Source: Lichenicola cladoniae (GTDB taxonomy: Bacteria; Pseudomonadota; Alphaproteobacteria; Acetobacterales; Acetobacteraceae). Taken from it: DNA of 64,000 bases. The DNA lies in assembly GCF_013201075.1 (NCBI RefSeq), contig NZ_CP053708.1:611001-675000 (forward strand), read 5' to 3'. Of this stretch, positions 1-64,000 are shown piece after piece; the stretch's first letter is position 1; the number at the start of each line of letters is the position of its first letter. A program made the translations under genes and the position numbers. The notes beneath the pieces are model-generated. The model worked only from the letters and a program-made list of their open reading frames with translations, made no database searches and was not told the origin of the DNA.

Positions 1-1218
1 GGGTGTGTGCGGCCCGCTTGCCAGCAATGCATGCAGCTGCACGCTGAACGCGTCGAACAATGCCGCATGTCCTACCGGTGTCGGCGGCGCAGCCGGCTCG
101 GCCGTCCTGGTGGAGGGAACCAGGCGCAAGGGCGTCCGGACCGGGGCGATCGCATCGCCTGCGGGCCGGTCGCGCAGAGGTGAAGACGCCTGCGGCTCGG
201 CGAACCCGACCAGGCTAGGGCCCGGCGCTCGCGTCGACACCAGCCCCGCGTGATCGAAGCCGGACGGGTCGGTTGCGAACGGTCGCGGTTCGGTCATGGC
301 AGGCGCGGCTCCGGGGGCCGACAGCAGCGTGCGGGGGCTGATGGTTCCGGGCGGCAAGGCATGCGCGCCGACACGCATAAGCCGGCGGGCATCATGGTCG
401 GCATCGCGGACCCAGATCGGCACCCAGCTTCGCTCCAGGGCCTCGATCGCACCGGCCCAGCGGTCGCCGTCGCGGCCGACCCCGACCAGCACCGCAGCAT
501 CCGAAAGACCATAGAGGCAGCGTTCGGCCGAAGAGGCCGACGATACGGCAGGCACCGCTTCCGGCTCCCGGTCCGACACCAATGCCAGGGAACCGGTCAT
601 GGCCGGATCGGCGGGTTGCCGACCGATCAGGTTCAGCAGGGCGTCGGCCACGACCATGATCGTCGCCCCGCCACGAGCTCGCCCGGCGAGCATCGCCTTG
701 CCCTCGATGCCGCGTCCGGCGGAGATGGTGGACAGGCCGGCCGTCGCGGCCTGCTCGGCAAGACGCGTGGCGAAGCCGCCCGCATCGGCGGTGGCCTCGT
801 CGCCGGCGATCAGCGCGATGCCGCCCCGGTTGAGCAGCGCACGATCGCCGACACCGAACAGGACCGGCGGTGCATCGCCCCGCAGGCGACGCTTCAGGCG
901 TTTCGGATAATCGGGATCGGCCCGTCCGATCGCCCAGATCCCAGCGATCCGCCAGCGCTCGAGACAGGCTGACAGTGCCGCGTGCCGGCCCAGCAGGTCG
1001 ACAATCCGGCCAGCCGGAACTGTATCGTGCCAGCCGTCCAGATACCGGTCCGGATCCCGCAGGAGGTCGCCGGGTTGGAGCTGGCGCTTCTTGAGCCAGC
1101 CTGCGAGCCGGCCCCATTGGGTATCGTCGAGCGGTTCATGCGTGGCTGCCGCGAGGGCGCCACCGCCGAAACGGCCGGTCAGGAGCAGCAATGCCTGCGT
1201 CTGCAACGTGATGGACAT
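1..1218 (-). CDS. DprA/Smf-like Rossmann (SLOG-fold) protein, 3' end beyond window
   Basis: Open reading frame of 406 codons read leftwards with no stop before base 1, so the C-terminus is missing. Start ATG at 1218 is preceded by GAGGA. Residues about 100-260 resemble the DprA Rossmann domain: a DPDYPKRL segment like the YP/L signature, a PPVLFGVG strand, and SERCLYGLSDAAVLVGVG where DprA has its RNRIIAGLS..LVVEA motif. The usual GSR..S and SGLARGID loops are replaced by GDEATAD and SAGRGIEG. DprA loads RecA on incoming single-stranded DNA; here that function is only inferred because the signature loop has diverged. The region after residue 290 is proline- and alanine-rich and probably disordered. 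Confidence 0.6.
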   Translation of the reverse strand, partial: MSITLQTQALLLLTGRFGGGALAAATHEPLDDTQWGRLAGWLKKRQLQPGDLLRDPDRYLDGWHDTVPAGRIVDLLGRHAALSACLERWRIAGIWAIGRADPDYPKRLKRRLRGDAPPVLFGVGDRALLNRGGIALIAGDEATADAGGFATRLAEQAATAGLSTISAGRGIEGKAMLAGRARGGATIMVVADALLNLIGRQPADPAMTGSLALVSDREPEAVPAVSSASSAERCLYGLSDAAVLVGVGRDGDRWAGAIEALERSWVPIWVRDADHDARRLMRVGAHALPPGTISPRTLLSAPGAAPAMTEPRPFATDPSGFDHAGLVSTRAPGPSLVGFAEPQASSPLRDRPAGDAIAPVRTPLRLVPSTRTAEPAAPPTPVGHAALFDAFSVQLHALLASGPHTP

Positions 1219-1274
1219 TTTGTCCTCATGTGAACCGGCGGCCGGTTTTCCGGCACTCGACCGTCGAATGAACC

Positions 1275-1577
1275 CTACCCGCTATGGGCTGGTCCTCTTG
1301 TCGAAGTCGGCGGACCGAGCGCCGGCGGCGGTAGGTCGATGACCGGCGGAACGATCAGCGTCGGCGCCGTCAGCGCGGGTGCGCCCGGCGATTTTGGAAT
1401 ACCGGTTGGGCCGTGCACCACATCGACCGGCACCAGGGTCGGCCATGGCAGGGACGTGACATGAACCGGATGATGTAGGTCCGCCCAGGCCGGACGGTAC
1501 GCCGTCGCCAGGTGGCGCAGTGCCAGGTAGAGCGCCACCTGGGCCAGGATGGCGACGACGACGCCGAGGAGGCGCAC
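1275..1577 (-). CDS. Small membrane-anchored proline-rich protein, unknown function
   Basis: About 100 residues from a GTG at 1577: one hydrophobic N-terminal helix (VVVAILAQVALYLAL) followed by a proline-rich tail. The frame stays open upstream (proline/arginine-rich, including FYVWRPG) and reaches into the end of asd without an ATG, so the true start could be a CTG near 1680. It lies directly downstream of asd on the same strand and may be cotranscribed. No family recognised. Confidence 0.45.
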   Translation of the reverse strand: MRLLGVVVAILAQVALYLALRHLATAYRPAWADLHHPVHVTSLPWPTLVPVDVVHGPTGIPKSPGAPALTAPTLIVPPVIDLPPPALGPPTSTRGPAHSG

Positions 1578-1678
1578 GAACGGTGCGCGCGGCGGGCGTG
1601 GCGGCGCGGCGCCCGGCCGCCAGACGTAGAACGGCTCCGGCGGGCGCCTTGCCAGTCCGAGCCGGGCGAGAAGCGGGC

Positions 1679-2710
1679 TCAGGCGACTTTCTCTGCCAAC
1701 AGATCGAGGGCGATCAACGCCTCGGCGATCTGCACGGCATTCAGGGCCGCACCCTTGCGAAGGTTATCCGACACGCACCAGAACGCCAGCCCGTTCGGCA
1801 CGGTTGGGTCGATGCGCAGCCGGCTGACATAGACCGCGTCCTCGCCGGCGCAGTCGATCGGGGTCACGTAGCCGCCATCCTCGCGATGGTCGTGCAGCAC
1901 CACGCCGGGCGCATCGCGCAGAAGCTGGCGGGCGCGTTCCAGGTCCACCGGCTCCTCGAACTCGACCACGATCGATTCCGAGTGGCCGATGAACACCGGC
2001 ACCCGCACGCAGGTGGCGATCACCGCGATGTCGGGATCGAGGATCTTGCGTGTCTCGACCGCCATCTTCCATTCCTCCTTGGTCGCGCCGTCGTCCATGA
2101 AGCGGTCGATATGCGGGATCACGTTGAAGGCGATCTGCTTGGTGAACTGCTCCGAGGTCGGCGGATCGCCGACGAAGCTGCCCTTGGACTGCACGAACAG
2201 CTCGTCCATGCCTTCCTTGCCGGCGCCGGACACGGCCTGATAGGTCGAGACCACCACGCGCTTGGCGGTGAACTCGTCGTGCAGCGGCTTCAGCGCCACC
2301 ACCATCTGGATCGTCGAGCAGTTCGGATTGGCGATGATGCGACGCTTGGTGAAGCGCTTCAGTGCGTCGGCGTTCACCTCCGGCACCACCAGCGGCACGT
2401 CGTGATCCATGCGGAACTGGCTGGTGTTGTCGATCACGATGCAGCCGGCGGCGGCGGCGCGAGGCGCATGCACGGCCGAGATCGCGGCACCGGGGCTGAA
2501 CAGGGCCAGGTCCCAGCCGGTGAAATCGAATGTCTCCAGGTTCTGCACCTTGAGCACGCGCTTCTCGCCGAAGGAAATTTCGTGCCCGACCGAGCGGTGC
2601 GATGCCAGGATGGCGATCTCGTCGATCGGGAAGTTGCGCTCGGCAAGGGTCTTGATAATCTCGCGTCCGACCGCTCCGGTGGCTCCTACGACGGCGACGC
2701 GATAACCCAT
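1679..2710 (-). CDS. asd: Aspartate-semialdehyde dehydrogenase
   Basis: 343 residues, normal for the family. It reduces aspartyl phosphate with NADPH to aspartate semialdehyde, feeding lysine/diaminopimelate, threonine and methionine synthesis in the cytosol. The N-terminus has the NADP-binding GATGAVG loop, and the active-site cysteine lies in ANPNCSTIQMV. The ATG at 2710 gives the expected MGYRVAVVGATGAVG start; the open frame upstream is GC-rich read-through of the antisense of the glucosidase gene. It is divergent from the GH15 gene across a 231-base gap that must hold both promoters. Confidence 0.96.
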   Translation of the reverse strand: MGYRVAVVGATGAVGREIIKTLAERNFPIDEIAILASHRSVGHEISFGEKRVLKVQNLETFDFTGWDLALFSPGAAISAVHAPRAAAAGCIVIDNTSQFRMDHDVPLVVPEVNADALKRFTKRRIIANPNCSTIQMVVALKPLHDEFTAKRVVVSTYQAVSGAGKEGMDELFVQSKGSFVGDPPTSEQFTKQIAFNVIPHIDRFMDDGATKEEWKMAVETRKILDPDIAVIATCVRVPVFIGHSESIVVEFEEPVDLERARQLLRDAPGVVLHDHREDGGYVTPIDCAGEDAVYVSRLRIDPTVPNGLAFWCVSDNLRKGAALNAVQIAEALIALDLLAEKVA

Positions 2711-2941
2711 GGTCCTGGTCCTTGGCTCCTCGAGCGGGCAGGCTCCGAGGTCGGTTCCAGCCGGCGAGGCGATGTGGGAGAAGGGTCTGCTAGCGCGTCG
2801 GGACGGTATCGCGCAACAAATGACCGAGCAGCCGAGACCTGCACCGTATCTGGTGGCAGGCGTCGGTTGCGACGGAACCGCGTCTTTCCAGGTCGCGTTC
2901 CGGCCACACTTGAAATCGAACCAGTCGGGGGACTGCGCTGA

Positions 2942-5161
2942 ATGGCGGATGCGCCTGGAGAACCGGGGCAGCCGCCGCGCTGGCAGCCGATCGGCAAGAA
3001 CGGCATCGGCCGCAGCCTGGCCGATGATGCGCGCGTGTGGTTCACGCTCGGCAACGGCATCCTGAACGAGATCGCCTATCCGCGGATCGAGCAGACCGCG
3101 GTGCGCGACTTCGGCCTGATCGTGACCGACGGGGAGACCTTGTTCGCCGAGGAGCGGCGGCACTGCACGACCGAGATCGAGCCGATCCGGCCGGGCGTGC
3201 CCGCATACCGCCTTACCGGCACCCATGAGGGCGGGCGGTTCCGGCTGCACAAGCGGATCATCGCCGATCCACGTCGTCCGGCGGTGCTGCAGCATGTGCG
3301 GCTCGAGGATTTGGCGCCTGCGGACGCCGATCGCGGACGCAAGCTGCGGCTGCACGCACTGCTGGCGCCGCACCTGGTCAATGTCACCGGCATGGGGACG
3401 GCCTGGGTCGGCGACTACAAGGGCCAGGACATGCTGTTCGCCGAGGCCCAGGGTACAGCAGTGGCGCTCGCGGCCAGCTGCGGCTGGCGGGCCCGGTCGG
3501 CGGGGTATGCCGGCATCAGCGATGGGTGGCAGGACCTGTCGCGCCATCGCCGGATGACCTGGGAATACGAGCGCGCGATCAACGGCAACGTCGCCCTGAC
3601 CGGTGAACTGGATCTCGACGAGGACCAGCCGGACCTGGTGATCTCGATGGCGTTCGGCCGGATCTGGACCGAGGCCGCGATGCGCGCCCGTGCCGGCCTG
3701 CTCGAGCCGTTCGATGCGCTCGAAGCCGAATACGTCGCAGGCTGGAGCGGCTGGCTCGGGAAGACCCGCCCGGTCGCCGATGAGTTGCTCGGCGCCTACC
3801 GCACCAGCCTGATGGTGATCCGCACGCATGAATGCCCGTCCGTGGCCGGTGCCCGGATTGCCAGCCTCGGCGTACCGTGGGCCGCATTGCAGAGCAACGA
3901 CTACCCTGCGGCATGCCATCTGGTCCGGGCCCGGGACGTGGTCGCGGCGGCGACTGCGTTGCTGGCCGCTGGCGACAGCAGCTCGATGATGGCGTCGCTC
4001 ACGTACCTGCACACCGTCCAGGAACCGGACGGGCACTGGCCGCAGAATTTCTGGCTCGACGGCATGTCGGCCTGGCAGGGAACCCAACTCGACGAGACTT
4101 CGGAGCCTGTGCTGTTGGCCGACCTGGCCTGGCGGCACGGGGTTTTCGACGAGGACGGCTTCAGGCAGGTCTGGCCGATGGTCAGGGCGGCCGCCCTGGC
4201 GCTGGCCCGGCACGACCCGATGGACGGGCAGGATCGCTGGGGTCGTCCCGATGGGCTGAAGCTGCACACCCTCGGCGCCGAGATCGCCGCACTGCTGATC
4301 GGCTCGCACTGGGCGGCCCATGCCGGCGAGCCTGATCTGCACGGCTTCCTGCTCGATACCGCCGACGCCGTCCATGAATTCCTGGTGACGCTGCTCGACG
4401 AGCCCGGCTCACCGGCGTCCGAGGATGGGCCGGAGGCCGACCCGGACATCATCTCGCTGGTGCTGTTCGGGCTCATGACGGTCGATGATCCCCGTCTGGT
4501 CCGGGCACTCGCCACCATCGACGCGAGCCTGAAGGTCGAGTTGCCGGGCGGCCCTGCCTGGTGCCGGCGTGGCGACGAGGGATTGCCGCCGAGGCTGGTG
4601 CTGACCGCCGAGCGTGCCCTGCTCGCCGTAGAGGCCGGCCGTCTGGACGAGGCGGACCGTCTGGTCCGGAGCCTGCAGGCCTGTGCCGGGGATGGTGGCA
4701 TGCTGCCCGAGCGGGTCGACAACGAGAATGGCCGGGGCGGGATGGTGATGCCGCATCTCTGGACCCATTCGAAGCACGTCAAGCTGCTCCGCTCGATCGA
4801 CGACGCCCAGGATTTCGGGCGGCTGCCCAAGGTTCGGGAGCGGTATGCGGGCAAGAGCGCGATCGCCTCGCGGATCGCGCGCTGGCGGCACGACCACGAG
4901 TTGCGCGAAATGCCGCAAGGGCGTGTGCTGCGGGTCGAACTGCCGGTGGCGGCCGATGTGCATTGGAGCGACGATGGCTGGGTCAGGATCCAGGACACGC
5001 CGGTTGCGGAGATCGGTCCGGGAATCTTCGTGGCCGAACTGCCGACGGCCGGGCTCGAGGCCGGCAGCATGGTCGTGTTCACCTGGCGCGAGCATGGCAG
5101 CGGCGCCTGGGTCGGGGTCGACCACCATATCGCCGTGGTGACGGCGCCGGGCCTTTCGTAA
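2942..5161 (+). CDS. GH15 glucan 1,4-alpha-glucosidase (glucodextranase-like)
   Basis: 739 residues. An N-terminal beta-sandwich of the glucodextranase type (roughly residues 15-270) is followed by an (alpha/alpha)6 catalytic barrel. The catalytic acid is probably E385 in GTQLDET and the base E590 in MLPERVDN, both in the places expected for bacterial GH15 enzymes. There is no signal peptide, so it should act in the cytosol on alpha-glucans or trehalose-like substrates and release glucose. It sits 54 bases upstream of zwf, which suggests that released glucose is fed to the oxidative pentose phosphate route. Substrate is not determined by the sequence. Confidence 0.85.
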   Translation: MADAPGEPGQPPRWQPIGKNGIGRSLADDARVWFTLGNGILNEIAYPRIEQTAVRDFGLIVTDGETLFAEERRHCTTEIEPIRPGVPAYRLTGTHEGGRFRLHKRIIADPRRPAVLQHVRLEDLAPADADRGRKLRLHALLAPHLVNVTGMGTAWVGDYKGQDMLFAEAQGTAVALAASCGWRARSAGYAGISDGWQDLSRHRRMTWEYERAINGNVALTGELDLDEDQPDLVISMAFGRIWTEAAMRARAGLLEPFDALEAEYVAGWSGWLGKTRPVADELLGAYRTSLMVIRTHECPSVAGARIASLGVPWAALQSNDYPAACHLVRARDVVAAATALLAAGDSSSMMASLTYLHTVQEPDGHWPQNFWLDGMSAWQGTQLDETSEPVLLADLAWRHGVFDEDGFRQVWPMVRAAALALARHDPMDGQDRWGRPDGLKLHTLGAEIAALLIGSHWAAHAGEPDLHGFLLDTADAVHEFLVTLLDEPGSPASEDGPEADPDIISLVLFGLMTVDDPRLVRALATIDASLKVELPGGPAWCRRGDEGLPPRLVLTAERALLAVEAGRLDEADRLVRSLQACAGDGGMLPERVDNENGRGGMVMPHLWTHSKHVKLLRSIDDAQDFGRLPKVRERYAGKSAIASRIARWRHDHELREMPQGRVLRVELPVAADVHWSDDGWVRIQDTPVAEIGPGIFVAELPTAGLEAGSMVVFTWREHGSGAWVGVDHHIAVVTAPGLS

Positions 5162-5215
5162 GCCGCCCGGGCGAGTACCGGGTCATCCAATCAACCTTGC
5201 ATCAGGAGCCTCCCC

Positions 5216-6760
5216 ATGGATCCAGTCGGAGAAGTATCGTCGTCGGCCAAGTCGAAGGAGAAGCTGGCGGCGCCCGCAAGCGCCAAGGCTCCTCCCTGCA
5301 CCCTGGTGATTTTCGGCGCGCATGGCGACCTGACCAAGCGGTTGCTGATGCCGGCCCTGTACAACCTCACTGGTGCCGGACAGCTCAATGACGATTTCAA
5401 GGTCATCGGCGTCGATCGTGTCGAAGGGTCGGACCAGTCCTGGCGCGACGAACTCGGCAAGACCATGCAGGAGTTCACCACCGATCCGAATGCGGAGTTC
5501 TACACGCCCGAGATCAACAAGGACTGGTGGGGCGGCCTGACCTCCCGCTTCGAATACATGCAGGCCGACTTCACCAACCTCGACCAGCTTGGCCAGCTGA
5601 AGCAGAAGGTGACCGGCAACGCCGTGTTCTACCTGGCCGTGGCCGGGCGTTTCTTCGGAACCATCGTGGAGAATCTCGGCCATGTCGGCCTGATCACCCA
5701 GGCGGACAACGCGTTCCGTCGGGTGGTGATCGAGAAGCCGTTCGGGTCCGACCTGGAGAGTGCCAAGGAGCTGAACGCCCGCATCCTCAAGGTGCTGGAC
5801 GAAGGCCAAGTCTACCGGATCGACCATTTCCTCGGCAAGGAGACGGTCCAGAACATCCTGGCCATGCGGTTCGGCAACGGCGTGTTCGAACCGCTCTGGC
5901 GGCGGGAATATGTCGACAGCGTGCAGATCACCGCCTGCGAGACGGTCGGTGTCGAAGGCCGCGGCGCATTCTACGAGCCGACCGGCGCGCTGCGCGACAT
6001 GATCCCGAACCACCTGTTCCAGCTGCTGGCGATGGTGGCGATGGAGCCGCCCAACTCGTTCTCGGCGGAAACCGTGCGGAACGCCAAGGAGCAGCTGTTC
6101 GAGGCGATTAGGACGATCACTCCGGAAAACGCGATCCGTGGGCAGTATACGGCAGGCAAGGTCCAGGGCAGGGACGTGCTGGCCTATCGCGACAGCCCCG
6201 GCGTGGCAAAGGACAGCAACACCGAGACCTATGTCGCGCTGAAGCTCGACATCGACAACTGGCGCTGGTCGGGCGTGCCGTTCTACATGCGCACCGGCAA
6301 GTCGCTGACCGGCCGCCTTACCGAAGTCGTGGTGCATTTCAAGCAGGCGCCGTTCGCGATCTTCCAGGATACGCCGGTGGACAAGTTGTCCCCCAACAAC
6401 CTGACGCTGAACATCCAGCCGACCCAGGGTGTTACCCTGGGGATCAGTGCCAAGATCCCGGGACCGAAGATGGACCTCGGCGGCGTCGAGATGAGGTTCC
6501 GCTACGAGGACGCCTTCAAGCTGACCCCGAATGTCGGCTACGAGACGCTGCTCTATGACTGCCTGACCGGCGACGAGACGCTGTTCCAGCGTGCCGACAA
6601 CATCGAGGCTGCATGGCGTGTGGTCGATCCGGCTCTCAAGGCTTGGGCCGCCGATGCCTCGGGGCCGGAGCTCTACGAAGCCGGAACGTCGGGGCCGAAG
6701 GGTGCGGACGATCTGCTGGCCAGGGATGGCCATGCCTGGATGCCGCTGAACCGCGACTAG
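5216..6760 (+). CDS. zwf: Glucose-6-phosphate 1-dehydrogenase
   Basis: 514 residues. Oxidises glucose 6-phosphate to 6-phosphogluconolactone, the entry step of the pentose phosphate and Entner-Doudoroff routes. The nucleotide-binding loop reads GAHGDLTKR (more often GASGDL), and the substrate-binding/catalytic motif RIDHFLGKE is intact. EKPFGSDL and the C-terminal domain are also recognisable. An AGGAG Shine-Dalgarno stands eight bases before the ATG. A 25-residue polar N-terminal extension precedes the Rossmann fold. It probably forms an operon with the upstream GH15 glucosidase. Confidence 0.95.
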   Translation: MDPVGEVSSSAKSKEKLAAPASAKAPPCTLVIFGAHGDLTKRLLMPALYNLTGAGQLNDDFKVIGVDRVEGSDQSWRDELGKTMQEFTTDPNAEFYTPEINKDWWGGLTSRFEYMQADFTNLDQLGQLKQKVTGNAVFYLAVAGRFFGTIVENLGHVGLITQADNAFRRVVIEKPFGSDLESAKELNARILKVLDEGQVYRIDHFLGKETVQNILAMRFGNGVFEPLWRREYVDSVQITACETVGVEGRGAFYEPTGALRDMIPNHLFQLLAMVAMEPPNSFSAETVRNAKEQLFEAIRTITPENAIRGQYTAGKVQGRDVLAYRDSPGVAKDSNTETYVALKLDIDNWRWSGVPFYMRTGKSLTGRLTEVVVHFKQAPFAIFQDTPVDKLSPNNLTLNIQPTQGVTLGISAKIPGPKMDLGGVEMRFRYEDAFKLTPNVGYETLLYDCLTGDETLFQRADNIEAAWRVVDPALKAWAADASGPELYEAGTSGPKGADDLLARDGHAWMPLNRD

Positions 6761-6775
6761 GTCCGGGATCTCGGT

Positions 6776-6802
6776 GGCCGGTATCGCTCGGCGATGCCGG
6801 CC
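6776..6802. terminator. Bidirectional hairpin between convergent genes
   Basis: Near-perfect 12-base stem (GGCCGGTATCGC with GCGATGCCGGCC, one G-T pair) and a three-base loop between the stop codons of zwf and the convergent oxygenase gene. There is no long T-tract, but the position fits a shared terminator. Confidence 0.6.
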
Positions 6803-6814
6803 TGCCCGGGGATT

Positions 6815-7483
6815 TCAGGCCGGGGTGAACCGCTTCACCAGCGCGGACAGCTTGTGGCGGCGCAGTTCGTGGCGGGCCTTGGCACCCGATGCCATGTAGT
6901 TGAGCTGGATCGCGTAGCGCCGGCCGACGAAGGTGCGGTGGCCGTGATAGGTCGTCGGACCGTTCGGGAACGCGAGCAGGGTGCCATCGACCGGCGGCAC
7001 CTCGACGGCATAATCCTCCAGGTCGTCCGGTCCGCGCAGCAGGCGCAGGCAGCCATCCTGCTTCGCCCAGTCGGCCGTTGCCGGGTTCAGATAGAGCAGG
7101 ATGGTGACCAACTTGGCGGTCGAGTCGGTGTGGATCTGGCCATCCTTCTCCCGCGTGCGGCCACGCATCGTCAGCATGGTCAGGCTGTCGTCGAGGTCGA
7201 GGTCGAAGCGGGTCGCGATCGCCTGCCGCAGCATCGGCCCTTCGAGCTCACGGATCAGCTCGGCCGCCGCCCCGCGCAGTCTCAGTGCCGAAGGAGGATA
7301 GGATCCGCCACCCGGGATATCCGGCAACGACGCGAGCACAGCCTGCAGGCTGGCGGGCGGTACGAAGCGCGGGATGACGATGTGGGGGAACGGGTCGGTC
7401 GCGACGGGCCGGGCGAAACCGGCATAATCCAGGCTGAGCGATACGATCGCGGTGTCCTGCATCGGCGTAAGGCTGTCTGGCAT
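6815..7483 (-). CDS. 2-oxoglutarate/Fe(II)-dependent oxygenase
   Basis: 222 residues with the jelly-roll iron ligands in order: HxD in GQIHTDS (about residue 120), the distal histidine in TTYHGHRT, and the 2-oxoglutarate-binding arginine in VGRRYAIQLNY. The family is a Fe(II)/2OG dioxygenase of the prolyl-hydroxylase-like type that uses oxygen and 2-oxoglutarate to hydroxylate a protein or small molecule; the substrate cannot be read from the sequence. An ATG a few codons downstream (MQDTAIVSL) is an alternative start. Confidence 0.8.
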   Translation of the reverse strand: MPDSLTPMQDTAIVSLSLDYAGFARPVATDPFPHIVIPRFVPPASLQAVLASLPDIPGGGSYPPSALRLRGAAAELIRELEGPMLRQAIATRFDLDLDDSLTMLTMRGRTREKDGQIHTDSTAKLVTILLYLNPATADWAKQDGCLRLLRGPDDLEDYAVEVPPVDGTLLAFPNGPTTYHGHRTFVGRRYAIQLNYMASGAKARHELRRHKLSALVKRFTPA

Positions 7484-7559
7484 CGTCTGCTGTCCGGATC
7501 AGAAGTCCGGTAGTTAGGTCCGGGTAGGCCGGTGTTGCAAGCTGGGGGGTGCCGGACGC

Positions 7560-7832
7560 CTAGCCGCGGAGCGGATGGCTGGGATGCAGGATCGTGGTGG
7601 TCGACAGGAACTGCGCGCAACCGAGTTGGCCGTCGCAGCAGGGCAGCGGCGCGTCGTCGGCGTCGACGGCAAGCTTGTAGTCGCCAGCCCTGTAAGAAGC
7701 ATGCAGCAACAAGCGACCATGACCTTCACAGGTAAAGTGCGGCTTCTCGACAGTCATGCGTAGTTCCGAAGCTTGCGCACCGGCTGTCATGACTGCCAGG
7801 AACAGCGGCAGAGCCAGGATGGTCTTGGTCAT
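7560..7832 (-). CDS. Small secreted cysteine-containing protein, unknown
   Basis: 90 residues with a clear Sec signal peptide (MTKTILALPLFLAVMTAGAQA, cleavage near residue 21). The mature part is about 69 residues with four cysteines (FTCEGHG, PCCDGQLGC), which suggests disulphides or metal binding in the periplasm. No known family recognised. It stands alone between convergent/divergent neighbours. Confidence 0.6.
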   Translation of the reverse strand: MTKTILALPLFLAVMTAGAQASELRMTVEKPHFTCEGHGRLLLHASYRAGDYKLAVDADDAPLPCCDGQLGCAQFLSTTTILHPSHPLRG

Positions 7833-8048
7833 TCTTCGGCTCCGATCTTTGGACAGACTGTCGCAGGATCAATGAATAAACCGCTGGAAAGGTTACATCG
7901 CTCGCTTTTCGTTGAAGCGGCTACGAAATGAGATAGTCAGCGGGTGCGAAACGGAGATGGCGCCTTCTGGTCAGAATTGAGCACCCGCGATTTTTGCAAT
8001 GCGGCATAAACTATTGATCAGGTCGGGCGCTGGCTGTATCGCCGGATC

Positions 8049-9293
8049 ATGTCGTTGCCCCAGACCACGCAGCCCTCCAACGATCCGGCGCCGATCACCA
8101 GGCCGGCGATTGCCTCGTCCGGCCCGCTGAAACTGCGCGACCCCGGCACTCCCGACGGTCAATCGCTGCCCAACCGATCCATCGGTCCGCTTGCCCTATA
8201 CCGCCTGTATGTAACGCAAGGACGACTGGACGAGGATCCGGAGCAACTTCGGGCGGCGGCGCGTCTCGACCAGCTTTGGCAGGCGCTGATCGATCGGGCC
8301 AACGGTCCCGGGCCATCGAGATCGATGCTTGGGCGGCTGCTTGGGCGATTTCCGCGTTCCACCGCACCGCGTGGCGTCTATCTGGTCGGGCAGGTGGGTC
8401 GGGGCAAGTCGATGCTGATGGACCTGTTCTTCGAGCAGGCTCCCGGCACGTCCAAGCGACGGGTGCATTTCCACCGCTTCATGCAGGAGGCGCACGCGCG
8501 GGTTCATGCCTTGAAGCAGGCGCAGCCGGATCTTGCCGATCCGATCCCGGTGCTGGCGGATGCGATTGCGTCCGAGACGATGCTGCTGTGTTTCGACGAG
8601 TTCCAGGTCAACGATATCGCCGACGCGATGATCCTGGGCCGGCTGTTCGATGCGTTGTTCCTGCGCGGCGTGGTGGTGGTGACGACCTCCAATACCTCGC
8701 CCGGCCAGTTGTTCCAGAATCGCCCTGGCGCCGACGCCTTCAAGCCGTTCATCACCCGCCTCGACCAGGAACTGGACACCGTCCTGCTGGACAGCCCCCG
8801 GGATTACCGGCGTGGCGGCATTCGCGGCGTGGCGACGTGGCATGCGCCTGCCGACCAGCGCGCGGAACAGGCACTGGATGCGGCGTTCGAGCGTCTGTCC
8901 AATGGCAAGGCGACGCATGCGGAGACGGTCGAGGTGATGGGGCGGCATGTGCCGGTCCCGATCGCGGCGGATGGTATCGCCAGGTTCGACTTCGAAGCGC
9001 TGTGCGCACAAGCGCTCGGCGCCGGCGATTATCTGGCGCTGGCGCGCCGCTACCCGACGATGATCATCGACGGGATTCCGCGGCTCGGGCCTGAGAATTT
9101 CGACGTGGCCCGGCGCTTTATCGTCCTGGTCGACGCGCTGTACGAAGCCAAGGTGAAGCTGGTCGCATCGGCCGCCGACCAGCCCGACCGGATCTACGAG
9201 CATGGCGAAGGAGCGACCGCGTTCGAGCGCACGGCGTCCCGCCTCGAGGAGATGCAGACCGAGGCCTATCTGGCACTGCCGCATCTGGATTAG
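8049..9293 (+). CDS. zapE: Cell division ATPase ZapE (AFG1 family)
   Basis: 414 residues, slightly longer than the E. coli protein owing to an extended N-terminus. AAA-type P-loop ATPase that in E. coli acts at the FtsZ ring. Walker A is VGQVGRGKSM with lysine 120; Walker B is LLCFDEFQV; the AFG1 family block NTSPGQLFQN follows. Cytosolic. The following gene is mdh, a neighbour often seen in alphaproteobacteria. Confidence 0.92.
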   Translation: MSLPQTTQPSNDPAPITRPAIASSGPLKLRDPGTPDGQSLPNRSIGPLALYRLYVTQGRLDEDPEQLRAAARLDQLWQALIDRANGPGPSRSMLGRLLGRFPRSTAPRGVYLVGQVGRGKSMLMDLFFEQAPGTSKRRVHFHRFMQEAHARVHALKQAQPDLADPIPVLADAIASETMLLCFDEFQVNDIADAMILGRLFDALFLRGVVVVTTSNTSPGQLFQNRPGADAFKPFITRLDQELDTVLLDSPRDYRRGGIRGVATWHAPADQRAEQALDAAFERLSNGKATHAETVEVMGRHVPVPIAADGIARFDFEALCAQALGAGDYLALARRYPTMIIDGIPRLGPENFDVARRFIVLVDALYEAKVKLVASAADQPDRIYEHGEGATAFERTASRLEEMQTEAYLALPHLD

Positions 9294-9435
9294 CCAACCT
9301 GTCGCAGGCCTGGATCGCCTCGAACACACGGCATCCATGACTGGCACACACTTGTCGCGATCAAGGCGAAGGATTAGCACGATCCGCCTTCCGGCTGGTT
9401 TTTCCGGGTTTCTCCGGCGGGCTTTACTGCTCTAA

Positions 9436-10410
<975 letters not shown>

Positions 10411-10455
10411 CATGACCGACATCGTGATGCCCCGTGCAGCGCGGTGTCGTTCGCA

Positions 10456-10479
10456 ACCAGGCCGGGCAACTGGCCTGGT
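10456..10479 (+). terminator. Hairpin downstream of mdh
   Basis: Perfect eight-base stem ACCAGGCC/GGCCTGGT with an eight-base loop, followed by AATT. It lies 46 bases after the mdh stop and about 190 bases before sucA, so mdh and sucABlpd are probably separate or only partly coupled transcripts. Confidence 0.5.
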
Positions 10480-10670
10480 AATTGCTAACGTCCGGGTAGT
10501 AAGCCTGTGCTGCTCTGCGTTCCGGCCATCAATTCGGCGCAAACCATGCGTTTAAAGCATTCCTGGGGGCGTGGATTGAACGCGTCGCTGGATCGTTCGA
10601 AACGTTATGTCGGGCATCGGGATGTTCAGGTTCGAGCGGCGTGATGCACCGGACCGACTAAGGAGAGCTC

Positions 10671-13628
10671 ATGGCGGGCGTCGATATTCTGGCAACGGCC
10701 TTCAGTGGCGGTAACGCTGCCTTCCTGGCCGACCTTTATGCACGCTGGGTTTCCGACCCGGGCAGTGTGGATCCCAGCTTCGTTACCTTGTTCGCCGCTT
10801 TGGACGACGAGGCGGTGTCGGTCCTGCAGGATGCCTCCGGTGCATCCTGGTCGCCGCGGCATTTCGAGGTCGAACGCCCCGACGCGCCTGTTCCGGCGGC
10901 TGCGAAACCAGCGTCCGGCAAGGACGGTTCATCCAGCAAGGCCGCTGCCGCTGCTCCGGCTGCCGCGGCTGCGGACCAGATCCGGGCCAGCGCCGACGAC
11001 AGCCTCCGGGCGATGCAACTGATCCGTGCCTATCGCGTGCGAGGCCATCTCGAGGCGCGCCTCGATCCGCTCGGGCTGCAGATCCCGAAATCCCATGCTG
11101 ATCTCGACCCCGCGACATATGGCTTCACCGCCGCGGACCTGGACCGGCCGATCTATCTCGGACGCGCCATGGGGCTGCTGCTCCGGAGCGAGGTCGCCAC
11201 CATTCGCGAGATCCTCGTTGCGATCCGGTCCGCCTATTGCGGTCCGATCGGCGCAGAGTTCATGCACGTCCAGGATCCTGCCCAGCGCGGCTGGTTGCAG
11301 GCCCAGATCGAGGACCGGAACTGGCGCGAGGCGTTCGCGCCGGACCAGAAGAAAACCATCCTGCGGCAGCTCGACGAGGCGGAGGGTTTCGAAGCCTTCT
11401 GCCAGAAGCGCTATGTCGGCACCAAGCGGTTCGGGCTCGAGGGCGGCGAGGTGGCGATCCCGGCGCTGCACACCATCATCCAGCAGGCCGCCCGCGACGG
11501 GGTTCGCTCGGTCGCCATCGGCATGCCGCACCGCGGCCGCCTGAACACGCTGGTGAACGTGGTGCGCAAGCCGTACACCGCGGTGTTCAGCGAGTTCGCC
11601 GGCGCCAGTTTCAAGCCCGACGACGTCCAGGGCTCGGGCGACGTGAAGTATCATCTCGGCACCTCCACCGACCTCGAGATCGAGGGGCGGCAGGTGCATA
11701 TCTCGCTGCAGCCGAACCCGTCGCATCTCGAGGCGGTCGATCCGGTGGTGATCGGCAAGATCCGTGCAGGCCAGGATGCGTCCGGCGACACCGCCACGCG
11801 TCGTAGCGGCCTCGGCATCCTGATGCATGGCGATGCGGCATTTGCCGGCCAGGGGCTGGTATACGAGACCATGGCGATGAGCCAGCTGATCGGCTACCGC
11901 ACCGGCGGCACCATCCATGTCGTGGTGAACAACCAGATCGGCTTCACGACGGTTTCGGCGCACGCGTATTCCGGCCTCTATTGCACCGATATCGCCAAGG
12001 CCGTGCAGTCGGCGATCCTGCATGTGAACGGCGACGAGCCGGAAGCGGTGGTGTTCTGCGCACGTCTCTGCGCCGAATTCAGGCAGAAGTTCGCGGCCGA
12101 CATCGTGCTCGACATCGTCTGCTATCGCCGTCACGGCCACAACGAGAGCGACGAGCCGGCCTTCACGCAGCCGACCATGTACAAGGCGATCCGCGGGCGC
12201 CCGACCACGCGTACGCTCTACGCCGACCGACTGGTGCGCGAAGGCGTGCTGACCGTCGAGGAAGAGCAGGCCGGCTGGAGCGCGTTCCAGGCGCAGCTCG
12301 AGAACGACTACAAGGCGTCGCAATCCTATCGGCCGAACAAGGCCGACTGGCTCGAGGGCGTGTGGACCGGCATGAAGCAGTCCGGCGAGAACGGCCAGTC
12401 GTCCGACCAGCCGACCGGCCTGCCGATCGAGATGCTGAAGCAGATCGGCCTGGCACTCGGCACGGTGCCGAAGGACTTCAACGCGCACTCGAAGATCGTT
12501 CGCCAGCTCGAAGCCAAGCTGGCGATGTTCGAGAGCGGGCAGGGGATCGACTGGGCCACCGGCGAGGCGCTGGCGTTCGGCGGACTGCTGCTGGACGGCC
12601 ATCGCGTCCGTCTGTCCGGCGAGGATTGCCAGCGCGGCACCTTCAGCCAGCGTCATGCCGTGCTGATCGACCAGACCAACCAGAACGAATACGTGCCGCT
12701 GAACAACATCCGCTCTGCCGATGCCGGTGGCCAGGCGGGCATCGAGATCTACAACTCGCTGCTGTCCGAGTTCGGCGTGCTCGGCTTCGAGTATGGATAT
12801 ACCCTCGCCGATCCGAGGACGCTGGTGTTGTGGGAGGCGCAGTTCGGCGACTTCGCGAACGGTGCGCAGGTCATTATCGACCAGTTCATCGCGTCCGGCG
12901 AAACCAAGTGGCTGCGCATGTCCGGACTGGTGATGCTGCTGCCGCACGGCTACGAGGGCCAGGGGCCGGAGCATTCGTCCGCGCGCCTGGAACGCTATCT
13001 GCAGCTCTGCGCCGAGAACAACATGCAGGTCTGCAACATCACCACGCCGGCCAATTATTATCATGCGCTGCGTCGCCAGATGAAGCGCAACTACCGCAAG
13101 CCGCTGATCGTCATGACGCCGAAATCGCTGCTGCGTCACAAGCTGGCGGTCAGCCCGCTTTCCGACATGGAGGCTGGAACCTGGTTCAAGCCGGTCATCG
13201 AGGAAACCGATGCGATCGGACCGGCGGCCAAGGTGAAGCGCGTCGTGCTGTGCTCGGGCAAGGTCTATTACGATCTGCTGGCCGAGCGTCGGGAGCGGCA
13301 ACTGCAGGACGTCGCGATCCTGCGTCTCGAGCAGATCTATCCGTTTCCGGACGAGGAGCTTGGACGGGCCCTGGCACCCTACAAGAATGCCGAGATCATC
13401 TGGTGCCAGGAAGAGCCGGAGAATGCCGGAGGCTGGACCTTCGTCGATCGCCGGATCGAGGCGGTGCTGAAGCGGCTGGGGCTCAAGGTGAACCGCCCCG
13501 CCTATGCCGGGCGCATCGCCGCGGCTAGTCCGGCGACCGGATTGGCGCGGACCCATGGCACACAGCAGGCAACGCTGGTGCGCGATGCACTGGGCGTCCA
13601 GGCGACGGCCGACGAGAAGGCCGCCTGA
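10671..13628 (+). CDS. sucA: 2-oxoglutarate dehydrogenase E1 component
   Basis: 985 residues, full length for E1o. Thiamine-diphosphate enzyme that decarboxylates 2-oxoglutarate and reductively succinylates the E2 lipoyl group. Visible motifs are the N-terminal E2-binding stretch with the FLADLYARW signature, GMPHRGRLNTL with active-site H287, the cofactor-binding GDAAFAGQG, and SHLEAVDPVV. Residues about 75-105 are an alanine-rich linker. The ribosome-binding site AGGAGA is well placed. First gene of sucA-sucB-lpd. Confidence 0.97.
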   Translation: MAGVDILATAFSGGNAAFLADLYARWVSDPGSVDPSFVTLFAALDDEAVSVLQDASGASWSPRHFEVERPDAPVPAAAKPASGKDGSSSKAAAAAPAAAAADQIRASADDSLRAMQLIRAYRVRGHLEARLDPLGLQIPKSHADLDPATYGFTAADLDRPIYLGRAMGLLLRSEVATIREILVAIRSAYCGPIGAEFMHVQDPAQRGWLQAQIEDRNWREAFAPDQKKTILRQLDEAEGFEAFCQKRYVGTKRFGLEGGEVAIPALHTIIQQAARDGVRSVAIGMPHRGRLNTLVNVVRKPYTAVFSEFAGASFKPDDVQGSGDVKYHLGTSTDLEIEGRQVHISLQPNPSHLEAVDPVVIGKIRAGQDASGDTATRRSGLGILMHGDAAFAGQGLVYETMAMSQLIGYRTGGTIHVVVNNQIGFTTVSAHAYSGLYCTDIAKAVQSAILHVNGDEPEAVVFCARLCAEFRQKFAADIVLDIVCYRRHGHNESDEPAFTQPTMYKAIRGRPTTRTLYADRLVREGVLTVEEEQAGWSAFQAQLENDYKASQSYRPNKADWLEGVWTGMKQSGENGQSSDQPTGLPIEMLKQIGLALGTVPKDFNAHSKIVRQLEAKLAMFESGQGIDWATGEALAFGGLLLDGHRVRLSGEDCQRGTFSQRHAVLIDQTNQNEYVPLNNIRSADAGGQAGIEIYNSLLSEFGVLGFEYGYTLADPRTLVLWEAQFGDFANGAQVIIDQFIASGETKWLRMSGLVMLLPHGYEGQGPEHSSARLERYLQLCAENNMQVCNITTPANYYHALRRQMKRNYRKPLIVMTPKSLLRHKLAVSPLSDMEAGTWFKPVIEETDAIGPAAKVKRVVLCSGKVYYDLLAERRERQLQDVAILRLEQIYPFPDEELGRALAPYKNAEIIWCQEEPENAGGWTFVDRRIEAVLKRLGLKVNRPAYAGRIAAASPATGLARTHGTQQATLVRDALGVQATADEKAA

Positions 13629-13776
13629 GCGATCCACTACGCGAACCGGAGCGTCTGGCCACTCTCCGGCATGAACGATACAAATGAGCCGCTGCGCCGC
13701 GGCGACCCTTTGGACGGTCTGGCCGACCGTCCGGGTCGGCCGTGACCTGATGCCAGAGATAGACTGAAGGAAGCCG

Positions 13777-15078
13777 ATGTCTGCCGAAATCAAGGTGCCG
13801 ACGCTTGGTGAAAGCGTGACGAGCGCAACCATCGCCCGCTGGCTGAAGCAGCCCGGCGAGACGGTCTCGGTGGATGAGGCCGTCGTCGAGCTGGAGACCG
13901 ACAAGGTCAGTGTCGAGGTCTCGGCACCCGAGGCTGGCGTGCTGGGTCCGCATGAAGTCGCTGAAGGTGCCGAGGTCGAGGTCGGCGCGTTGCTGACGGT
14001 GGTCGAGGCGGCCGGTGCGGGGTCAGCGGCAGCGTCTCCGGCTGCGAAGCCGGCTCCCGCTCCGGCTCCCGCTGTTCCGGCAGCAGCCGCACCGGCTCCC
14101 GCTGGCCAGACCGGTGGCATCCAGCCGCCGCGTCCGACCAGCGGTCCGGTCGCACGGCCTGCGACGCCGCCATCAGATGTGCAGCGTCCGGCTCACGATC
14201 CGCTCCCGGCCGCCCAGAAGATGATGACCGAGAAGAGCGTCGAGGCGTCCACGGTCGGCGAGGGCACCGGCAAGGACGGCCGCATCACCAAGGGCGACGT
14301 GCTGGCATTCCTGGAGCGTCCGGCGCAACCGGCCGAAAAGCCCGCGCCTGCCAAGGCTCCGGCGCGCACCGACGATCCGCGCGAGGAGCGGGTCAAGATG
14401 ACCCGTTTGCGCAAGACTATCGCCAGCCGGCTGAAGGATGCGCAGAATACCGCGGCGATCCTGACCACCTTCAACGAGGTGGATATGTCCGCTGCGATGA
14501 AGATGCGCACCGACTACAAGGAAGCCTTCGAGAAGAAGCACAACGGTGCGCGTCTCGGCTTCATGTCGATCTTCGTGCGTGCCTGCATCTCGGCACTCAA
14601 GGAGTTTCCGGCGGTCAATGCGCAGATCGACGGCGACGACATCGTCTATCGCAACTTCGTGCACATGGGCATTGCCGTCGGCGGCCCGAGTGGCCTCGTC
14701 GTGCCGGTGCTGCGCGATGCCGACCAGATGGGTTTCGCGGAAATCGAGCGGTCGATCGCCGGCTTCGGCAAGCGGGCCCGCGATGGTGCGCTGAAGCTCG
14801 ACGAGCTGACCGGCGGCACCTTCTCGATCACCAACGGCGGCATCTACGGCTCGCTGATGTCGACGCCGATTTTGAACCCGCCGCAATCCGCGATCCTGGG
14901 CATGCACAAGATCATGGACCGTCCGATCGCGGTGGCCGGCCAGGTGGTGATCCGGCCGATGATGTACGTGGCGTTGTCGTACGACCATCGTGTCGTCGAC
15001 GGAAAGGAGGCGGTGAGCTTCCTCGTCCGCCTCAAGGAAAGCGTGGAGGATCCGCGCCGCCTGCTGCTTGAACTCTGA
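13777..15078 (+). CDS. sucB: 2-oxoglutarate dehydrogenase E2 (dihydrolipoyl succinyltransferase)
   Basis: 433 residues. Order of domains: lipoyl domain (1-77, lipoyl lysine K43 in ELETDKVSV), Ala/Pro linker, an atypical peripheral-subunit-binding domain (about 145-185, [15 protein letters not shown]), a second linker, and the acyltransferase core with catalytic H404 and D408 in SYDHRVVDG. It transfers succinyl from lipoamide to CoA. A well placed AAGGAAG precedes the start, 148 bases after sucA. Its lipoyl domain is very similar to the one fused to the next gene's E3. Confidence 0.96.
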
Positions 15079-15124
15079 GCACTGCAGCGGCCGACCGGGT
15101 TCTGACACCAAGCCAAGCGAGACC

Positions 15125-16984
15125 ATGACGATGTCGATCGAGATCAAGGTACCAACGCTGGGTGAAAGCGTCACCACCGCGATCGTGGCGAAGTGGCTGA
15201 AGCAGCCCGGCGAGCAGGTCGCGGCGGATGAGGCCGTGGTCGAGCTCGAGACCGACAAGGTCAGTGTCGAGGTCTCGTCGCCATCGGCCGGCGTGCTGGG
15301 CGCACAGGCCGTTGCGGAAGGCGCGGAAGTCGAGGTCGGCGCCGTGCTGGCGACTGTCGAGGCGGGCTCCGGCACCGCTCCGGTCGCTGCCGCGGCCCCC
15401 GCTTCGGCTCCGGCACCTACCCCGGACACGGCGTCCTCGACCGGCAGCTACCTGCCGCAGCCGGCGAGCGCGTCCGCGAACGCATCGGTCCAGGCAGACG
15501 TGCCGGCCTCGTCGGCACAGGTCGCGAAACCGGCCCCGCCCGCACCGACCGGCGCGCCGGCAGCGGCGGCGGGCGAGGTGGGCGAGACGGACTACGACCT
15601 CATCATCATCGGCTCTGGGCCGGGTGGCTATGTGTGTGCGCTGCGTGCGGCACAGCTCGGGCTCAAGGTGGCCTGTGTCGAGAAGCGGGCGACTCTCGGC
15701 GGCACATGCCTCAATATCGGCTGCATTCCGTCCAAGGCGCTGCTGCAGAGTTCCGAGAACTTCCATGAAGCGGCCACGGGTTTTGCCGCGCACGGCATCA
15801 TCATCGGCGAGGTGAAGCTCGACCTCGCGCGGATGCACGCGCGCAAGGCCGAAGTGGTCGGTGCCAACGTCAAGGGCGTCGAGTTCCTGTTCAAGAAGAA
15901 CGGCGTCACCTGGCTCAAGGGGGCCGGCCGCATCTCCGCCGCGAACACTGTCGAGGTGTCGGGCGAGGGCGGCGCCAAGAGCTTCCGGGCGAAGAGCATC
16001 GTCATCGCCACCGGCAGCGACAGCATCTCGCTGCCCGGCCTTGCCATCGACGAGAAGCAAATCGTGAGCTCGACCGGCGCGCTGGAGCTGGAGAGCGTGC
16101 CGAAGCATCTCGTGGTCATCGGCGGCGGCGTGATCGGACTGGAGCTCGGCAGCGTGTGGATGCGCCTCGGCGCCAAGGTTACGGTGATCGAGTATCTGGA
16201 TCGCCTGGTGCCGGGCATCGACGGCGAAGTGGCCAAGGCGTTCGAGCGGGTCCTGTCGAAGCAGGGCATGAAGTTCAAGCTCGGGCACAAGGTCATCAAG
16301 GTCGAGACGAGCGATGCCGGCGCTGTCGTCACCGTGGAGAAGGCCAAGGGCGGGACGTCGGAGACGATCGAGGCCGATATCGTGCTGGTCGCGGTTGGCC
16401 GGCGTGCGGTGACGGACGGGCTTGGTCTTGCCGAGATCGGCGTGGCGCTGGACGAAAAGGGCCGGGTCAAGACCGACGGGCATTATGCGACCAGCGTCGC
16501 GGGTATCTATGCGATCGGCGATGTGATCGACGGGCCGATGCTGGCGCACAAGGCCGAGGACGAGGGCGTGGCGCTGGCCGAGATGCTGGTGGGCCAGGCC
16601 GGGCACGTCAATTACGGGGTGATCCCGGCGGTGATCTACACCTGGCCGGAAGTGGCGGGGATCGGCCGGATCGAAGAGGATCTGAAGGCGGAAGGTGTCG
16701 ACTACAAGGTCGGCAAGTTCCCGTTCAGTGCGAACGGCCGCGCGCGCGCGATGAACTCGACCGACGGGTTCGTGAAGATACTCGCCGATCGCAAGACCGA
16801 CCGGCTACTCGGCGCGCATATTCTCGGGCCGGATGCCGGGACGCTGATCGCCGAGCTCGCGACCGCGATGGAGTTCGGGGCAAGTGCCGAGGACGTAGCG
16901 CGGATTTGCCATGCGCACCCGACCCTGAACGAAGCGGTGAAGGAAGCCGCCCTGGCAACCGAAGGCCGCGCACTCCACGTATAA
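15125..16984 (+). CDS. lpd: Dihydrolipoyl dehydrogenase (E3) with N-terminal lipoyl domain
   Basis: 619 residues. A complete lipoyl domain (1-80, lipoyl lysine K45 in ELETDKVSV) and an Ala/Pro linker (about 85-155) precede the flavoprotein. The FAD loop is IIIGSGPGGYV, the redox disulphide C195/C200 lies in GGTCLNIGCIPSK, the NAD loop is VIGGGVIGLELG, and the catalytic histidine H598 is in HAHPTLNE. It reoxidises dihydrolipoamide with NAD. The start at 15125 gives [18 protein letters not shown] 15131 is nearly as good. Lipoyl-E3 fusions are best known from pyruvate dehydrogenases of Neisseria and Ralstonia; here the fusion sits in an OGDH operon. Confidence 0.95.
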   Translation: MTMSIEIKVPTLGESVTTAIVAKWLKQPGEQVAADEAVVELETDKVSVEVSSPSAGVLGAQAVAEGAEVEVGAVLATVEAGSGTAPVAAAAPASAPAPTPDTASSTGSYLPQPASASANASVQADVPASSAQVAKPAPPAPTGAPAAAAGEVGETDYDLIIIGSGPGGYVCALRAAQLGLKVACVEKRATLGGTCLNIGCIPSKALLQSSENFHEAATGFAAHGIIIGEVKLDLARMHARKAEVVGANVKGVEFLFKKNGVTWLKGAGRISAANTVEVSGEGGAKSFRAKSIVIATGSDSISLPGLAIDEKQIVSSTGALELESVPKHLVVIGGGVIGLELGSVWMRLGAKVTVIEYLDRLVPGIDGEVAKAFERVLSKQGMKFKLGHKVIKVETSDAGAVVTVEKAKGGTSETIEADIVLVAVGRRAVTDGLGLAEIGVALDEKGRVKTDGHYATSVAGIYAIGDVIDGPMLAHKAEDEGVALAEMLVGQAGHVNYGVIPAVIYTWPEVAGIGRIEEDLKAEGVDYKVGKFPFSANGRARAMNSTDGFVKILADRKTDRLLGAHILGPDAGTLIAELATAMEFGASAEDVARICHAHPTLNEAVKEAALATEGRALHV

Positions 16985-16992
16985 ATGGATTG

Positions 16993-17035
16993 CAAAGGCC
17001 TCGCCTTTGACGGGGTCCAGGGGCAGCGCCCCTGG
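16993..17035. repeat. Double palindrome (REP-like) after lpd
   Basis: Two adjacent hairpins: CAAAGGC-CTC-GCCTTTG at 16993-17009 and CCAGGGGC-AGC-GCCCCTGG at 17017-17035. Both have perfect stems and three-base loops and lie in the 77-base gap between lpd and pdxA. They may end the lpd transcript, and the form resembles repetitive extragenic palindromes. I see no second copy in this window. Confidence 0.65.
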
Positions 17036-17061
17036 CCTGCTTCCATAATCCGGAGATCCCC

Positions 17062-18048
17062 ATGCTGGCGCTGACGATGGGAGACCCGGCCGGCGTCGGT
17101 CCGGAGATCACGCTCTGGGCTTGGCACGCCCTGCGGCGCAGCGGCCCAAGCTTCGTATTGTTGGCAGACCCCGACTGGATCGCATCGATCGCGCATGGCG
17201 TTGCCACGATCCGGCCGGTGGCATCGATTGCCGAAGCACGCGCCGTGTTCCATGAGGCTCTGCCGGTCATGGCGGTGTCTGCTCCACTGGGCAGCACGCC
17301 GGTGCCCGGACATCCCGATCCCGGGAATGCAGGTGCCATCACCGCCAGCATTGCCGATGCCGTTCGGCTGGCGATGGCGGGCGACGTCGATGGGGTCGTG
17401 ACCAATCCGATTGCGAAGGCAGTCCTGAAGCAGGCGGGCTTTCCCTATCCGGGCCACACCGAATATCTGGCGGCGCTGACCGATGCGTCGGGCCGCGAGG
17501 TGATGATGCTGGCCGGGCCGAGCCTGCGGGTGGTTCCGGTGACCATTCACGTGTCGCTGCGCGAGGCGATCGAGCGTCTGTCGACCGACGAGATCGTGCG
17601 GGTTTCGCTCACCACGGTTGCCAGCCTGAGCCGTGATTTCGGGATCGCCCGGCCACGGCTGGCGGTGGCCGGGTTGAATCCGCATGCCGGGGAGGATGGG
17701 CACATGGGCGCCGAGGACATCGACATCATCAGGCCGGCGATCGAGCGGCTGCGTGGACAGGGGATCGACGTGGTCGGACCGATGCCGCCGGATACGATGT
17801 TCACCGCACCCGCCCGGGCACGTTACGACGTCGCGGTCTGCATGTATCACGATCAGGCCCTGATCCCGCTCAAGACGCTCGACATGGCGCAGGGCGTGAA
17901 CGTCACGCTCGGCCTCGACCTGGTGCGGACGTCTCCGGACCACGGCACTGCGTTCGACATTGCGGGACAGGGTGTGGCCGATCCGGCCAGCCTGATCGCG
18001 GCGTTGCGCCTGGCAGGCAGTATTGCGGAACATCGGAAGACAGCGTGA
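17062..18048 (+). CDS. pdxA: 4-hydroxythreonine-4-phosphate dehydrogenase
   Basis: 328 residues. NAD-dependent, metal-requiring oxidation of 4-phosphohydroxy-L-threonine in the DXP-dependent pyridoxal phosphate pathway. Family signatures are [12 protein letters not shown] at the N-terminus, the [10 protein letters not shown]-like [11 protein letters not shown] metal ligand motif, [10 protein letters not shown], and [12 protein letters not shown]. The stop overlaps the start of pdxJ, so both genes of the final ring-forming steps are cotranscribed. Confidence 0.95.
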
Positions 18049-18767
18049 TGGCAATGGCACCAATACGATTGGGCGTGAACATCGACCACGTCGCGACGGT
18101 CCGGAATGCGCGTGGCGGCCGTCATCCGGACCCGCTCGAGGCGGCCCTGGCCGCGGTGGAGGCGGGAGCGGATGGCATCACCCTGCACCTGCGGGAGGAT
18201 CGCCGGCATATCCGTGACGATGACGTGGAACGTATCCTGGCTGCGCTGACGGCGCCGATCAATCTGGAGATGGCGGCAACCGACGAGATGGTCGGGATCG
18301 CCCTGCGCCATGCCCCGCATGCCTGCTGCATCGTGCCCGAGCGACGGGCCGAGGTGACCACCGAGGGCGGGCTGGACGCGGCCGGGCAGATCGAGGCGCT
18401 GGCGCCGAAGGTCGCGGCCCTGCGTGATGCCGGCATACGAGTGTCGTTGTTCATCGATCCGGATCCGGTGCAGATCGAGGCTGCGGCGAAGCTCGGCGCT
18501 CCGGTTGTGGAACTGCACACCGGCGCCTATGCCGAGGAGCGTCGCGGAGAGTTGGCCAGGCTTCGGTTCGGCGCGGCGCTGGCAGCGTTGCGCGGCATCG
18601 AGGTGCATGCGGGCCACGGGTTGACCTACGCCAACGTTTCCCCGGTTGCGGCGATCGAGCAGATCGCCGAGCTAAATATCGGTCACTTCCTGATCGGGCA
18701 GGCGATCCTCGACGGGTTGCCGCAGGTTGTCCGCCACATGAAGGCGTTGATCGACGCCGCACGCTGA
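18048..18767 (+). CDS. pdxJ: Pyridoxine 5'-phosphate synthase
   Basis: 239 residues, TIM barrel. Condenses the PdxA product with deoxyxylulose 5-phosphate to pyridoxine 5'-phosphate. Signatures: [32 protein letters not shown] and [11 protein letters not shown] near the end. The ATG at 18048 overlaps the pdxA stop (TGATG); a GTG three bases earlier is also in frame. Confidence 0.95.
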
Positions 18768-18783
18768 AAACGGAGATCATACG

Positions 18784-19764
18784 ATGGAATACGCAAGACT
18801 TGGCCGCACCGGCCTGAAGGTATCGCGTCTTTGCCTCGGCTGCATGACCTATGGCGAGCCCAATCGGGGCAACCATGAGTGGACGCTGGGCGAGGAGCAG
18901 AGCCGCCCGTTCATTCGCGAGGCGCTCGAGGCGGGCATCAACTTCTTCGATACCGCCAACGTCTATTCCGATGGGTCGAGCGAAGAGATCGTCGGCCGAG
19001 CGCTGCACGATTTCGGCAAGCGCGACGAGATCGTGCTTGCCACCAAGGTGCACGGCGTCATGCGGAAGGACCCGAACGGCGGCGGCCTCTCGCGCAAGGC
19101 GATCCTGGCCGAGATCGACAACAGCCTCAGGCGGCTCGGCACCGACTATGTCGATCTCTACCAGATCCACCGCTTCGACCACGAGACGCCGATCGAGGAG
19201 ACGCTGGAAGCGCTGCATGACGTCGTGAAGGCGGGCAAGGCGCGGTACATCGGCGCATCGTCGATGTATGCGTGGGAGTTTGCCAAGGCGTTGTACCTGG
19301 CCGACCAGCATGGCTGGACCCGGTTCGTCAGCATGCAGAACCACATGAACCTGCTGTATCGCGAGGAGGAGCGCGAGATGCTCGGCCTGTGCATCGAGGA
19401 GGGGATCGGGGTCATTCCCTGGAGCCCGCTCGCACGCGGCAAGCTGGCCCGGCCGAACGGCGACGGCGGCACCGACCGCTCCCGTACCGATGCGTTCCAG
19501 CGCAAGCTGTATGACGCGACGGTGGATGCGGACGGCCGCGTGGTCGATGCGGTCGGTGAAGTCGCCGAGGCGCATGGGGCGACGCGGGCGGCGGTGTCCC
19601 TGGCGTGGCTGCTGGCTAAGCCCGGCATCACCGCGCCGATCATCGGGGCGTCCAAGCCGCATCACCTGCAGGATGCGCTGGCGGCCCTGACGCTGTCGCT
19701 GAGCGCCGACGAGATCAAGCGGCTGGAAGCGGACTACGTGCCGCACGCCGTCGCCGGCTTCTGA
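18784..19764 (+). CDS. Aldo/keto reductase (YajO/GSP69-like)
   Basis: 326 residues, (beta/alpha)8 NADPH-dependent oxidoreductase. The catalytic tetrad is visible: D and Y in FFDTANVYS, K in ATKVHG and H in YQIHRFD. The C-terminal cofactor segment IIGASKPHHLQDAL is present. Typical substrates are aldehydes and ketones; the physiological one is unknown. It starts 16 bases after pdxJ and may be cotranscribed with the PLP operon. Confidence 0.9.
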   Translation: MEYARLGRTGLKVSRLCLGCMTYGEPNRGNHEWTLGEEQSRPFIREALEAGINFFDTANVYSDGSSEEIVGRALHDFGKRDEIVLATKVHGVMRKDPNGGGLSRKAILAEIDNSLRRLGTDYVDLYQIHRFDHETPIEETLEALHDVVKAGKARYIGASSMYAWEFAKALYLADQHGWTRFVSMQNHMNLLYREEEREMLGLCIEEGIGVIPWSPLARGKLARPNGDGGTDRSRTDAFQRKLYDATVDADGRVVDAVGEVAEAHGATRAAVSLAWLLAKPGITAPIIGASKPHHLQDALAALTLSLSADEIKRLEADYVPHAVAGF

Positions 19765-19774
19765 CGCGATTGCT

Positions 19775-19796
19775 GGCGCCGGCTGATCCCGGCGCC
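19775..19796 (+). terminator. Hairpin between AKR and phosphoesterase genes
   Basis: Perfect eight-base GC stem GGCGCCGG/CCGGCGCC with a six-base loop, followed by GGTTT, placed ten bases after the reductase stop. Confidence 0.45.
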
Positions 19797-19803
19797 GGTT
19801 TCG

Positions 19804-20298
19804 ATGGCAGTCTTCTTCACCGCCGACACGCATTTTGGTCATGGCGGCGCACGCGGGCTCTATCGCCGGCCGTTCGACAGCGTGCCTGCGATGGATGCGG
19901 CGATGACGTCGAACTGGAACGGCATCGTCGGTCCGGACGATGAGGTCTGGCATCTCGGGGATTTTGCCGTCGGCCCGACACCCGAGCGGGTCGAGGCGCT
20001 GCTGGATGGGCTCGCCGGTATCAAGCACCTGATCACCGGCAACAACGATCCGGATGCGGTGCGGTCATTGTCCGGCTGGCACAGCGTGCAGCCTTACGCC
20101 GAACTCATGCTGGACGGCGTCGGCTGCGTGCTCTGCCATTACGCGTTCCGGAGTTGGCGCAACATGCACCGTGGCTGGCTCAATCTTCATGGCCACTCGC
20201 ACGGAAGGCTGAAGCCGGTGCCGCGGCAGTTCGACGTCGGCGTCGATTGCCGTGGCTTCCGGCCGGTCAGCCTGCGGGAGCTGACCGGTTCCTCGTAG
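19804..20298 (+). CDS. Calcineurin-like metallophosphoesterase
   Basis: 164 residues, single domain. Metal-binding motifs in order: TADTHFGH, HLGDFAVG, GNND, CHYAF and GHSHG. Cytosolic hydrolase of the small YvnB/MJ0936-like type; substrate unknown (phosphodiester or nucleotide). Start at 19804 immediately follows the hairpin and has no strong Shine-Dalgarno. Confidence 0.88.
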   Translation: MAVFFTADTHFGHGGARGLYRRPFDSVPAMDAAMTSNWNGIVGPDDEVWHLGDFAVGPTPERVEALLDGLAGIKHLITGNNDPDAVRSLSGWHSVQPYAELMLDGVGCVLCHYAFRSWRNMHRGWLNLHGHSHGRLKPVPRQFDVGVDCRGFRPVSLRELTGSS

Positions 20299-20304
20299 AT
20301 CGTG

Positions 20305-21693
20305 TCAGGACCGAAGTGGTCTTGCCGCGGCGTTATCCATGTGCGGGACGTCCAGGTCGGACAACTTGCGATGCGAGGTTTCGGGCAGGAAGAACAGCGT
20401 GATCACGAAGCCGACTGCGCAGAACGCCATCGGATAGATCAGGCCGGCATACGGATTGCCTGTCTCCGTCACCAGAGTCAGGCTCACGATCGGCAGGAAG
20501 CCGCCGAAGATGCCGTTGCCGACATGATACGGTATCGAGATCGAAGTGTAGCGCACCCGGCTCGGGAAGTTCTCGACGATGAAAGCGCCGTACGGTCCGT
20601 AGATCGCGGCACAGATCACGACCGCCGCGAACACCGCGATCGCGATCCTGATCCCATCGACGCCCGCCGGGGTGACCGCGCTGCGGATCGCCATGAAGAT
20701 CGGCACGTAGAACAGGAGTGCCGCGGCCATTCCTGCGAGCATGAGCGGCTTGCGCCCGATCCGGTCGGACACGGTTCCGAACAGCACGAAGAACGGGCTG
20801 CCGATTGCGACCCCTGCGGCCACGGAAAGCGTTGCCGTCAGGAAATCGACCTTCAGGATGCTCTCGATATAATACAATGCATAGAAATGGGCGGTGTAGA
20901 AGGTGGTCGCCTGCGCGCATGCGGCCCCGAACAGGAACAGCAGGATGCGTCGGCGATTGATCGGGTCCGCGATCGCGTCGTGGACCGGCAGGCGGGCGAC
21001 CTGGCCGGCTTCCTTCAGGCGCAGGAACACCGGGGATTCGGACAGGGACATCCGGATGCGGACCGAGACCACCACCAGCACCGTCGACAGCAGGAACGGG
21101 ATGCGCCAGCCCCAGCGTTCGAATGCCTCCTGTCCGAAACCGAAGCGGCAGGCGATCACCACGATCAGCGACAGCAGGAAGCCGCCGGAGGCCATGGTCT
21201 GGATGTAGCTGGTCCAGCGCCCGCGTGCGCCATCCGGGGCATGCTCCGCGACATAGCTGTTGGCGCCGCCATATTCACCGCCTAGGGCGATGCCCTGGAT
21301 CAGGCGAAGTAGAACCAGCAGCACCGGTGCCAGGTAGCCCGCGGTGGCAAAGGTCGGCAGCAGACCGATCGCCGCGGTCGATATGCCCATCACGACCAGC
21401 GTCACGAGGAACGTCGTCTTGCGTCCGAGACGATCGCCGACATGCCCGAAGATCACCGCACCCAGCGGCCGGACCGCGAAGCCGGTGGCGAACGCGGTAA
21501 CGCTGACCAGCATCGCCGCCACCGGATCGTGCCCGGGATAGAACAGGCGGGAAAACACGATCGCCAGGCTGCCGTAGAGGAAAAAGTCGTACCATTCGAT
21601 GATCGTGCCGACGCTGGATGCAAGCACGAGATAGCCGGGCGATATTCTGGTGCTTCGGCCGCCTGTGCCGTCGCGGTTCAGATTGGCATCCAT
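20305..21693 (-). CDS. MFS transporter, metabolite:H+ symporter (MHS) type
   Basis: 462 residues, twelve predicted membrane segments. The family marks of the ProP/KgtP/ShiA group are present: SVGTIIEWYDFFLYG in helix 1, the GDRLGRK loop between helices 2 and 3, the long RLIQGIALGGEYGGA segment, and GTVSDRIGRK in the second half. It should import an organic acid or osmolyte with protons; substrate unknown. Start 21693 is preceded by GGGAGAG; the open frame upstream is not needed. Convergent with the phosphoesterase gene. Confidence 0.88.
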   Translation of the reverse strand: MDANLNRDGTGGRSTRISPGYLVLASSVGTIIEWYDFFLYGSLAIVFSRLFYPGHDPVAAMLVSVTAFATGFAVRPLGAVIFGHVGDRLGRKTTFLVTLVVMGISTAAIGLLPTFATAGYLAPVLLVLLRLIQGIALGGEYGGANSYVAEHAPDGARGRWTSYIQTMASGGFLLSLIVVIACRFGFGQEAFERWGWRIPFLLSTVLVVVSVRIRMSLSESPVFLRLKEAGQVARLPVHDAIADPINRRRILLFLFGAACAQATTFYTAHFYALYYIESILKVDFLTATLSVAAGVAIGSPFFVLFGTVSDRIGRKPLMLAGMAAALLFYVPIFMAIRSAVTPAGVDGIRIAIAVFAAVVICAAIYGPYGAFIVENFPSRVRYTSISIPYHVGNGIFGGFLPIVSLTLVTETGNPYAGLIYPMAFCAVGFVITLFFLPETSHRKLSDLDVPHMDNAAARPLRS

Positions 21694-21814
21694 GGTGTCT
21701 CTCCCTTTGGGGCACGGTCCGCTCTGATGGCAGCCTCGTGCGCAATTCTGGATTGCTGATGATGATGGCCCTACCGGGTGCTGCCTGCGGTTTCGGTAGC
21801 GGGCATGGGCGTAA

Positions 21815-22984
21815 TCAAGCCGGTCCGGCCTTCCAGATCTCACGGTAGAGCGCGGTGATGTCGGACGATTCCGGGACGCGCGGATTGTTGCCGGGCGACC
21901 CCGAGGCCAGCGCCTGCTCCGCCATCAGCGGCAGAAGCGACGTCCAGCGGTCGGGCTCGATGCCGTAATCGCGCGGCGTCGGAACCTGCAGTTCCTCGTT
22001 CTTTGCTTTCAGGGCCGCGATCAACCTGTGGTTCGCTTCCGCGTCGCTCGTTGCGGGAGCGGCCAGGCCCATGGCCCGTGCGGCTTCGGCGTAGCGTGCG
22101 TCCGCGCCGGGGATCGACCATGCGGTGACGGCGGGCAGCAGCATGGCGTTGGAGAGGCCGTGCGCGACATGGAAGTGCGCGCCGATCGGACGGCTCATAC
22201 CGTGCACGAGTGCCACGGAGGAGTTGGAGAACGCCATGCCCGCCTGCAACGCGCCGAGCATCATCGCCTCGCGCGCCGCATGGTTGGAGGGCTCGGTGCA
22301 TGCGGTCGAGATATTGGGCCAGATCGCCCGTATCGCCGCGAGCGCCAGCCCATCGCTGAACGGGTTCGCCTGCTTCGAGACATAGGCTTCCAGCGCGTGC
22401 GTGAGCGCATCGAGCCCGGTATCTGCGGTCAGCCGCCAGGGCTTCGACAGGGTGAGTTCGTAATCGACGATCGCGATGCGGGGCAGGTAGGCCAGCCCGA
22501 CGCACAGCATTTTCTCCTGTGTCTCCGCGTCGCTGATGATGGTGAAGCGGGTCGCTTCCGACCCCGTGCCGGCCGTGGTCGGCACCGCGATCACCGGCAG
22601 GCCGGCGGTGTCCTGCATATGCGGGAACCTGAGCTAGCGCGGCGTGGTCGCGTGCAATGCGAGAACCGCCACCATCTTGGCGGTGTCGATCGGGCTGCCG
22701 CCGCCCAGGCCGATGATGCAGTCCTGCATACCGCCGCGCAGGGTGTGCATTCCCGCCTGCACGGAGGCGACCGTCGGGTCCGGAACCACGTCCGCGAACA
22801 CGCGTGGCGCCATTCCGGCATCGCGCAACAATGTGAGCACCCGGTCCAGCACGCCGCTTCCGGCCATAAAAGGATCGGTGACGATCAACGGTGCCGACAG
22901 TCCGAGTTGGGCGAGTGCGCCTGGCAGCTCGCGAACCGCACCGCCGCCGACACGGAGTGAACCCGGAAGATAGAGCGCTCTCAT
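21815..22984 (-). pseudogene. Iron-containing alcohol dehydrogenase, split by an in-frame amber codon
   Basis: One continuous reading frame of about 390 codons, interrupted only by a TAG at 22634-22636. The N-terminal half (start ATG 22984, preceded by AAGGGG) carries the nucleotide loop GLGGGSPIDTAKM. The C-terminal half has VPTTAGTGSEATRF and the iron ligands in LDALTHALEAY, ALVHGMSRPIG and HVAHGLSN. At the stop the protein reads TTPR*LRFPH, where CAG to TAG would explain the break. A methionine at 22618 could allow a separate C-terminal fragment, which could not be active alone. This is either a recent pseudogene, a suppressed stop or a sequencing error. A carrier function in alcohol/aldehyde metabolism is inferred. 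Confidence 0.85.
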
Positions 22985-23128
22985 GGCCATTCCCCTTGCC
23001 GGCACGACGATAACCCTCCTGTTCGGAAGAGAACAACTCGCAGTCAATCCGCCGCGGCGGGTGGACCCCGTGCGGGGCTGGTTCGCGGCACCGAAGGTCG
23101 GGCGGAGACCAGGCTCCGCCCGTTGCTG

Positions 23129-23434
23129 TCAGCTCGCTGGAGCAGAAGCAGTCGCGGTCGATGGCTTCAGTACCGCATCGAGAAGCGGCTCCAGCACCGG
23201 CACGACGAGCGGCAATAGCGGCAGCGCCTGATTGAGCGTCTGGACGACTGAGGTACTGCCTTCGCTCCGTGCGATGGCAATGGCTCCGCCGATGGCTGCG
23301 CTGGTGAGGGCTGCGTAACGGGCCGTGCCGTTCTGGCCGAGCGCGCCGGCGACGGCGAGCGAGACTGCCGAGAGGCCGGCATAGGTGGATGGCTCGGCAA
23401 AACGTGCGATCAGGTTGGACAGGAACGATTTCAT
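23129..23434 (-). CDS. Small hydrophobic protein, unknown function
   Basis: 101 residues with about two hydrophobic stretches (YAGLSAVSLAVAGALG, LPLLPLVVPVLEPLLDAVL) and a Ser/Ala tail. It resembles short alphaproteobacterial membrane proteins without assigned role. It has its own upstream region (23435-23726) and no obvious partner. Confidence 0.5.
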   Translation of the reverse strand: MKSFLSNLIARFAEPSTYAGLSAVSLAVAGALGQNGTARYAALTSAAIGGAIAIARSEGSTSVVQTLNQALPLLPLVVPVLEPLLDAVLKPSTATASAPAS

Positions 23435-23726
23435 CGTTCGAAACTCCTAAACAGCAGGGAATGAATGACGTCGCGATGACGTCGGTCACACGGACGGCTC
23501 GTCGGTCGGGACGAGCGTCGGCGGGAACAGGGAGAACCTGGCCGCAAGGCCGGTTCATGGAATTTGATAATCGTGCCGTCGCGGCAGCCCCGGTCGCAAA
23601 TCATACGGACTGCGTTATCGGGAGGGCGCTCGGCTGAGCCACGCTAGATCGGATGGCGCAGCATATGGAGTATAGAACGATACTATACCGAAACGGGTCC
23701 AGACGTCAAGAATTCAGCTTCGACGA

Positions 23727-24872
23727 TTAGAACGGCATCAGGCCCAGGTCGAACGCACGGTCGGTGAACCAGGCCATAGCGACCAGCGCGACGGCACCAG
23801 ATAAGCCCGGCATGATCCGGCGCGGGTAGATCATGGTGTTGCGCAATGCAAAGCCGATCGGCAGCACGACCGCGGCAATGGTGACCTGCGCTGCCTCGAG
23901 ACCAAGGTTGAACGAGACAAGCGCAAAGCCAAGTGCCACCGGCGGCAACGCAAGCGGACCCAGAGCCGTCGCGAATCCAAGGCCATGCACCAAGCCGAAC
24001 AGAAAGGCCAATGGCCAGCGGCGACCGGGAATGACGTGGAAGATGTTGTCGGACGCGGTGATCAGGATCGTGAGCGCGATGCCGGCCTCACTGAAGCGCT
24101 CCGGAACGCTGACGATGTGAAGCACCGACAAGGTAAGTGTGGTGCCGTGCGCCAGCGTGAAGGCACTCAGTACCTTGACGGATTCCAGGAACATCCCGCG
24201 AAAGCTCGATACCGGAAGAAGACTGGCTTGTATTCCGTGACTATTCTCGCGACGACGGAACATCGCCGGCACCAGCAACATGGTCACGAAGAGCATGTGA
24301 TCTATGCCGGTCAGGAGATGATGGATACCCATCACAAAGAACGTCCGCACCGTCTGTCCGTAGCCTGGCAGAATGTCGAAACGTGCTTCCGGATGATCCG
24401 GGGACAGCGCCGCCGCGTGCGGGATGCCAGAGACGACCACGTTCAGCAGCCCGCGATGCATCGGATCGAGATCGAACATCAGCCCGTATCGAACCTCGAC
24501 ACTGCTCGGCCGGTGACGGCAGTCAGCCACGAAGCGCAGCACCGCGTAGCCGCCCCCGCCCAGCTGGTCCGCGAGCAGGGTGATCGGGCCCGTGGTGCAC
24601 GTTGTCCGGTCGGCGGTGAGTGTCAGGCGTGGCATGGAATAAGCGATGACAGCGTCACGTTTCTGACGAAGCTCGCCCCAGGTGATCGCCCCGTTGCCGT
24701 TCGCATCGAGGCCGATCGCGTAATCGAGGTCGCGCAGGGCAATCGACCACTGAACATCCATTGCCTGATCGTGGACGTTGATCCTTAGATAGGAACTGCT
24801 GGCACTATGCGCACCAGCCTGCGCGATTGATCCGACGATGGCGACCAGCGCCAGAAGAATGCGACGCATCAT
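23727..24872 (-). CDS. HupE/UreJ-family membrane protein with EF-hand-like loop
   Basis: 381 residues. Signal peptide (to about residue 21), a periplasmic N-terminal domain (about 22-170) with a calcium-loop-like LDANGNGAITWGEL, then about six membrane helices with HupE_UreJ_2 motifs (MGIHHLLTGIDHMLF, AFTLAHGTTLTLS, FGLVHGLGFA). The histidine-rich helices suggest metal (nickel or other) transport, but the family function is not proven. Its start overlaps the stop of the TPR gene by four bases, so it is the last gene of the DUF4331-TPR-HupE operon. Confidence 0.85.
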   Translation of the reverse strand: MMRRILLALVAIVGSIAQAGAHSASSSYLRINVHDQAMDVQWSIALRDLDYAIGLDANGNGAITWGELRQKRDAVIAYSMPRLTLTADRTTCTTGPITLLADQLGGGGYAVLRFVADCRHRPSSVEVRYGLMFDLDPMHRGLLNVVVSGIPHAAALSPDHPEARFDILPGYGQTVRTFFVMGIHHLLTGIDHMLFVTMLLVPAMFRRRENSHGIQASLLPVSSFRGMFLESVKVLSAFTLAHGTTLTLSVLHIVSVPERFSEAGIALTILITASDNIFHVIPGRRWPLAFLFGLVHGLGFATALGPLALPPVALGFALVSFNLGLEAAQVTIAAVVLPIGFALRNTMIYPRRIMPGLSGAVALVAMAWFTDRAFDLGLMPF

Positions 24873-26155
24873 GCTTTGCCCCTCCTGGCTTTGCTGGCTG
24901 CCTGCGCCGCCAGCGTGTTCAGCCTGATATCCTCGACGCCGTTGTCACGCAGCCATGCTTGCACCGGGCCGGCGGCCTCGGGCCGATGAGCTGCAATGGC
25001 CGTTTCCAGCAAGATCCGCGCGTCGGCAGGCTCGCGCTGTACGGTCCAGTTCGCCTTCGCGAGCTCGAGCGCCGCCGGGGCCTGATGCTGGAGGACCAGC
25101 ATGAAACGTGCCTCCTCCCGGCGATGCACTGTATCCCCACGCAGCCGGCTTGCCTCGAAGCGTGTGGCCAATTCCGCCACCGAGCCTGCAAGGCGAGCGT
25201 CGCCGGCGGCCTGTTCCGCGATCGCCAGCCGCAACAGCAATGGATCGATCCGTGTGTAATCAGCCAGCAGGTGGATGACGTCTTGTGGTCGGCCATGATC
25301 GAGCAACCAGTCGCTCCAAGCGCCGAGCACGTACGGATCACTGTTGTCGACAGCCAGCGCCTGTTCGAAGTACCGCTCGGCCGAGGGGTCGCCGATACGA
25401 TCTGCTGTTTCCGCCTGCATCGAGAGTGCCCACACCGCCACGGCGGGCTGCCGACGCGCTTCCAACGCGTTCTGTGCCAGCGAAATACCGACAGCATGCA
25501 ACGCGAGAGGCGCACGTCCCACGAGCGACATCACCGACGCGGTGCAGACGTCCGGCACCAGGCCCAGCATACCGATCGCGACCTGGCCGCAATCATGCAG
25601 GGCGGCCGGATAGTTGGCCTGGGCGTGATGCACGGCTGCAAGCGTCAGCCACCCCTGCGCCATACCGGGCCTAGCGGCAACGACACGCTCGAGTGCTTCG
25701 ATGCTGCCGGCAAAATCATGGTTACTCTGCATGATGACGGCATGCAGCAGCCGTGCTTCAGGCGGTGTGCGGTCCGCCTCTTCCGGCCATGGGGCGAGAG
25801 CGGCCTCGGCACGGCCGAGAAAGCGCGGATCGCCAAGCCTGCGCGACTGGTCGATATCGAGACGGGCAACTTTCAGGGCCAGCTCGAGATCGTGCCGATC
25901 GAGAGCGAGCGTACTGTTCAGCTTCCGCAGCGCAAGACTCGATTTGTCGTGAATACCCGGAACTTGTTCAAGGACTACACTGTCACCCGAGGGAATTCGG
26001 GGTTCTGCGTATGCCGGAGCCATGCCCGGAATGGCGAACGCGAAGAGAAGTGATCGCACATACCGACGCACGCAGCGTCGTCGACGATACGCAATCGCTT
26101 GCGTATCGTCGGACAGCCGTTGTTCGCACTGCGAGGTCAGGCTGGCACCCATCAT
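24869..26155 (-). CDS. Secreted TPR-repeat protein of a DUF4331-HupE operon
   Basis: 428 residues. After a basic N-terminal stretch (about 30 residues) there is a hydrophobic signal segment (SLLFAFAIPGMAPAYA), and the rest is helical with TPR-like pairs (for example MAQGWLTLAAVHHAQANYPAAL and ADRIGDPSAERYFEQALAVD). A GGAGA site eight bases upstream supports ATG 26155, although a GTG closer to the signal segment is possible. It is expected in the periplasm as a scaffold. It lies 47 bases after the interrupted DUF4331 gene and overlaps the HupE gene by ATGA. Confidence 0.75.
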   Translation of the reverse strand: MMGASLTSQCEQRLSDDTQAIAYRRRRCVRRYVRSLLFAFAIPGMAPAYAEPRIPSGDSVVLEQVPGIHDKSSLALRKLNSTLALDRHDLELALKVARLDIDQSRRLGDPRFLGRAEAALAPWPEEADRTPPEARLLHAVIMQSNHDFAGSIEALERVVAARPGMAQGWLTLAAVHHAQANYPAALHDCGQVAIGMLGLVPDVCTASVMSLVGRAPLALHAVGISLAQNALEARRQPAVAVWALSMQAETADRIGDPSAERYFEQALAVDNSDPYVLGAWSDWLLDHGRPQDVIHLLADYTRIDPLLLRLAIAEQAAGDARLAGSVAELATRFEASRLRGDTVHRREEARFMLVLQHQAPAALELAKANWTVQREPADARILLETAIAAHRPEAAGPVQAWLRDNGVEDIRLNTLAAQAASKARRGKA

Positions 26156-27201
26156 GCGAGCATCTCCACCTGGTCTTCGGGCGCTATAGGCGTTCGGTCG
26201 GGTTACTCATGGATCGGCTGGTGCGAATCCGACAGCGGCGGCTTCACGTAGGGGAACACGTTCAGATAGTGCGTATCATCGGTGTAGGCGCCGTCGGTAA
26301 GGTCGAGAAGTCCAGCCGGCGCGTCGCTCGGCTTGCCATAGAGGCCGAGAGCATAAAGCCTGCCTTCCGCAACCCGAAGCGTGATATCCACCACGTCGTC
26401 ACCAGGGCGGCGCCCGTTCGGATAGCCTGCCTTGTCGCCGCCTATGACGCCGAGCCGGTTCTGCGAACCATAGGGGGTTACGGGAATGCTGGTGTTCAGG
26501 CGCATTTCTTCCGATGGCGTCGTCAGATGAGCCGGTGCATTGATGCCGGATATGCCGGTGAGGAACACCGCGACGAGATCGGTCCGCGGGATTTTCGTCG
26601 GTGCCTTTACGTCCGGAAACAATGCCTGGATCAGGGCCGGTACAGTCGGATTGGTGACATAGGTCGCAAACTGCGCATCGTTCTTCGGCACGGACATGTT
26701 GAACGTGTCCTTGTCCTTGAGGCCGATCACCAGTTCGTTGACCAACGGGTTCGCCAGGCGGGATACCTGCTTGTAGTGAATATCATTATTGTTCCCGGAG
26801 CCGAGATAGGAGGTCGTCCAGGCGCCGATAACCGGGTCGTTCCCATTTGTCAGGCAAGCGCTCCTGATCTCCCAGACGATCGAGGTGACGTTCTTGCCGG
26901 CCAGATCATCCTGTGCCGAGGCGGCATACTGTTCGCCCACCGGATGTTTGTAGTTGGCCAGATCGAAGGTCTCGCCCAGATTGACAACGAACGGGTCCTT
27001 GCGCTGGCCCACGAATACCCGGCCGGTCCCGCAACCTGGAACAATGACATCGTGGGTAAAGGCGGCGGCGTAGGCAGGATAGTCAGGGATCGACTTGTCG
27101 CCGATGCGGTCGACCGGCTTCTGGAAATTCGACTGGCCCGATTTGTCCTTCAGCAGCGTTTCCGAAGGTCCGTTGGCGCCATAGGTGACTAGGGTCAGGA
27201 C

Positions 27202-27597
27202 TCATTGTGGGAGCCAGAACGTAATGGTTGCTGCGATGCAGATTGCCGAGAAGAAGGTGTGGGCGCATCGGTCGTAGCGGGTGGCAATCCGTCGCCAGTC
27301 CTTGAGGCGACCGAAGGTATTTTCGATGCGATGGCGCTGACGATACAGGATCTTGTCGTAGGCGGGAGGGGCCTTCCGGTTCCTTGTTGGCGGAATACAG
27401 GGCTCAATACCGCGCTCTCGCAGACCATTCCGGAACTTGTCGCTGTCATACCCACGATCGCCAAGCAGTTCACGCGCGGCGGGGAGCGCTGGAAGCAGGA
27501 GAGCGGCACCCTTGTGATCGTTCATCTGGCCCTCCGTCAGCATCATGATGACCGGGCGGCCCTCGCCGTCGCAGACGGCGTGCAGCTTGGAGTTCAA
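27202..27597 (-). CDS. IS427-type transposase, orfB (C-terminal catalytic part)
   Basis: 131 residues beginning NSKLHAVCDGEGRP. It carries the second catalytic aspartate region (LLGDRGYDSDKF) and the glutamate region with the DDE-family Y-(2)-R-(3)-E-(6)-K pattern (YRQRHRIENTFGRLKDWRRI). It overlaps orfA by four bases. In this IS group the functional enzyme is the orfA-orfB fusion made by -1 frameshifting. Confidence 0.88.
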   Translation of the reverse strand: MNSKLHAVCDGEGRPVIMMLTEGQMNDHKGAALLLPALPAARELLGDRGYDSDKFRNGLRERGIEPCIPPTRNRKAPPAYDKILYRQRHRIENTFGRLKDWRRIATRYDRCAHTFFSAICIAATITFWLPQ

Positions 27598-27962
27598 GCC
27601 GCCTTTTGTGCGTCCGATGCAGCGCGGAGCAGCCCCTTTTTAAGCAGGCTCGCGGCCGTTCGGTGTGCCTTGAGATGCGTGCTGTCGATCATCAGGCGCT
27701 CAGGCACGCCTGCCTTGGCGGCCAGGGCTGCGAAGATCCGGTCGAATACGCCGAGGCGGCTCCACCGGATGAACCGGTTGTAGAGGGTCTTGTGCGGCCC
27801 GTATCCCGCTGGGGCGTCCTTCCACTGAAGCCCGTTGCGGATCACGTAGACGATCCCGCTGACGACGCGACGGTCGTCCACGCGCGCAAGCCCCCGGGGG
27901 CGCGGGAAATGTGGCGAGAGCCGGTTCATCTGAGCGATGGAAAGCAGGATCAAACGGGACAT
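27594..27962 (-). CDS. IS427-type transposase, orfA (N-terminal part)
   Basis: 122 residues: the helical DNA-binding start (DUF4096-like; VVSGIVYVIRNGLQWKDAP, YNRFIRWSRLGVF) and the first catalytic aspartate in LMIDSTHLKAHRTA. After SLLKK an AAAAAG run (27641-27636 on the complement) allows a -1 slip, giving KKGAAPRCIGRTKGGLNSKLHAV and joining orfB. Without the slip the frame ends at DAQKAA. Confidence 0.85.
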   Translation of the reverse strand: MSRLILLSIAQMNRLSPHFPRPRGLARVDDRRVVSGIVYVIRNGLQWKDAPAGYGPHKTLYNRFIRWSRLGVFDRIFAALAAKAGVPERLMIDSTHLKAHRTAASLLKKGLLRAASDAQKAA

Positions 27963-28514
27963 CGGACACCTCCAATCCCCTATGAATCACACTGCATCGA
28001 GCCGCGTAAAGGGTCCTGAACCTAGTGAGATCGTGTAGATCTCGCCGACATTCTGCGCGCTGTCATCGCTTGCTGTAATCTGGCCTGCGTTGATCAACGC
28101 AATTGCCACGTTCTTGCCGCCGACCGGAACGGTGATGTTGCGCACGACCGGGTAGAACCTGAACCGGAACGCATAGGCAGGTGTGCCCGTACCAGTCTGG
28201 TCAAGGTTGATGTCGTAGTATCCATTATGTTCCATATCGTAGAAGTTCGGGCCGCCGCCCGGATCCTGCAGGGGAACATAGTCCGCGATCATAGTTACAT
28301 AGTCGGCCCGGCCTTTTTCATAACTCCGGAACAGATAGAAGTCGGATGCGTCGAGACGCGGCATGCCGGCAATCATCGGCGCTTCCCGATGGCTCGATGC
28401 TTCGGCCGGCATTCGGATCATGGTCGCCATGGACAGGGCAGTGGCTGCAAGGAGGATGTATCTCATCAAGACGCTCCGCACACGGGTTTGTCCGGCATTT
28501 GCCGTGCGGCGCAA

Positions 28515-28851
28515 CTTCGTGCGACGCGTCCCCTATTCGCGGCAGCCGATGGTCTGGATGCAGGAAATATGGAATCTTCGTAATGTGTCACGGGCTAGTG
28601 ATTGTCGGGTCGTTTTTTGGAAGGAGCAGCTGCGGCTCTGCGATAGTCGGGAAGCGACGCTTCGGCGGAACTGCGAGATGAGGTTGTCGGACTCCGACGT
28701 CCTGTGGCTCTTCGACGAGGACGTGCCGACACAGGAGGAATGATCGCGCAGGAGCCGACTGCGGACCGAACAGCCCGGGCCGTGCGTGAAACCCTGCCTT
28801 TATCCGGCAGGGTTTCTTTACTCTCGCCTTTGCTGAGACGAGGCTTCTGCC
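28515..28851. other. Intergenic region upstream of the DUF4331 gene
   Basis: Must contain the promoter of the DUF4331-TPR-HupE operon near its left end. Open frames on the plus strand (for example one ending at 28743) have no start signal or recognisable family and are not called. The right end holds a strong hairpin listed separately. Confidence 0.4.
28789..28815. terminator. Strong hairpin terminator
   Basis: Perfect ten-base stem AAACCCTGCC/GGCAGGGTTT with a seven-base loop, followed on the plus strand by CTTTA. It lies 37 bases beyond the stop of the SDR gene, which reads towards it, and probably terminates that transcript; AT pairs at the stem base allow use in either direction. Confidence 0.75.
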
Positions 28852-29745
28852 TCAAAGCATCGGCGCGCCACCCGTGACCGGGATCAGGGCGCCCGTCATG
28901 TAGCTTCCCTGTGCGGAGGCGAGCAGGACGTAAGCCGGCGCCAGTTCCGCCGGCTGGCCCGGGCGGCCCAGGACGGTATCCTTGCCCAGCGCCTCGAGCG
29001 CCTCCGGATCCTTGGCGATCGGCTGGATCGGCGTCCAGACCGGGCCGGGAGCGACGCAGTTCACCCGGATGCCCTGCGGTGCCAGCAGGTTGGACAATGC
29101 GATGGTCAGGCTGGCGATCGCGCCCTTGGTCGCGGCATAGACCAGCATGGTCTTGCTCGCGGTCTTGGTCTGCACGCTGGTGGAGTTCACGATCGCCGAG
29201 CCCGGCTTCATGTGCGGAACAGCGGCCTGGCACAGATAGTACATGGCGAAGACGTTGGTGCGGAAGGATTCGTCGATCTGCGCCGAGGTGACGTCCGAGA
29301 GCTCCTTGTTGACCGTCTGGTGGGCAGCGTTGTTGACCAGGATGTCGATCGCGCCAAGCCGGGCGACGGTCTGCGCCACCAGCTCATGGCAGTGCGCCTC
29401 GTCCTGGATGTCGCCGGGCAGCAGCAGGGCACGCCGACCGGCCTTCTCGATCCAGCGCGCGGTGTCCTCCGCGTCGGACTGCTCGACCGGCAGGTAGGAG
29501 ATCGCGACGTCGGCACCCTCGCGGGCATATGCGATGGCGACGGCCCGGCCGATCCCGGAGTCACCACCCGTGATAAGTGCGACGCGGCCGACGAGCAGAC
29601 CCTTGCCGACATAGGTCTCCTCACCGTGGTCGGGCGGTGGATCCATCTTCGAGGTCAGGCCAGGGGCGGGCTGCTGCTGGTCGCCGGACGAGGGTGAATG
29701 CGCACCGGCAGCTCTGGGGTCGGCAATGGTATCGTCGGGGGTCAT
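28852..29745 (-). CDS. Short-chain dehydrogenase (YghA/GSP39-type SDR)
   Basis: 297 residues with the long N-terminal extension typical of the stress-type SDRs. Cofactor loop ITGGDSGIGRA, NNAAHQ, the catalytic serine in NSTSVQ and YxxxK in VYAATKGA; the C-terminus GGAPML. Cytosolic NAD(P)-dependent oxidoreductase of unknown substrate; relatives are induced by general stress. Start 29745 has GGAG upstream; the extra 13 codons of open frame before it are unlikely. Confidence 0.9.
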   Translation of the reverse strand: MTPDDTIADPRAAGAHSPSSGDQQQPAPGLTSKMDPPPDHGEETYVGKGLLVGRVALITGGDSGIGRAVAIAYAREGADVAISYLPVEQSDAEDTARWIEKAGRRALLLPGDIQDEAHCHELVAQTVARLGAIDILVNNAAHQTVNKELSDVTSAQIDESFRTNVFAMYYLCQAAVPHMKPGSAIVNSTSVQTKTASKTMLVYAATKGAIASLTIALSNLLAPQGIRVNCVAPGPVWTPIQPIAKDPEALEALGKDTVLGRPGQPAELAPAYVLLASAQGSYMTGALIPVTGGAPML

Positions 29746-29897
29746 GGCGCTCCGTAGGGGCTGCGGGCGGCGAATGTCGGGCAACGCCTCCCGGTGATCC
29801 TGCGCGCTGCAACGGCTCGGTGCCGGCCGGGATGCAGCCGGGAGAAGGCTTCACCAGTTTTTGCTATAGGCGGCCGAGCCGAACTGACTCAGGGTCC

Positions 29898-30233
29898 ATG
29901 GCTGCGCGGCGACGACCGGACACAAGGCCTGCACCCGCCGCAGCGCCGCGTATCGAGCTCCATGTCCAGGACAAGCCCTTGCCCAGCCAGCCAGACAACA
30001 CCTCCGATATCCAGGCTGCCTTGTACGAGGCGCGTGACGAGGTTGGCCGCCTGCGTCAGCACGGCGCGTCGGACCTCGAGATCGCCCGGTCCGCGATTGC
30101 CGATTTCCTGCGTCACCTCCCGTCCCATGTGTTCGAGGAGGCCAACCACCACACGGGTGAACCGCTGAACCATGCGCTGGCGCACGCGGTCGAGGCTGTC
30201 GCTCTGGATGACGATCAAGGCGTGGTCGGGTAG
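29898..30233 (+). CDS. Hypothetical protein, 111 residues
   Basis: Basic Arg/Pro/Ala-rich start followed by a charged helical part (YEARDEVGRLRQHGASDLEIARSAI). Third-position GC is high in this frame and supports coding more than the antisense frame does. It is divergent from the SDR gene. No family recognised. Confidence 0.4.
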   Translation: MAARRRPDTRPAPAAAPRIELHVQDKPLPSQPDNTSDIQAALYEARDEVGRLRQHGASDLEIARSAIADFLRHLPSHVFEEANHHTGEPLNHALAHAVEAVALDDDQGVVG

Positions 30234-30308
30234 CGACCGCACCCCTGCCGTGTGCAGCTTGGCGACGTCCTGGCTCTCCCCGGCGACCGGGATGAGCTAG
30301 GCTGCACT

Positions 30309-30479
30309 ATGACAGTCTACAAACCGATCCTGACAGTCGGCCTTCTGCTTTGCCTCGGGGGCTGCGGCCTGTTCGCAGCTCCATGTCGCATCGCCTCGGC
30401 CGGGCTCGATATCATTCCGGTCGCCGGGCATGTCCTGGCGACGCCGACCAACGGGTGCGCGGCGGCGATCGATCCATAG
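30309..30479 (+). CDS. Small lipoprotein, DUF6726-like
   Basis: 56 residues. Lipoprotein signal with lipobox LCLGGC (modified cysteine about residue 18), then APCRIASAGLDIIPVAGHVLA and a C-terminal cysteine. This short CGLFAAPCR..PVVGH layout matches the DUF6726 family of small proteobacterial lipoproteins. The in-frame sequence upstream of ATG 30309 lacks a signal. Function unknown; membrane-attached in the periplasm. Confidence 0.65.
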   Translation: MTVYKPILTVGLLLCLGGCGLFAAPCRIASAGLDIIPVAGHVLATPTNGCAAAIDP

Positions 30480-30666
30480 GAATCGTATCGATCGGTCGCG
30501 ACCTTCCTGGTCAAGCACGCGGCCGTTCCGGGCGAACATCAACGCCGGCAGTGAAGACCACGCACGCGCCGCGTCAAATGGCGGGATGCGGTGTCATTCC
30601 GGCAGGATCGGAATTATCCGGCGTCCAGGCTGCCGTCGATGACCGGAGCGCCGACGCGCCGGATCA

Positions 30667-31866
30667 TCAATGTTCGAACTGCTTTGCCGTCACGGTTCCG
30701 GTGCGACCGGAGAAATGCTTGATGACGTAGTTCGACAAGGCCGCCAGCTCCTCGTGGGTGTAGGCGCCTGTGAAGCCGTGCATGAACATCAGACCCTGGT
30801 CGGTCTGCAGTTCCGACCCATGCTCCAGCGTCTGCACGATATTGGTGCCGGCCGGATCGCCGAGACTATGGTCACCGCTCAGCGCCGCCCACGACGATTG
30901 CCGGCCGGTGCCATCGGGCAGATGGCATCCGGCACAGGCCTGGGCGAATATATGCGCGCCCAGTGCATCGTCGGTCGATGCGTCGGCGTGCAACGAGACC
31001 GGAACGACTGCCGGTCCGTCTGCTCTCGCCGGCACGTCACGCAGATAGGTGACCATTGCGTGCAGGTCGTCGTCCGTCATGTAGCGGAGGCTGTTCTGCA
31101 CCGCCTCCGCCATCGGTCCGGATGCCGGCCCATGCCCCGGTGCCTGGCCTTCGTGCAGATACTGGACCAGCTGGTCGTCGCTCCAGCTGCCGATGCCATG
31201 GGTCTTGTCGCTGGTGAGGTTGTAGGCGAGCCAACCCACCTGTTCCGCGCCGGCGAGCTGGCGGCTGCTCAATCCCTGCATGAAATTGCGTAGCGTGTGG
31301 CACTGCGCGCAGTGGCCAAGCGCCTCGACCAGGTAAGCGCCCCGGTTCCAGGCATCGGACTTGCCGTCGACCGGCTGGAAACGGTGGTTCGGGTTGTTCA
31401 GCATGTTCCAGCCGATCATCAGCCAGCGCTGGTTGAACGGGAAGTTCATCCGGTTGGCCGGCATGGCCGCGTCGATCGGCGGCAGCGAGAACAGATAGGC
31501 CTTGATCGCCAACGCGTCGGCGCGGGTCATCAGGGTGTACGAGTTGTACGGCATGGCCGGATACAAATGCCTGCCGCCGCGGCCGATGCCATGATGCAGC
31601 ATCTCCACCCACTCGTCGTCGGTATAGCGCCCGATCCCGACATCGCGGTCGGGCGTGATGTTGGCCGAAAACAGGACGCCGAACGGCAGGTCGAACTCAC
31701 GGCCGCCGGTCCAGGCCTGCCGTCCCGGCGCCGAATGGCAGGCCGCACAATCGGCGGCCCGGGTCAGGTATTCGCCACGCTGGAGCAGGGTCTGCTCGGC
31801 CGCATGAGCGACGGGAACGCCGCCGGCCAGCAGGGCCAGCAGCGGAAGAAGTACGCGACGCATCAC
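30667..31866 (-). CDS. Tri-haem cytochrome c subunit of a periplasmic dehydrogenase
   Basis: 399 residues with a signal peptide (to about residue 22). Three CxxCH haem sites: CAACH, CAQCH and CAGCH. The layout is that of the acetic-acid-bacteria alcohol/aldehyde dehydrogenase cytochrome subunit, which passes electrons from a dehydrogenase to ubiquinone at the outer face of the inner membrane. It follows the molybdenum subunit gene by three bases on the same strand, so the three genes form one operon and probably one complex. Confidence 0.93.
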   Translation of the reverse strand: MMRRVLLPLLALLAGGVPVAHAAEQTLLQRGEYLTRAADCAACHSAPGRQAWTGGREFDLPFGVLFSANITPDRDVGIGRYTDDEWVEMLHHGIGRGGRHLYPAMPYNSYTLMTRADALAIKAYLFSLPPIDAAMPANRMNFPFNQRWLMIGWNMLNNPNHRFQPVDGKSDAWNRGAYLVEALGHCAQCHTLRNFMQGLSSRQLAGAEQVGWLAYNLTSDKTHGIGSWSDDQLVQYLHEGQAPGHGPASGPMAEAVQNSLRYMTDDDLHAMVTYLRDVPARADGPAVVPVSLHADASTDDALGAHIFAQACAGCHLPDGTGRQSSWAALSGDHSLGDPAGTNIVQTLEHGSELQTDQGLMFMHGFTGAYTHEELAALSNYVIKHFSGRTGTVTAKQFEH

Positions 31867-31869
31867 TCT

Positions 31870-34050
31870 CTAAGCCTCGTTCAGCTGGCCGGTCGCGAAC
31901 GGGATGCGCCTGAGCCGCCGTCCGGTGGCGGCGAAGATCGCATTGGCCAGGGCAGGTGCCGCGGCGACCGTGCCGGTCTCGCCGATGCCGCCGATCGAGC
32001 CGGTCGGGTTGTGCACGATGTGCACGTCGATCGCCGGTGCCTCGTTGATCCGCATCATCCGGTAGTCATGGAAGTTCGATTGCTGGACACGACCTTTTTC
32101 GATGGTGATCTCGTTGTAGAGTGCCGCGGTCAGGCCGAATATGATCCCGCCCTGCACCTGCGCCTTGACCGTGTCGGGATTGACCACCGGGCCGCAATCG
32201 AGCGCCACGGTGACGCGCTTGACCTGCACCTCGCCCTTCGCGGTGACGACAACCTCAGCGACGGTGGCCATGATGGTGCCGAACGCGACCTGCAGCGCGA
32301 CCCCGCGTCCGCTGCCGGTGGGGAGTGCAGAACCCCAGCCGGATTTCTCGACCGCAAGATCGAGCACTGCGCGCGTCCGATGATCGTCCGCCGGCAACAG
32401 GGCGCGGCGGAACTCTACCGGATCCTTCGAGGCCAGGGCGGCAAGTTCGTCGATCACGCTCTCGACCACGAACACGTTGTGCGTCGGGCCGACGCCCCGC
32501 CACCACAGCGTGGTCACCTCGTTCGGCTCGTGCCGCACGTATTCGGTTTTCTGTGCCGGAAACCGGTAGGGCGTCTCGGTCGCACCCTCGACCGCGTCCG
32601 GATCGAGCTTGCCGTCCATCTTCATGCCCGGCGGTGCCCAGCGCGCCATCACCGACGAGCCGGTCACACGATGCGACCATCCGGTCACCTTGCCATCCGC
32701 ATCCAGCCCGGCCGAGATCCGGTCGTAATAGTAGGGCCGATACAGATCGTGCTGGATGTCCTCCTCGCGGGTCCAGATCAGCTTGACCGGATAGCTCACA
32801 TGCCGGGCGATCCGCGCCGCCTGCGTGATGCTGTCCACGTCCAGCCGGCGCCCGAACGCACCGCCGATGATCTGGCTGTGCACCTTCACGGTCCCGATCG
32901 GCAGGCCGGTCTCCTTGGCCACGGTCGCCTGGGCGCGCACCGGAACCTGCGTGCCGACCCAGACGTCGGCGCCGTCCGGCCGCACATGCAGCGTGGTGTT
33001 GATCGGCTCCATCGGCGCATGCGCCAGGAACGGCAGCTGATAGACTACGTCCAGCTTCTTGACGGACGCGCCGATGACCGACGCTACATCGCCCTCGTCC
33101 TTGGCAACCACGCCCTCGGTCTTGGAGGCCGTGTCGAGCCGCTCGATCACCAGCTTCATGCCGGTCGCGGCGTTCGGCCCCTCGTCCCATTGCGCGGCGG
33201 CAGCCTGCAGTCCCTGCTTGGCCGCCCACATGTGGTCGCCGATCACCGCGATCACGTCGTCGAGCGCCACTACGTCGCGCACGCCCTTGACCGCACGCGC
33301 CGCTGCCTCGTTGAACGATTTAAGCTTGCCGCCCTTCACCGGGCAGGCGCTCACCGTGCCGATGCCCATGCCGGGGATCTTGACGTCGATGCCGTAAATG
33401 GCGGTGCCGTCCACCTTGGGCGGCGTGTCGAGCCGGCGCGGCGCGGTGCCGATCAGCTTGAACGCAGACTGTTCCTTAATCGGCACGTCCGTCGGCACCG
33501 GTAGCAGTGCGGCCGCATCGACCAGCGCGCCGTAACCCAGCGTCCGGCCGGACGCCGCATGCGTCACCACCGCCCGCGATGCCGAGCATGATCCAGGATC
33601 GACGCTCCACTGCTGTGCCGCCGCCTGGATCAGCAAGGTGCGGCCGACCGCGCCCGCTTCACGCAGGCGCTTCCAGTCGCCACGGATCGACGCGGAGCCG
33701 CCGGTCGCCTGCTCGCCCAGCAACGGGTCGGTGTAGGCGCTGGCATCGGGTGGGGCTGCCATCGGCGTGACCTGATCGAGCCCGACCTCGAGTTCCTCGG
33801 CGATCAGCATGCAGGCGGAGGTCCATATCCCCTGTCCGAATTCCGCATTTGGCATGATCAGCGTGACCAGGCCCTGGCGATCGATGCGGATGAAGGCGTT
33901 CGGCGCGAAACCCTCCGCGACTGTCGCCGGCACGGTCGTGGCCGCCCCGGCAACGCCGGGGGAGAAACCGGGCAGGCGCAGGCCGAGCATCAGGCCGCCC
34001 GCGGCGAGCCCGGTCTGGATGACGACCCGGCGCGACAGCATGGCGTTCAT
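31870..34050 (-). CDS. Molybdopterin subunit, isoquinoline 1-oxidoreductase/aldehyde dehydrogenase type
   Basis: 726 residues of the xanthine dehydrogenase family, IorB/AldH branch. Twin-arginine-type start (SRRVVIQTG, then a hydrophobic stretch) fits export of the folded complex. Motifs: [28 protein letters not shown] at the cofactor, [13 protein letters not shown], and the catalytic glutamate in [15 protein letters not shown]. It hydroxylates an aldehyde or N-heterocycle; the substrate is unproven. ATG 34050 overlaps the 2Fe-2S subunit stop (ATGA); the longer open frame beyond it is antisense-like read-through. Confidence 0.92.
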
Positions 34051-34523
34051 CCGGGCTGACCCACGGCAGCACCGGCCTCGGCCGCCTGATGGATCGCCTC
34101 CCGGATGCGGACGTAGGTGCCGCAGCGACAGATATTGCCGGACATCGCCTGGTCGATCTCGGCATCCGTCGGGCTGGGCGTCACATCCAGCAGCGCAGTC
34201 GCCGACATGATCTGTCCGGACTGGCAGTAGCCGCACTGCACCACTTCGGACGCCAGCCACGCCTGCTGCACCTTGGCACCGGTCGGCGTCTGGCCGATTG
34301 CCTCGATGGTCGTCACCGGCTGCGCGCCGACCTGTCCGATTGGATAGAGGCAGGAACGAACCGGTTTGCCTGAGACGTGAACCGTACAAGCGCCGCACTG
34401 GGCAATGCCGCAGCCGAACTTGGTGCCGGACAACCCGATCACGTCCCGGATGACCCACAACAACGGCATGTCTTCCGTGACGTCGACCTGATGGGAAGCG
34501 CCATTGACCGTTACAGTAATCAT
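34047..34523 (-). CDS. 2Fe-2S subunit of the molybdenum dehydrogenase
   Basis: 158 residues. The plant-type ferredoxin cluster is CGIAQCGAC plus a later cysteine (RSCLYP), and the second cluster is CGYCQSGQI with CRC in GNICRCGTY. It shuttles electrons from molybdopterin to the cytochrome. Start chosen at 34523 (MITVTVNG); upstream in-frame ATGs would add about 10-20 residues. First gene of the three-gene operon. Confidence 0.93.
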
Positions 34524-34586
34524 TTCAGAGTGGTTCCCGTATCGGAATGGCATCGAGACGATAGAGCGAATTATAACAGAGATCAA

Positions 34587-35121
34587 ACCTGAGAGATCGT
34601 TATATCCGGACGAAGCTTACGGTCTGGCGGAGCTGGTAGATTTGATGGTGATCGAGACGACACGCCGGAACTAAATTGTTCCGATGGTGACATTGAACTG
34701 CAGGAAAATAAAATATCTAAAAAAGTATGCACGCGAAAAATCCGATGTGAACCAGGAGAAAACCACAAAATCGATAAAGCTGTTCGGGCAGAGCAGGATC
34801 GACTCGAAGAAGCGAGCGGGAGCGATCAGGTAGGTTTCATCACGGTTGAGGCTCGATCAGGCTTGATCGCAGTCAAAGCCATGAGTTTCGTTCGTCAGCC
34901 GCTTCACCGAAGCCATCATGTCAAGATACCCGAGCCGCCGTCGGTGCGATCGAATACTCGTGCGATGCAGGTTTTGCTGGAAGACGATCGGTTGAGCGTT
35001 CCTGGCTCCAAAACTCTTGTAGAATGAGTCGCCACTATCCTGAGACGTAGCAAACGGCATGATGATTTTCATGAAGGGCCGTGGCGGGTGGAGGCGCGAT
35101 CCTGCGCGCCTCCCGAGGCGT
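34587..35121. other. AT-richer intergenic region
   Basis: 535 bases of clearly lower GC than the surroundings. Its left part must hold the promoter of the molybdenum dehydrogenase operon. A 71-codon frame on the minus strand (35072-34857) starts MKIIMPFATSQDSG but has no ribosome-binding site and no family, so I do not call it. No RNA gene or repeat recognised. Confidence 0.4.
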
Positions 35122-35802
35122 CTATCGGGCAAGCGCCCGCAGCAGCGTTTTCGCCGCGGGTCCTGACGAAGCAGGGTTCTGACCAGTGATCAGAAGGCCA
35201 TCGATAACAACATAGGAGCCCCAGTCCACACCTTTGGAGTAGAGGCCGCCTTTGGCCTTGAGTTCGTCCTCGACCAGGAAGGGTACCACCTTGGTCAGGC
35301 CGACGCCCTCTTCCTCGGTATTCGTGAACCCGGTGACCTTCCTGCCCTCGACCAGGGGCTTGCCGTCCGGGGTCCTTGCATGACGGAGGACGCCGGGTGC
35401 GTGGCAGACCAGCGCAACAGGCTTGCCGGCGCCAAGGAACGATTCGATCAGCGCGATCGAGTTCCGGTCCTCTGCAAGATCCCACATCGGACCGTGCCCG
35501 CCCGGATAGAACACCGTGTCGAAGTCCGCCTGGGACACGCTATCGAGGCGCACCGTCGCCGCAAGTTGGACATTGGCTGCCGCGTCGGCTTCGAAGCGCC
35601 GGGTCAGGTCGGTCTGGAACGATGGTTCGGCGCTTTTGGGATCGAGCGGCGGCTGGCCGCCCTTCGGCGAGGCCATTACGATCTCCACGCCGGCATCCTT
35701 GAACACGTAGTAGGGTGCCGCGAGTTCCTCGAGCCAGAACCCGGTCTTGCGCCCGGTGTCGCCGAGCTGATCGTGGGACGTCAGGACCATCAGGATCTTC
35801 AT
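35122..35802 (-). CDS. DJ-1/PfpI family protein (class I glutamine amidotransferase-like)
   Basis: 226 residues. The conserved glutamate lies in KTGFWLEEL, and the nucleophile-elbow cysteine in ALVCHAPGVL with an adjacent histidine. This is the Hsp31/glyoxalase III-like branch, which can detoxify methylglyoxal or act as chaperone or deglycase. Start 35802 is preceded by AGGAACC. A TetR-type operator lies 36 bases upstream and matches the one before the neighbouring tetR gene, so the two are probably induced together by a reactive electrophile. Confidence 0.88.
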   Translation of the reverse strand: MKILMVLTSHDQLGDTGRKTGFWLEELAAPYYVFKDAGVEIVMASPKGGQPPLDPKSAEPSFQTDLTRRFEADAAANVQLAATVRLDSVSQADFDTVFYPGGHGPMWDLAEDRNSIALIESFLGAGKPVALVCHAPGVLRHARTPDGKPLVEGRKVTGFTNTEEEGVGLTKVVPFLVEDELKAKGGLYSKGVDWGSYVVIDGLLITGQNPASSGPAAKTLLRALAR

Positions 35803-35837
35803 GTTATGGTTCCTATAGCAGCGAGTTATTGACAGAG

Positions 35838-35852
35838 TAGACCGGTCGGCTA
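35838..35852. promoter_or_regulatory. Putative TetR operator before the DJ-1/PfpI gene
   Basis: TAGACCGGTCGGCTA, one base different from the site upstream of the tetR gene (36533-36547). It is 36 bases before the DJ-1 start codon, overlapping the expected promoter. Confidence 0.7.
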
Positions 35853-35900
35853 ACGGCAGGGGACACGTCGCTCAATTCGCCGAGCAATGCAGCTTCCTGA

Positions 35901-36512
35901 TTACAGAGGAAGATGGAGGATCTGGCGGGTCGTTGTCAGCGCCGTCGCAAACGGTTGGCGATCGCGACCGATCTTGACCATGACGCTGGCTCCCAGCCAG
36001 AGCTGATAGAGGCTTTGGGCGACGCCATCGGGATCCCCCTGGATCGATAGCGATCCCTCCGCGACACCGGTAGCGATCGCCGCACTCAGGCGACCGATGA
36101 TCCCGGAGGTGCCCCGCTTCATCGTCAGGCGCATGGCTTCGGACAGGTCTGCGACTTCGGCCCCCAGCTTTACGGCAAGACACCGGCCCTGGCAGTCGAG
36201 GAAGGATTGCGCGTCCTGCCATTGCTGCCAGTAGTTCATCAGGCGTTGCGCCATGGTCAGTCCAGGCTGGCCGAGCGTCTCGTCGATCTCGGACAGGTAG
36301 TTCTCGAAATAGCTGGCGAGCACGGCTTCGCCGAACGCGTCTTTCGAGCCGAAATAGTGGTAGAACGAGCCCTTCGGCACTCCGGCCGCCACCAGGATCT
36401 CGGTGAGGCCGACAGCGGAAAAGCCCTTGGCGGCCATCAGTCGCTGACCGGTTGCCAGGATGCCCTGCCGAACGTCGACGGTGTTCTGCTGAAGGAGGGG
36501 TGGTGGGCTCAT
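35901..36512 (-). CDS. TetR/AcrR-family regulator
   Basis: 203 residues. N-terminal helix-turn-helix: GILATGQRLMAAKGF, VGLTEILVAAGVPKGSFYHYF, then the helical ligand domain with a TetR_C-type ending. Start ATG 36512 gives MSPPPLLQQNTVDV; a longer open frame upstream crosses the operator and is rejected. Two near-identical 15-base sites point to repression of itself and of the downstream DJ-1/PfpI gene. Confidence 0.9.
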   Translation of the reverse strand: MSPPPLLQQNTVDVRQGILATGQRLMAAKGFSAVGLTEILVAAGVPKGSFYHYFGSKDAFGEAVLASYFENYLSEIDETLGQPGLTMAQRLMNYWQQWQDAQSFLDCQGRCLAVKLGAEVADLSEAMRLTMKRGTSGIIGRLSAAIATGVAEGSLSIQGDPDGVAQSLYQLWLGASVMVKIGRDRQPFATALTTTRQILHLPL

Positions 36513-36532
36513 GACCGCTGTAGAGCACGGAA

Positions 36533-36547
36533 TAGACCGGTCGTCTA
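36533..36547. promoter_or_regulatory. Putative TetR operator before tetR
   Basis: TAGACCGGTCGTCTA: arms TAGAC and GTCTA are perfect inverted repeats around CGGTC, 21 bases before the tetR start. It resembles operators of NemR-like TetR repressors, which contain TAGACC and GGTCTA halves. Confidence 0.72.
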
Positions 36548-36677
36548 GGATAGGACGGAGGACTAGTGCGTGTAGATAGCCCGACGGCTTGAGCCGTGTC
36601 GGGATGCTCCTTCGAGGCCCCGATCCCGTCAAGACGATCGACGAGACTGGAAACGCCCGGTAGTTCATTGTTTTGAT

Positions 36678-36752
<75 letters not shown>

Positions 36753-36890
36753 AGCTTGGCGCCGTATACAAAACCCTGGGCTCCACTGCAACATGCCGCC
36801 TCACCGCTCCGTCCTGCGTTGTCAGTCTGCTTTTCGGTTGGCCTCCATCCTGGCGGCCGACCTTTGTCCTGTTCGAGGCGATACGACCGC

Positions 36891-38423
36891 ATGACGACCG
36901 ACACCTCTCCGCCCGCTCACGGCGCGCCAACCAACCCGGCTCCGGGTGCGCCAAAACGACGCGGACTGGGGCGACGCCTGCCGAAAGGGTTCAAGTTCGG
37001 CGTCGCCAAGACGAAGCGGCCCTCACTGCGGCTGCACGTGCTGGACGGCCTGTCGGAGTGCCCGAGCTGCGGCTTCTTCCAGCAGGTTCCGCGTCTTCAG
37101 CCGGGCCAAGTGGCCGACTGCAAGCGATGCCACGGGCAGATCGGCCGACGCCGGACCAATCCACCCGTCTCTACGCCGCTTGCCTTCTGCTTGGCTTCGG
37201 CGGTCCTCTATTTCGTCGCCATCACCCACTCCCTGCTCACCTTCGACCTCTACGGCCGCACCCGGACGGTCTCGCTGCTGACCGGGCCGGGCGAGCTATG
37301 GCGCGAGGGCTGGGGACCGGTAGGCGTCCTGGTGCTTCTGGCGACCGTCGTCATACCGCCGATCGTGATCGGGCTGATGCTCGCGATTCTGACCGCCGCA
37401 TCGCGTCCGAAGCTGCCGCGCTGGGCGCCCGGACTGATGCGGCGCTACGAGCGGCTGCGTCCCTGGTCGATGATCGAGGTCTATATGCTCGGGGTGTTCG
37501 TCGCCTACACCAAGCTGATCGACCTCGCCCATATCGAGGTCGGCGTTGCCGTCTATGCGCTGGCGGGCCTGATGCTGACGATGGCGGCGACGGACTCGAC
37601 GCTGGATGTCGAGCGGGTGTGGCACAAGCGGCCGGTCGCCCGCTTTGCCCGTCGCGCGGATGGTACCCGGGTGATCATTTCGACCGTGGATGCTTCCGAA
37701 ATGGTATTGCCGCCGGCGCGACGGATCGTCAGCTGCACATCGTGCGGCCTGGTCTGCGCCGCCGATTACGACATCCCGCAGGAGCGCGTGCTCGGAAACT
37801 GCCCGCGGTGCCAGGCGAAGGTACGGCGTCGCAAGCCGCAGGGCGTGCTCCGCTGCATGCTGTTGACCGGCTCTGCGGTGATCCTCTACATCCCGGCGAA
37901 TCTGTACCCTGTGATGACCATCATCCAGGTTGGCCGTGGCGGCGGCCACACCATTCTCGCCGGCGTGCGCGAGCTGTATGAAGCCCACATGCTGCCACTG
38001 GCACTTCTAGTGTTCTTTGCCAGCATCACCGTGCCGGTCCTGAAGATCGTCGGTCTCACGATGATGGCCTGGTGCACCTGGCGTGGGTCCGCCACCCGCC
38101 TGATCGATCGGGGTCGGCTGTTCCGGATCATCGACGCGATCGGCCGCTGGTCGATGATCGACGTGTTCATGATATCGATCCTGGTGGCGATCGTGCATCT
38201 CGGCCGGCTTGCCAACATCAGCGCCGAGCCCGGTGTCTTCGCGTTTGCCTCCGTGGTCGTGCTGACCATATTCGCCGCCGACTGCTTCGACCCGCGCCTG
38301 ATGTGGGATGCAGCCGGCATGAACGGTGTCCTGCTGGCAAAGAATGCCACGGGACCGAAGACAACGCAGGGCGGCGGACGACAGTCCGTCCTCCCCTCCG
38401 CAACGGAGTCTGTCGGCGCGTGA
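36891..38423 (+). CDS. pqiA: Paraquat-inducible protein A family (PqiA)
   Basis: 510 residues. Two copies of the PqiA unit, each with a cysteine-pair zinc-ribbon-like segment (CPSCGFFQQV..CKRCHG and CTSCGLVCAAD..CPRCQ) followed by membrane helices. PqiA is the inner membrane partner of the PqiB MCE tunnel in lipid transport between membranes. ATG 36891 starts MTTDTSPP; the frame is open upstream through the tRNA, which is not coding. The stop overlaps the GTG start of pqiB. Confidence 0.9.
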   Translation: MTTDTSPPAHGAPTNPAPGAPKRRGLGRRLPKGFKFGVAKTKRPSLRLHVLDGLSECPSCGFFQQVPRLQPGQVADCKRCHGQIGRRRTNPPVSTPLAFCLASAVLYFVAITHSLLTFDLYGRTRTVSLLTGPGELWREGWGPVGVLVLLATVVIPPIVIGLMLAILTAASRPKLPRWAPGLMRRYERLRPWSMIEVYMLGVFVAYTKLIDLAHIEVGVAVYALAGLMLTMAATDSTLDVERVWHKRPVARFARRADGTRVIISTVDASEMVLPPARRIVSCTSCGLVCAADYDIPQERVLGNCPRCQAKVRRRKPQGVLRCMLLTGSAVILYIPANLYPVMTIIQVGRGGGHTILAGVRELYEAHMLPLALLVFFASITVPVLKIVGLTMMAWCTWRGSATRLIDRGRLFRIIDAIGRWSMIDVFMISILVAIVHLGRLANISAEPGVFAFASVVVLTIFAADCFDPRLMWDAAGMNGVLLAKNATGPKTTQGGGRQSVLPSATESVGA

Positions 38424-40132
38424 GTGGACAACATGAACAGCCGGACCGGCCGAGCCCTTCGTCAGGAACGCACGACGACCAGGTCTCCGAAGCGACCGTT
38501 CGGCCGGCGCGATTCTCCCTGATCTGGCTCATCCCGATCGTGGTACTGGCGATCGCCGCCTATCTCGGCTGGCAGACGCTGTCTCGGCGTGGCCCGGAAA
38601 TCACGCTGGAGTTCCAGACCGCGGACGGGCTGACCGCCGGCCAGACGCAGGTCAAGGAAAAGGCGGTGGCCCTTGGGACCGTAGAGAGCATTCGGCTCTC
38701 GAACGACCTCAAGCGTGTCGAGATCGGGGTGCGCATGAACGCACAGGCGGCACCGTTCCTGACCAGCAACGCACAGTTCTGGGTGGTTCGGCCACGTCTG
38801 AGCGGTGCCAGCGTCTCGGGTCTCGATACACTGGTCTCGGGTGCCTACATCGCGGTCGATCCCGGGATGCCCGGCGGCAAACCGCAGGACCATTTCAAGG
38901 GTCTCGAATCACCGCCGGGCGTTCGCTCGGACGAGCCGGGCCGGACCTATACCCTCACCACCGGAAGCATCGGCTCGATCAGCCAGGGTGCGCCGGTCTT
39001 CTTCCGCGATGTCGTGGTCGGGGAGGTGCTCGGGTACACCATGCCGCCGGGCGGACGCGGGCTGATCCCGGTCCAGGTGTTCGTGCGCGAGCCGTTCGAC
39101 CATTATCTTCGCAACGATACCCGGTTCTGGAACGTCTCCGGCATCCGGGCGGACTTCTCCGGTGGCGGACTGCACATCCAGTTCGAGTCGTTGCAGGCGG
39201 TGCTGTCCGGCGGTGTCGCCTTCGGACTGCCGGAGCAACGGCGGGACAAGGAAGTGGCCGAGGCGCCCGACAAGGCGGTGTTCAAGCTTTATGACAGCCA
39301 GGAAGATGCCGATACCGCCGGCTACCGCGAAAGGCTGACCATGGTCAGCTACTTCAAGAGCTCGGTGAAAGGCCTGACACCCGGAAGCCCGGTCAACATG
39401 TTCGGCCTTCAGGTCGGCAACGTGACCCATGTGAAGCTGCAGCTCGATCCTCAGACCGGCAACGCGCAGGTGCGGGTGGAAATGGAGATCCAGCCGGAGC
39501 GCGTGTTCACCGACGACGAGATCAGTCACGGCTCGATGGTGGACGTGACCCAGGCCCTGGTGAACCGTGGGCTACGTGCGGAAACCGATAGCGGCAATCT
39601 TCTGACCGGATCGACCGTGATCTCGTTCGGTTTCGTGCCGAATGCCAAGCCCGAGAAGATCATGATGGAGGGCCGCGCGATCATCCTCCCGAGCAAATCC
39701 GGCGGCTTCAACGGGATCGTGGACTCGCTCTCGACGGTCGCCAGCAAGATCGCCGCGATGCCGCTCGAGCAGATCGGCGACAACCTGAACAACCTGCTGG
39801 CTCACACCGACAGCACGGTTAACGGGCCGGAACTGAAGCAGGCCCTGCAGCAGCTGACCGGAACGTTGAAGCACGTTCAGGATCTGGCGCAGCACGCGGA
39901 CCAGGGGCTGACGCCGCTGATGCAGAAGCTGCCAGGCATTTCGAACGACCTGCAGCAGGCAGTCAGCCATGCCAACTCCGTGCTGGCTTCCTATGGCGGC
40001 AATTCCGATTTCCACCGGAGCCTGCAGCAGACGCTCGACCAGCTGAACGAGACCGCGCGGTCGATCCGCCTGCTGGTCGATTACCTCAGTCGCCACCCCT
40101 CCTCGCTGCTGCTTGGCCGAGGCAAACCATGA
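38420..40132 (+). CDS. pqiB: PqiB-type MCE protein
   Basis: 570 residues with one N-terminal membrane anchor (SLIWLIPIVVLAIAAYLGW) and MCE domains: GLTAGQTQVKEKAVALG at the first, GSIGSISQGAPVFFRDVVVG in the second and GSPVNMFGLQVGNVTHV in the third. The C-terminus is a long helical coil (about 430-560). It forms a periplasmic lipid tunnel. The GTG at 38420 overlaps the pqiA stop (GTGA); no ATG fits better. Confidence 0.9.
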   Translation: MSGQHEQPDRPSPSSGTHDDQVSEATVRPARFSLIWLIPIVVLAIAAYLGWQTLSRRGPEITLEFQTADGLTAGQTQVKEKAVALGTVESIRLSNDLKRVEIGVRMNAQAAPFLTSNAQFWVVRPRLSGASVSGLDTLVSGAYIAVDPGMPGGKPQDHFKGLESPPGVRSDEPGRTYTLTTGSIGSISQGAPVFFRDVVVGEVLGYTMPPGGRGLIPVQVFVREPFDHYLRNDTRFWNVSGIRADFSGGGLHIQFESLQAVLSGGVAFGLPEQRRDKEVAEAPDKAVFKLYDSQEDADTAGYRERLTMVSYFKSSVKGLTPGSPVNMFGLQVGNVTHVKLQLDPQTGNAQVRVEMEIQPERVFTDDEISHGSMVDVTQALVNRGLRAETDSGNLLTGSTVISFGFVPNAKPEKIMMEGRAIILPSKSGGFNGIVDSLSTVASKIAAMPLEQIGDNLNNLLAHTDSTVNGPELKQALQQLTGTLKHVQDLAQHADQGLTPLMQKLPGISNDLQQAVSHANSVLASYGGNSDFHRSLQQTLDQLNETARSIRLLVDYLSRHPSSLLLGRGKP

Positions 40133-40806
40133 GGCAGTCATCAATGACCGACACCGGCTATCGGGCAGGCAGGAGCGGGACGCGGCTGGTCGCGGTGATC
40201 GGAACCCTGGGAGCGCTGTTGCTGGCCGGATGCGGCTCGTCCGAGCCGAGCTACTACACGCTCAGCCCATGGCCCGGCGTGGCTCAGCCGGGTGGGCCGC
40301 TGACGGTCAAGGTGCGCTCGCCGACCATCGCGGCGTATCTCGACCGTGACTACATCGTGCGCAACGATCGCGGGTACAAGCTGAAGCTTGCCGACGATGC
40401 CGCCTGGGGCGAGCCGCTCGCGGACATGATTGGGCGGACGCTGGCGCTCGATCTGCAGCAGCGTCTGCCGGGCAGCAACGTCTTCACCCAGACCGGCGCG
40501 ATCTCGACCGAGGCGCAGGCCACGGTCGAGCTCGATATCTCGCAGTTCGCGGAAGACCATGATGGTCGCGCCGAAGTCACCGCGACCCTGTCGGTCCAGC
40601 GATCGGATAGCGGGCCATCGTCCGCACGGGTGATCCACGTCGTCGCGACGCCGGATGGGCCTGCCATAGCGCAGCTTGCGGCTTCGTTGAGCCAGTTGCT
40701 GGGTCAGGTGGCGGATGAGGCTGCACGGGAAGCACGGGCGATCGGTCCGGTGCCGGTCGCGCCGCAATCGTCGGGGCAGACGCCGCTGGCGCCCCCGGGC
40801 AGCTAG
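40129..40806 (+). CDS. pqiC: PqiC-type auxiliary lipoprotein
   Basis: 225 residues. Lipoprotein signal with lipobox LLLAGC (cysteine about residue 35), then the ABC-type auxiliary (DUF330) fold: YYTLSPWPG, VRSPTIAAYLDRDYIV, ADMIGRTLALDL. It should anchor PqiB at the outer membrane. ATG 40129 overlaps the pqiB stop; MTDTG at 40144 is an alternative start. Confidence 0.88.
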   Translation: MRQSSMTDTGYRAGRSGTRLVAVIGTLGALLLAGCGSSEPSYYTLSPWPGVAQPGGPLTVKVRSPTIAAYLDRDYIVRNDRGYKLKLADDAAWGEPLADMIGRTLALDLQQRLPGSNVFTQTGAISTEAQATVELDISQFAEDHDGRAEVTATLSVQRSDSGPSSARVIHVVATPDGPAIAQLAASLSQLLGQVADEAAREARAIGPVPVAPQSSGQTPLAPPGS

Positions 40807-40809
40807 ATC

Positions 40810-40829
40810 AGCGACCCGGCCGGGTCGCT
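40810..40829. terminator. Palindrome between convergent pqiC and nusG
   Basis: Perfect 20-base palindrome AGCGACCCGGCCGGGTCGCT starting four bases after the pqiC stop and 13 bases before the nusG stop. Probable shared terminator; no strong T-tract. Confidence 0.6.
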
Positions 40830-40841
40830 GTCAGCGGTGTC

Positions 40842-41372
40842 CTAGACCTTTTCGACCTGGCTGTATTCGAGGTCGACCGGGGTGGATCGTCCGAAGATCG
40901 AGACACTGACCTTCAGGCGGCCCTTCTCCTCGTCGACGTCCTCGACGGTGCCGTTGAAACTGGTGAACGGGCCATCGGCCACCCGGACCTGCTCGCCGAT
41001 TTCGAACAGGATGGACGGGCGCGGGCGCTCCACACCTTCCTGGGTCTGTTTCATGATCCGGTCCGCCTCGGAATCCGAGATCGGGGTCGGACGGGTCTTG
41101 CTGCCGAGGAAGCCGGTCACCTTGGGGGTGTCCTTGACCAGATGCCAGGCATCGTCGGTCAGTTCCATCTTCACCAGTACATAGCCGGGGAAGAACTTTC
41201 GCTCGGAGTTGACCTTCTGGCCGCGCCTGACTTCGACGACGTCCTCAGACGGGACGAGCACCTCGTCAATGTGATCGGCCAAGCCCTTCTGCAGGGCCTG
41301 CTCCTTGATCTGCTGGGCGATCTTCTTCTCGAAGCCCGAATAGACGTGGACGACGTACCAGCGCTTCGTCAT
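40842..41372 (-). CDS. nusG: Transcription termination/antitermination protein NusG
   Basis: 176 residues. NGN domain ([31 protein letters not shown]) and C-terminal KOW domain ([21 protein letters not shown]). Binds RNA polymerase, Rho and S10. It follows secE by 37 bases, the normal order, but the usual next genes rplK-rplA are absent: the operon ends here against pqiC. Confidence 0.97.
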
Positions 41373-41409
41373 GACCGCTTCCTAGAACTCCAATTTCCGG
41401 CCGACCGGG

Positions 41410-41604
41410 TCAGCTGCCGAGGCCGAACAATGACCTGACGCCCAACCCGATGACCTGGTCGACGACAAAGAAGAAAATCGCCGTCAACGCTGCCATCGCT
41501 ACCACGAGGCCGGTGGTGATCAACGTGGTGCGTCGCGTCGGCCAGGTGACCTTGGTCACCTCGGAGCGTACCTCGCGCACGAACTTTGCAGGACTGACAG
41601 CCAC
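41410..41604 (-). CDS. secE: Preprotein translocase subunit SecE
   Basis: 64 residues, the short single-helix form. The conserved amphipathic segment EVRSEVTKVTWPTRRTT is followed by one membrane helix (TTGLVVAMAALTAIFFFVV). It clamps SecY in the inner membrane. It lies between tRNA-Trp and nusG, the classical tRNA-Trp-secE-nusG order. Confidence 0.96.
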   Translation of the reverse strand: MAVSPAKFVREVRSEVTKVTWPTRRTTLITTGLVVAMAALTAIFFFVVDQVIGLGVRSLFGLGS

Positions 41605-41693
41605 GCCGCACCTTTTTGAAACCGACTGGCCGAGCCGAAAGCGGCACCGACTTCGTCTTAACCGACCCCGCTTACACCAAGCTGGCAGGCGGC

Positions 41694-41770
41694 TGGCAGG
41701 GGCGGAGGGTCTCGAACCCGCAACCTCCGGTTTTGGAGACCGGCGCTCTAGCCAATTGAGCTACACCCCT
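41694..41770 (-). tRNA. tRNA-Trp (CCA)
   Basis: 77 bases with encoded CCA end. Acceptor AGGGGTG/CGCCCCT, anticodon arm CCGGT-CTCCAAA-ACCGG (anticodon CCA), T-arm GGTTCGAGACC. Upstream of secE-nusG. Confidence 0.95.
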
Positions 41771-41976
41771 GCAGCGCCGCCGCCATCACGTCCGACCAGA
41801 GACATTTCGGCCCCTGATCTTCCGCACGGTGAACCCGGCGCAGTGGGCGTAAAGAAGGCGTGGCGACCGAGAAGTCAAGAGCCGGCGATCGAACCATGGT
41901 CGCGCGCTCTCGAGCGCGCCGGGACTTGCCGACCCCGGTCCGAAGGCGCTAACAGATCGCAGCACGCGAGCGCCAG

Positions 41977-42050
41977 GCGGGCGTAGCATAGTGGTAATGC
42001 AGTAGCCTTCCAAGCTACCGAGGAGGGTTCGATTCCCTCCGCCCGCTCCA
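41977..42050 (+). tRNA. tRNA-Gly (TCC)
   Basis: 74 bases with encoded CCA. Acceptor GCGGGCG/CGCCCGC, anticodon arm GTAGC-CTTCCAA-GCTAC (anticodon TCC), T-arm GGTTCGATTCC. It lies 82 bases before the left boundary of the integrated element but is not its target. Confidence 0.95.
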
Positions 42051-42131
42051 TCGCCGGCTTCCATCAGATCATGAATCGAATGTGGCTGGGCTTTGCCATG
42101 CTGGTCAGCGGCAGATTGCGGCGATCCGGGA

Positions 42132-42145
42132 TGGTGGAAGGGGTT
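42132..42145. repeat. attL: displaced 3' end of tRNA-Tyr
   Basis: TGGTGGAAGGGGTT, identical to the 3' terminus of the tRNA-Tyr gene at 59316-59329 and in the same orientation. It is 171 bases upstream of the integrase start. Confidence 0.88.
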
Positions 42146-42169
42146 TCACCTGCAACCATACTCGCCACA

Positions 42170-42247
42170 GTTCGCACCCATCCGTCAAATCTGGTAAAAC
42201 AGAGCGATTGCAACGGGGTTACGGTCGCCTCCGTTCGCACCAATCCG
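42170..42247. repeat. Pair of 15-base direct repeats next to attL
   Basis: GTTCGCACCCATCCG at 42170-42184 and GTTCGCACCAATCCG at 42233-42247, one mismatch, 63 bases apart. Position between attL and the integrase gene suits arm-type integrase or excisionase sites. Confidence 0.55.
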
Positions 42248-42265
42248 GAAGCGTCCGGACCCTCG

Positions 42266-42286
42266 GTGTGGGCTGGCGTGCGGGCC
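42266..42286. repeat. Left copy of a 21-base direct repeat near both element ends
   Basis: A 21-base sequence starting GTGTGGGCTGG is identical to 59243-59263, near the right end. The copies are 120 and 52 bases inside attL and attR. Probable arm-type recombination sites. Confidence 0.65.
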
Positions 42287-42316
42287 GGATCCGTTCGAAG
42301 GACGGAAGGGCGGTCG

Positions 42317-43543
42317 TTGCCAAAGCTGAACAACTTTTCGATGAAAAAGCTGACCCTGCCGGGGCGCTATGGAGACGGTAACGGCTTGTGGTTGCAGGTC
42401 CGGGACGCTCACCACCGGTCCTGGTTGCTCCGCTACAAGTTCGAAGGACGAGCCCGCCAAATGGGGCTCGGACCGGTTGAGCTTGTCACGCTCGCCGAGG
42501 CCCGTGAGGCGGGGCTAGAAGCGCGCAAGCTGGTCTTCAAGGGAATAGACCCTATCGACCATCGGAAGGCTGCCAAGGTCGCTAAGCTGGAGGTGCAGGC
42601 GGTCTTCACGTTCCAGCAGGTGGCCGAGCGCTATATCGCTGCGCACGAGGCCGGCTGGCGGAACGAGAAGCATCGCTACCAATGGGGCGCGACGCTCAAG
42701 AACCTCTGCTACCCGGTCCTCGGCGACAAGCCGGTCGACCAGATCGACACCGGCCTCGTGATGCGCATCCTGGATGGGCTTTGGCAGGAGAAGCCTGAGA
42801 CCGCTACCCGGGTCCGCGGTCGGATCGAGAGCATCCTCGACTATGCCAAGGCACGGGGATGGCGGGCAGGGGAAAACCCTGCACGATGGAAAGGCCACCT
42901 TGAGAACCTGCTCCCGAAACGGAGCAAGGTGGCCAAGGTGAAGCACCACGCGGCCCTGCCTTGGCTAGAGATGGGTTCGTTCATGGAGAAGGTACGCTCT
43001 GCCGAGGCCGTCTCTGCCTGGGCTCTCGAGTTCACCATCCTGACCGCTGCGAGAACAGGCGAGACGATTGGAGCCCGATGGTCGGAGATCGACGTCAACG
43101 CCGGAAGCTGGACGATCCCGGCCGAGCGGATGAAGGCAGGGCAGGAGCATCGCGTTCCCCTGTCCGGCCGGGCGATCGAGCTGCTGGAACAGGTCACGCC
43201 GTTCCGGACGTCCGACGCATCGTTCGTCTTTCCAGGGGCCCGAGTCGCGACCGGGTTGTCTCAGATGGCGTTGATCATGACCCTGCGCCGGCTTGGCCAC
43301 GGTCACATCACCGTGCACGGCTTCCGATCGACGTTCCGCGACTGGGCGGCCGAGTCGACCAACTACCCACGAGAGGTCGCCGAGGCCGCGCTGGCCCATA
43401 CCCTCCGCGACAGGGTCGAGGCGGCGTATCGGCGCAGCGACCTGTTCGATAAGCGCAGGCAGCTGCTGAGCGAGTGGGAGGCGTTCTGCGCACGGCCGGC
43501 GCGGATGACCGGCGATGTTGTGCCGATGAGGGCGGCGTCATGA
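42317..43543 (+). CDS. int: Tyrosine-type integrase, P4-like (DUF4102 N-terminus)
   Basis: 408 residues from a TTG at 42317 (GGAAGGG upstream), giving PKLNNFS..LPGRYGDGNGLWLQV, the usual start of this family; the frame is open back to an ATG at 42071, but that part overlaps attL and the arm sites. DUF4102 domain (1-90), central SAM-like domain, catalytic domain with R in TAARTGE (about 244), HxxR in VHGFRSTF (about 333) and tyrosine in AAYRRSD (about 370). It catalyses integration and excision at tRNA-Tyr. Its stop overlaps the next gene's ATG. Confidence 0.93.
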   Translation: MPKLNNFSMKKLTLPGRYGDGNGLWLQVRDAHHRSWLLRYKFEGRARQMGLGPVELVTLAEAREAGLEARKLVFKGIDPIDHRKAAKVAKLEVQAVFTFQQVAERYIAAHEAGWRNEKHRYQWGATLKNLCYPVLGDKPVDQIDTGLVMRILDGLWQEKPETATRVRGRIESILDYAKARGWRAGENPARWKGHLENLLPKRSKVAKVKHHAALPWLEMGSFMEKVRSAEAVSAWALEFTILTAARTGETIGARWSEIDVNAGSWTIPAERMKAGQEHRVPLSGRAIELLEQVTPFRTSDASFVFPGARVATGLSQMALIMTLRRLGHGHITVHGFRSTFRDWAAESTNYPREVAEAALAHTLRDRVEAAYRRSDLFDKRRQLLSEWEAFCARPARMTGDVVPMRAAS

Positions 43544-44328
43544 GCGACCAACCAGCGGTTTACGTACCGCAAGGACATATCGCCCTCCGGGAAGCGCTCG
43601 CCCGAGCTGCCGAAATCATTCGCCCGGCGATCGATATCCGCGCCGTCCTATCTGGCTCTGGTGAATGGTGGAGAGAGGGGTTCGACCAGCTAAGAGACTT
43701 CGCGACGCTTGATCTCGAAGATGATGCCGCAAGGACATCCAATGAAGATGAAGCAGCTGCAAGTTGGGTAATCGGAGTTGTTCGAGACCAGCTTCGCTTT
43801 TGCTTAGCTGAAGGACATATCACGTCTGTTGGGCAACGAGCTGATGGACGGCTGGATCCGGTTCCGCAGGAGTTTTGGCGAACAGACGCTGGCGGCCGGG
43901 CAATTTTGTCTCCGATGCCGTTTGACGGCTTCACTCGGGTCTTCCTGACCGACAAGGTGTTTGCAAAATGGGTGGGAGACGTGCCGCATTGGTTTGAACA
44001 ACAGAAAATAGTCGAGAAAGTCGATCAATCGGGCGACGTATCTCCCGAAACCTATTCTTTACCGTCAATGGCGCTGCCGCGAAAGCGAGCTCAATGCAAA
44101 GCTTTGCTGGCTAGGAATATGACCGCAAAGAACGCTGTCGTCGAAGCTGGGAAAGAGTTCGCCCGCCCGCATGTGGAAGCAAAGCTTGGCTTTGCTGTGT
44201 CCAACCCGGTTTACGACGAGGCATGGGGCGAGGCTGCTGAAGAGACAGGCCGCGAAACGCTCAAATCTGGAGGCCGAAAATCGAATTCGACGATGGCTGC
44301 GGCTAAATCGGCCACCCTAATCGATTAG
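43540..44328 (+). CDS. Unknown protein cotranscribed with the integrase
   Basis: 262 residues; ATG overlaps the int stop (ATGA). Mostly helical and acidic, no recognisable domain; segments include WVIGVVRDQLRFCLAEG and ALPRKRAQCKALLARNM. GC is lower than in the chromosome. The tight coupling to int suggests a role in the element's own maintenance. Confidence 0.6.
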   Translation: MSDQPAVYVPQGHIALREALARAAEIIRPAIDIRAVLSGSGEWWREGFDQLRDFATLDLEDDAARTSNEDEAAASWVIGVVRDQLRFCLAEGHITSVGQRADGRLDPVPQEFWRTDAGGRAILSPMPFDGFTRVFLTDKVFAKWVGDVPHWFEQQKIVEKVDQSGDVSPETYSLPSMALPRKRAQCKALLARNMTAKNAVVEAGKEFARPHVEAKLGFAVSNPVYDEAWGEAAEETGRETLKSGGRKSNSTMAAAKSATLID

Positions 44329-44419
44329 CTTTTCTGAACAAAGAAATCGCCCAGGGATTTTTTCCCCGCAGAGCTCGCGCCATCCTCCACCTCAGTTCTT
44401 AACGAACGAGGACAAACAA

Positions 44420-44611
44420 ATGCAGACCAACACACCTGACCCGAAGCCGCTGCTCGTCAACTGCCAGACCGCTCAGCACTTGCTCGGCGTTCGGAACACT
44501 AAGTTCTGGGCATTGGTGAAGGCCGGCGCGGTCGAGACCGTAAAGCTCGGAGATCGCACCATGGTTCGCTACGCCAGCCTCGAGAGACTCGCCGAACCGA
44601 AAGCCGCCTGA
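44420..44611 (+). CDS. AlpA-like/MerR-type excisionase or regulator
   Basis: 63 residues. A single winged helix-turn-helix like the AlpA/excisionase-family (HTH_17) proteins: VNCQTAQHLLGVRNTKFWALVKAGAVETVKLGDRT in segments, with the wing motif and a C-terminal YASLERLA. Such proteins act as excisionase (directionality factor) or transcription activator near P4-type integrases. Confidence 0.75.
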   Translation: MQTNTPDPKPLLVNCQTAQHLLGVRNTKFWALVKAGAVETVKLGDRTMVRYASLERLAEPKAA

Positions 44612-44783
44612 AGAAACAGCCCGCCCCGTGACCGAGGCAGGCTGCCAAACATGTCTTCCAACGCCCTCGCAAGCAGGAAGATAGTGGCGCCATCGGTCCG
44701 GAGCAACATGAAAGTTGCCCGACGTGCACACAAATACTGCTCATAGACCGCGCCAGGAGGCGTGCGTCTTCTTACTGCCTCAG

Positions 44784-44897
44784 ATGCCCAACCTCGACGG
44801 TGAGCCACGTTGTGCGCTCGTGCTGCCGAACCGGCTGCCGACCCTGCACCGGAACCTGACTGCAGCGCTTGCGGCAATGCAGGAGGCGATACCATGA
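44784..44897 (+). CDS. Small unknown protein
   Basis: 37 residues from ATG 44784 (MPNLDGEPRC), or up to 60 from a TTG at 44715. Its stop overlaps the next ATG (ATGA), which supports translation coupling. An AGGAGG at 44755 lies too far upstream for this ATG, so the true start is uncertain. No homology recognised. Confidence 0.35.
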   Translation: MPNLDGEPRCALVLPNRLPTLHRNLTAALAAMQEAIP

Positions 44898-45085
44898 GTG
44901 CGCTTCCTCGCCCGCCGTTGCACGGGTTCCACTTATATCCGCTGCCATTGCCCAGACTGCCGTGGGTGGCGGCCGAGCTGGATCGGATCGCCAAGCAGAT
45001 CGAGCGGAATGGCTTGAAGTTGACCGCTCAAAAAATGCGGGAGCGAGCCGATGCGGTAAGACGCGATTGGAGAGGCCGGGTATGA
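44894..45085 (+). CDS. Small unknown protein
   Basis: 63 residues, Pro/Leu-rich start then a basic amphipathic helix (RIAKQIERNGLKLTAQKMRERA). ATG overlaps the preceding stop and its own stop overlaps the next ATG, in a chain that leads into the primase gene. Function unknown. Confidence 0.5.
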   Translation: MSALPRPPLHGFHLYPLPLPRLPWVAAELDRIAKQIERNGLKLTAQKMRERADAVRRDWRGRV

Positions 45086-45246
45086 GCTGGACCTCCGACA
45101 TCCAAGGCATCCAGGACGAAGCTGGCCAGCGCTGCGCGGTTGAGCCCGATGACATTCACGCCAAGGCCATGGAGGCGATGAGACGGATCTGGCCTGATGC
45201 TAGGCCGATCGTGATCAACTCGCAGCATGCAGCGGGGTATGCATGA
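45082..45246 (+). CDS. Small unknown protein
   Basis: 54 residues starting MSWTSDIQGIQDEAG, linked by ATGA overlaps to both neighbours. No family recognised; position suggests a replication-module accessory protein. Confidence 0.5.
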   Translation: MSWTSDIQGIQDEAGQRCAVEPDDIHAKAMEAMRRIWPDARPIVINSQHAAGYA

Positions 45247-47616
45247 ACGCGATCGGGATACCGCTGATCACCAGTGCCCTCGAACTCGGGCTGGCCGTGT
45301 TTCCGTGCGGCGCGAATAAGAAACCGGCGATCGGCAAGAAGGAAGGTGGTCGGGGCTTCCATGACGCGTCGCGTGACCACGCAGAGATTGAGCGGATGTT
45401 CGGACGCCACAACGCCAGACTGATCGGCGTTCCGACAGGCGAGGTGTCTGGCTGGGACGTGCTTGACCTGGACTACCGACACGGTGCCAAGGCGTTTGAG
45501 GATGCTAACGCGCATCGTATGCCAGAAACCAGAGTCCACGAGACGCAGAGCGGCGGCCGGCATCTCGTGTTTCTCCATGCGCCGGGTGTACGAAACTCGG
45601 CAAGCGAGATCGCACCCGGTGTCGACGTCCGCGGATCCGGCGGATACATCATCATGCCGCCGTCGCCAGGCTACCGGATCGTCAGCGACGCAGACCCGGT
45701 GCACTGGCCGACGTGGTTGCTTGAGTTGGTGCTGCCGGCGCCGGTCGTCGAGCGGCCCCGGGCAATATCGGCGCAGATTGCGCCGATATTCGTGTCATCG
45801 AAGCGGATCGAGAAGCTGATCGGCATCGCGCTCGGCAAGGTGCGGCAGGCTCCCGACGGCGCGAAGCACTACACGCTGCGCAACCAAGCAATCTGCCTTG
45901 GCGGCTTGCAGCACCTCGGCGATTTCAGCGACAGCGATGCGCTCACGTGGCTGATGGATGCGTTGCCCGACAGTGCCAAGGATCGGCGCGCGGCCGAGCA
46001 AACGGCGAAATGGGGCTTGGAGACGGGCAAGGCACGGCCATTCGAGCTCGAGGACCGGCCGTTGCCAGGACGCCCAACAGCAGTCAGCTCATCCGACGGC
46101 AACGCGGGTGAGGAACCGCCTCCGTTTGGAGAGGCCGAGCACGACCAAGAAGATGTTGAGCCACCCGAGCCAACGCCGCACCAGGGTATGGATAGTCAAG
46201 CCGGCTCCGACGCGATCGAAGCAGCTGTCGACGAGATGAACGCGCGCTACATGGTCGTCAATGAAGCCGGCAAGGCGGTGATCTACCAGCCCGACTTCGA
46301 TCCGGTCCTGCACCGCCGTTACTTCAACCGCTTGGCTTTTGAGGATCTGAACCGGCTCTATCTCAACCGGCAGGTGCAGGTCGGTGTCGACGAAAAAGGT
46401 CGGCCGCTCTTCAAGACAGCCTCTCACATCTGGCAACGCCATCATCGCCGCCGCCAGTATATCGACGGGATCCGCTTCGATCCATCGGGCCGGGATCTCC
46501 CAGCCGGCGTGCTGAACCTCTGGGAAGGCTTTGCGGTCACCCCGGCAACCGGCGACTGGTCGCTACTGCGCAAGCACATGCTGACGATCATCTGCGACGG
46601 TGACCGGGTGCGCTTCAACTACCTGCTGGGCTGGATGGCGCGCATGGTGCAGCGCCCGGCAGAGCAGGGCGAGGTCGCTATCGTCATGCGCGGCGGCGAA
46701 GGGACCGGAAAAGGCACGCTCGCCAAGGCATTGCTCAAGATCATGGGGCAGCACGGCCTGGCTGTCAGCAACTTCGAAGCACCTGGTCGGCAATTTTAAC
46801 GCCCACCTGCGCGACGCCATCCTGCTGTTCGTCGACGAGGCGTTCTTCGCCGGTGATCGGGCGCATGTCGGTGTGCTCAAGTCGCTCATCACCGAACCCT
46901 ATCTGACCGTCGAGGCCAAGTTCCAGAACGCGATCCAGAGCCCGAACTACTTGCACGTCATGATGGCGAGCAACGAGGAATGGGTGGTGCCAGCCTCGCA
47001 GGACGCGCGCCGCTTCTTCGTGCTGGAGGTGTCCGAGAAGATGAAGAACGACCACGCCTACTTCGGCGCCATCGCCGCACAGATGGAAGCCGGCGGATAT
47101 GAAGCCATGTTGCACGACTTGCTGGCGCTCGACCTGACCGGGTTCAACGTGCGCGCCGTGCCCGTCACTGAGGGCTTGCAGCGGCAGCGGAAGCTGAGCC
47201 TGCCGACGACCGAAGCATGGTGGCAGGACTGCCTCGACCGGGGATACGTCTTCCGCTCCAAGCTTGGCCTCGAGGCGGTCTTCGGCACATGGCACGAAGA
47301 GGTCAGTACTGAGATCCTGTTCGCCAGTTACCTCGACTTTGCGGAGCATCGGCGAGAGCGGCAGATCCTGAGCCGGGAGATGCTGGGACGCTTCATGAAG
47401 AAGATGGGCGGCAAGGCGAAACGGCTTAGCTATGCGCCGGTCGGGGAACACCTGACCGATGAAACGAGCGCTTATGGCAGCACGACCCGGAAGGCCAAGC
47501 CTGTCGAGCATCCCCGACCGCCGGGGTATTCGCTTGGCGGGATCAGCCTATCACGAGCCGATTTCGCCAAGAAAACAGGCCTGAATATTGAATGGAGCGA
47601 CCCGGATGGGGCTTAA
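45243..47616 (+). pseudogene. Prim-pol/DUF5906 primase-helicase, frameshifted
   Basis: Together about 790 residues. The first frame (45243-46799) has an archaeo-eukaryotic primase/polymerase domain (1-160; VFPCGANKKPAIGKKEGG, catalytic acidic GWDVLDLDY, GGRHLVFLHAPGV), a linker, and the DUF5906 helicase start with Walker A MRGGEGTGKGTLAKAL. It then ends at PGRQF*. The second frame continues properly with SKHLVGNFNAHLRD, FVDEAFFAGD and the rest to 47616. Removing one T in the TT at 46773-46774 restores N-S-K-H-L. In related elements this protein primes and unwinds the replication origin. Either the element has lost replication, or a base is wrong. Confidence 0.85.
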
Positions 47617-47622
47617 TCGCGT

Positions 47623-47910
47623 CAGGGTTAAAGACCTGACCAGGGTGCTTCGATCTTCTCTGACGCGGAAAGATGTAGTTCCAGTCTACGTCCGTCAGGG
47701 TTTCCAGGGTTTCCAGGGTTGAAAAACGCAAGTCGCCAGAACTTTTCCCCCAGGCCGATTTTCGGCCGAGCGTAGTGGCTCCCCAGGGATTATTCTTCTA
47801 CCTTTTCAAATAACCCTGACAACCCTGCCTACCCTGGCAGCATATTGAAATTGCAGTGGAATATCGCGGCAGGGTTCCAACCCCTGACCGAACGTAACCC
47901 TGACACCCTG
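47623..47910. repeat. Iteron-like CAGGGTT/AACCCTG cluster, putative replication origin
   Basis: In about 290 non-coding bases the heptamer CAGGGTT occurs at 47623, 47696, 47705, 47714 and 47870 (plus strand), and its complement AACCCTG at 47812, 47821 and 47896, with near copies at 47641, 47831 and 47905. Three copies at 47696-47720 are spaced nine bases apart. Between them lie AT-rich tracts (47785-47812, 47845-47865). This directly follows the primase-helicase gene, the usual place for a phage or satellite origin. Confidence 0.65.
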
Positions 47911-48216
47911 ACATATCGGGGCGTTATACCGTTATTTGGAAAGACGTAGGCCAAATAACCAGCGCCAGAAGAAAATCCGGCCACGCTGCGAATACTTCCA
48001 ACAAAACCTGAACCGACGATCGCAGAGCCGTGCGTCCGATAATGTGGGCTGACGCGTGTGCTATCCGGTGCATGCTCCCCGCAGCCAGACGCAGCCTACA
48101 CTTTCGGCGGACGCGTGCTCCGTCGAACAAACTTTTTTCTGTGTCATGACCGCCCGACAGTGTCCGCTGTTATTCTCTGTAGTTCGCAGTCATACGCTAC
48201 TGTCCGAGTAAAACAT
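47911..48216. other. Non-coding stretch between origin and late genes
   Basis: No convincing gene: frames on both strands lack start signals and family features. It probably carries leader and promoter sequences for the operon that starts at 48264. Confidence 0.4.
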
Positions 48217-48260
48217 CGGACTATATTATTGAAGTCCAGATACACACGAATTATAGTCCG
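48217..48260. promoter_or_regulatory. Inverted repeat operator before the late operon
   Basis: CGGACTATA at 48217-48225 and its exact complement TATAGTCCG at 48252-48260, 26 bases apart, with an extra AGTCC half-site at 48233. The right arm ends three bases before the ATG at 48264. It could be a dimer operator or a regulatory hairpin over the translation start. Confidence 0.5.
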
Positions 48261-48263
48261 TAT

Positions 48264-48623
48264 ATGCGTAGGATCGGACCGCATTCTTCTGCCGTTGCAC
48301 TGGCGAAACTCGATGGCCGCACGCGCCAGGGGCGACTGCTCCGCGACATACGCGCGGATCTCGTAAAGCACGTCGGCGGAAGCCCGAGCGCGACCGAACG
48401 CATTCTGATTGACCAGGCGGCGCAGCTGCGCCTGCGCCTCGCACTAATGGACGCTGAAGATGCTGGTGTTTTGAGTGAGCGCAACGCACGCGAGTATCTG
48501 AGCTGGTCGAGCGCGTTGGGCAGGATGCTGCGTCAGTTAGGGCTAAAGGCCGCAGCCAAGCCGGCCCCGAGCCTCGATGACCTCATGACCCGGCTCACCC
48601 CTTCCCGCGGCATCGCCGCATGA
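48264..48623 (+). CDS. Unknown protein, first of the packaging module (possible small terminase)
   Basis: 119 residues, mostly helical and basic (GRTRQGRLLRDIRADLVKHVGG, SATERILIDQAAQLRLRLALMD). Placement a few genes before the terminase large subunit makes a DNA-recognition (TerS) role possible, but no HTH family is recognised. No Shine-Dalgarno is visible; translation may be leaderless or controlled by the adjacent inverted repeat. Confidence 0.55.
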   Translation: MRRIGPHSSAVALAKLDGRTRQGRLLRDIRADLVKHVGGSPSATERILIDQAAQLRLRLALMDAEDAGVLSERNAREYLSWSSALGRMLRQLGLKAAAKPAPSLDDLMTRLTPSRGIAA

Positions 48624-49003
48624 CCGAAAGCTATCGGATCGTCGTGCTCGATGAAGCAATGGGTCGGCGCTGCAGAGCGCAAGCCAAGCTTGGACTCGCG
48701 TTCGATGCCGCCTGGTTCCGTGTCGAACCCATCACCAAAGATTCCACCCCAAAACCGAAGGTAACCACAATGGACCAGGACCTTTTCGTGCAGCTGCTTG
48801 CATTCCTGACTGACAACTTCAAACCGACCCCCGACCAGCTTCGGGAGTTCGTCGAGATGTGCGGCATGCAGATGCCGGCCGAGCAAGCCGCCGCGCCTGC
48901 CCTCGCTGCTGACGGAAGCCTGCGTCGCCTCCCGCGCGCATCCACCAGTGCACAGATCGCCACTCGCGCCACGCGCTTCCCGAATGCAGGCCGGTTGGGC
49001 TGA
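48620..49003 (+). CDS. Unknown protein
   Basis: 127 residues; ATG overlaps the preceding stop. An internal in-frame ATG (48771, MDQDLFVQLLAFLTDNF) begins a better-defined helical part and could be the real start. C-terminus is Ala/Arg/Thr-rich. No family. Confidence 0.5.
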   Translation: MTESYRIVVLDEAMGRRCRAQAKLGLAFDAAWFRVEPITKDSTPKPKVTTMDQDLFVQLLAFLTDNFKPTPDQLREFVEMCGMQMPAEQAAAPALAADGSLRRLPRASTSAQIATRATRFPNAGRLG

Positions 49004-49006
49004 GCC

Positions 49007-49732
49007 ATGGCACTGCTTGCACGAAAGCCCACCCCCCTTTCGCCGGAGCGGGCTGCGCTGGCCGAGGCAATCGCCAATCACCGGGCGCACGCCGCGACAC
49101 GCGAGGCTGTTGCGAACATGGCGTCCTCGGCGACAAGCGGCATTGCTCTCGCCCGTCGCGCGGTCTCGCTGGCTGAGGATGGTGTTCTGGAAGCACAAGC
49201 CGCTGCAGGCCGCTTCTTGATCGCGACCGCCAAGGGCGAGGCATCTGAAGCGCCTCGCACGGTCCGACAGGCCCGTGATGACTTGACCGACGCACTCGAC
49301 AACCTGGCAGCAGCCGAGGTGGCGCAGGCAGCGGCGCAAACAGAGCTCGAAGGCCTGTCCGACTACATGTCGACGACCAACCTCAAGCGCGCTGCCGTCG
49401 CGGTGCTGCAGGCAGACGGGGCCTCCGCAGCGCTAGCGGTTGCTGCTGAGGTCGGTCGGCTGCAGCAAGAGCTCTCGCGGCACGGGCAGTTGCTGAACTT
49501 CCTCGTCGCGACGGGCGCCTTCGCCGTGTCGGACCGCGTCGGCATGTATCACGGCCAGCCGGCCGACGAAGCGGTCCGCATCGCCCATGAGCGGCTCAAT
49601 TCGCCTCCCTCGAGCTGGCGTGCCCTCACCGATCGCACCGACGCGGCAGCCCCGTGGCGTGCCGCTCTTGAGGCTCTTGAAGGCGATGCGACGGCACCGC
49701 TGCCGAGCGTCACCGCGATCGGAGCACCCTGA
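49007..49732 (+). CDS. Coiled-coil protein upstream of terminase
   Basis: 241 residues, alanine-rich, long predicted coiled coil (about 40-180; RQARDDLTDALDNLAAAEVA). Composition resembles phage scaffold-like or packaging accessory proteins, but no domain is recognised. Stop overlaps the next ATG (TGATG). Confidence 0.55.
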   Translation: MALLARKPTPLSPERAALAEAIANHRAHAATREAVANMASSATSGIALARRAVSLAEDGVLEAQAAAGRFLIATAKGEASEAPRTVRQARDDLTDALDNLAAAEVAQAAAQTELEGLSDYMSTTNLKRAAVAVLQADGASAALAVAAEVGRLQQELSRHGQLLNFLVATGAFAVSDRVGMYHGQPADEAVRIAHERLNSPPSSWRALTDRTDAAAPWRAALEALEGDATAPLPSVTAIGAP

Positions 49733-49965
49733 TGTCGGGCTCTTCCGACACCTCGCAGCCGTCTGACCGGTCCGCATTCTGCGCTGCCATCCTGGGCGGC
49801 GGTCCCGGTGGTGGTCTCCCTGCCCGAGCTCAGGCGGTAGCGAATTGCCAGCTCCGTCTGCCCGTCGACTGCGCGTTCATGCTGGGCATGGCAGACACCG
49901 CCACCTACGCGCAGGCGGCGGCACTTTTGCAGATGCGCTGGTCGTCCGGTCAGGCAGGCTATTGA
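49732..49965 (+). CDS. Small unknown protein before terminase
   Basis: 77 residues, low complexity Ser/Gly/Ala start, then AFMLGMADTATYAQAAALLQMRW. Its stop overlaps the TTG start of the terminase (TTGA), indicating translational coupling. Confidence 0.5.
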   Translation: MSGSSDTSQPSDRSAFCAAILGGGPGGGLPARAQAVANCQLRLPVDCAFMLGMADTATYAQAAALLQMRWSSGQAGY

Positions 49966-51443
49966 GCCATTTCTCCATCCTCGATGTGATGCGGCACCCG
50001 GACGGGCTCGGCCCGTTCTTCAAGGGTGGCACATGGGCGGCATGGGAATCGTTCCTGGCTGCCCTCTTTGCGCTGCCAATGGATGACGACGCCCTCGCGC
50101 TTTACCAGCACCACACCGGCCGCGTGACAGCGCCCATCGTGCCATTCGAGGAAGCGGCGACCATCGTCGGAAGGCGTGGGGGCAAGAGTCGGATACTCGC
50201 TCTGATCGCGGTGTATCTCGCTTGCTTCCGTAACTACGCGCCCCATCTGGCTCCGGGCGAGGCCGCGACGATTGCTGTCATTGCCGCTGACCGGAAACAG
50301 AGTCGCTCGATTTTCCGATACGCGCTTGGGATGATTGAGGCGATCCCCTCAATGAAGGCGCTGATCAAAGACCAGACCGCGGACAGCATCGTCCTGCACA
50401 ATCAGGTTGTGCTCGAAATCACGACCGCCTCGCTCCGCGCCACACGTGGATATAGCTTCGCAGCTGTTCTGGTCGACGAAATCGCGTTCCTCCGCACAGA
50501 TGAGACGAGCGCAAATCCGGATGTCGAGATCCTCCAGGCCATCCGCCCCGGCTTGGCGAGCATCCCTGGCTCGATGCTGTTGCTGGCGTCTAGCCCGTAC
50601 GCCAAAGCCGGCGTCCTCTGGGAAACCTTCCGGGATTACTACGGCCGCGACGATGGCGATGTGCTCGTGTTCCGCGGAACAACGCGCGAGCTCAACTCGA
50701 CTATTGCGCAGCGGGTGATCGACAAGGCCTATGAGCGGGATCCGGCTTCGGCTGCTGCAGAACATGGGGCGGAATTCCGATCGGACCTCGAATCCTACGT
50801 CAGCCGGGAGGCGGCAGAGGCGTGCGTCGAGGTTGGCCGGCATGAGCTGCCACGGCTGCCCGGCGTGCGATACACTGGGTTTGTCGACGCATCCTCGGGC
50901 TCCGGCTCTGACCAGTTCACGTGCGCCATAGGCCATCGAGAGCAGGACGTCGCGGTCCTCGACCTGGTGCGGGCTCGCAAGCCGCCATTCAGTCCGCAAG
51001 CCGTCGTCGCCGAGTACTGCGACACCTTAAAGCAATACGGGATCACGAGCGTCTGCGGCGATCGATATGCAGGCGGCATTACTGCGGAAATGTTCGAGAA
51101 GCAGGGCATAAAGTACATCCCATCCGAGAGGAGCCGCTCGGAAATCTACATCGATTTTCTGCCGATGCTGAATTCCGGAAAAACCCGGCTTCTTGACCAC
51201 CCGAAGATGATTTCCGAGCTTTGTGCTTTGGAGCGTCGGTCATCGCGTGGCGGTGGTCGTGATGTGGTGGACCATCCAGCGCGCATTGGATCGGACGATA
51301 TCATCAATTCCGCTGCTGGTGCCCTGGTGCTAACGCTCAGTGAGCGCGGCCCGATGATTATCTCTGACGATATGCTGGCGCGTGCCCGCTCTCGCCAGGG
51401 CAGCCGACCGACGCCGACCCGAGCCGGCAGGCGGTTCGCATGA
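49962..51443 (+). CDS. Phage terminase large subunit
   Basis: 493 residues from the TTG at 49962; a GTG/ATG pair at 49986-49991 is a possible later start. ATPase part: Walker A GRRGGKSR (about 69-76), Walker B VLVDEIAFL (about 168). Nuclease part: first acidic motif FVDASSGSGSD, then GDRYAGG and a late aspartate in GSDDIINS. It cuts and pumps DNA into a prohead. The element has no recognisable portal or capsid, so it would need those from a helper, or it is a relic. Confidence 0.9.
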   Translation: MSHFSILDVMRHPDGLGPFFKGGTWAAWESFLAALFALPMDDDALALYQHHTGRVTAPIVPFEEAATIVGRRGGKSRILALIAVYLACFRNYAPHLAPGEAATIAVIAADRKQSRSIFRYALGMIEAIPSMKALIKDQTADSIVLHNQVVLEITTASLRATRGYSFAAVLVDEIAFLRTDETSANPDVEILQAIRPGLASIPGSMLLLASSPYAKAGVLWETFRDYYGRDDGDVLVFRGTTRELNSTIAQRVIDKAYERDPASAAAEHGAEFRSDLESYVSREAAEACVEVGRHELPRLPGVRYTGFVDASSGSGSDQFTCAIGHREQDVAVLDLVRARKPPFSPQAVVAEYCDTLKQYGITSVCGDRYAGGITAEMFEKQGIKYIPSERSRSEIYIDFLPMLNSGKTRLLDHPKMISELCALERRSSRGGGRDVVDHPARIGSDDIINSAAGALVLTLSERGPMIISDDMLARARSRQGSRPTPTRAGRRFA

Positions 51444-51598
51444 ATATTCCCGGCAGTCATATGCGGTCGGGCACGAGCTTCAGTGCCGTAGGGCTGGAGG
51501 AAGGTAACTCGACCAGAGCCTTCACAAATTATCGGTCGAGAGCCCGCGGGTGCGCTCCTGGCGCCGCGGCGGGCAACCAACGGAGCGTGTGCACATGA
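51440..51598 (+). CDS. 52-residue linker ORF between terminase and fibre gene
   Basis: ATG overlaps the terminase stop (ATGA) and its own stop overlaps the ATG of the next gene (ATGA). The product (MNIPGSHMRSGTSF...) has no recognisable domain. Phage genes after a terminase normally encode the portal; this ORF may be the first codons of a portal gene fused to the last codons of the gene that once preceded the fibre, left by an internal deletion. It may also be a real small protein. Confidence 0.45.
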   Translation: MNIPGSHMRSGTSFSAVGLEEGNSTRAFTNYRSRARGCAPGAAAGNQRSVCT

Positions 51599-52431
51599 CC
51601 ATCGCCCATTATCTGTCGCTGCCATACCCGAGCAGCGGAACCTACGAAAGGATCAGCAAGACCCTGATCCCGTTCGGTTCTAATGATGGCGCTCTACAGA
51701 ACCTTGATGCCAGGATATATTTCTCCGCATCGACCTATATCCCGGCGTCCGTGGGCGAGACAGCCATTATACCGGCTCTGGCACAGTCATTGTTTCAGAC
51801 TGAAGACTGGTTCATCGGGATTGACCCAGAGGGCCGAGCGACGTTCGGCGTGAAGAACTTCTACGCTTTGACAAAGGAGCAGTGGCTCCAAGACTGCTGG
51901 CCAAACCCGACGGTGTGGAACCCTTGGGCTATGTCCGTTACCTCTACAGTCCAAATCCCGACCTTCAACTCTAGTCCCGATGGACTTTTTCTCCGGGTCT
52001 ACGTGAACGCTTACGGTGGATCAGGTAACTATCCAGGCGCAAGCACTTCCCCATGCGTCGTGTTCTTCACCTCGCCAGACGCGGGCGCAACCTTCGTTCA
52101 AATTGGAGTTCCGGTTCCGCTACCTCCAAGAACGACGCCCTATGACTCCGGAACCTTTGAACAAAACAATATGCTTGGTGCCGGGCCTTACGTTGAATTG
52201 CAAGGAGGCTATCCATCAAGCGCCAACAACCTTTACCTTGCTGGCCCTCTCAATGGCGCCCTCGGCTCGACGGGTATATCACTCAATACGCTACCCGATA
52301 TGCGGGTCTATAAGTACAGCCTGCAGAATTCCTACGCACAAAGTCTCTGCAATTACGACTTCACGAGCGGTTCTAGTCTTGCAGTTGTGGCTCCTAGCCT
52401 AGTCGCATTCGGCGGCGCGGTTCTCGTCTAA
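51595..52431 (+). CDS. Fibre-like beta-rich protein, unknown
   Basis: 278 residues, rich in Ser, Thr, Tyr, Pro and Gly, very few charged residues, without signal peptide. Base composition is clearly less GC-rich than the flanks. The look is of a phage tail fibre tip or receptor-binding jelly roll, but no motif proves it. Its stop overlaps the next ATG (TAATG). Confidence 0.5.
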   Translation: MTIAHYLSLPYPSSGTYERISKTLIPFGSNDGALQNLDARIYFSASTYIPASVGETAIIPALAQSLFQTEDWFIGIDPEGRATFGVKNFYALTKEQWLQDCWPNPTVWNPWAMSVTSTVQIPTFNSSPDGLFLRVYVNAYGGSGNYPGASTSPCVVFFTSPDAGATFVQIGVPVPLPPRTTPYDSGTFEQNNMLGAGPYVELQGGYPSSANNLYLAGPLNGALGSTGISLNTLPDMRVYKYSLQNSYAQSLCNYDFTSGSSLAVVAPSLVAFGGAVLV

Positions 52432-52898
52432 TGATCGCGCTCGGCCGCCGCATCCTGACGCACAAGCCGCATATCGACGAGCTGGTGCAGGCTGCGATCG
52501 CTACCGCGGCTCCATCGCTGCCAGCGCTCTATGCCGCCACTGCTGGCAAAGTCGATCTGACCTACCTGCACCGACCTGATACAAAACTGCCCAGGCACAT
52601 CCTGAAGCGGCATCGCAAGTGCTTGGCGATCCTAAGCGATGTGGCACTGCCTGATGCTGAAGGATCACCTGGCCCGGCAGCATGGCCGATCGCGAACAGC
52701 CTGCACACGTACGAGCCAGTTGCGTGCTTGATCCACAGCGATACTGCCGATGCTGAACAATACCTCGCTGCCGTCACGCTGGCGATAGAAGCGGGACCGG
52801 TCCTACTGATCGAGTGCGGTCCGGAACGGGTCTCGGACTGGGAATGGTTAGTGACGCCGTGGTGCCCGACGGTTGCTGTCTTGCAGAGGAAAGCCTGA
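52431..52898 (+). CDS. Unknown protein between fibre-like and tape measure genes
   Basis: 155 residues, mixed alpha/beta. Start of the gene is helical (HIDELVQAAIATAAPSL), then LTYLHRPDTKLPRHILKRH. No known domain. Position suggests a tail chaperone or baseplate-adjacent role, which is inference only. Confidence 0.5.
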   Translation: MIALGRRILTHKPHIDELVQAAIATAAPSLPALYAATAGKVDLTYLHRPDTKLPRHILKRHRKCLAILSDVALPDAEGSPGPAAWPIANSLHTYEPVACLIHSDTADAEQYLAAVTLAIEAGPVLLIECGPERVSDWEWLVTPWCPTVAVLQRKA

Positions 52899-52901
52899 GT
52901 C

Positions 52902-54845
52902 ATGGATCAGACCCTAGAATCATATCTCGTCCGACTTGGCTTCGCGGTCGACGGCGCCAGTGAGCGCGAGTTCACGGAAACGCTGGCTCGAGGGAAGGTC
53001 GCGGCACTTGCAGCAGGTGCAGCACTAACCGGCCTAGTCGCCACCATTACCAAGGTGGCAAGCGCATATGAGGCGCTCTACTACCAATCCGGCCGGGTTC
53101 AAGCCTCCGTCGGCAATATCCAAGCCTTCGCTTATGGCTTGTCCCAGGTCGGCGGATCCGCCACGAGCGCGAAGGCTGCGCTCGAAAGCATGGGCAACTT
53201 CCTACGCAGTAGCCCGGGCAGCGAAGGCTTTTTCGCTCGGCTTGGTGTTCAAACCCGTGACGCGCGCGGCGGGCTTCGAGACACCACGCAAATCCTGCGG
53301 GACTTCGCCGGGGCATTGAAAACAATGCCGACGTATCGATCGCAGGCTTATGCGTCAGTCCTGGGGATTGATCCCGTCACGCTTCAAGCGCTGATGAGAG
53401 ATACAGGCGTGTTCTCTGCGCAGCTGAAGCAGATGTACGCAGCAGCCGGCGTGAACTCGGAACAGGCCGCCCGCGGTGGCGCACTCTTCATGCAGCAGCT
53501 GCGGAGCCTTGGTGCCGCTCTGCAGGTGCTACGCGACAAGGTTGCAATCTCGCTCTTCCGAGGTGTCGGCGGCGATATCGAACGCCTGCGCAAGTTGCTG
53601 GTCGACAATTTCGGGAGGATCTCCGCTGCGATCGTCGCTGCAAGCAAGTTTGTCACGGCGATGGGCTGGGCTCTGATGCAGCTGGTGGCCCGATCAGCAG
53701 AACTGATCGACCGGCTCGTAGATTGGTTCAGCCATCTCGACCGTGGCACTCGTCAGTGGACCGAAGCCATCATCCTGCTGTTAGGTGCCTGGCGGCTTCT
53801 CAACAAAGGCTTCCTGGCGTCCCCGCTCGGTCGCATCGTGGCCCTCGGCGTCGCACTTGTTGCACTGTACGACGACTACAAGACATTCAAGGCAGGCGGC
53901 AAAAGCTTAATTGATTGGGCCGTATGGGAGCCTGGGATCAACTCGCTGCTCGACAGCATCGGGAAGATCGAGGGCGCCTTCAAGGACATGTGGCCAAACA
54001 TCCGAGGGTATCTCGCGCCCCTGATGAGCTTCCTCGGCCATGAATTCGCCAAGACGCTGACAAACAGCATGGCGGATGTGGCCGACCTGATGCAGGCCGC
54101 CACTGACAGTCTCCACGGCCGCTGGGCCTCTGCTCGAGCTCATCTTGCCGCCATCGGCGCCCGCGAGACCGCTTCGACACAGGACGACATGTCAGCCCTC
54201 GGCACGCTCGGGAACGCCGAAAGCCGCGCATCAGGCGGCGCGTTCGTCAGCGGCCAGACAGCCCGGAACGAGGCATCCGGCTTCAGCCTGCTCACCAGCC
54301 TCGGCCTAGACCGCAACCACGCGCTGGCCATGCTGGGCAACTTCGAGCAGGAAAGCAGCCTCAACCCCGGCGCGCGCAATGGCCACCACTACGGCATCGA
54401 GCAATGGGACGACAGCCGCGCCGACGCGATCAAGGCGCAGACCGGGATCGACGTACGAACCGCAGGCTATGCCGACCAGATCAAGGCGGCGGCGTGGGAA
54501 GTCATGTACGGTAACGAGCGGAACCACGCCAAGGGCTTCTTCGGCGCGGGCGATCTCAAGTCGGCGACGGGGCGCTTTGCCTCGGATATTGAGCGGTCCG
54601 GTGAGCATCCCGGCATGGTCGGCTTCGATAACCGGATCGCGAACTCACTGAATGCGGATAACCGGCTGCGTGCCGGCGCCGGCATCAGCAGCACCAACGT
54701 CGGTGGTTCGCCCCGCGTCAATCAGACCAACACGTTCCACATCAGCGGCGCCCAAAGCCCCGACGCGGTGGGTAAGAGCGTGTTGCGGCATCAGGATGTG
54801 GCGATGGAATCCATCGTCCGGAACATGGGGCCGCTGTCGCGATGA
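52902..54845 (+). CDS. Tail tape measure protein with phage tail lysozyme domain
   Basis: 647 residues. N-terminal part is a helical tape measure (LVRLGFAVDGASEREF, hydrophobic helix AALAAGAALTGLVATITKVA; further hydrophobic helices about 280-320). Residues about 460-570 are a tail-tip lysozyme domain (GLDRNHALAMLGNFEQES..YGIEQWD), with the catalytic glutamate probably in FEQES. It would set tail length and locally cut peptidoglycan during DNA injection. A short tape measure of this size implies a small tail. Confidence 0.8.
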   Translation: MDQTLESYLVRLGFAVDGASEREFTETLARGKVAALAAGAALTGLVATITKVASAYEALYYQSGRVQASVGNIQAFAYGLSQVGGSATSAKAALESMGNFLRSSPGSEGFFARLGVQTRDARGGLRDTTQILRDFAGALKTMPTYRSQAYASVLGIDPVTLQALMRDTGVFSAQLKQMYAAAGVNSEQAARGGALFMQQLRSLGAALQVLRDKVAISLFRGVGGDIERLRKLLVDNFGRISAAIVAASKFVTAMGWALMQLVARSAELIDRLVDWFSHLDRGTRQWTEAIILLLGAWRLLNKGFLASPLGRIVALGVALVALYDDYKTFKAGGKSLIDWAVWEPGINSLLDSIGKIEGAFKDMWPNIRGYLAPLMSFLGHEFAKTLTNSMADVADLMQAATDSLHGRWASARAHLAAIGARETASTQDDMSALGTLGNAESRASGGAFVSGQTARNEASGFSLLTSLGLDRNHALAMLGNFEQESSLNPGARNGHHYGIEQWDDSRADAIKAQTGIDVRTAGYADQIKAAAWEVMYGNERNHAKGFFGAGDLKSATGRFASDIERSGEHPGMVGFDNRIANSLNADNRLRAGAGISSTNVGGSPRVNQTNTFHISGAQSPDAVGKSVLRHQDVAMESIVRNMGPLSR

Positions 54846-55351
54846 CGCTCGAGATCGGCAAGTCGGGCAGCAAGGCGTTGCTGGCGGCCGTCCGGCAGCT
54901 GGCGACAACGGAGGTGCTGGTCGGCTTCCCGGCAGGCGAGGCGCCCCGCGAAGACGGCTCCAAGCTGACGAACGCGGCGATCGCCTATATCCAGGACAAC
55001 GGCGCGCCCGAGGCCAACATTCCAGCTCGGCCGTTCATGCGACCAGGCATCGAGGCGGTAAAAGATCAAATCGCGGTCGCCCTGGGCAAGGCCGGCCGGG
55101 CGGCGATCAATGGCGACAGTGCCGGCGTCCAGGCGGGGCTCACGGCGGCCGGCTTCGCCGCCGAGGGCTCCATCAAGGAGCGGATTACCGACGGGATCGA
55201 TCCGCCCCTAGCTGCGGCCACGCTGGCTGCACGGAAGCGCAAAGGCTTCCAGGGTGAGACGCCGCTGCTCCGGTCGGGTGAGCTCCGGAACGCGGTGCGG
55301 CATGTCCTCCGGGACCGGGGCGGGTGGGTGATTTATGTTCGGAAGCGGTGA
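54842..55351 (+). CDS. Phage tail/neck assembly protein (gp10/virion morphogenesis-like)
   Basis: 169 residues; ATG overlaps the tape measure stop. The segment IPARPFMRPGIEAVKDQI and GETPLLRSGELRNAVRH are typical of minor tail or head-tail joining proteins of the HK97 gp10/virion morphogenesis kind. In most phages such a gene precedes, not follows, the tape measure gene. Confidence 0.6.
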   Translation: MTLEIGKSGSKALLAAVRQLATTEVLVGFPAGEAPREDGSKLTNAAIAYIQDNGAPEANIPARPFMRPGIEAVKDQIAVALGKAGRAAINGDSAGVQAGLTAAGFAAEGSIKERITDGIDPPLAAATLAARKRKGFQGETPLLRSGELRNAVRHVLRDRGGWVIYVRKR

Positions 55352-55544
55352 CCCAGCTTAACGCGAGCCACCACGCGGGGTGCCATCGACGGGCTTGATC
55401 GCAGCGAATATAGGACTACTTTCCTAATAACTGTCGAGGAGCAAGCCCAAAAATGGGCACACGGTCTCATTAACTTCAAATCGCGGTTTAGGCGTTGACT
55501 GCTCTTTAGTGGCTACAGAAAGTCTCGTCTGGGGGCTAGTTTTG

Positions 55545-55775
55545 ATGACAAAATTTACCATCCGAGCGCACTGGGACACTGATGCACGCGTTTGGTGGGC
55601 CGAGAGTGAGGACGTCCCCGGCCTGGTCGCCGAGGCCGAGACCCACGAGGCTCTCATTGCTGACTTGCGCATGATCGTCCCGGAACTCCTGATGTTGAAC
55701 ACGCCGGAAGTTCATCATGACAGGATGATCATGAGCATCATTTCAGATCAGGCTGAGGAAGTAAGTTACGCCTGA
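55545..55775 (+). CDS. HicB-like antitoxin (DUF1902)
   Basis: 76 residues. HicB-type partial RNase-H-like fold: FTIRAHWDTDARVWWAESEDVPGLV in two strands, ETHEALIADL helix. Placed before the toxin with a TGATG overlap, the antitoxin-first order. It sits in a lower-GC segment between tail genes and the repressor, a typical cargo position. Confidence 0.8.
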   Translation: MTKFTIRAHWDTDARVWWAESEDVPGLVAEAETHEALIADLRMIVPELLMLNTPEVHHDRMIMSIISDQAEEVSYA

Positions 55776-55966
55776 TGCCTGCGACATTCGATCGTGCGCT
55801 ACATTCGTTACTACGTGACGCTGGGTGTTGCTGGGTTCGAGATGGACGCCATCCAGTGTATTACAGCCCGATTTCAGGATTAAATTTTCCCGTTCCGGTG
55901 GGGATCAAAAGCGCACACACCGCTAACAATGTTCTAAAGCAAGCTGGACTTCCAAAGCATTTCTAG
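55775..55966 (+). CDS. HicA-like mRNA interferase toxin
   Basis: 63 residues. Double-stranded RNA-binding-like fold; the catalytic histidine is in DGRHPVYYSP, followed by VPVGIKSAHTANNVLKQAGL typical of the alphaproteobacterial YcfA/HicA branch. It cleaves mRNA when the antitoxin is lost, stabilising the element. Confidence 0.78.
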   Translation: MPATFDRALHSLLRDAGCCWVRDGRHPVYYSPISGLNFPVPVGIKSAHTANNVLKQAGLPKHF

Positions 55967-56436
55967 CTTTCAACTACCGAAGCGGTCGTAACCGGTCTTA
56001 ATCTTGTCGCTCTCAAAATTGCAACGGCGTGATCAATAACAATCTTATTCAGAACTATCGAATCTATATTTTCTACTTCTAGTAATCCCTGGGTATCTGC
56101 TGCGGAGTCGACATGTATTTTTAAGTCACAAGGATCAAACTTAAATACCAGGAACTTTCCTGACGTCCCATAATAGGAGTAGACTTTATTGAATTGATGC
56201 GCGACGGTCACGGACGCTGTAGACGTTTTCAAGTCTCTTGCTGCGGTAACGTCCGTCAGTCTGAGCCCGTATTGCGATACCGGAAACCGTTGTAATTCTA
56301 CGCAGGTTGAGATCGCTTGTTGCCATTGATTTTCGACGATCGCTGAAAGGGCTGATGCCTTCGCAAAATGCTCACCATTAGACCTTAACTCATCACCGAA
56401 CTTCTCTAGCTCATTATCAACGTAGCTTCCCGGCAT
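55963..56436 (-). CDS. Unknown low-GC protein convergent with the TA pair
   Basis: 157 residues, stop overlaps the toxin stop on the other strand. Low GC and different codon use from neighbours suggest recent transfer. No signal or membrane segment; no family recognised. Position as a lone reverse gene in a prophage suits a lysogenic-conversion cargo gene. Confidence 0.5.
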   Translation of the reverse strand: MPGSYVDNELEKFGDELRSNGEHFAKASALSAIVENQWQQAISTCVELQRFPVSQYGLRLTDVTAARDLKTSTASVTVAHQFNKVYSYYGTSGKFLVFKFDPCDLKIHVDSAADTQGLLEVENIDSIVLNKIVIDHAVAILRATRLRPVTTASVVES

Positions 56437-56489
56437 CGACGTTATCCTCGGATAATTGACTTAGTGTTTGCTTCTCGTCGATAGCTCTA

Positions 56490-56801
56490 TCAGGCGAGCC
56501 CCGGCGCGAAAATATGCCCAGGGGCTCCATTGGCGAGCAGGACCGTCATCTTGTGAAAGTCCGGCATCGGGCACGGCGCCGCTCGATACCGCGAAAGGAC
56601 AGGGGCGCAGATTGTTGCCATTAGAGGCGAGAACACCAAGAACCGGTTTACCCCCAGATTATGATCACTCCGACTGACCAGCAGGCAAGCTTCTTTTGGC
56701 GAGAGCGCCCCCACCCATGGGCGCTGACAAGCATCCATTATGCGAGCCTCTTCTCCGCCCAATGACATGCTGAGCGTGATCTCGATCGTCACCCAGGACA
56801 T
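56490..56801 (-). CDS. Doubtful hypothetical protein
   Basis: 103 residues with no recognisable domain; start at MSWVTIEITLSM. Support is only the open frame and its place in the reverse-strand block that ends with the XRE repressor. If not real, 56437-56867 is non-coding. Confidence 0.3.
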   Translation of the reverse strand: MSWVTIEITLSMSLGGEEARIMDACQRPWVGALSPKEACLLVSRSDHNLGVNRFLVFSPLMATICAPVLSRYRAAPCPMPDFHKMTVLLANGAPGHIFAPGLA

Positions 56802-56867
56802 AACCTAGACCTCTGTTTCTGCACGCAGTCCGGCTTCGATCAGGCGGCGGATGGCCGTGCCTCGCAC

Positions 56868-57089
56868 TCAATCTTGCGACGGATACGGGCCTGTATCGTC
56901 AATTTCGAAATGCCCGCCGTAGGAAGCCGCCTCTCTCCATCGCCTCAACGCTGCACCAGGGCTGCGGTCGCTCGTTGTGATCGAGCGGCCATACCGGTCT
57001 CCCGTAGCAGTCCATTTTGACCGAGATCGTGGATCTTGGTTGACAGTTACCTCGCAAGAGGTGCCCTGGACGATGACCGTGTGCTTCAC
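56868..57089 (-). CDS. Small protein coupled to the XRE repressor
   Basis: 73 residues with alternating strands (HTVIVQGTSCEVTVNQD, KWTATGDRYG) and a helix (PGAALRRWREAASYGG). ATG overlaps the repressor stop (ATGA), so it is its operon partner. It could modulate the repressor or be an antirepressor-like factor; not known. Confidence 0.55.
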   Translation of the reverse strand: MKHTVIVQGTSCEVTVNQDPRSRSKWTATGDRYGRSITTSDRSPGAALRRWREAASYGGHFEIDDTGPYPSQD

Positions 57090-57349
57090 TTCCCGTTCCC
57101 GCCTTTCAAGCTTACCCCAGGCGCGACTCCGTTCGTAAACTCGACGCCGGCAGCCTCAAGGGCGGCGCGGATGGCGGTAATCGTCCTCTGCTGAGGTGAG
57201 CCTTCTCCACGCTCAAATCTGACCACGGTCCTTTTGGGCACTCCGCTCGCTGAAGCGAGCTGATCTTGCGACCAGTCTACAAATGCTCGAGCCGCGCGCA
57301 ACTGAGAAGGAGTGATGGCAATTTCAGTGCCGTTTACGCTTGCATCCAC
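57086..57349 (-). CDS. XRE/Cro-type helix-turn-helix repressor
   Basis: 87 residues. HTH region ITPSQLRAARAFVDWSQDQLA-SASGVPKRTVVRFERG, then a short helix and flexible tail. It is divergent from the 57462 operon across 112 bases, the arrangement of a phage immunity region, and probably represses that operon and itself. Confidence 0.8.
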   Translation of the reverse strand: MDASVNGTEIAITPSQLRAARAFVDWSQDQLASASGVPKRTVVRFERGEGSPQQRTITAIRAALEAAGVEFTNGVAPGVSLKGGNGK

Positions 57350-57461
57350 AGGATCATTATGGCACTAGGGTAGCCGTTCCGCAAGGAACAACGGCCGAGC
57401 GAAGGGTGGCAGCCCTCACGCCCGGCCTAACCGCAACCCTGCACGCTGGAGCGACAGGATC
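57350..57461. promoter_or_regulatory. Divergent immunity-type control region
   Basis: 112 bases between the XRE gene and the rightward operon. It must carry both promoters and the repressor operator. I see no single clear palindrome, so the operator is not placed. Confidence 0.4.
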
Positions 57462-57725
57462 ATGGCTTCGCACACCATACCACCACCCGGCACAGTCCGG
57501 GGAGTGACCGCAGGTGGCTATCCGCCCTGCAATCCGCCGACCGTTACTCTTCCGCTGGGCAATCGGCATCAAATTGAGCTCGCCATCGGGGCCCTAATCG
57601 ACGTCCTCGACCGTCACGACGGGGATCCGGACCTCGAGCCCGACGCCGACCGTGAGCCGGACACCGCTGCAAGTTTCAGCGTCACGCCGGCCGGGCACCT
57701 GGCGCTCGCGGGGGTGCGGTCATGA
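57462..57725 (+). CDS. Small unknown protein, start of right-arm operon
   Basis: 87 residues: proline-rich start, a helical core (HQIELAIGALIDVLDRHDGD), acidic stretch and SFSVTPAGHLALAG. AGGA precedes the ATG. Stop overlaps the next start (ATGA). No family recognised. Confidence 0.5.
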   Translation: MASHTIPPPGTVRGVTAGGYPPCNPPTVTLPLGNRHQIELAIGALIDVLDRHDGDPDLEPDADREPDTAASFSVTPAGHLALAGVRS

Positions 57726-58159
57726 GCCGCACCACACGCCGAGAGGTGCTGGGCGCTGGCGCCTTCACCGCGATGTTCGGCATCGCGGCGGCCGCGATCG
57801 CCAAGCCCGACGTGCAGGTATCCGCCGCGGTGCCGCTGCAGCCAGACGGCGAGCTCATTGCTCTTTGCTCCCGGTTTGACGACCTGGAGCGGAAGATGGA
57901 GGCCACCTACTATTTAGGTCCCTACTCCGAAGCGAAAGAACTGGCTGCTGAGGCGCAACAGGCGTCGTTGCATGCGGAACAGGACGAGTTGCTCGAGCAG
58001 ATCACGCCGATCCGCGCCACCACGCTCGCCGGCTTCCAAGCTCGCGCTCGAACGCTTGTGTTCTGGAATAAGGAGATCGAACGGAAGGGCGAAAACGGCG
58101 ATTGGTCCAATCGGATGGTCTGGGCCCTGGTACGCGACCTGAACGGAGGGCAGGCTTAA
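57722..58159 (+). CDS. Tat-signal protein, unknown (paralogue 1)
   Basis: 145 residues. Twin-arginine-like start SRTTRREVLGAGAFTAMFG, hydrophobic stretch and AIAKP cleavage-like end, then a helical domain (DGELIALCSRFDDLERK..MVWALVRDLNG). Paralogous to the next gene. Such short Tat-like proteins recur in alphaproteobacterial prophages; role unknown. Stop and next start overlap (TAATG). Confidence 0.6.
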   Translation: MSRTTRREVLGAGAFTAMFGIAAAAIAKPDVQVSAAVPLQPDGELIALCSRFDDLERKMEATYYLGPYSEAKELAAEAQQASLHAEQDELLEQITPIRATTLAGFQARARTLVFWNKEIERKGENGDWSNRMVWALVRDLNGGQA

Positions 58160-58641
58160 TGGCCGTTCTCTCACGCCGCAGTCTCATTGGCGCCGGCACC
58201 GCGACCGCGATGGTCGGCATCACCACTGCGGCAATCGCCGCCCTTCCGCACGCCGTTCCATCGTCCGACGACGCCGAGCTCATGGCCATCGGTCGCGAGG
58301 CCGCCTCCCTGATCGAGAAGCGCAGGCCGTTGGAAGCGCGGTGGTGGTCGCTTCCAGCAGGAACTCGTCAGTACGACAATGCTCAGAGGGAAGAGCTCAC
58401 CGAAGTCAGTGAAGCAATGCAGCCCATCGACGATCGGCTGTCCGATCTGTCGGATCGGTCACTCGTTCTGCGAGCATCTAGCCGCGAGGCCATGATCGCC
58501 AAGGCGCATCTCATTCGGCACGAGATGGAAGTCGTACACGTGACGGCCGGTGTCCTGGATCCTGAGATGTTCGATCCGCACGAGGCCATCGTGTGGTCGC
58601 TGCTCGAGGATCTTCTCGGACCGGACGTTGCCCATGGCTGA
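58159..58641 (+). CDS. Tat-signal protein, unknown (paralogue 2)
   Basis: 160 residues. Start LSRRSLIGAGTATAMVG with a hydrophobic core, then DAELMAIGREAASLIEK and the C-terminal IVWSLLEDLLG that match paralogue 1 in place and pattern. Probably exported folded or membrane-held. The mutual similarity suggests tandem duplication followed by divergence. Confidence 0.6.
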   Translation: MAVLSRRSLIGAGTATAMVGITTAAIAALPHAVPSSDDAELMAIGREAASLIEKRRPLEARWWSLPAGTRQYDNAQREELTEVSEAMQPIDDRLSDLSDRSLVLRASSREAMIAKAHLIRHEMEVVHVTAGVLDPEMFDPHEAIVWSLLEDLLGPDVAHG

Positions 58642-58744
58642 TCACCAGACCCGACCGTTCGTGTTCCCGCCGCGTGAGGATCCGCCGCTGCCCAGGTCGG
58701 TTCCCTCTTGGTTGCCAGCGCCGTGGCGCGGGAGGTCGTTATGA
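58634..58744 (+). CDS. Tiny proline-rich protein
   Basis: 36 residues, starting MADHQTRPFVFPP. Overlaps the preceding gene by eight bases and the next by four (ATGA). Supported only by its place in the overlapping chain. Confidence 0.35.
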   Translation: MADHQTRPFVFPPREDPPLPRSVPSWLPAPWRGRSL

Positions 58745-58899
58745 CCGGGCCCGTCCTCGTGCCGCTGCTGCCGGTCGAGATCCGCGCGCTCGTGCTGTGG
58801 CACCGGCTCGAGGCGCGCGGCCGGGGTGAGCTTGGCACCGGCGTGCACATGCGCCGGGTCGATGAGCTGCAGGCGCTGCTGGATGGGAGGCCGGGATGA
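58741..58899 (+). CDS. Small unknown protein
   Basis: 52 residues, mostly helical (PVEIRALVLWHRLEARG, RRVDELQALLDG). Joined to both neighbours by ATGA overlaps. No family recognised. Confidence 0.4.
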   Translation: MTGPVLVPLLPVEIRALVLWHRLEARGRGELGTGVHMRRVDELQALLDGRPG

Positions 58900-59183
58900 C
58901 CGTCCGATCCCAGTCTACTGAAAAGAGGTGGTGGCCCCGTTTGCACACGTTGGGGCGGGGCCACCAGGGCGCACACTACAGCAACATATTCTCAGTGTGC
59001 GCCGCGCGACCAAACCAAGAAAAAGACAGTGAGCCTGTCCGTAATAACAATTCTCAGAGGCCGCAACGCCTGACGCTCGGTCTCACCCTAATGATCCTGT
59101 TGCCGCTATCGAACGGGATGGTCCGGCTGACCGGAGCATTGTGCCGATTCACGCTGCGTTTGGCCGCGAGGAGCCAGGCATGA
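58896..59183 (+). CDS. Small unknown protein with one hydrophobic segment
   Basis: 95 residues, polar and basic first half, then LTLGLTLMILLPLSNGMVRLTG, a possible membrane helix. ATG overlaps the previous stop, its stop overlaps the next ATG. A holin- or antiholin-like role is conceivable but unproven. Confidence 0.4.
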   Translation: MTVRSQSTEKRWWPRLHTLGRGHQGAHYSNIFSVCAARPNQEKDSEPVRNNNSQRPQRLTLGLTLMILLPLSNGMVRLTGALCRFTLRLAARSQA

Positions 59184-59347
59184 CGAAGCGCAATCGAACC
59201 GCGGATCAGGCGCTACGCCTGTCCGCAACAGTTCAAGAAATAGTGTGGGCTGGCGTGCGGGCCCGGCAGGCTGTCACCGGAAACGCAAGTGAGAACAACG
59301 CCTTAACTACGAAATTGGTGGAAGGGGTTGGATTCGAACCAACGTAG
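59180..59347 (+). CDS. Small protein running into the tRNA-Tyr gene
   Basis: 55 residues from ATG 59180 with GAGGAG upstream. The last ten residues (LVEGVGFEPT) are encoded by the antisense of the tRNA-Tyr 3' end beyond attR, so before integration the protein had another C-terminus. It also covers the right copy of the 21-base repeat. Low confidence. Confidence 0.3.
   Translation: MTKRNRTADQALRLSATVQEIVWAGVRARQAVTGNASENNALTTKLVEGVGFEPT
59243..59263. repeat. Right copy of the 21-base direct repeat
   Basis: Identical to 42266-42286 and in the same orientation, 52 bases inside attR. Confidence 0.65.
59316..59329. repeat. attR within the 3' end of tRNA-Tyr
   Basis: TGGTGGAAGGGGTT: the complement is the terminal 14 bases of tRNA-Tyr including CCA. 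The tRNA stays intact because the element supplies an identical 3' end. Confidence 0.88.
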
Positions 59348-59401
59348 GCGTACGCCAGCGGATTTACAGTCCGCCCCCTTTAGCCACTCGGGCACCCTTC
59401 C
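59316..59401 (-). tRNA. tRNA-Tyr (GTA), integration site
   Basis: 86 bases, class II with a long variable arm and encoded CCA. Acceptor GGAAGGG, anticodon arm GCGGA-CTGTAAA-TCCGC (anticodon GTA), T-arm GGTTCGAATCC. The phage-like element extends from its 3' end. Confidence 0.95.
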
Positions 59402-59513
59402 GGCCGGGGAGGCACCTACGGCCGAACGGTGCATCTGTCAACGGCCACCGGGGGCCTCGACGTGAGCGACGGACGCTCGGTGACGCGGACGCGCGCACGT
59501 CGTAGCATACGCC

Positions 59514-60551
59514 ATGCGCTCCAAATCCCCAGATCGTCCCGGCCAGCCTTCCCGTTCCGGACCCCCATCGCGACCCGCTCCTCCGTCGAGGTCCGGCTCC
59601 CGGTCCGACGCGCCACGCTCCGATCGCCCGCAGGTGGCACGGCCAGCACCTGAGCGGCCGCAATCCGACCGTGTCCAGCCTGATCGGGCCCAGCATGATC
59701 GTACCCAGCCTGATCGTACCCAGCCGGATCGGGTCCGGTCCGACCGGCCCACGCTGGGACTGCCTCGCCAGGAGGGTGCTCCGGATCAGCCCAAGGCCGG
59801 GCAGCGGCGCAACCAGCATCGTAACCTGCGCAACGAGCCGGCCGGCGCCGCGAACTGGCTGTACGGCACGCATCCGGTGATTGCCGCCCTCGGCAACCCT
59901 CAGCGCCGCCTACGCCGGCTGTTGCTGACCGACGAGGCCGAAGCCGGATTGACCGCACGGTTCGGCGGCCCGTTGCCGCTGCAGGCGGAGCGGACCGACC
60001 GTGCCAAGCTCGACACGCTGCTCGGCCGCGACGCGGTGCATCAGGGCATGGCGCTGCTGGCCGATCCGTTGGCCACGCCAACGCTCGAACAGGTGCTGCA
60101 GCGGCCGGGCCCGATCCTGGTGCTTGACCAGATCACCGACCCACGCAACGTCGGCGCGATCCTGCGATCCGCTGCGGCGTTCGGGGTGGCCGCCGTGATT
60201 TTGCAGGACCGCAACGCCCCGGAGGAGACCGGCACGCTCGCCAAGGCTGCGTCCGGCGCTCTGGAGGTGGTTCCGGTGCTTCGTGCGGTGAATTTGTCGC
60301 GCACCCTGGTGGCGCTCAAGGCCGCCGGGCTGTGGACGGTCGGGCTCGATGCGGGCGGCAGCCGGCTCGACGGTGCGGCGTTCCGTGACCGGCGCGTGGC
60401 GCTGGTGCTCGGCGCCGAGGGCGAGGGCCTGCGCCGGCTCACCCGCGAGACCTGCGACGAGATCGCAGGCCTGGTCATGCCGGGAACGATGGAGAGCCTG
60501 AACGTCTCCAACGCTGCCGCGGTCGCGCTCTACGAGCTGGTGCGGAGCTAG
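59514..60551 (+). CDS. rlmB: 23S rRNA 2'-O-ribose methyltransferase, RlmB/TrmH type
   Basis: 345 residues. The first about 110 are an Arg/Pro/Gln-rich disordered tail with repeats of the kind QPDRTQPDR. The rest is SPOUT methyltransferase: YGTHPVIAALGNPQRRL substrate-binding start, then motifs DQITDPRNVGAILRSAA, LVLGAEGEGL and MESLNVSNAAAVALYE. It probably methylates G2251 of 23S rRNA with S-adenosylmethionine. The basic tail may help RNA binding. It lies just outside the element. Confidence 0.9.
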   Translation: MRSKSPDRPGQPSRSGPPSRPAPPSRSGSRSDAPRSDRPQVARPAPERPQSDRVQPDRAQHDRTQPDRTQPDRVRSDRPTLGLPRQEGAPDQPKAGQRRNQHRNLRNEPAGAANWLYGTHPVIAALGNPQRRLRRLLLTDEAEAGLTARFGGPLPLQAERTDRAKLDTLLGRDAVHQGMALLADPLATPTLEQVLQRPGPILVLDQITDPRNVGAILRSAAAFGVAAVILQDRNAPEETGTLAKAASGALEVVPVLRAVNLSRTLVALKAAGLWTVGLDAGGSRLDGAAFRDRRVALVLGAEGEGLRRLTRETCDEIAGLVMPGTMESLNVSNAAAVALYELVRS

Positions 60552-60667
60552 ACGCTCCCGCCGACCGGCTACCCGGCAGGCCTGAAAGAGACAGGCGGGA
60601 TCGTTCTCCAACCACGATCTCGCCAGCCTCAGGCGCTGTTATTGGACAGCCGAACCGCGAAACCCGA

Positions 60668-61561
60668 TCAGCCGAGGCGGCTGCGGCCGTTGATGGCGGC
60701 CGCCTCTCTCGCGGATTTCAGCTGCACCTCGGTATAGGCCTTTGCGTGCGCCGCAAGGTCGCGGCTGTCTTCCCAGAGATTGCGCCAGATCCCCAGGATG
60801 CCTTCGAGCGGCTGACCGACGACTTTCGACGAGAACGATTCGAACGTAATCGGACCCTGGTAATCGATCGCCACGAGTGCCCGGAATATCTTGCCGAACT
60901 CGATGGACCCCGAGCCCAGGTAGCCGCGATGGGAATCGCCGGTGTGGAAATAGCCGAGATGCTCGCCGGTCTCGCGTATCGCCGCCGCCACGTCGGCTTC
61001 CTCGATGTTCATGTGATAGCAGTCGAGATGCACCTTGACGTTCGGCAGCGAGACCCGCTTGACGAACGCGACTGCCTGAGCCGCGGTGTTGAGCACGTTC
61101 GTCTCGTAGCGGTTGACCACTTCCATGCCCAGCGTGATGCCGCTCAGCGCGGCCTGTTCGCCGACCCGGCGCACCACGTCCACGGCACCGGCAATCCCGT
61201 CCGCCGTCGGAGGAAGGGCGTATTTCTGGAATGCCGAATAAAGGATTCCGCACACGTGCGTGGCCCCGACATCGCGTGCCAGCGCCACGCCGTCCAGCAG
61301 GCGCTGCTCACCGGCCTTCATACGAACGGGATCTCCTGAGGAGACATCCTGTGCGGCATCGAGCCCGAACGAGAACGTCACCCCGAGACCGCTTCGCTCC
61401 AGTGCCTTGCGGGTGAAATCGACATCGATGGCGGTGAAGTCCATCGTCGACATCTCGATGAGGTCGTAGCCGGTCTCCGCGGTCAGGCCGATCGCCTTCG
61501 CGGCATCCTCGTTGGTCCAGTTCGCGGTCCAGACGAAGGCGTGTACGCCGAGTTTGTTCAT
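60668..61561 (-). CDS. Ketose 3-epimerase (D-tagatose/D-psicose 3-epimerase family)
   Basis: 297 residues, TIM barrel of the AP-endonuclease-2 superfamily. Metal and catalytic residues are recognisable: E in GMEVVNRYE, D in HLDCYHMN, H in FHTGDSHRGY, E in TFESFSS. It interconverts ketoses at C3 (fructose-psicose, tagatose-sorbose or similar). It is ten bases downstream of the LacI gene and divergent from an ABC sugar importer, so the locus imports and epimerises a rare sugar. Confidence 0.88.
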   Translation of the reverse strand: MNKLGVHAFVWTANWTNEDAAKAIGLTAETGYDLIEMSTMDFTAIDVDFTRKALERSGLGVTFSFGLDAAQDVSSGDPVRMKAGEQRLLDGVALARDVGATHVCGILYSAFQKYALPPTADGIAGAVDVVRRVGEQAALSGITLGMEVVNRYETNVLNTAAQAVAFVKRVSLPNVKVHLDCYHMNIEEADVAAAIRETGEHLGYFHTGDSHRGYLGSGSIEFGKIFRALVAIDYQGPITFESFSSKVVGQPLEGILGIWRNLWEDSRDLAAHAKAYTEVQLKSAREAAAINGRSRLG

Positions 61562-61571
61562 CTTTTTTCCC

Positions 61572-62615
61572 CTAGCTGTTGTTGACCGTGATCGGCCTGT
61601 GCGACTTGCCCACCCGGGCGGTCGAACCTCTTACCTGCAGGGTGCAGTGCAGACGCAGGGTTCTTAGCTCGGTCCGGCCATCCTCGATGCGCTCGCGCAG
61701 GCATGCCCACGCCTGTGCACCGAGTTGCTCGACCGGTTGCCGTATGGCGGTGATCGTCGGCGTCGCCGCCTGCATCCAGACGTAATCGTCGAACCCGACC
61801 AGCGACACGTCGTCGGGTATCCGGAGCCCGAGCTGATTCAGCGATGCGATGACACCGATCGTCGTGAAGTTGGTCAGCGCGATGATGCCGGTCGGGCGCT
61901 CGTTGGTGGCCAACCAGCCTGCAAGCTGGCTGGAAGCCGTTTCAAGCGACAGCCCCGCTTCCACGATCTTCGGCTCCGGCAGGTTGGCCTGCCGGAAGGC
62001 CCGCCGAATGCCCGAGATGCGTGCTCTGATGTTGGCGAGCTTGAGGGTGGAGGCGACGACGAGCACATCGCGGTGTCCGAGCGCCACGAGGTGATTGCAG
62101 GCGAGGATTGCCGCGTGCTGGTTGTCCACGGCGACGGTATCGGCGCGGAGCCGGAGCGGTAACCGGTCCACCACCACGAACGGAGACTCACTGGCTTCCA
62201 GCATCTCCAGGGCCGCGAACCGGTCATCGACCGGCAGGATCATCACGCCGGCCGGCCGCCAGGACAACAGCGCGGACAGGCGCTTGCGCTCCGTCTCGCC
62301 ATCGTTGTTCGAGCTGGCAACGATGATGTCGTAGCCTTCCGATTGAACGGCCTGTTCGATCCCGGCAATGATGGACGTGAAGAACGGGTTGTCGAGCGAC
62401 GGCACCAGGACGGCGATCACCCGGGCCCGGCCGCTGCGAAGCTGCGAGGCTGCACGATCCGCCTGGTAGCCAAGCGCCTTCACCGCCTCGTTCACCCGGG
62501 CGGCAAGCGTCGGCGTGACCATCTTGCGGCCCCCCAGCACGTTCGACACCGTCGCCACCGAGACGTCGGCCATCAGCGCGACTTCGCGGATCGACGGACG
62601 TTTCCTTTCTGCCAC
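61572..62615 (-). CDS. LacI-family transcriptional regulator
   Basis: 347 residues. HTH IREVALMADVSVATVSNVLGG with hinge helix, then periplasmic-binding-protein-like effector domain (VLVPSLDNPFFTSIIAGIEQ, PTGIIALTNFTTIGV, DDVSLVGFDDY). Expected to repress the epimerase and the divergent importer until the sugar binds. Two AAACGTTT-centred palindromes lie in the 205-base divergent region. Confidence 0.93.
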   Translation of the reverse strand: MAERKRPSIREVALMADVSVATVSNVLGGRKMVTPTLAARVNEAVKALGYQADRAASQLRSGRARVIAVLVPSLDNPFFTSIIAGIEQAVQSEGYDIIVASSNNDGETERKRLSALLSWRPAGVMILPVDDRFAALEMLEASESPFVVVDRLPLRLRADTVAVDNQHAAILACNHLVALGHRDVLVVASTLKLANIRARISGIRRAFRQANLPEPKIVEAGLSLETASSQLAGWLATNERPTGIIALTNFTTIGVIASLNQLGLRIPDDVSLVGFDDYVWMQAATPTITAIRQPVEQLGAQAWACLRERIEDGRTELRTLRLHCTLQVRGSTARVGKSHRPITVNNS

Positions 62616-62648
62616 CTGGCTCGGCCTCTCGGTATCTGTCAGCTATCA

Positions 62649-62662
62649 GTGAAACGTTTAAC
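62649..62662. promoter_or_regulatory. LacI-type operator, copy 1
   Basis: GTGAAACGTTTAAC, imperfect palindrome centred on AAACGTTT, 34 bases upstream of the lacI start: probable autoregulation site. Confidence 0.65.
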
Positions 62663-62758
62663 CGGTTCTGATAAGCTCGGGCAAGAGCCGATGTTTTTGT
62701 CGACCGAAACCGTTGATCGGAGTGTTGACAAACCAAATGACTGACGCTTCACTCGTAT

Positions 62759-62774
62759 CGTAAAACGTTTTACG
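62759..62774. promoter_or_regulatory. LacI-type operator, copy 2
   Basis: CGTAAAACGTTTTACG, a perfect 16-base palindrome with the CG centre usual for LacI-family operators, 47 bases before the importer's first gene. Confidence 0.8.
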
Positions 62775-62820
62775 AACAGGCACGCGACGTTGCCTGTCGA
62801 AACAACCACTGGGGGATGCG

Positions 62821-63819
62821 ATGATCACGAGACGGAACAGCCTGGCTCTTCTCGCCGCCAGTGGCCTGCTCTCGATGCCGGGGCTGGCACGCGCCCAGGC
62901 CCCCGCCAAGAAGATCGCGGTTGTCGCGAAGATCGGGGGAATCCCCTGGTTCAACGCGATGGAGGTCGGCATCAAGCGCGCTGGCGCCGAGACCGGCACG
63001 GAGGCCTGGATGATCGGCCCGACCCAGGCAGACGCCGCACAGCAGGTCGCGGCAATCGAGGATCTGATCGCACGCAAGGTCGACGTCATCGCGGTCGTGC
63101 CGAACGACGCGGATGCGCTCGTGCCGGTGTTCCAGCGGGCGCATGCGGCGGGCATCAGGATCCTCACGCACGAAAGCCCGCTCCAGCAGGGAAACGACTG
63201 GGATCTGGAGTTCACGTCGGCCCAGGCCGATGGCGAACGGCATCTCGAGGCCCTGGCCCAGGCCATGGGAGGCGTCGGCCAGTACATCATCATCGTGGGT
63301 TCGCTCACGGTTCCGCAGCATCGCATGCGCGCGGATGCCGCGGTCGTCCTGCAGAAGGCCAAGTATCCGAAGATGGAACTGGTCGGCGACCGGTTCGGCG
63401 TGGGCGAGAGCCTGGATGACAGCTACCGGACCGTGCTCGACCAGATCCGGGCGCATCCGCAACTCCGGGGGGTCGTGGCGTTCGGCTCGCAGGGTCCGAT
63501 CGGTGCCGCGCGCGCCGTCGACGAACGCGGCAAGATCGGCAAGATCAGTGTCATCGGCCCGTTCTCGCCGGGGCAGGGAGCGAAATACGTACGCTCCGGC
63601 GCCATCACCATGGGCTATATCTGGAACCCACTCCTGGCCGGCGAAACGATCGTCAGGATCGGCGCGCTGATGGCGAACGGGAAGCCGGTTACCAACGGCC
63701 TGGTACTGCCGGAAGTGGGCGCGATCACCATCGATCCAACCACCCGGGTGATCATGGCCAACAAGATGCAGGCCATCAACAAGGAGACGATCGCGTCGCT
63801 GGTGGCGCTCGGACTGTGA
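62821..63819 (+). CDS. Sugar ABC transporter substrate-binding protein
   Basis: 332 residues with a signal peptide ([19 protein letters not shown], cleavage near ARA-Q). RbsB/LsrB-like type 1 periplasmic binding protein: [21 protein letters not shown], the repeated [23 protein letters not shown], and C-terminal [17 protein letters not shown]. It captures a pentose, hexose or related sugar in the periplasm. Divergent from LacI and probably under its control. Confidence 0.92.
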
Positions 63820-64000
63820 CCATCCCGCCCTTCCTGCGGCTGACCGGGATTACCAAAACGTTCGGTACTTTTCGGGCGCTGGACGGGATCGACTGGGAGA
63901 TCGCACCGGGCGAGGTGCACTGCCTGGTCGGCGAGAATGGCTGCGGCAAATCCACCATGATCAAGGCGATCGCGGGCGTGCATGCGCCCGATCCGGGCGG
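63816..64000 (+). CDS. Sugar ABC transporter ATP-binding protein, 3' end beyond window
   Basis: Starts GTG at 63816, overlapping the previous stop (GTGA), and runs off the right edge after about 61 codons. The visible part has [16 protein letters not shown] and Walker [12 protein letters not shown], as in RbsA/MglA/XylG double ATPases. It should energise the importer with the upstream binding protein. Confidence 0.9.

Follow-up and report, generated by a model that had tools for sequence, protein, structure and literature searches.

The element described here, 17.2 kb long and bounded by 14-bp exact repeats at a tRNA-Tyr gene of Lichenicola cladoniae, is probably not a prophage fragment but an integrative satellite that depends on a helper, does its own packaging, and forms tails of mixed origin. 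It lies in a stretch of 64,000 nucleotides, referred to here as the window. The 14 bp are the longest string common to both element ends, and the right copy forms the 3′ end of tRNA-Tyr (59316–59401, minus strand). The flanks were compared with three 2.5 kb stretches from the same genus, one of which (G003) contains both flanks, with 1.3 kb from tRNA-Gly to tRNA-Tyr; in the other two (G001 and G002), only the tRNA-Tyr side falls within the stretch. A mechanical list for positions 40000–62000 holds 147 ORFs of at least 60 aa, mostly nested or antisense; the scans with Pfam, PHROGs, or both covered 24 ORFs within the element. The features of the element are as follows.

42132–42145, no strand: attL, 14-bp repeat identical to 59316–59329
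42341–43543, plus: tyrosine integrase (Pfam Phage_integrase, Phage_int_M, Arm-DNA-bind_3; PHROG integrase)
43474–44328, plus: early protein adjoining the integrase, without Pfam or significant PHROG match
44420–44611, plus: AlpA-like small HTH protein, weak (HTH_17, E 0.01)
45243–46799, plus: Prim-Pol running into the first helicase part (Prim-Pol, E 2e-26)
46600–47616, plus: remaining helicase part in another frame (DUF5906, E 4e-16; PHROG DNA primase, E 1e-37)
47617–47915, no strand: candidate replication origin, a cluster of 11 iterons (47623–47910, both orientations)
48264–48623, plus: candidate terminase small subunit (TerS), marker gene of the portal-less family (gene occurrence, helical model, non-significant fold matches)
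48620–49003, plus: small protein without homologue among 3391 survey ORFs
49007–49732, plus: coiled-coil protein whose family recurs close to TerL in relatives (28/145 loci, among the matches listed)
49732–49965, plus: small protein common to the window and the relative L047
49989–51443, plus: terminase large subunit, TerL (PHROG match, invariant positions, PDB TerL nuclease match)
51595–52431, plus: orphan of 278 aa without match
52431–52898, plus: orphan of 155 aa without Pfam or PHROG match
52902–54845, plus: tape measure protein (TMP) of 647 aa with a C-terminal lysozyme domain (phrog_2276, E 5e-79; Phage_lysozyme2, E 1e-12)
54842–55351, plus: tail-completion/Neck1 protein (phrog_222, E 2e-33)
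57089–57349, minus: XRE-type repressor (HTH_3, E 2e-8), with homologues in relatives
57722–58641, plus: two related small proteins, cargo, with homologues in L047, L048, and L049
59316–59329, no strand: attR in the tRNA-Tyr 3′ end, identical to 42132–42145

An earlier note, made from the letters of this DNA, had placed an integrase, a prim-pol/helicase, a repeat-rich putative origin, a TerL, a TMP with lysozyme, and a repressor between exact repeats in 17.2 kb, and all of these are confirmed by profile matches and repeat counts. Its AlpA-like regulator is retained on a weak HTH_17 match, and its “tail-assembly protein” is indeed a tail gene, more exactly one for tail completion. The integrase start is uncertain, with the open frame extending back to 42071. 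Residues 314–510 of the 45243–46799 product are homologous to the helicases of relatives, and the helicase frame, contiguous in the relative L033, is broken near 46.8 kb in the window. The window copy may therefore lack self-replication, unless the break arose in assembly or is bridged by programmed frameshifting. The motif CAGGGT/ACCCTG of the origin-like stretch occurs 11 times in 664 nt, compared to a mean of 0.37 (maximum 3) in 1000 shuffles and to 0.43 per equal length elsewhere in the window. The earlier note mentions neither the frame break nor the HicB-like (DUF1902) and HicA-like pair that lies at 55509–55966 (plus strand).

The same note had listed portal, capsid, protease, tube, sheath, and baseplate genes as not seen, and had allowed for a portal or capsid among the products of obscure function. 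None of the 24 scanned ORFs matches a portal, capsid, head protease, sheath, tube, or baseplate protein in Pfam, PHROGs, or both, which agrees with the first statement and lends nothing to the second. Integration and replication genes are accompanied by an incomplete set of virion genes, as in satellites generally, with the helicase frame broken in this copy; an intact TMP gene lies within the boundaries next to an incomplete tail module, as in a chimeric-tail satellite. Searches of Pfam, PHROGs, named phages, and 384 further alphaproteobacterial genomes gave no match for the 51595–52431 product, and its single-sequence model (pLDDT 29) is too poor to use, so that it could be a wholly novel head protein.

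TerL is intact, as judged from invariant positions checked across 17 relatives. Its predicted start lies in a frame open from 49845. The Pfam match falls below the Pfam cut-off, the PHROG match reaches an E of 4e-19, and PDB profiles identify the TerL nuclease domain (E 4e-4). The 48264–48623 product is probably its TerS, a role suggested by the company that the gene keeps: among the matches listed, 48264-type genes occur in 111/118 portal-less and 4/27 portal-bearing loci. Its model is helical (pLDDT 81). The family has no sequence match and no significant fold match in the PDB; in a viral fold library, four of its first 14 matches are named terminase small subunit (ranks 2, 5, 6, and 14), all with E above 0.01. 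The family of the 49007–49732 product matches only coiled coils in the PDB, and the best of these, a phage tail needle (E 3e-4), probably reflects coiled-coil bias. A P4 Sid-like role is one possibility for this protein.

Relatives of TerL were found by alignment-based scans, which kept the best 79 of 93 and the best 80 of 127, and not by single-protein scans of viral and genome contigs. Counting as distinct those with TerL identity below 97% gives 145 loci among the matches listed, of which 118 lack a recognised portal and 27 have one. The loci then portal-less had, downstream of TerL, 93 unlabelled ORFs 300 aa or longer; 87 were scanned, which with two capsid candidates makes 89, and the extra portals that came to light were added before the final count. 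A head protease or capsid homologue occurs in about eight portal-less loci, so that “no head genes” does not hold family-wide. In L072, counted as portal-less, a 478-aa ORF that has no PHROG match directly follows TerL, and this locus could be a phage. Where at least 6 kb upstream could be read, an integrase is present in 72/85 portal-less and 2/12 portal-bearing loci among the matches listed. The boundaries were tested on another set of 72 portal-less loci, those in which TerL is on the plus strand and an integrase lies upstream of it. Exact repeats of 13–54 bp at tRNA 3′ ends bound 29 of these, the window included, and measure at least 33 bp in 21 of the 29; the other 43, short contigs among them, failed the test. 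The bounded elements are 8.0–18.0 kb long and sit at 11 kinds of tRNA gene.

By gene occurrence, the core of the family is TerL plus the 48264-type gene. The top 25 of 177 and the top 25 of 78 families were tabulated, and small families can thus be hidden. Cultured strains whose elements carry a TMP include Shinella fusca DSM 21319, Brytella acorum LMG 32668, and Methylobacterium strains. On a TerL tree of 141/145 representatives (those shorter than 380 aa were left out; quick search without bootstrap), portal state changes at least nine times and some phages nest among the portal-less loci.

The window TMP is 33% identical to the TMP of phage yong1 over residues 4–640, and the tail-completion protein has a yong1 counterpart (32%, E 9e-27) and no meaningful match in the PDB. 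The yong1 gene for tail completion comes six genes ahead of the TMP gene; in the window it directly follows the TMP gene. Among the matches listed, a TMP is carried by 40/118 portal-less loci and by 34 of the 86 whose sequence extends 5 kb or more past TerL. In 46 of these 86, no TMP, hub, or tail-completion gene was seen, and the tail module is thus optional. Some relatives also carry a baseplate hub. The TMP lies within the boundaries of 10/29 bounded elements. TMPs fall into seven unlike groups that require 15 changes on the TerL tree; some assignments to group C are based on weak matches (L048, E 0.001; L042, E 0.02), and the TMP of L139 has no match in named phages. In L076, the TMP lies on the strand opposite TerL. 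TMPs are exchanged among the elements, as L091/L180 share 46% TerL and 73% TMP identity, L060/L154 share 91% and 42%, and L177/L178 share 94% and 46%. Ten dN/dS estimates for pairs of TMP, hub, and tail-completion genes range from 0.07 to 0.23; the testable tail-gene pairs of relatives are, by this measure, under purifying selection.

A function of the TMP as tail shortener was rejected. PHROG profile lengths had hinted at it by pointing to far shorter TMPs, but the TMPs of the closest phage relatives are of near-equal length (SEN34 669 aa and yong1 662 aa, compared to 647 aa in the window), and the L060 TMP is not shortened either (580 aa, compared to 577 aa in RHph_N17). The B-group TMP alone looks short (562 aa, compared to 1275 aa in Yazdi-M), at a distance of 27% identity.

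In the proposed life cycle, the integrase would excise the element from tRNA-Tyr and the prim-pol/helicase would replicate it from the iteron origin. The TerL of the element, probably together with the 48264 product acting as TerS, would package its DNA via helper-made portals into helper procapsids. The tail would be chimeric: the helper would supply tube, sheath, baseplate, and fibres, and the satellite would supply TMP and tail-completion protein; some relatives would add their own baseplate hub. With a TMP of its own, the satellite would direct tails to its heads, escape blocks on the helper’s TMP, and bring a lysozyme to entry. A candidate helper, by its gene content, is a resident prophage that encodes a portal, a capsid, and a TMP assigned to the same PHROG as the window TMP. 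The two TMPs have no direct BLAST match, and hub and tail-completion profiles found nothing in this prophage.

The earlier note had named a deleted prophage as the main alternative, and had reasoned that the element would be such a derivative if all relatives had a normal capsid module. A loss of head and most tail genes from an ordinary prophage would be in keeping with the broken helicase frame, the orphans that adjoin TerL, and the true phages among the TerL relatives. This reading is now very unlikely and largely refuted. A lone deletion does not account for the element because 118/145 TerL loci lack a recognised portal, and many portal-less relatives bear integrases and have exact ends at a range of tRNA genes. 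The 48264-type gene goes with loci that lack a portal, and TerL and the tail genes are open. The order of the adjacent TMP and tail-completion genes is not collinear with yong1, which a single deletion does not explain.

Two other readings concern the purpose of the tail genes. The TMP and the tail-completion protein could act as dominant-negative decoys, which would block assembly of the helper’s tails without entering transmitted particles. Interference with tail assembly is reported for satellites and prophage defences (PMC12987554, available text; see also PMC11364771 and PMC10884400), and the element encodes only part of a tail. However, the TMPs are full-length compared to their closest phage relatives (647 versus 662 and 669 aa; 580 versus 577 aa) and retain an enzyme domain, and the PLE TMP is incorporated in particles (PMC12987554, available text), which leaves the decoy role unlikely. 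Even less probable is a TMP that serves mainly for entry, its lysozyme or transglycosylase end and tip-side region altering passage of peptidoglycan or membrane and hence host range at injection. C-terminal enzymes do vary (Phage_lysozyme2 in the window and L035, SLT in L046), and the first 365 residues of the L060 TMP are about 50% identical to Rhizobium phage TMPs with the remainder unaligned. But several TMPs have no enzyme domain by Pfam, the identity between the L091 and L180 TMPs is high again at residues 400–700, and the hub and tail-completion genes of some members point to assembly.

Like the window element, PLEs have their own DNA replication. In the available text of a 2026 Nature article (PMC12987554), Vibrio cholerae PLEs encode a TMP, and in their particles the TMP of the satellite, in PLE11 also its hub, is combined with capsid and tail parts of the helper. 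PLEs are the nearest precedent, and the likeness lies in the satellite-encoded TMP. The word terminase is absent from the available text, which reports no TerL for PLEs, in contrast to the window; neither the tail assembly chaperone nor the defence protein Rta that PLEs use (PMC12987554) is seen in the window element. By description, the latter is further set apart by its tail-completion protein, temperate-type tRNA boundaries, and other hosts. PLEs are parasites of ICP1, and the host of the window element has an Acetobacteraceae-type genome.

cf-PICIs encode portal, capsid, protease, and connectors together with TerS and TerL (PMC10690885, available text), and putative tmp genes were predicted in a sampling of them (PMC12987554, available text). 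The window element resembles them in its own TerL, the probable need of a helper for most of the tail, and the putative tmp of some, and differs in that portal, capsid, protease, and connectors are not recognised; only TerL, plus the TerS candidate, is found. The earlier note had called the joint presence of terminase and TMP an unusual type. The lack of a recognised head module stands, but TMP-bearing satellites have had precedents since 2026 in PLEs and cf-PICI predictions (PMC12987554, available text), and 40/118 relatives, not all, carry a TMP. A TMP in a satellite thus has precedent; new is an own motor and TMP without a head.

Integrase, AlpA-like regulator, primase/helicase with iteron origin, a size of 8–18 kb, and the lack of head genes recall Gram-negative PICIs and P4-like satellites, whose compact island build is found here with a weak AlpA. 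Those satellites use the helper’s TerL; the window TerL is its own and intact. We know of none that encodes a TMP. In the available text on the Pseudomonas satellite AH14b, integrase, AlpA, and primase are present and no terminase was found (PMC4936722). Virus Rctr16k (KX853514.1, a partial record of 16.7 kb) shares an integrase, a replication gene, a TerL, and a TMP_3 TMP of 580 aa, the TMP and one more ORF having been scanned, and its gene order is compatible with that of the window if circular. It differs in a very distant TerL (24% identity), another TMP group, and its deposition as a virus; a literature search found no paper naming it.

For the family as a whole, we give about an even chance to a widespread satellite lineage, mainly of Alphaproteobacteria, that has its own motor (TerL and a lineage-specific TerS) and no portal and that treats the helper tail as a kit, importing and swapping TMPs, some hubs, tail-completion proteins, or lone capsid or protease genes to match changing helpers. 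If true, the rebuilding of tails would be a strategy of satellites in general that arose here independently of PLEs, and the lineage would form a class intermediate between classical PICIs and cf-PICIs, with own motor, borrowed head, and hybrid tail. A motor without recognised portal implies that the satellite TerL docks on a foreign portal. The several unlike TMP groups beside satellite-type TerLs, cultured strains included, make the role of the satellite TMP testable in several hosts, and satellites that rebuild the tails of their helpers may be commoner than known.

The phage-like element at 42132-59329 is bounded by a 14-bp string that is present twice, at 42132 and 59316, and whose right copy forms the 3′ end of tRNA-Tyr. 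In G003, a genome of the same genus, the flanking tRNA-Gly and tRNA-Tyr are 1.3 kb apart, and the stretches examined in the same-genus genomes G001 and G002 contained the tRNA-Tyr side alone. The genome carrying the window measures 6.06 Mb with an estimated contamination of 4.62%, and four same-genus genomes measure 3.7-4.1 Mb. The gene set read earlier from the sequence, whose tail-assembly protein corresponds to a tail-completion/Neck1 protein, was recovered, the AlpA-like regulator weakly.

Features of the element (window coordinates where assigned)
Integrase
AlpA-like HTH regulator, weak match
45243-47616, Prim-Pol and helicase
CAGGGT/ACCCTG iterons, 11 copies observed against about 0.4 expected
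Terminase large subunit (TerL), ORF open
Tape measure protein (TMP), 647 aa, with a tail lysozyme domain, ORF open
Tail-completion/Neck1 protein, ORF open
55509-55966, HicB-like (DUF1902) and HicA-like pair
Repressor

None of the 24 element ORFs scanned matched portal, capsid, head protease, sheath, tube, or baseplate families, which agrees with the earlier reading that no capsid or portal is recognizable. The Prim-Pol ORF stops at 46799, and helicase homology resumes in another frame (break near 46.8 kb); the equivalent region of the relative L033 is a single open frame (1223-2848). Genuine loss of the gene, a mistake in the assembly, and programmed frameshifting are the candidate causes of the break. 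For an orphan adjoining TerL (51595-52431, 278 aa), searches of Pfam, PHROGs, named phages, and a set of other alphaproteobacterial genomes gave no homolog. A tandem pair of small, related proteins at 57722-58641, which have signal-like N-termini and are probably cargo, has homologs in the relatives L047, L048, and L049; the left end of L049 also holds a HicB/HicA match.

The window TerL matches just 5 of 50,697 named phage records (23-32% identity), but within its own bacterial family it has matches in 21 of 299 genomes. Alignment-based searches gave 93 relatives in IMG/VR and 127 in GTDB genomes, of which the best 79 and the best 80, respectively, were kept. Hosts among the best 80 of 127 GTDB relatives are mostly Alphaproteobacteria (Acetobacteraceae, Methylobacterium, Bradyrhizobium, Rhizobiaceae, Phyllobacteriaceae, and others); some Gammaproteobacteria also occur, as do a few metagenome bins that carry the labels Nitrospira, Acidobacteria, Betaproteobacteria, or Patescibacteria. 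A TerL ORF was found in 162 loci, and 145 were left once near-identical ones had been removed. Several groups in a quick TerL tree track host groups, e.g., Methylobacterium, Bradyrhizobium, and Acetobacter.

Portals, named by PHROGs and by profiles made from those matches, were recognized in just 27 of the 145 loci; the earlier note had named a normal capsid module in all relatives as the finding that would refute its reading. The remaining 118, in 86 of which at least 5 kb was read after TerL, differ in neighboring genes as well. Homologs of the window ORF 48264..48623 occur in 111/118 portal-less compared with 4/27 portal-bearing loci, and an integrase in 72/85 compared with 2/12 (loci with at least 6 kb upstream). 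In phages of the same TerL family (L126, L063, L064, L077, L099, and L102), the portal closely follows TerL. Portal state changes at least nine times on the TerL tree, and TerL has passed between phages and satellites, as some portal-bearing loci (L126, L063/L064) nest among portal-less ones.

An exact repeat of 13-54 bp links the integrase side to a tRNA 3′ end in 29 of 72 portal-less loci tested; it reaches at least 33 bp in 21 of the 29 (14 bp in the window). These bounded elements span 8.0-18.0 kb (median 12.7 kb) and use tRNA genes for Lys, Glu, Tyr, Ser, Arg, Asn, Cys, Ala, Leu, His, and Thr. From the 48264-type gene to attR they hold 305 ORFs, and the scan took in the 104 of these that were unlabelled and 140 aa or longer. 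Among the families listed (25 of 78), portals are absent, at least three ORFs, in the commonest family, are head proteases, and at least two are major head proteins. One such element, the Jiella locus L158, carries at 11721-15743 a protease homolog, a lone capsid protein, and a TMP, with no portal recognized. Eight portal-less loci (L071, L073, L076, L086, L113, L141, L151, and L158 itself) contain a homolog of its protease or of its capsid protein, and L165 has one on the other strand; the window element has neither.

The suggestion of an unusual satellite keeping terminase and TMP is supported and widened to a family. Among the 118 portal-less loci, 40 encode a TMP. By sequence these form seven groups: A (phrog_2276 type, 17 loci), D (7), E (6), C (5), B (3), F (1), and a distant Rctr16k type (1). 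Virus Rctr16k (L008, KX853514.1), a partial virus record of 16.7 kb with integrase, TerL, and a 580-aa TMP, may itself be a satellite. Baseplate hub homologs occur in 15/145 loci and tail-completion homologs in 23/145, some of the latter portal-bearing. The tail module is optional, because TMP, tail-completion, and hub genes are all missing from 46 of the 86 portal-less loci with at least 5 kb after TerL. Across 39 loci, TMP groups require 15 changes on the TerL tree (200 shuffles: mean 21.2, lowest 18; theoretical minimum six for seven groups); the TMP therefore tracks TerL partly, with frequent exchange. L091 and L180 share 46% in TerL and 73% in TMP, L060 and L154 91% and 42%, and L177 and L178 94% and 46%. 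Ten dN/dS estimates from relatives (three TMP, two hub, and five tail-completion pairs, none including the window) range from 0.07 to 0.23, with many pairs near saturation at silent sites; in these pairs the tail genes, the TMP included, are under purifying selection.

A deleted prophage had been considered the main alternative. In Hafnia phage yong1, the homolog of the window tail-completion protein precedes the TMP by six annotated genes, and a protein annotated as XkdK-like (sheath) sits between them. In the window, the tail-completion gene overlaps the end of the TMP gene. Since the homolog precedes the TMP in yong1 and follows it in the window, a single deletion from a yong1-like gene order does not yield the window order, and a deletion remnant is unlikely.

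For a satellite, a candidate helper is the prophage resident in the same genome (L235-L236, C1:1466001-1504000), whose portal lies at C1:1479520, whose capsid protein is at 1481925, and whose phrog_2276 TMP is a 677-aa ORF at 1491345. The satellite-derived group A profile matches this TMP (E 2e-26); direct BLAST of the window TMP against the prophage gave no match, nor did hub and tail-completion profiles. G017, of the same bacterial family, has a tail region with a hub, baseplate-type genes, and a TMP that shares 33% identity with that of the window; the queries used found no portal in that stretch.

The 48264 product is likely the terminase small subunit (TerS), because it is small, helical, and encoded close to TerL (overlapping or within 30 nt in 82/115 loci); its fold matches to phage TerS are nonsignificant. 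The family of window ORF 49007..49732, present in 28 loci, could, as a guess, be a scaffold or size factor.

TMP-bearing satellites as such are already known. According to a 2026 report (PMC12987554), the PLE satellites of V. cholerae encode alternative TMPs, PLE11 particles carry the satellite's TMP and hub alongside tail parts of the helper, putative tmp genes are shown for PLE-like elements and for a sample of the cf-PICIs, and the authors call the satellite TMP and hybrid tail new among satellites. The open-access literature searched, PMC4936722, PMC10690885, and PMC12908700 included, contained no description of a portal-less TerL/TMP satellite family, nor of the combination of own motor, no recognized head, and exchangeable tail ruler across Alphaproteobacteria. 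In the best-supported model, the satellite's own terminase would load procapsids of a helper, and the satellite would complete the particles with hybrid tails.
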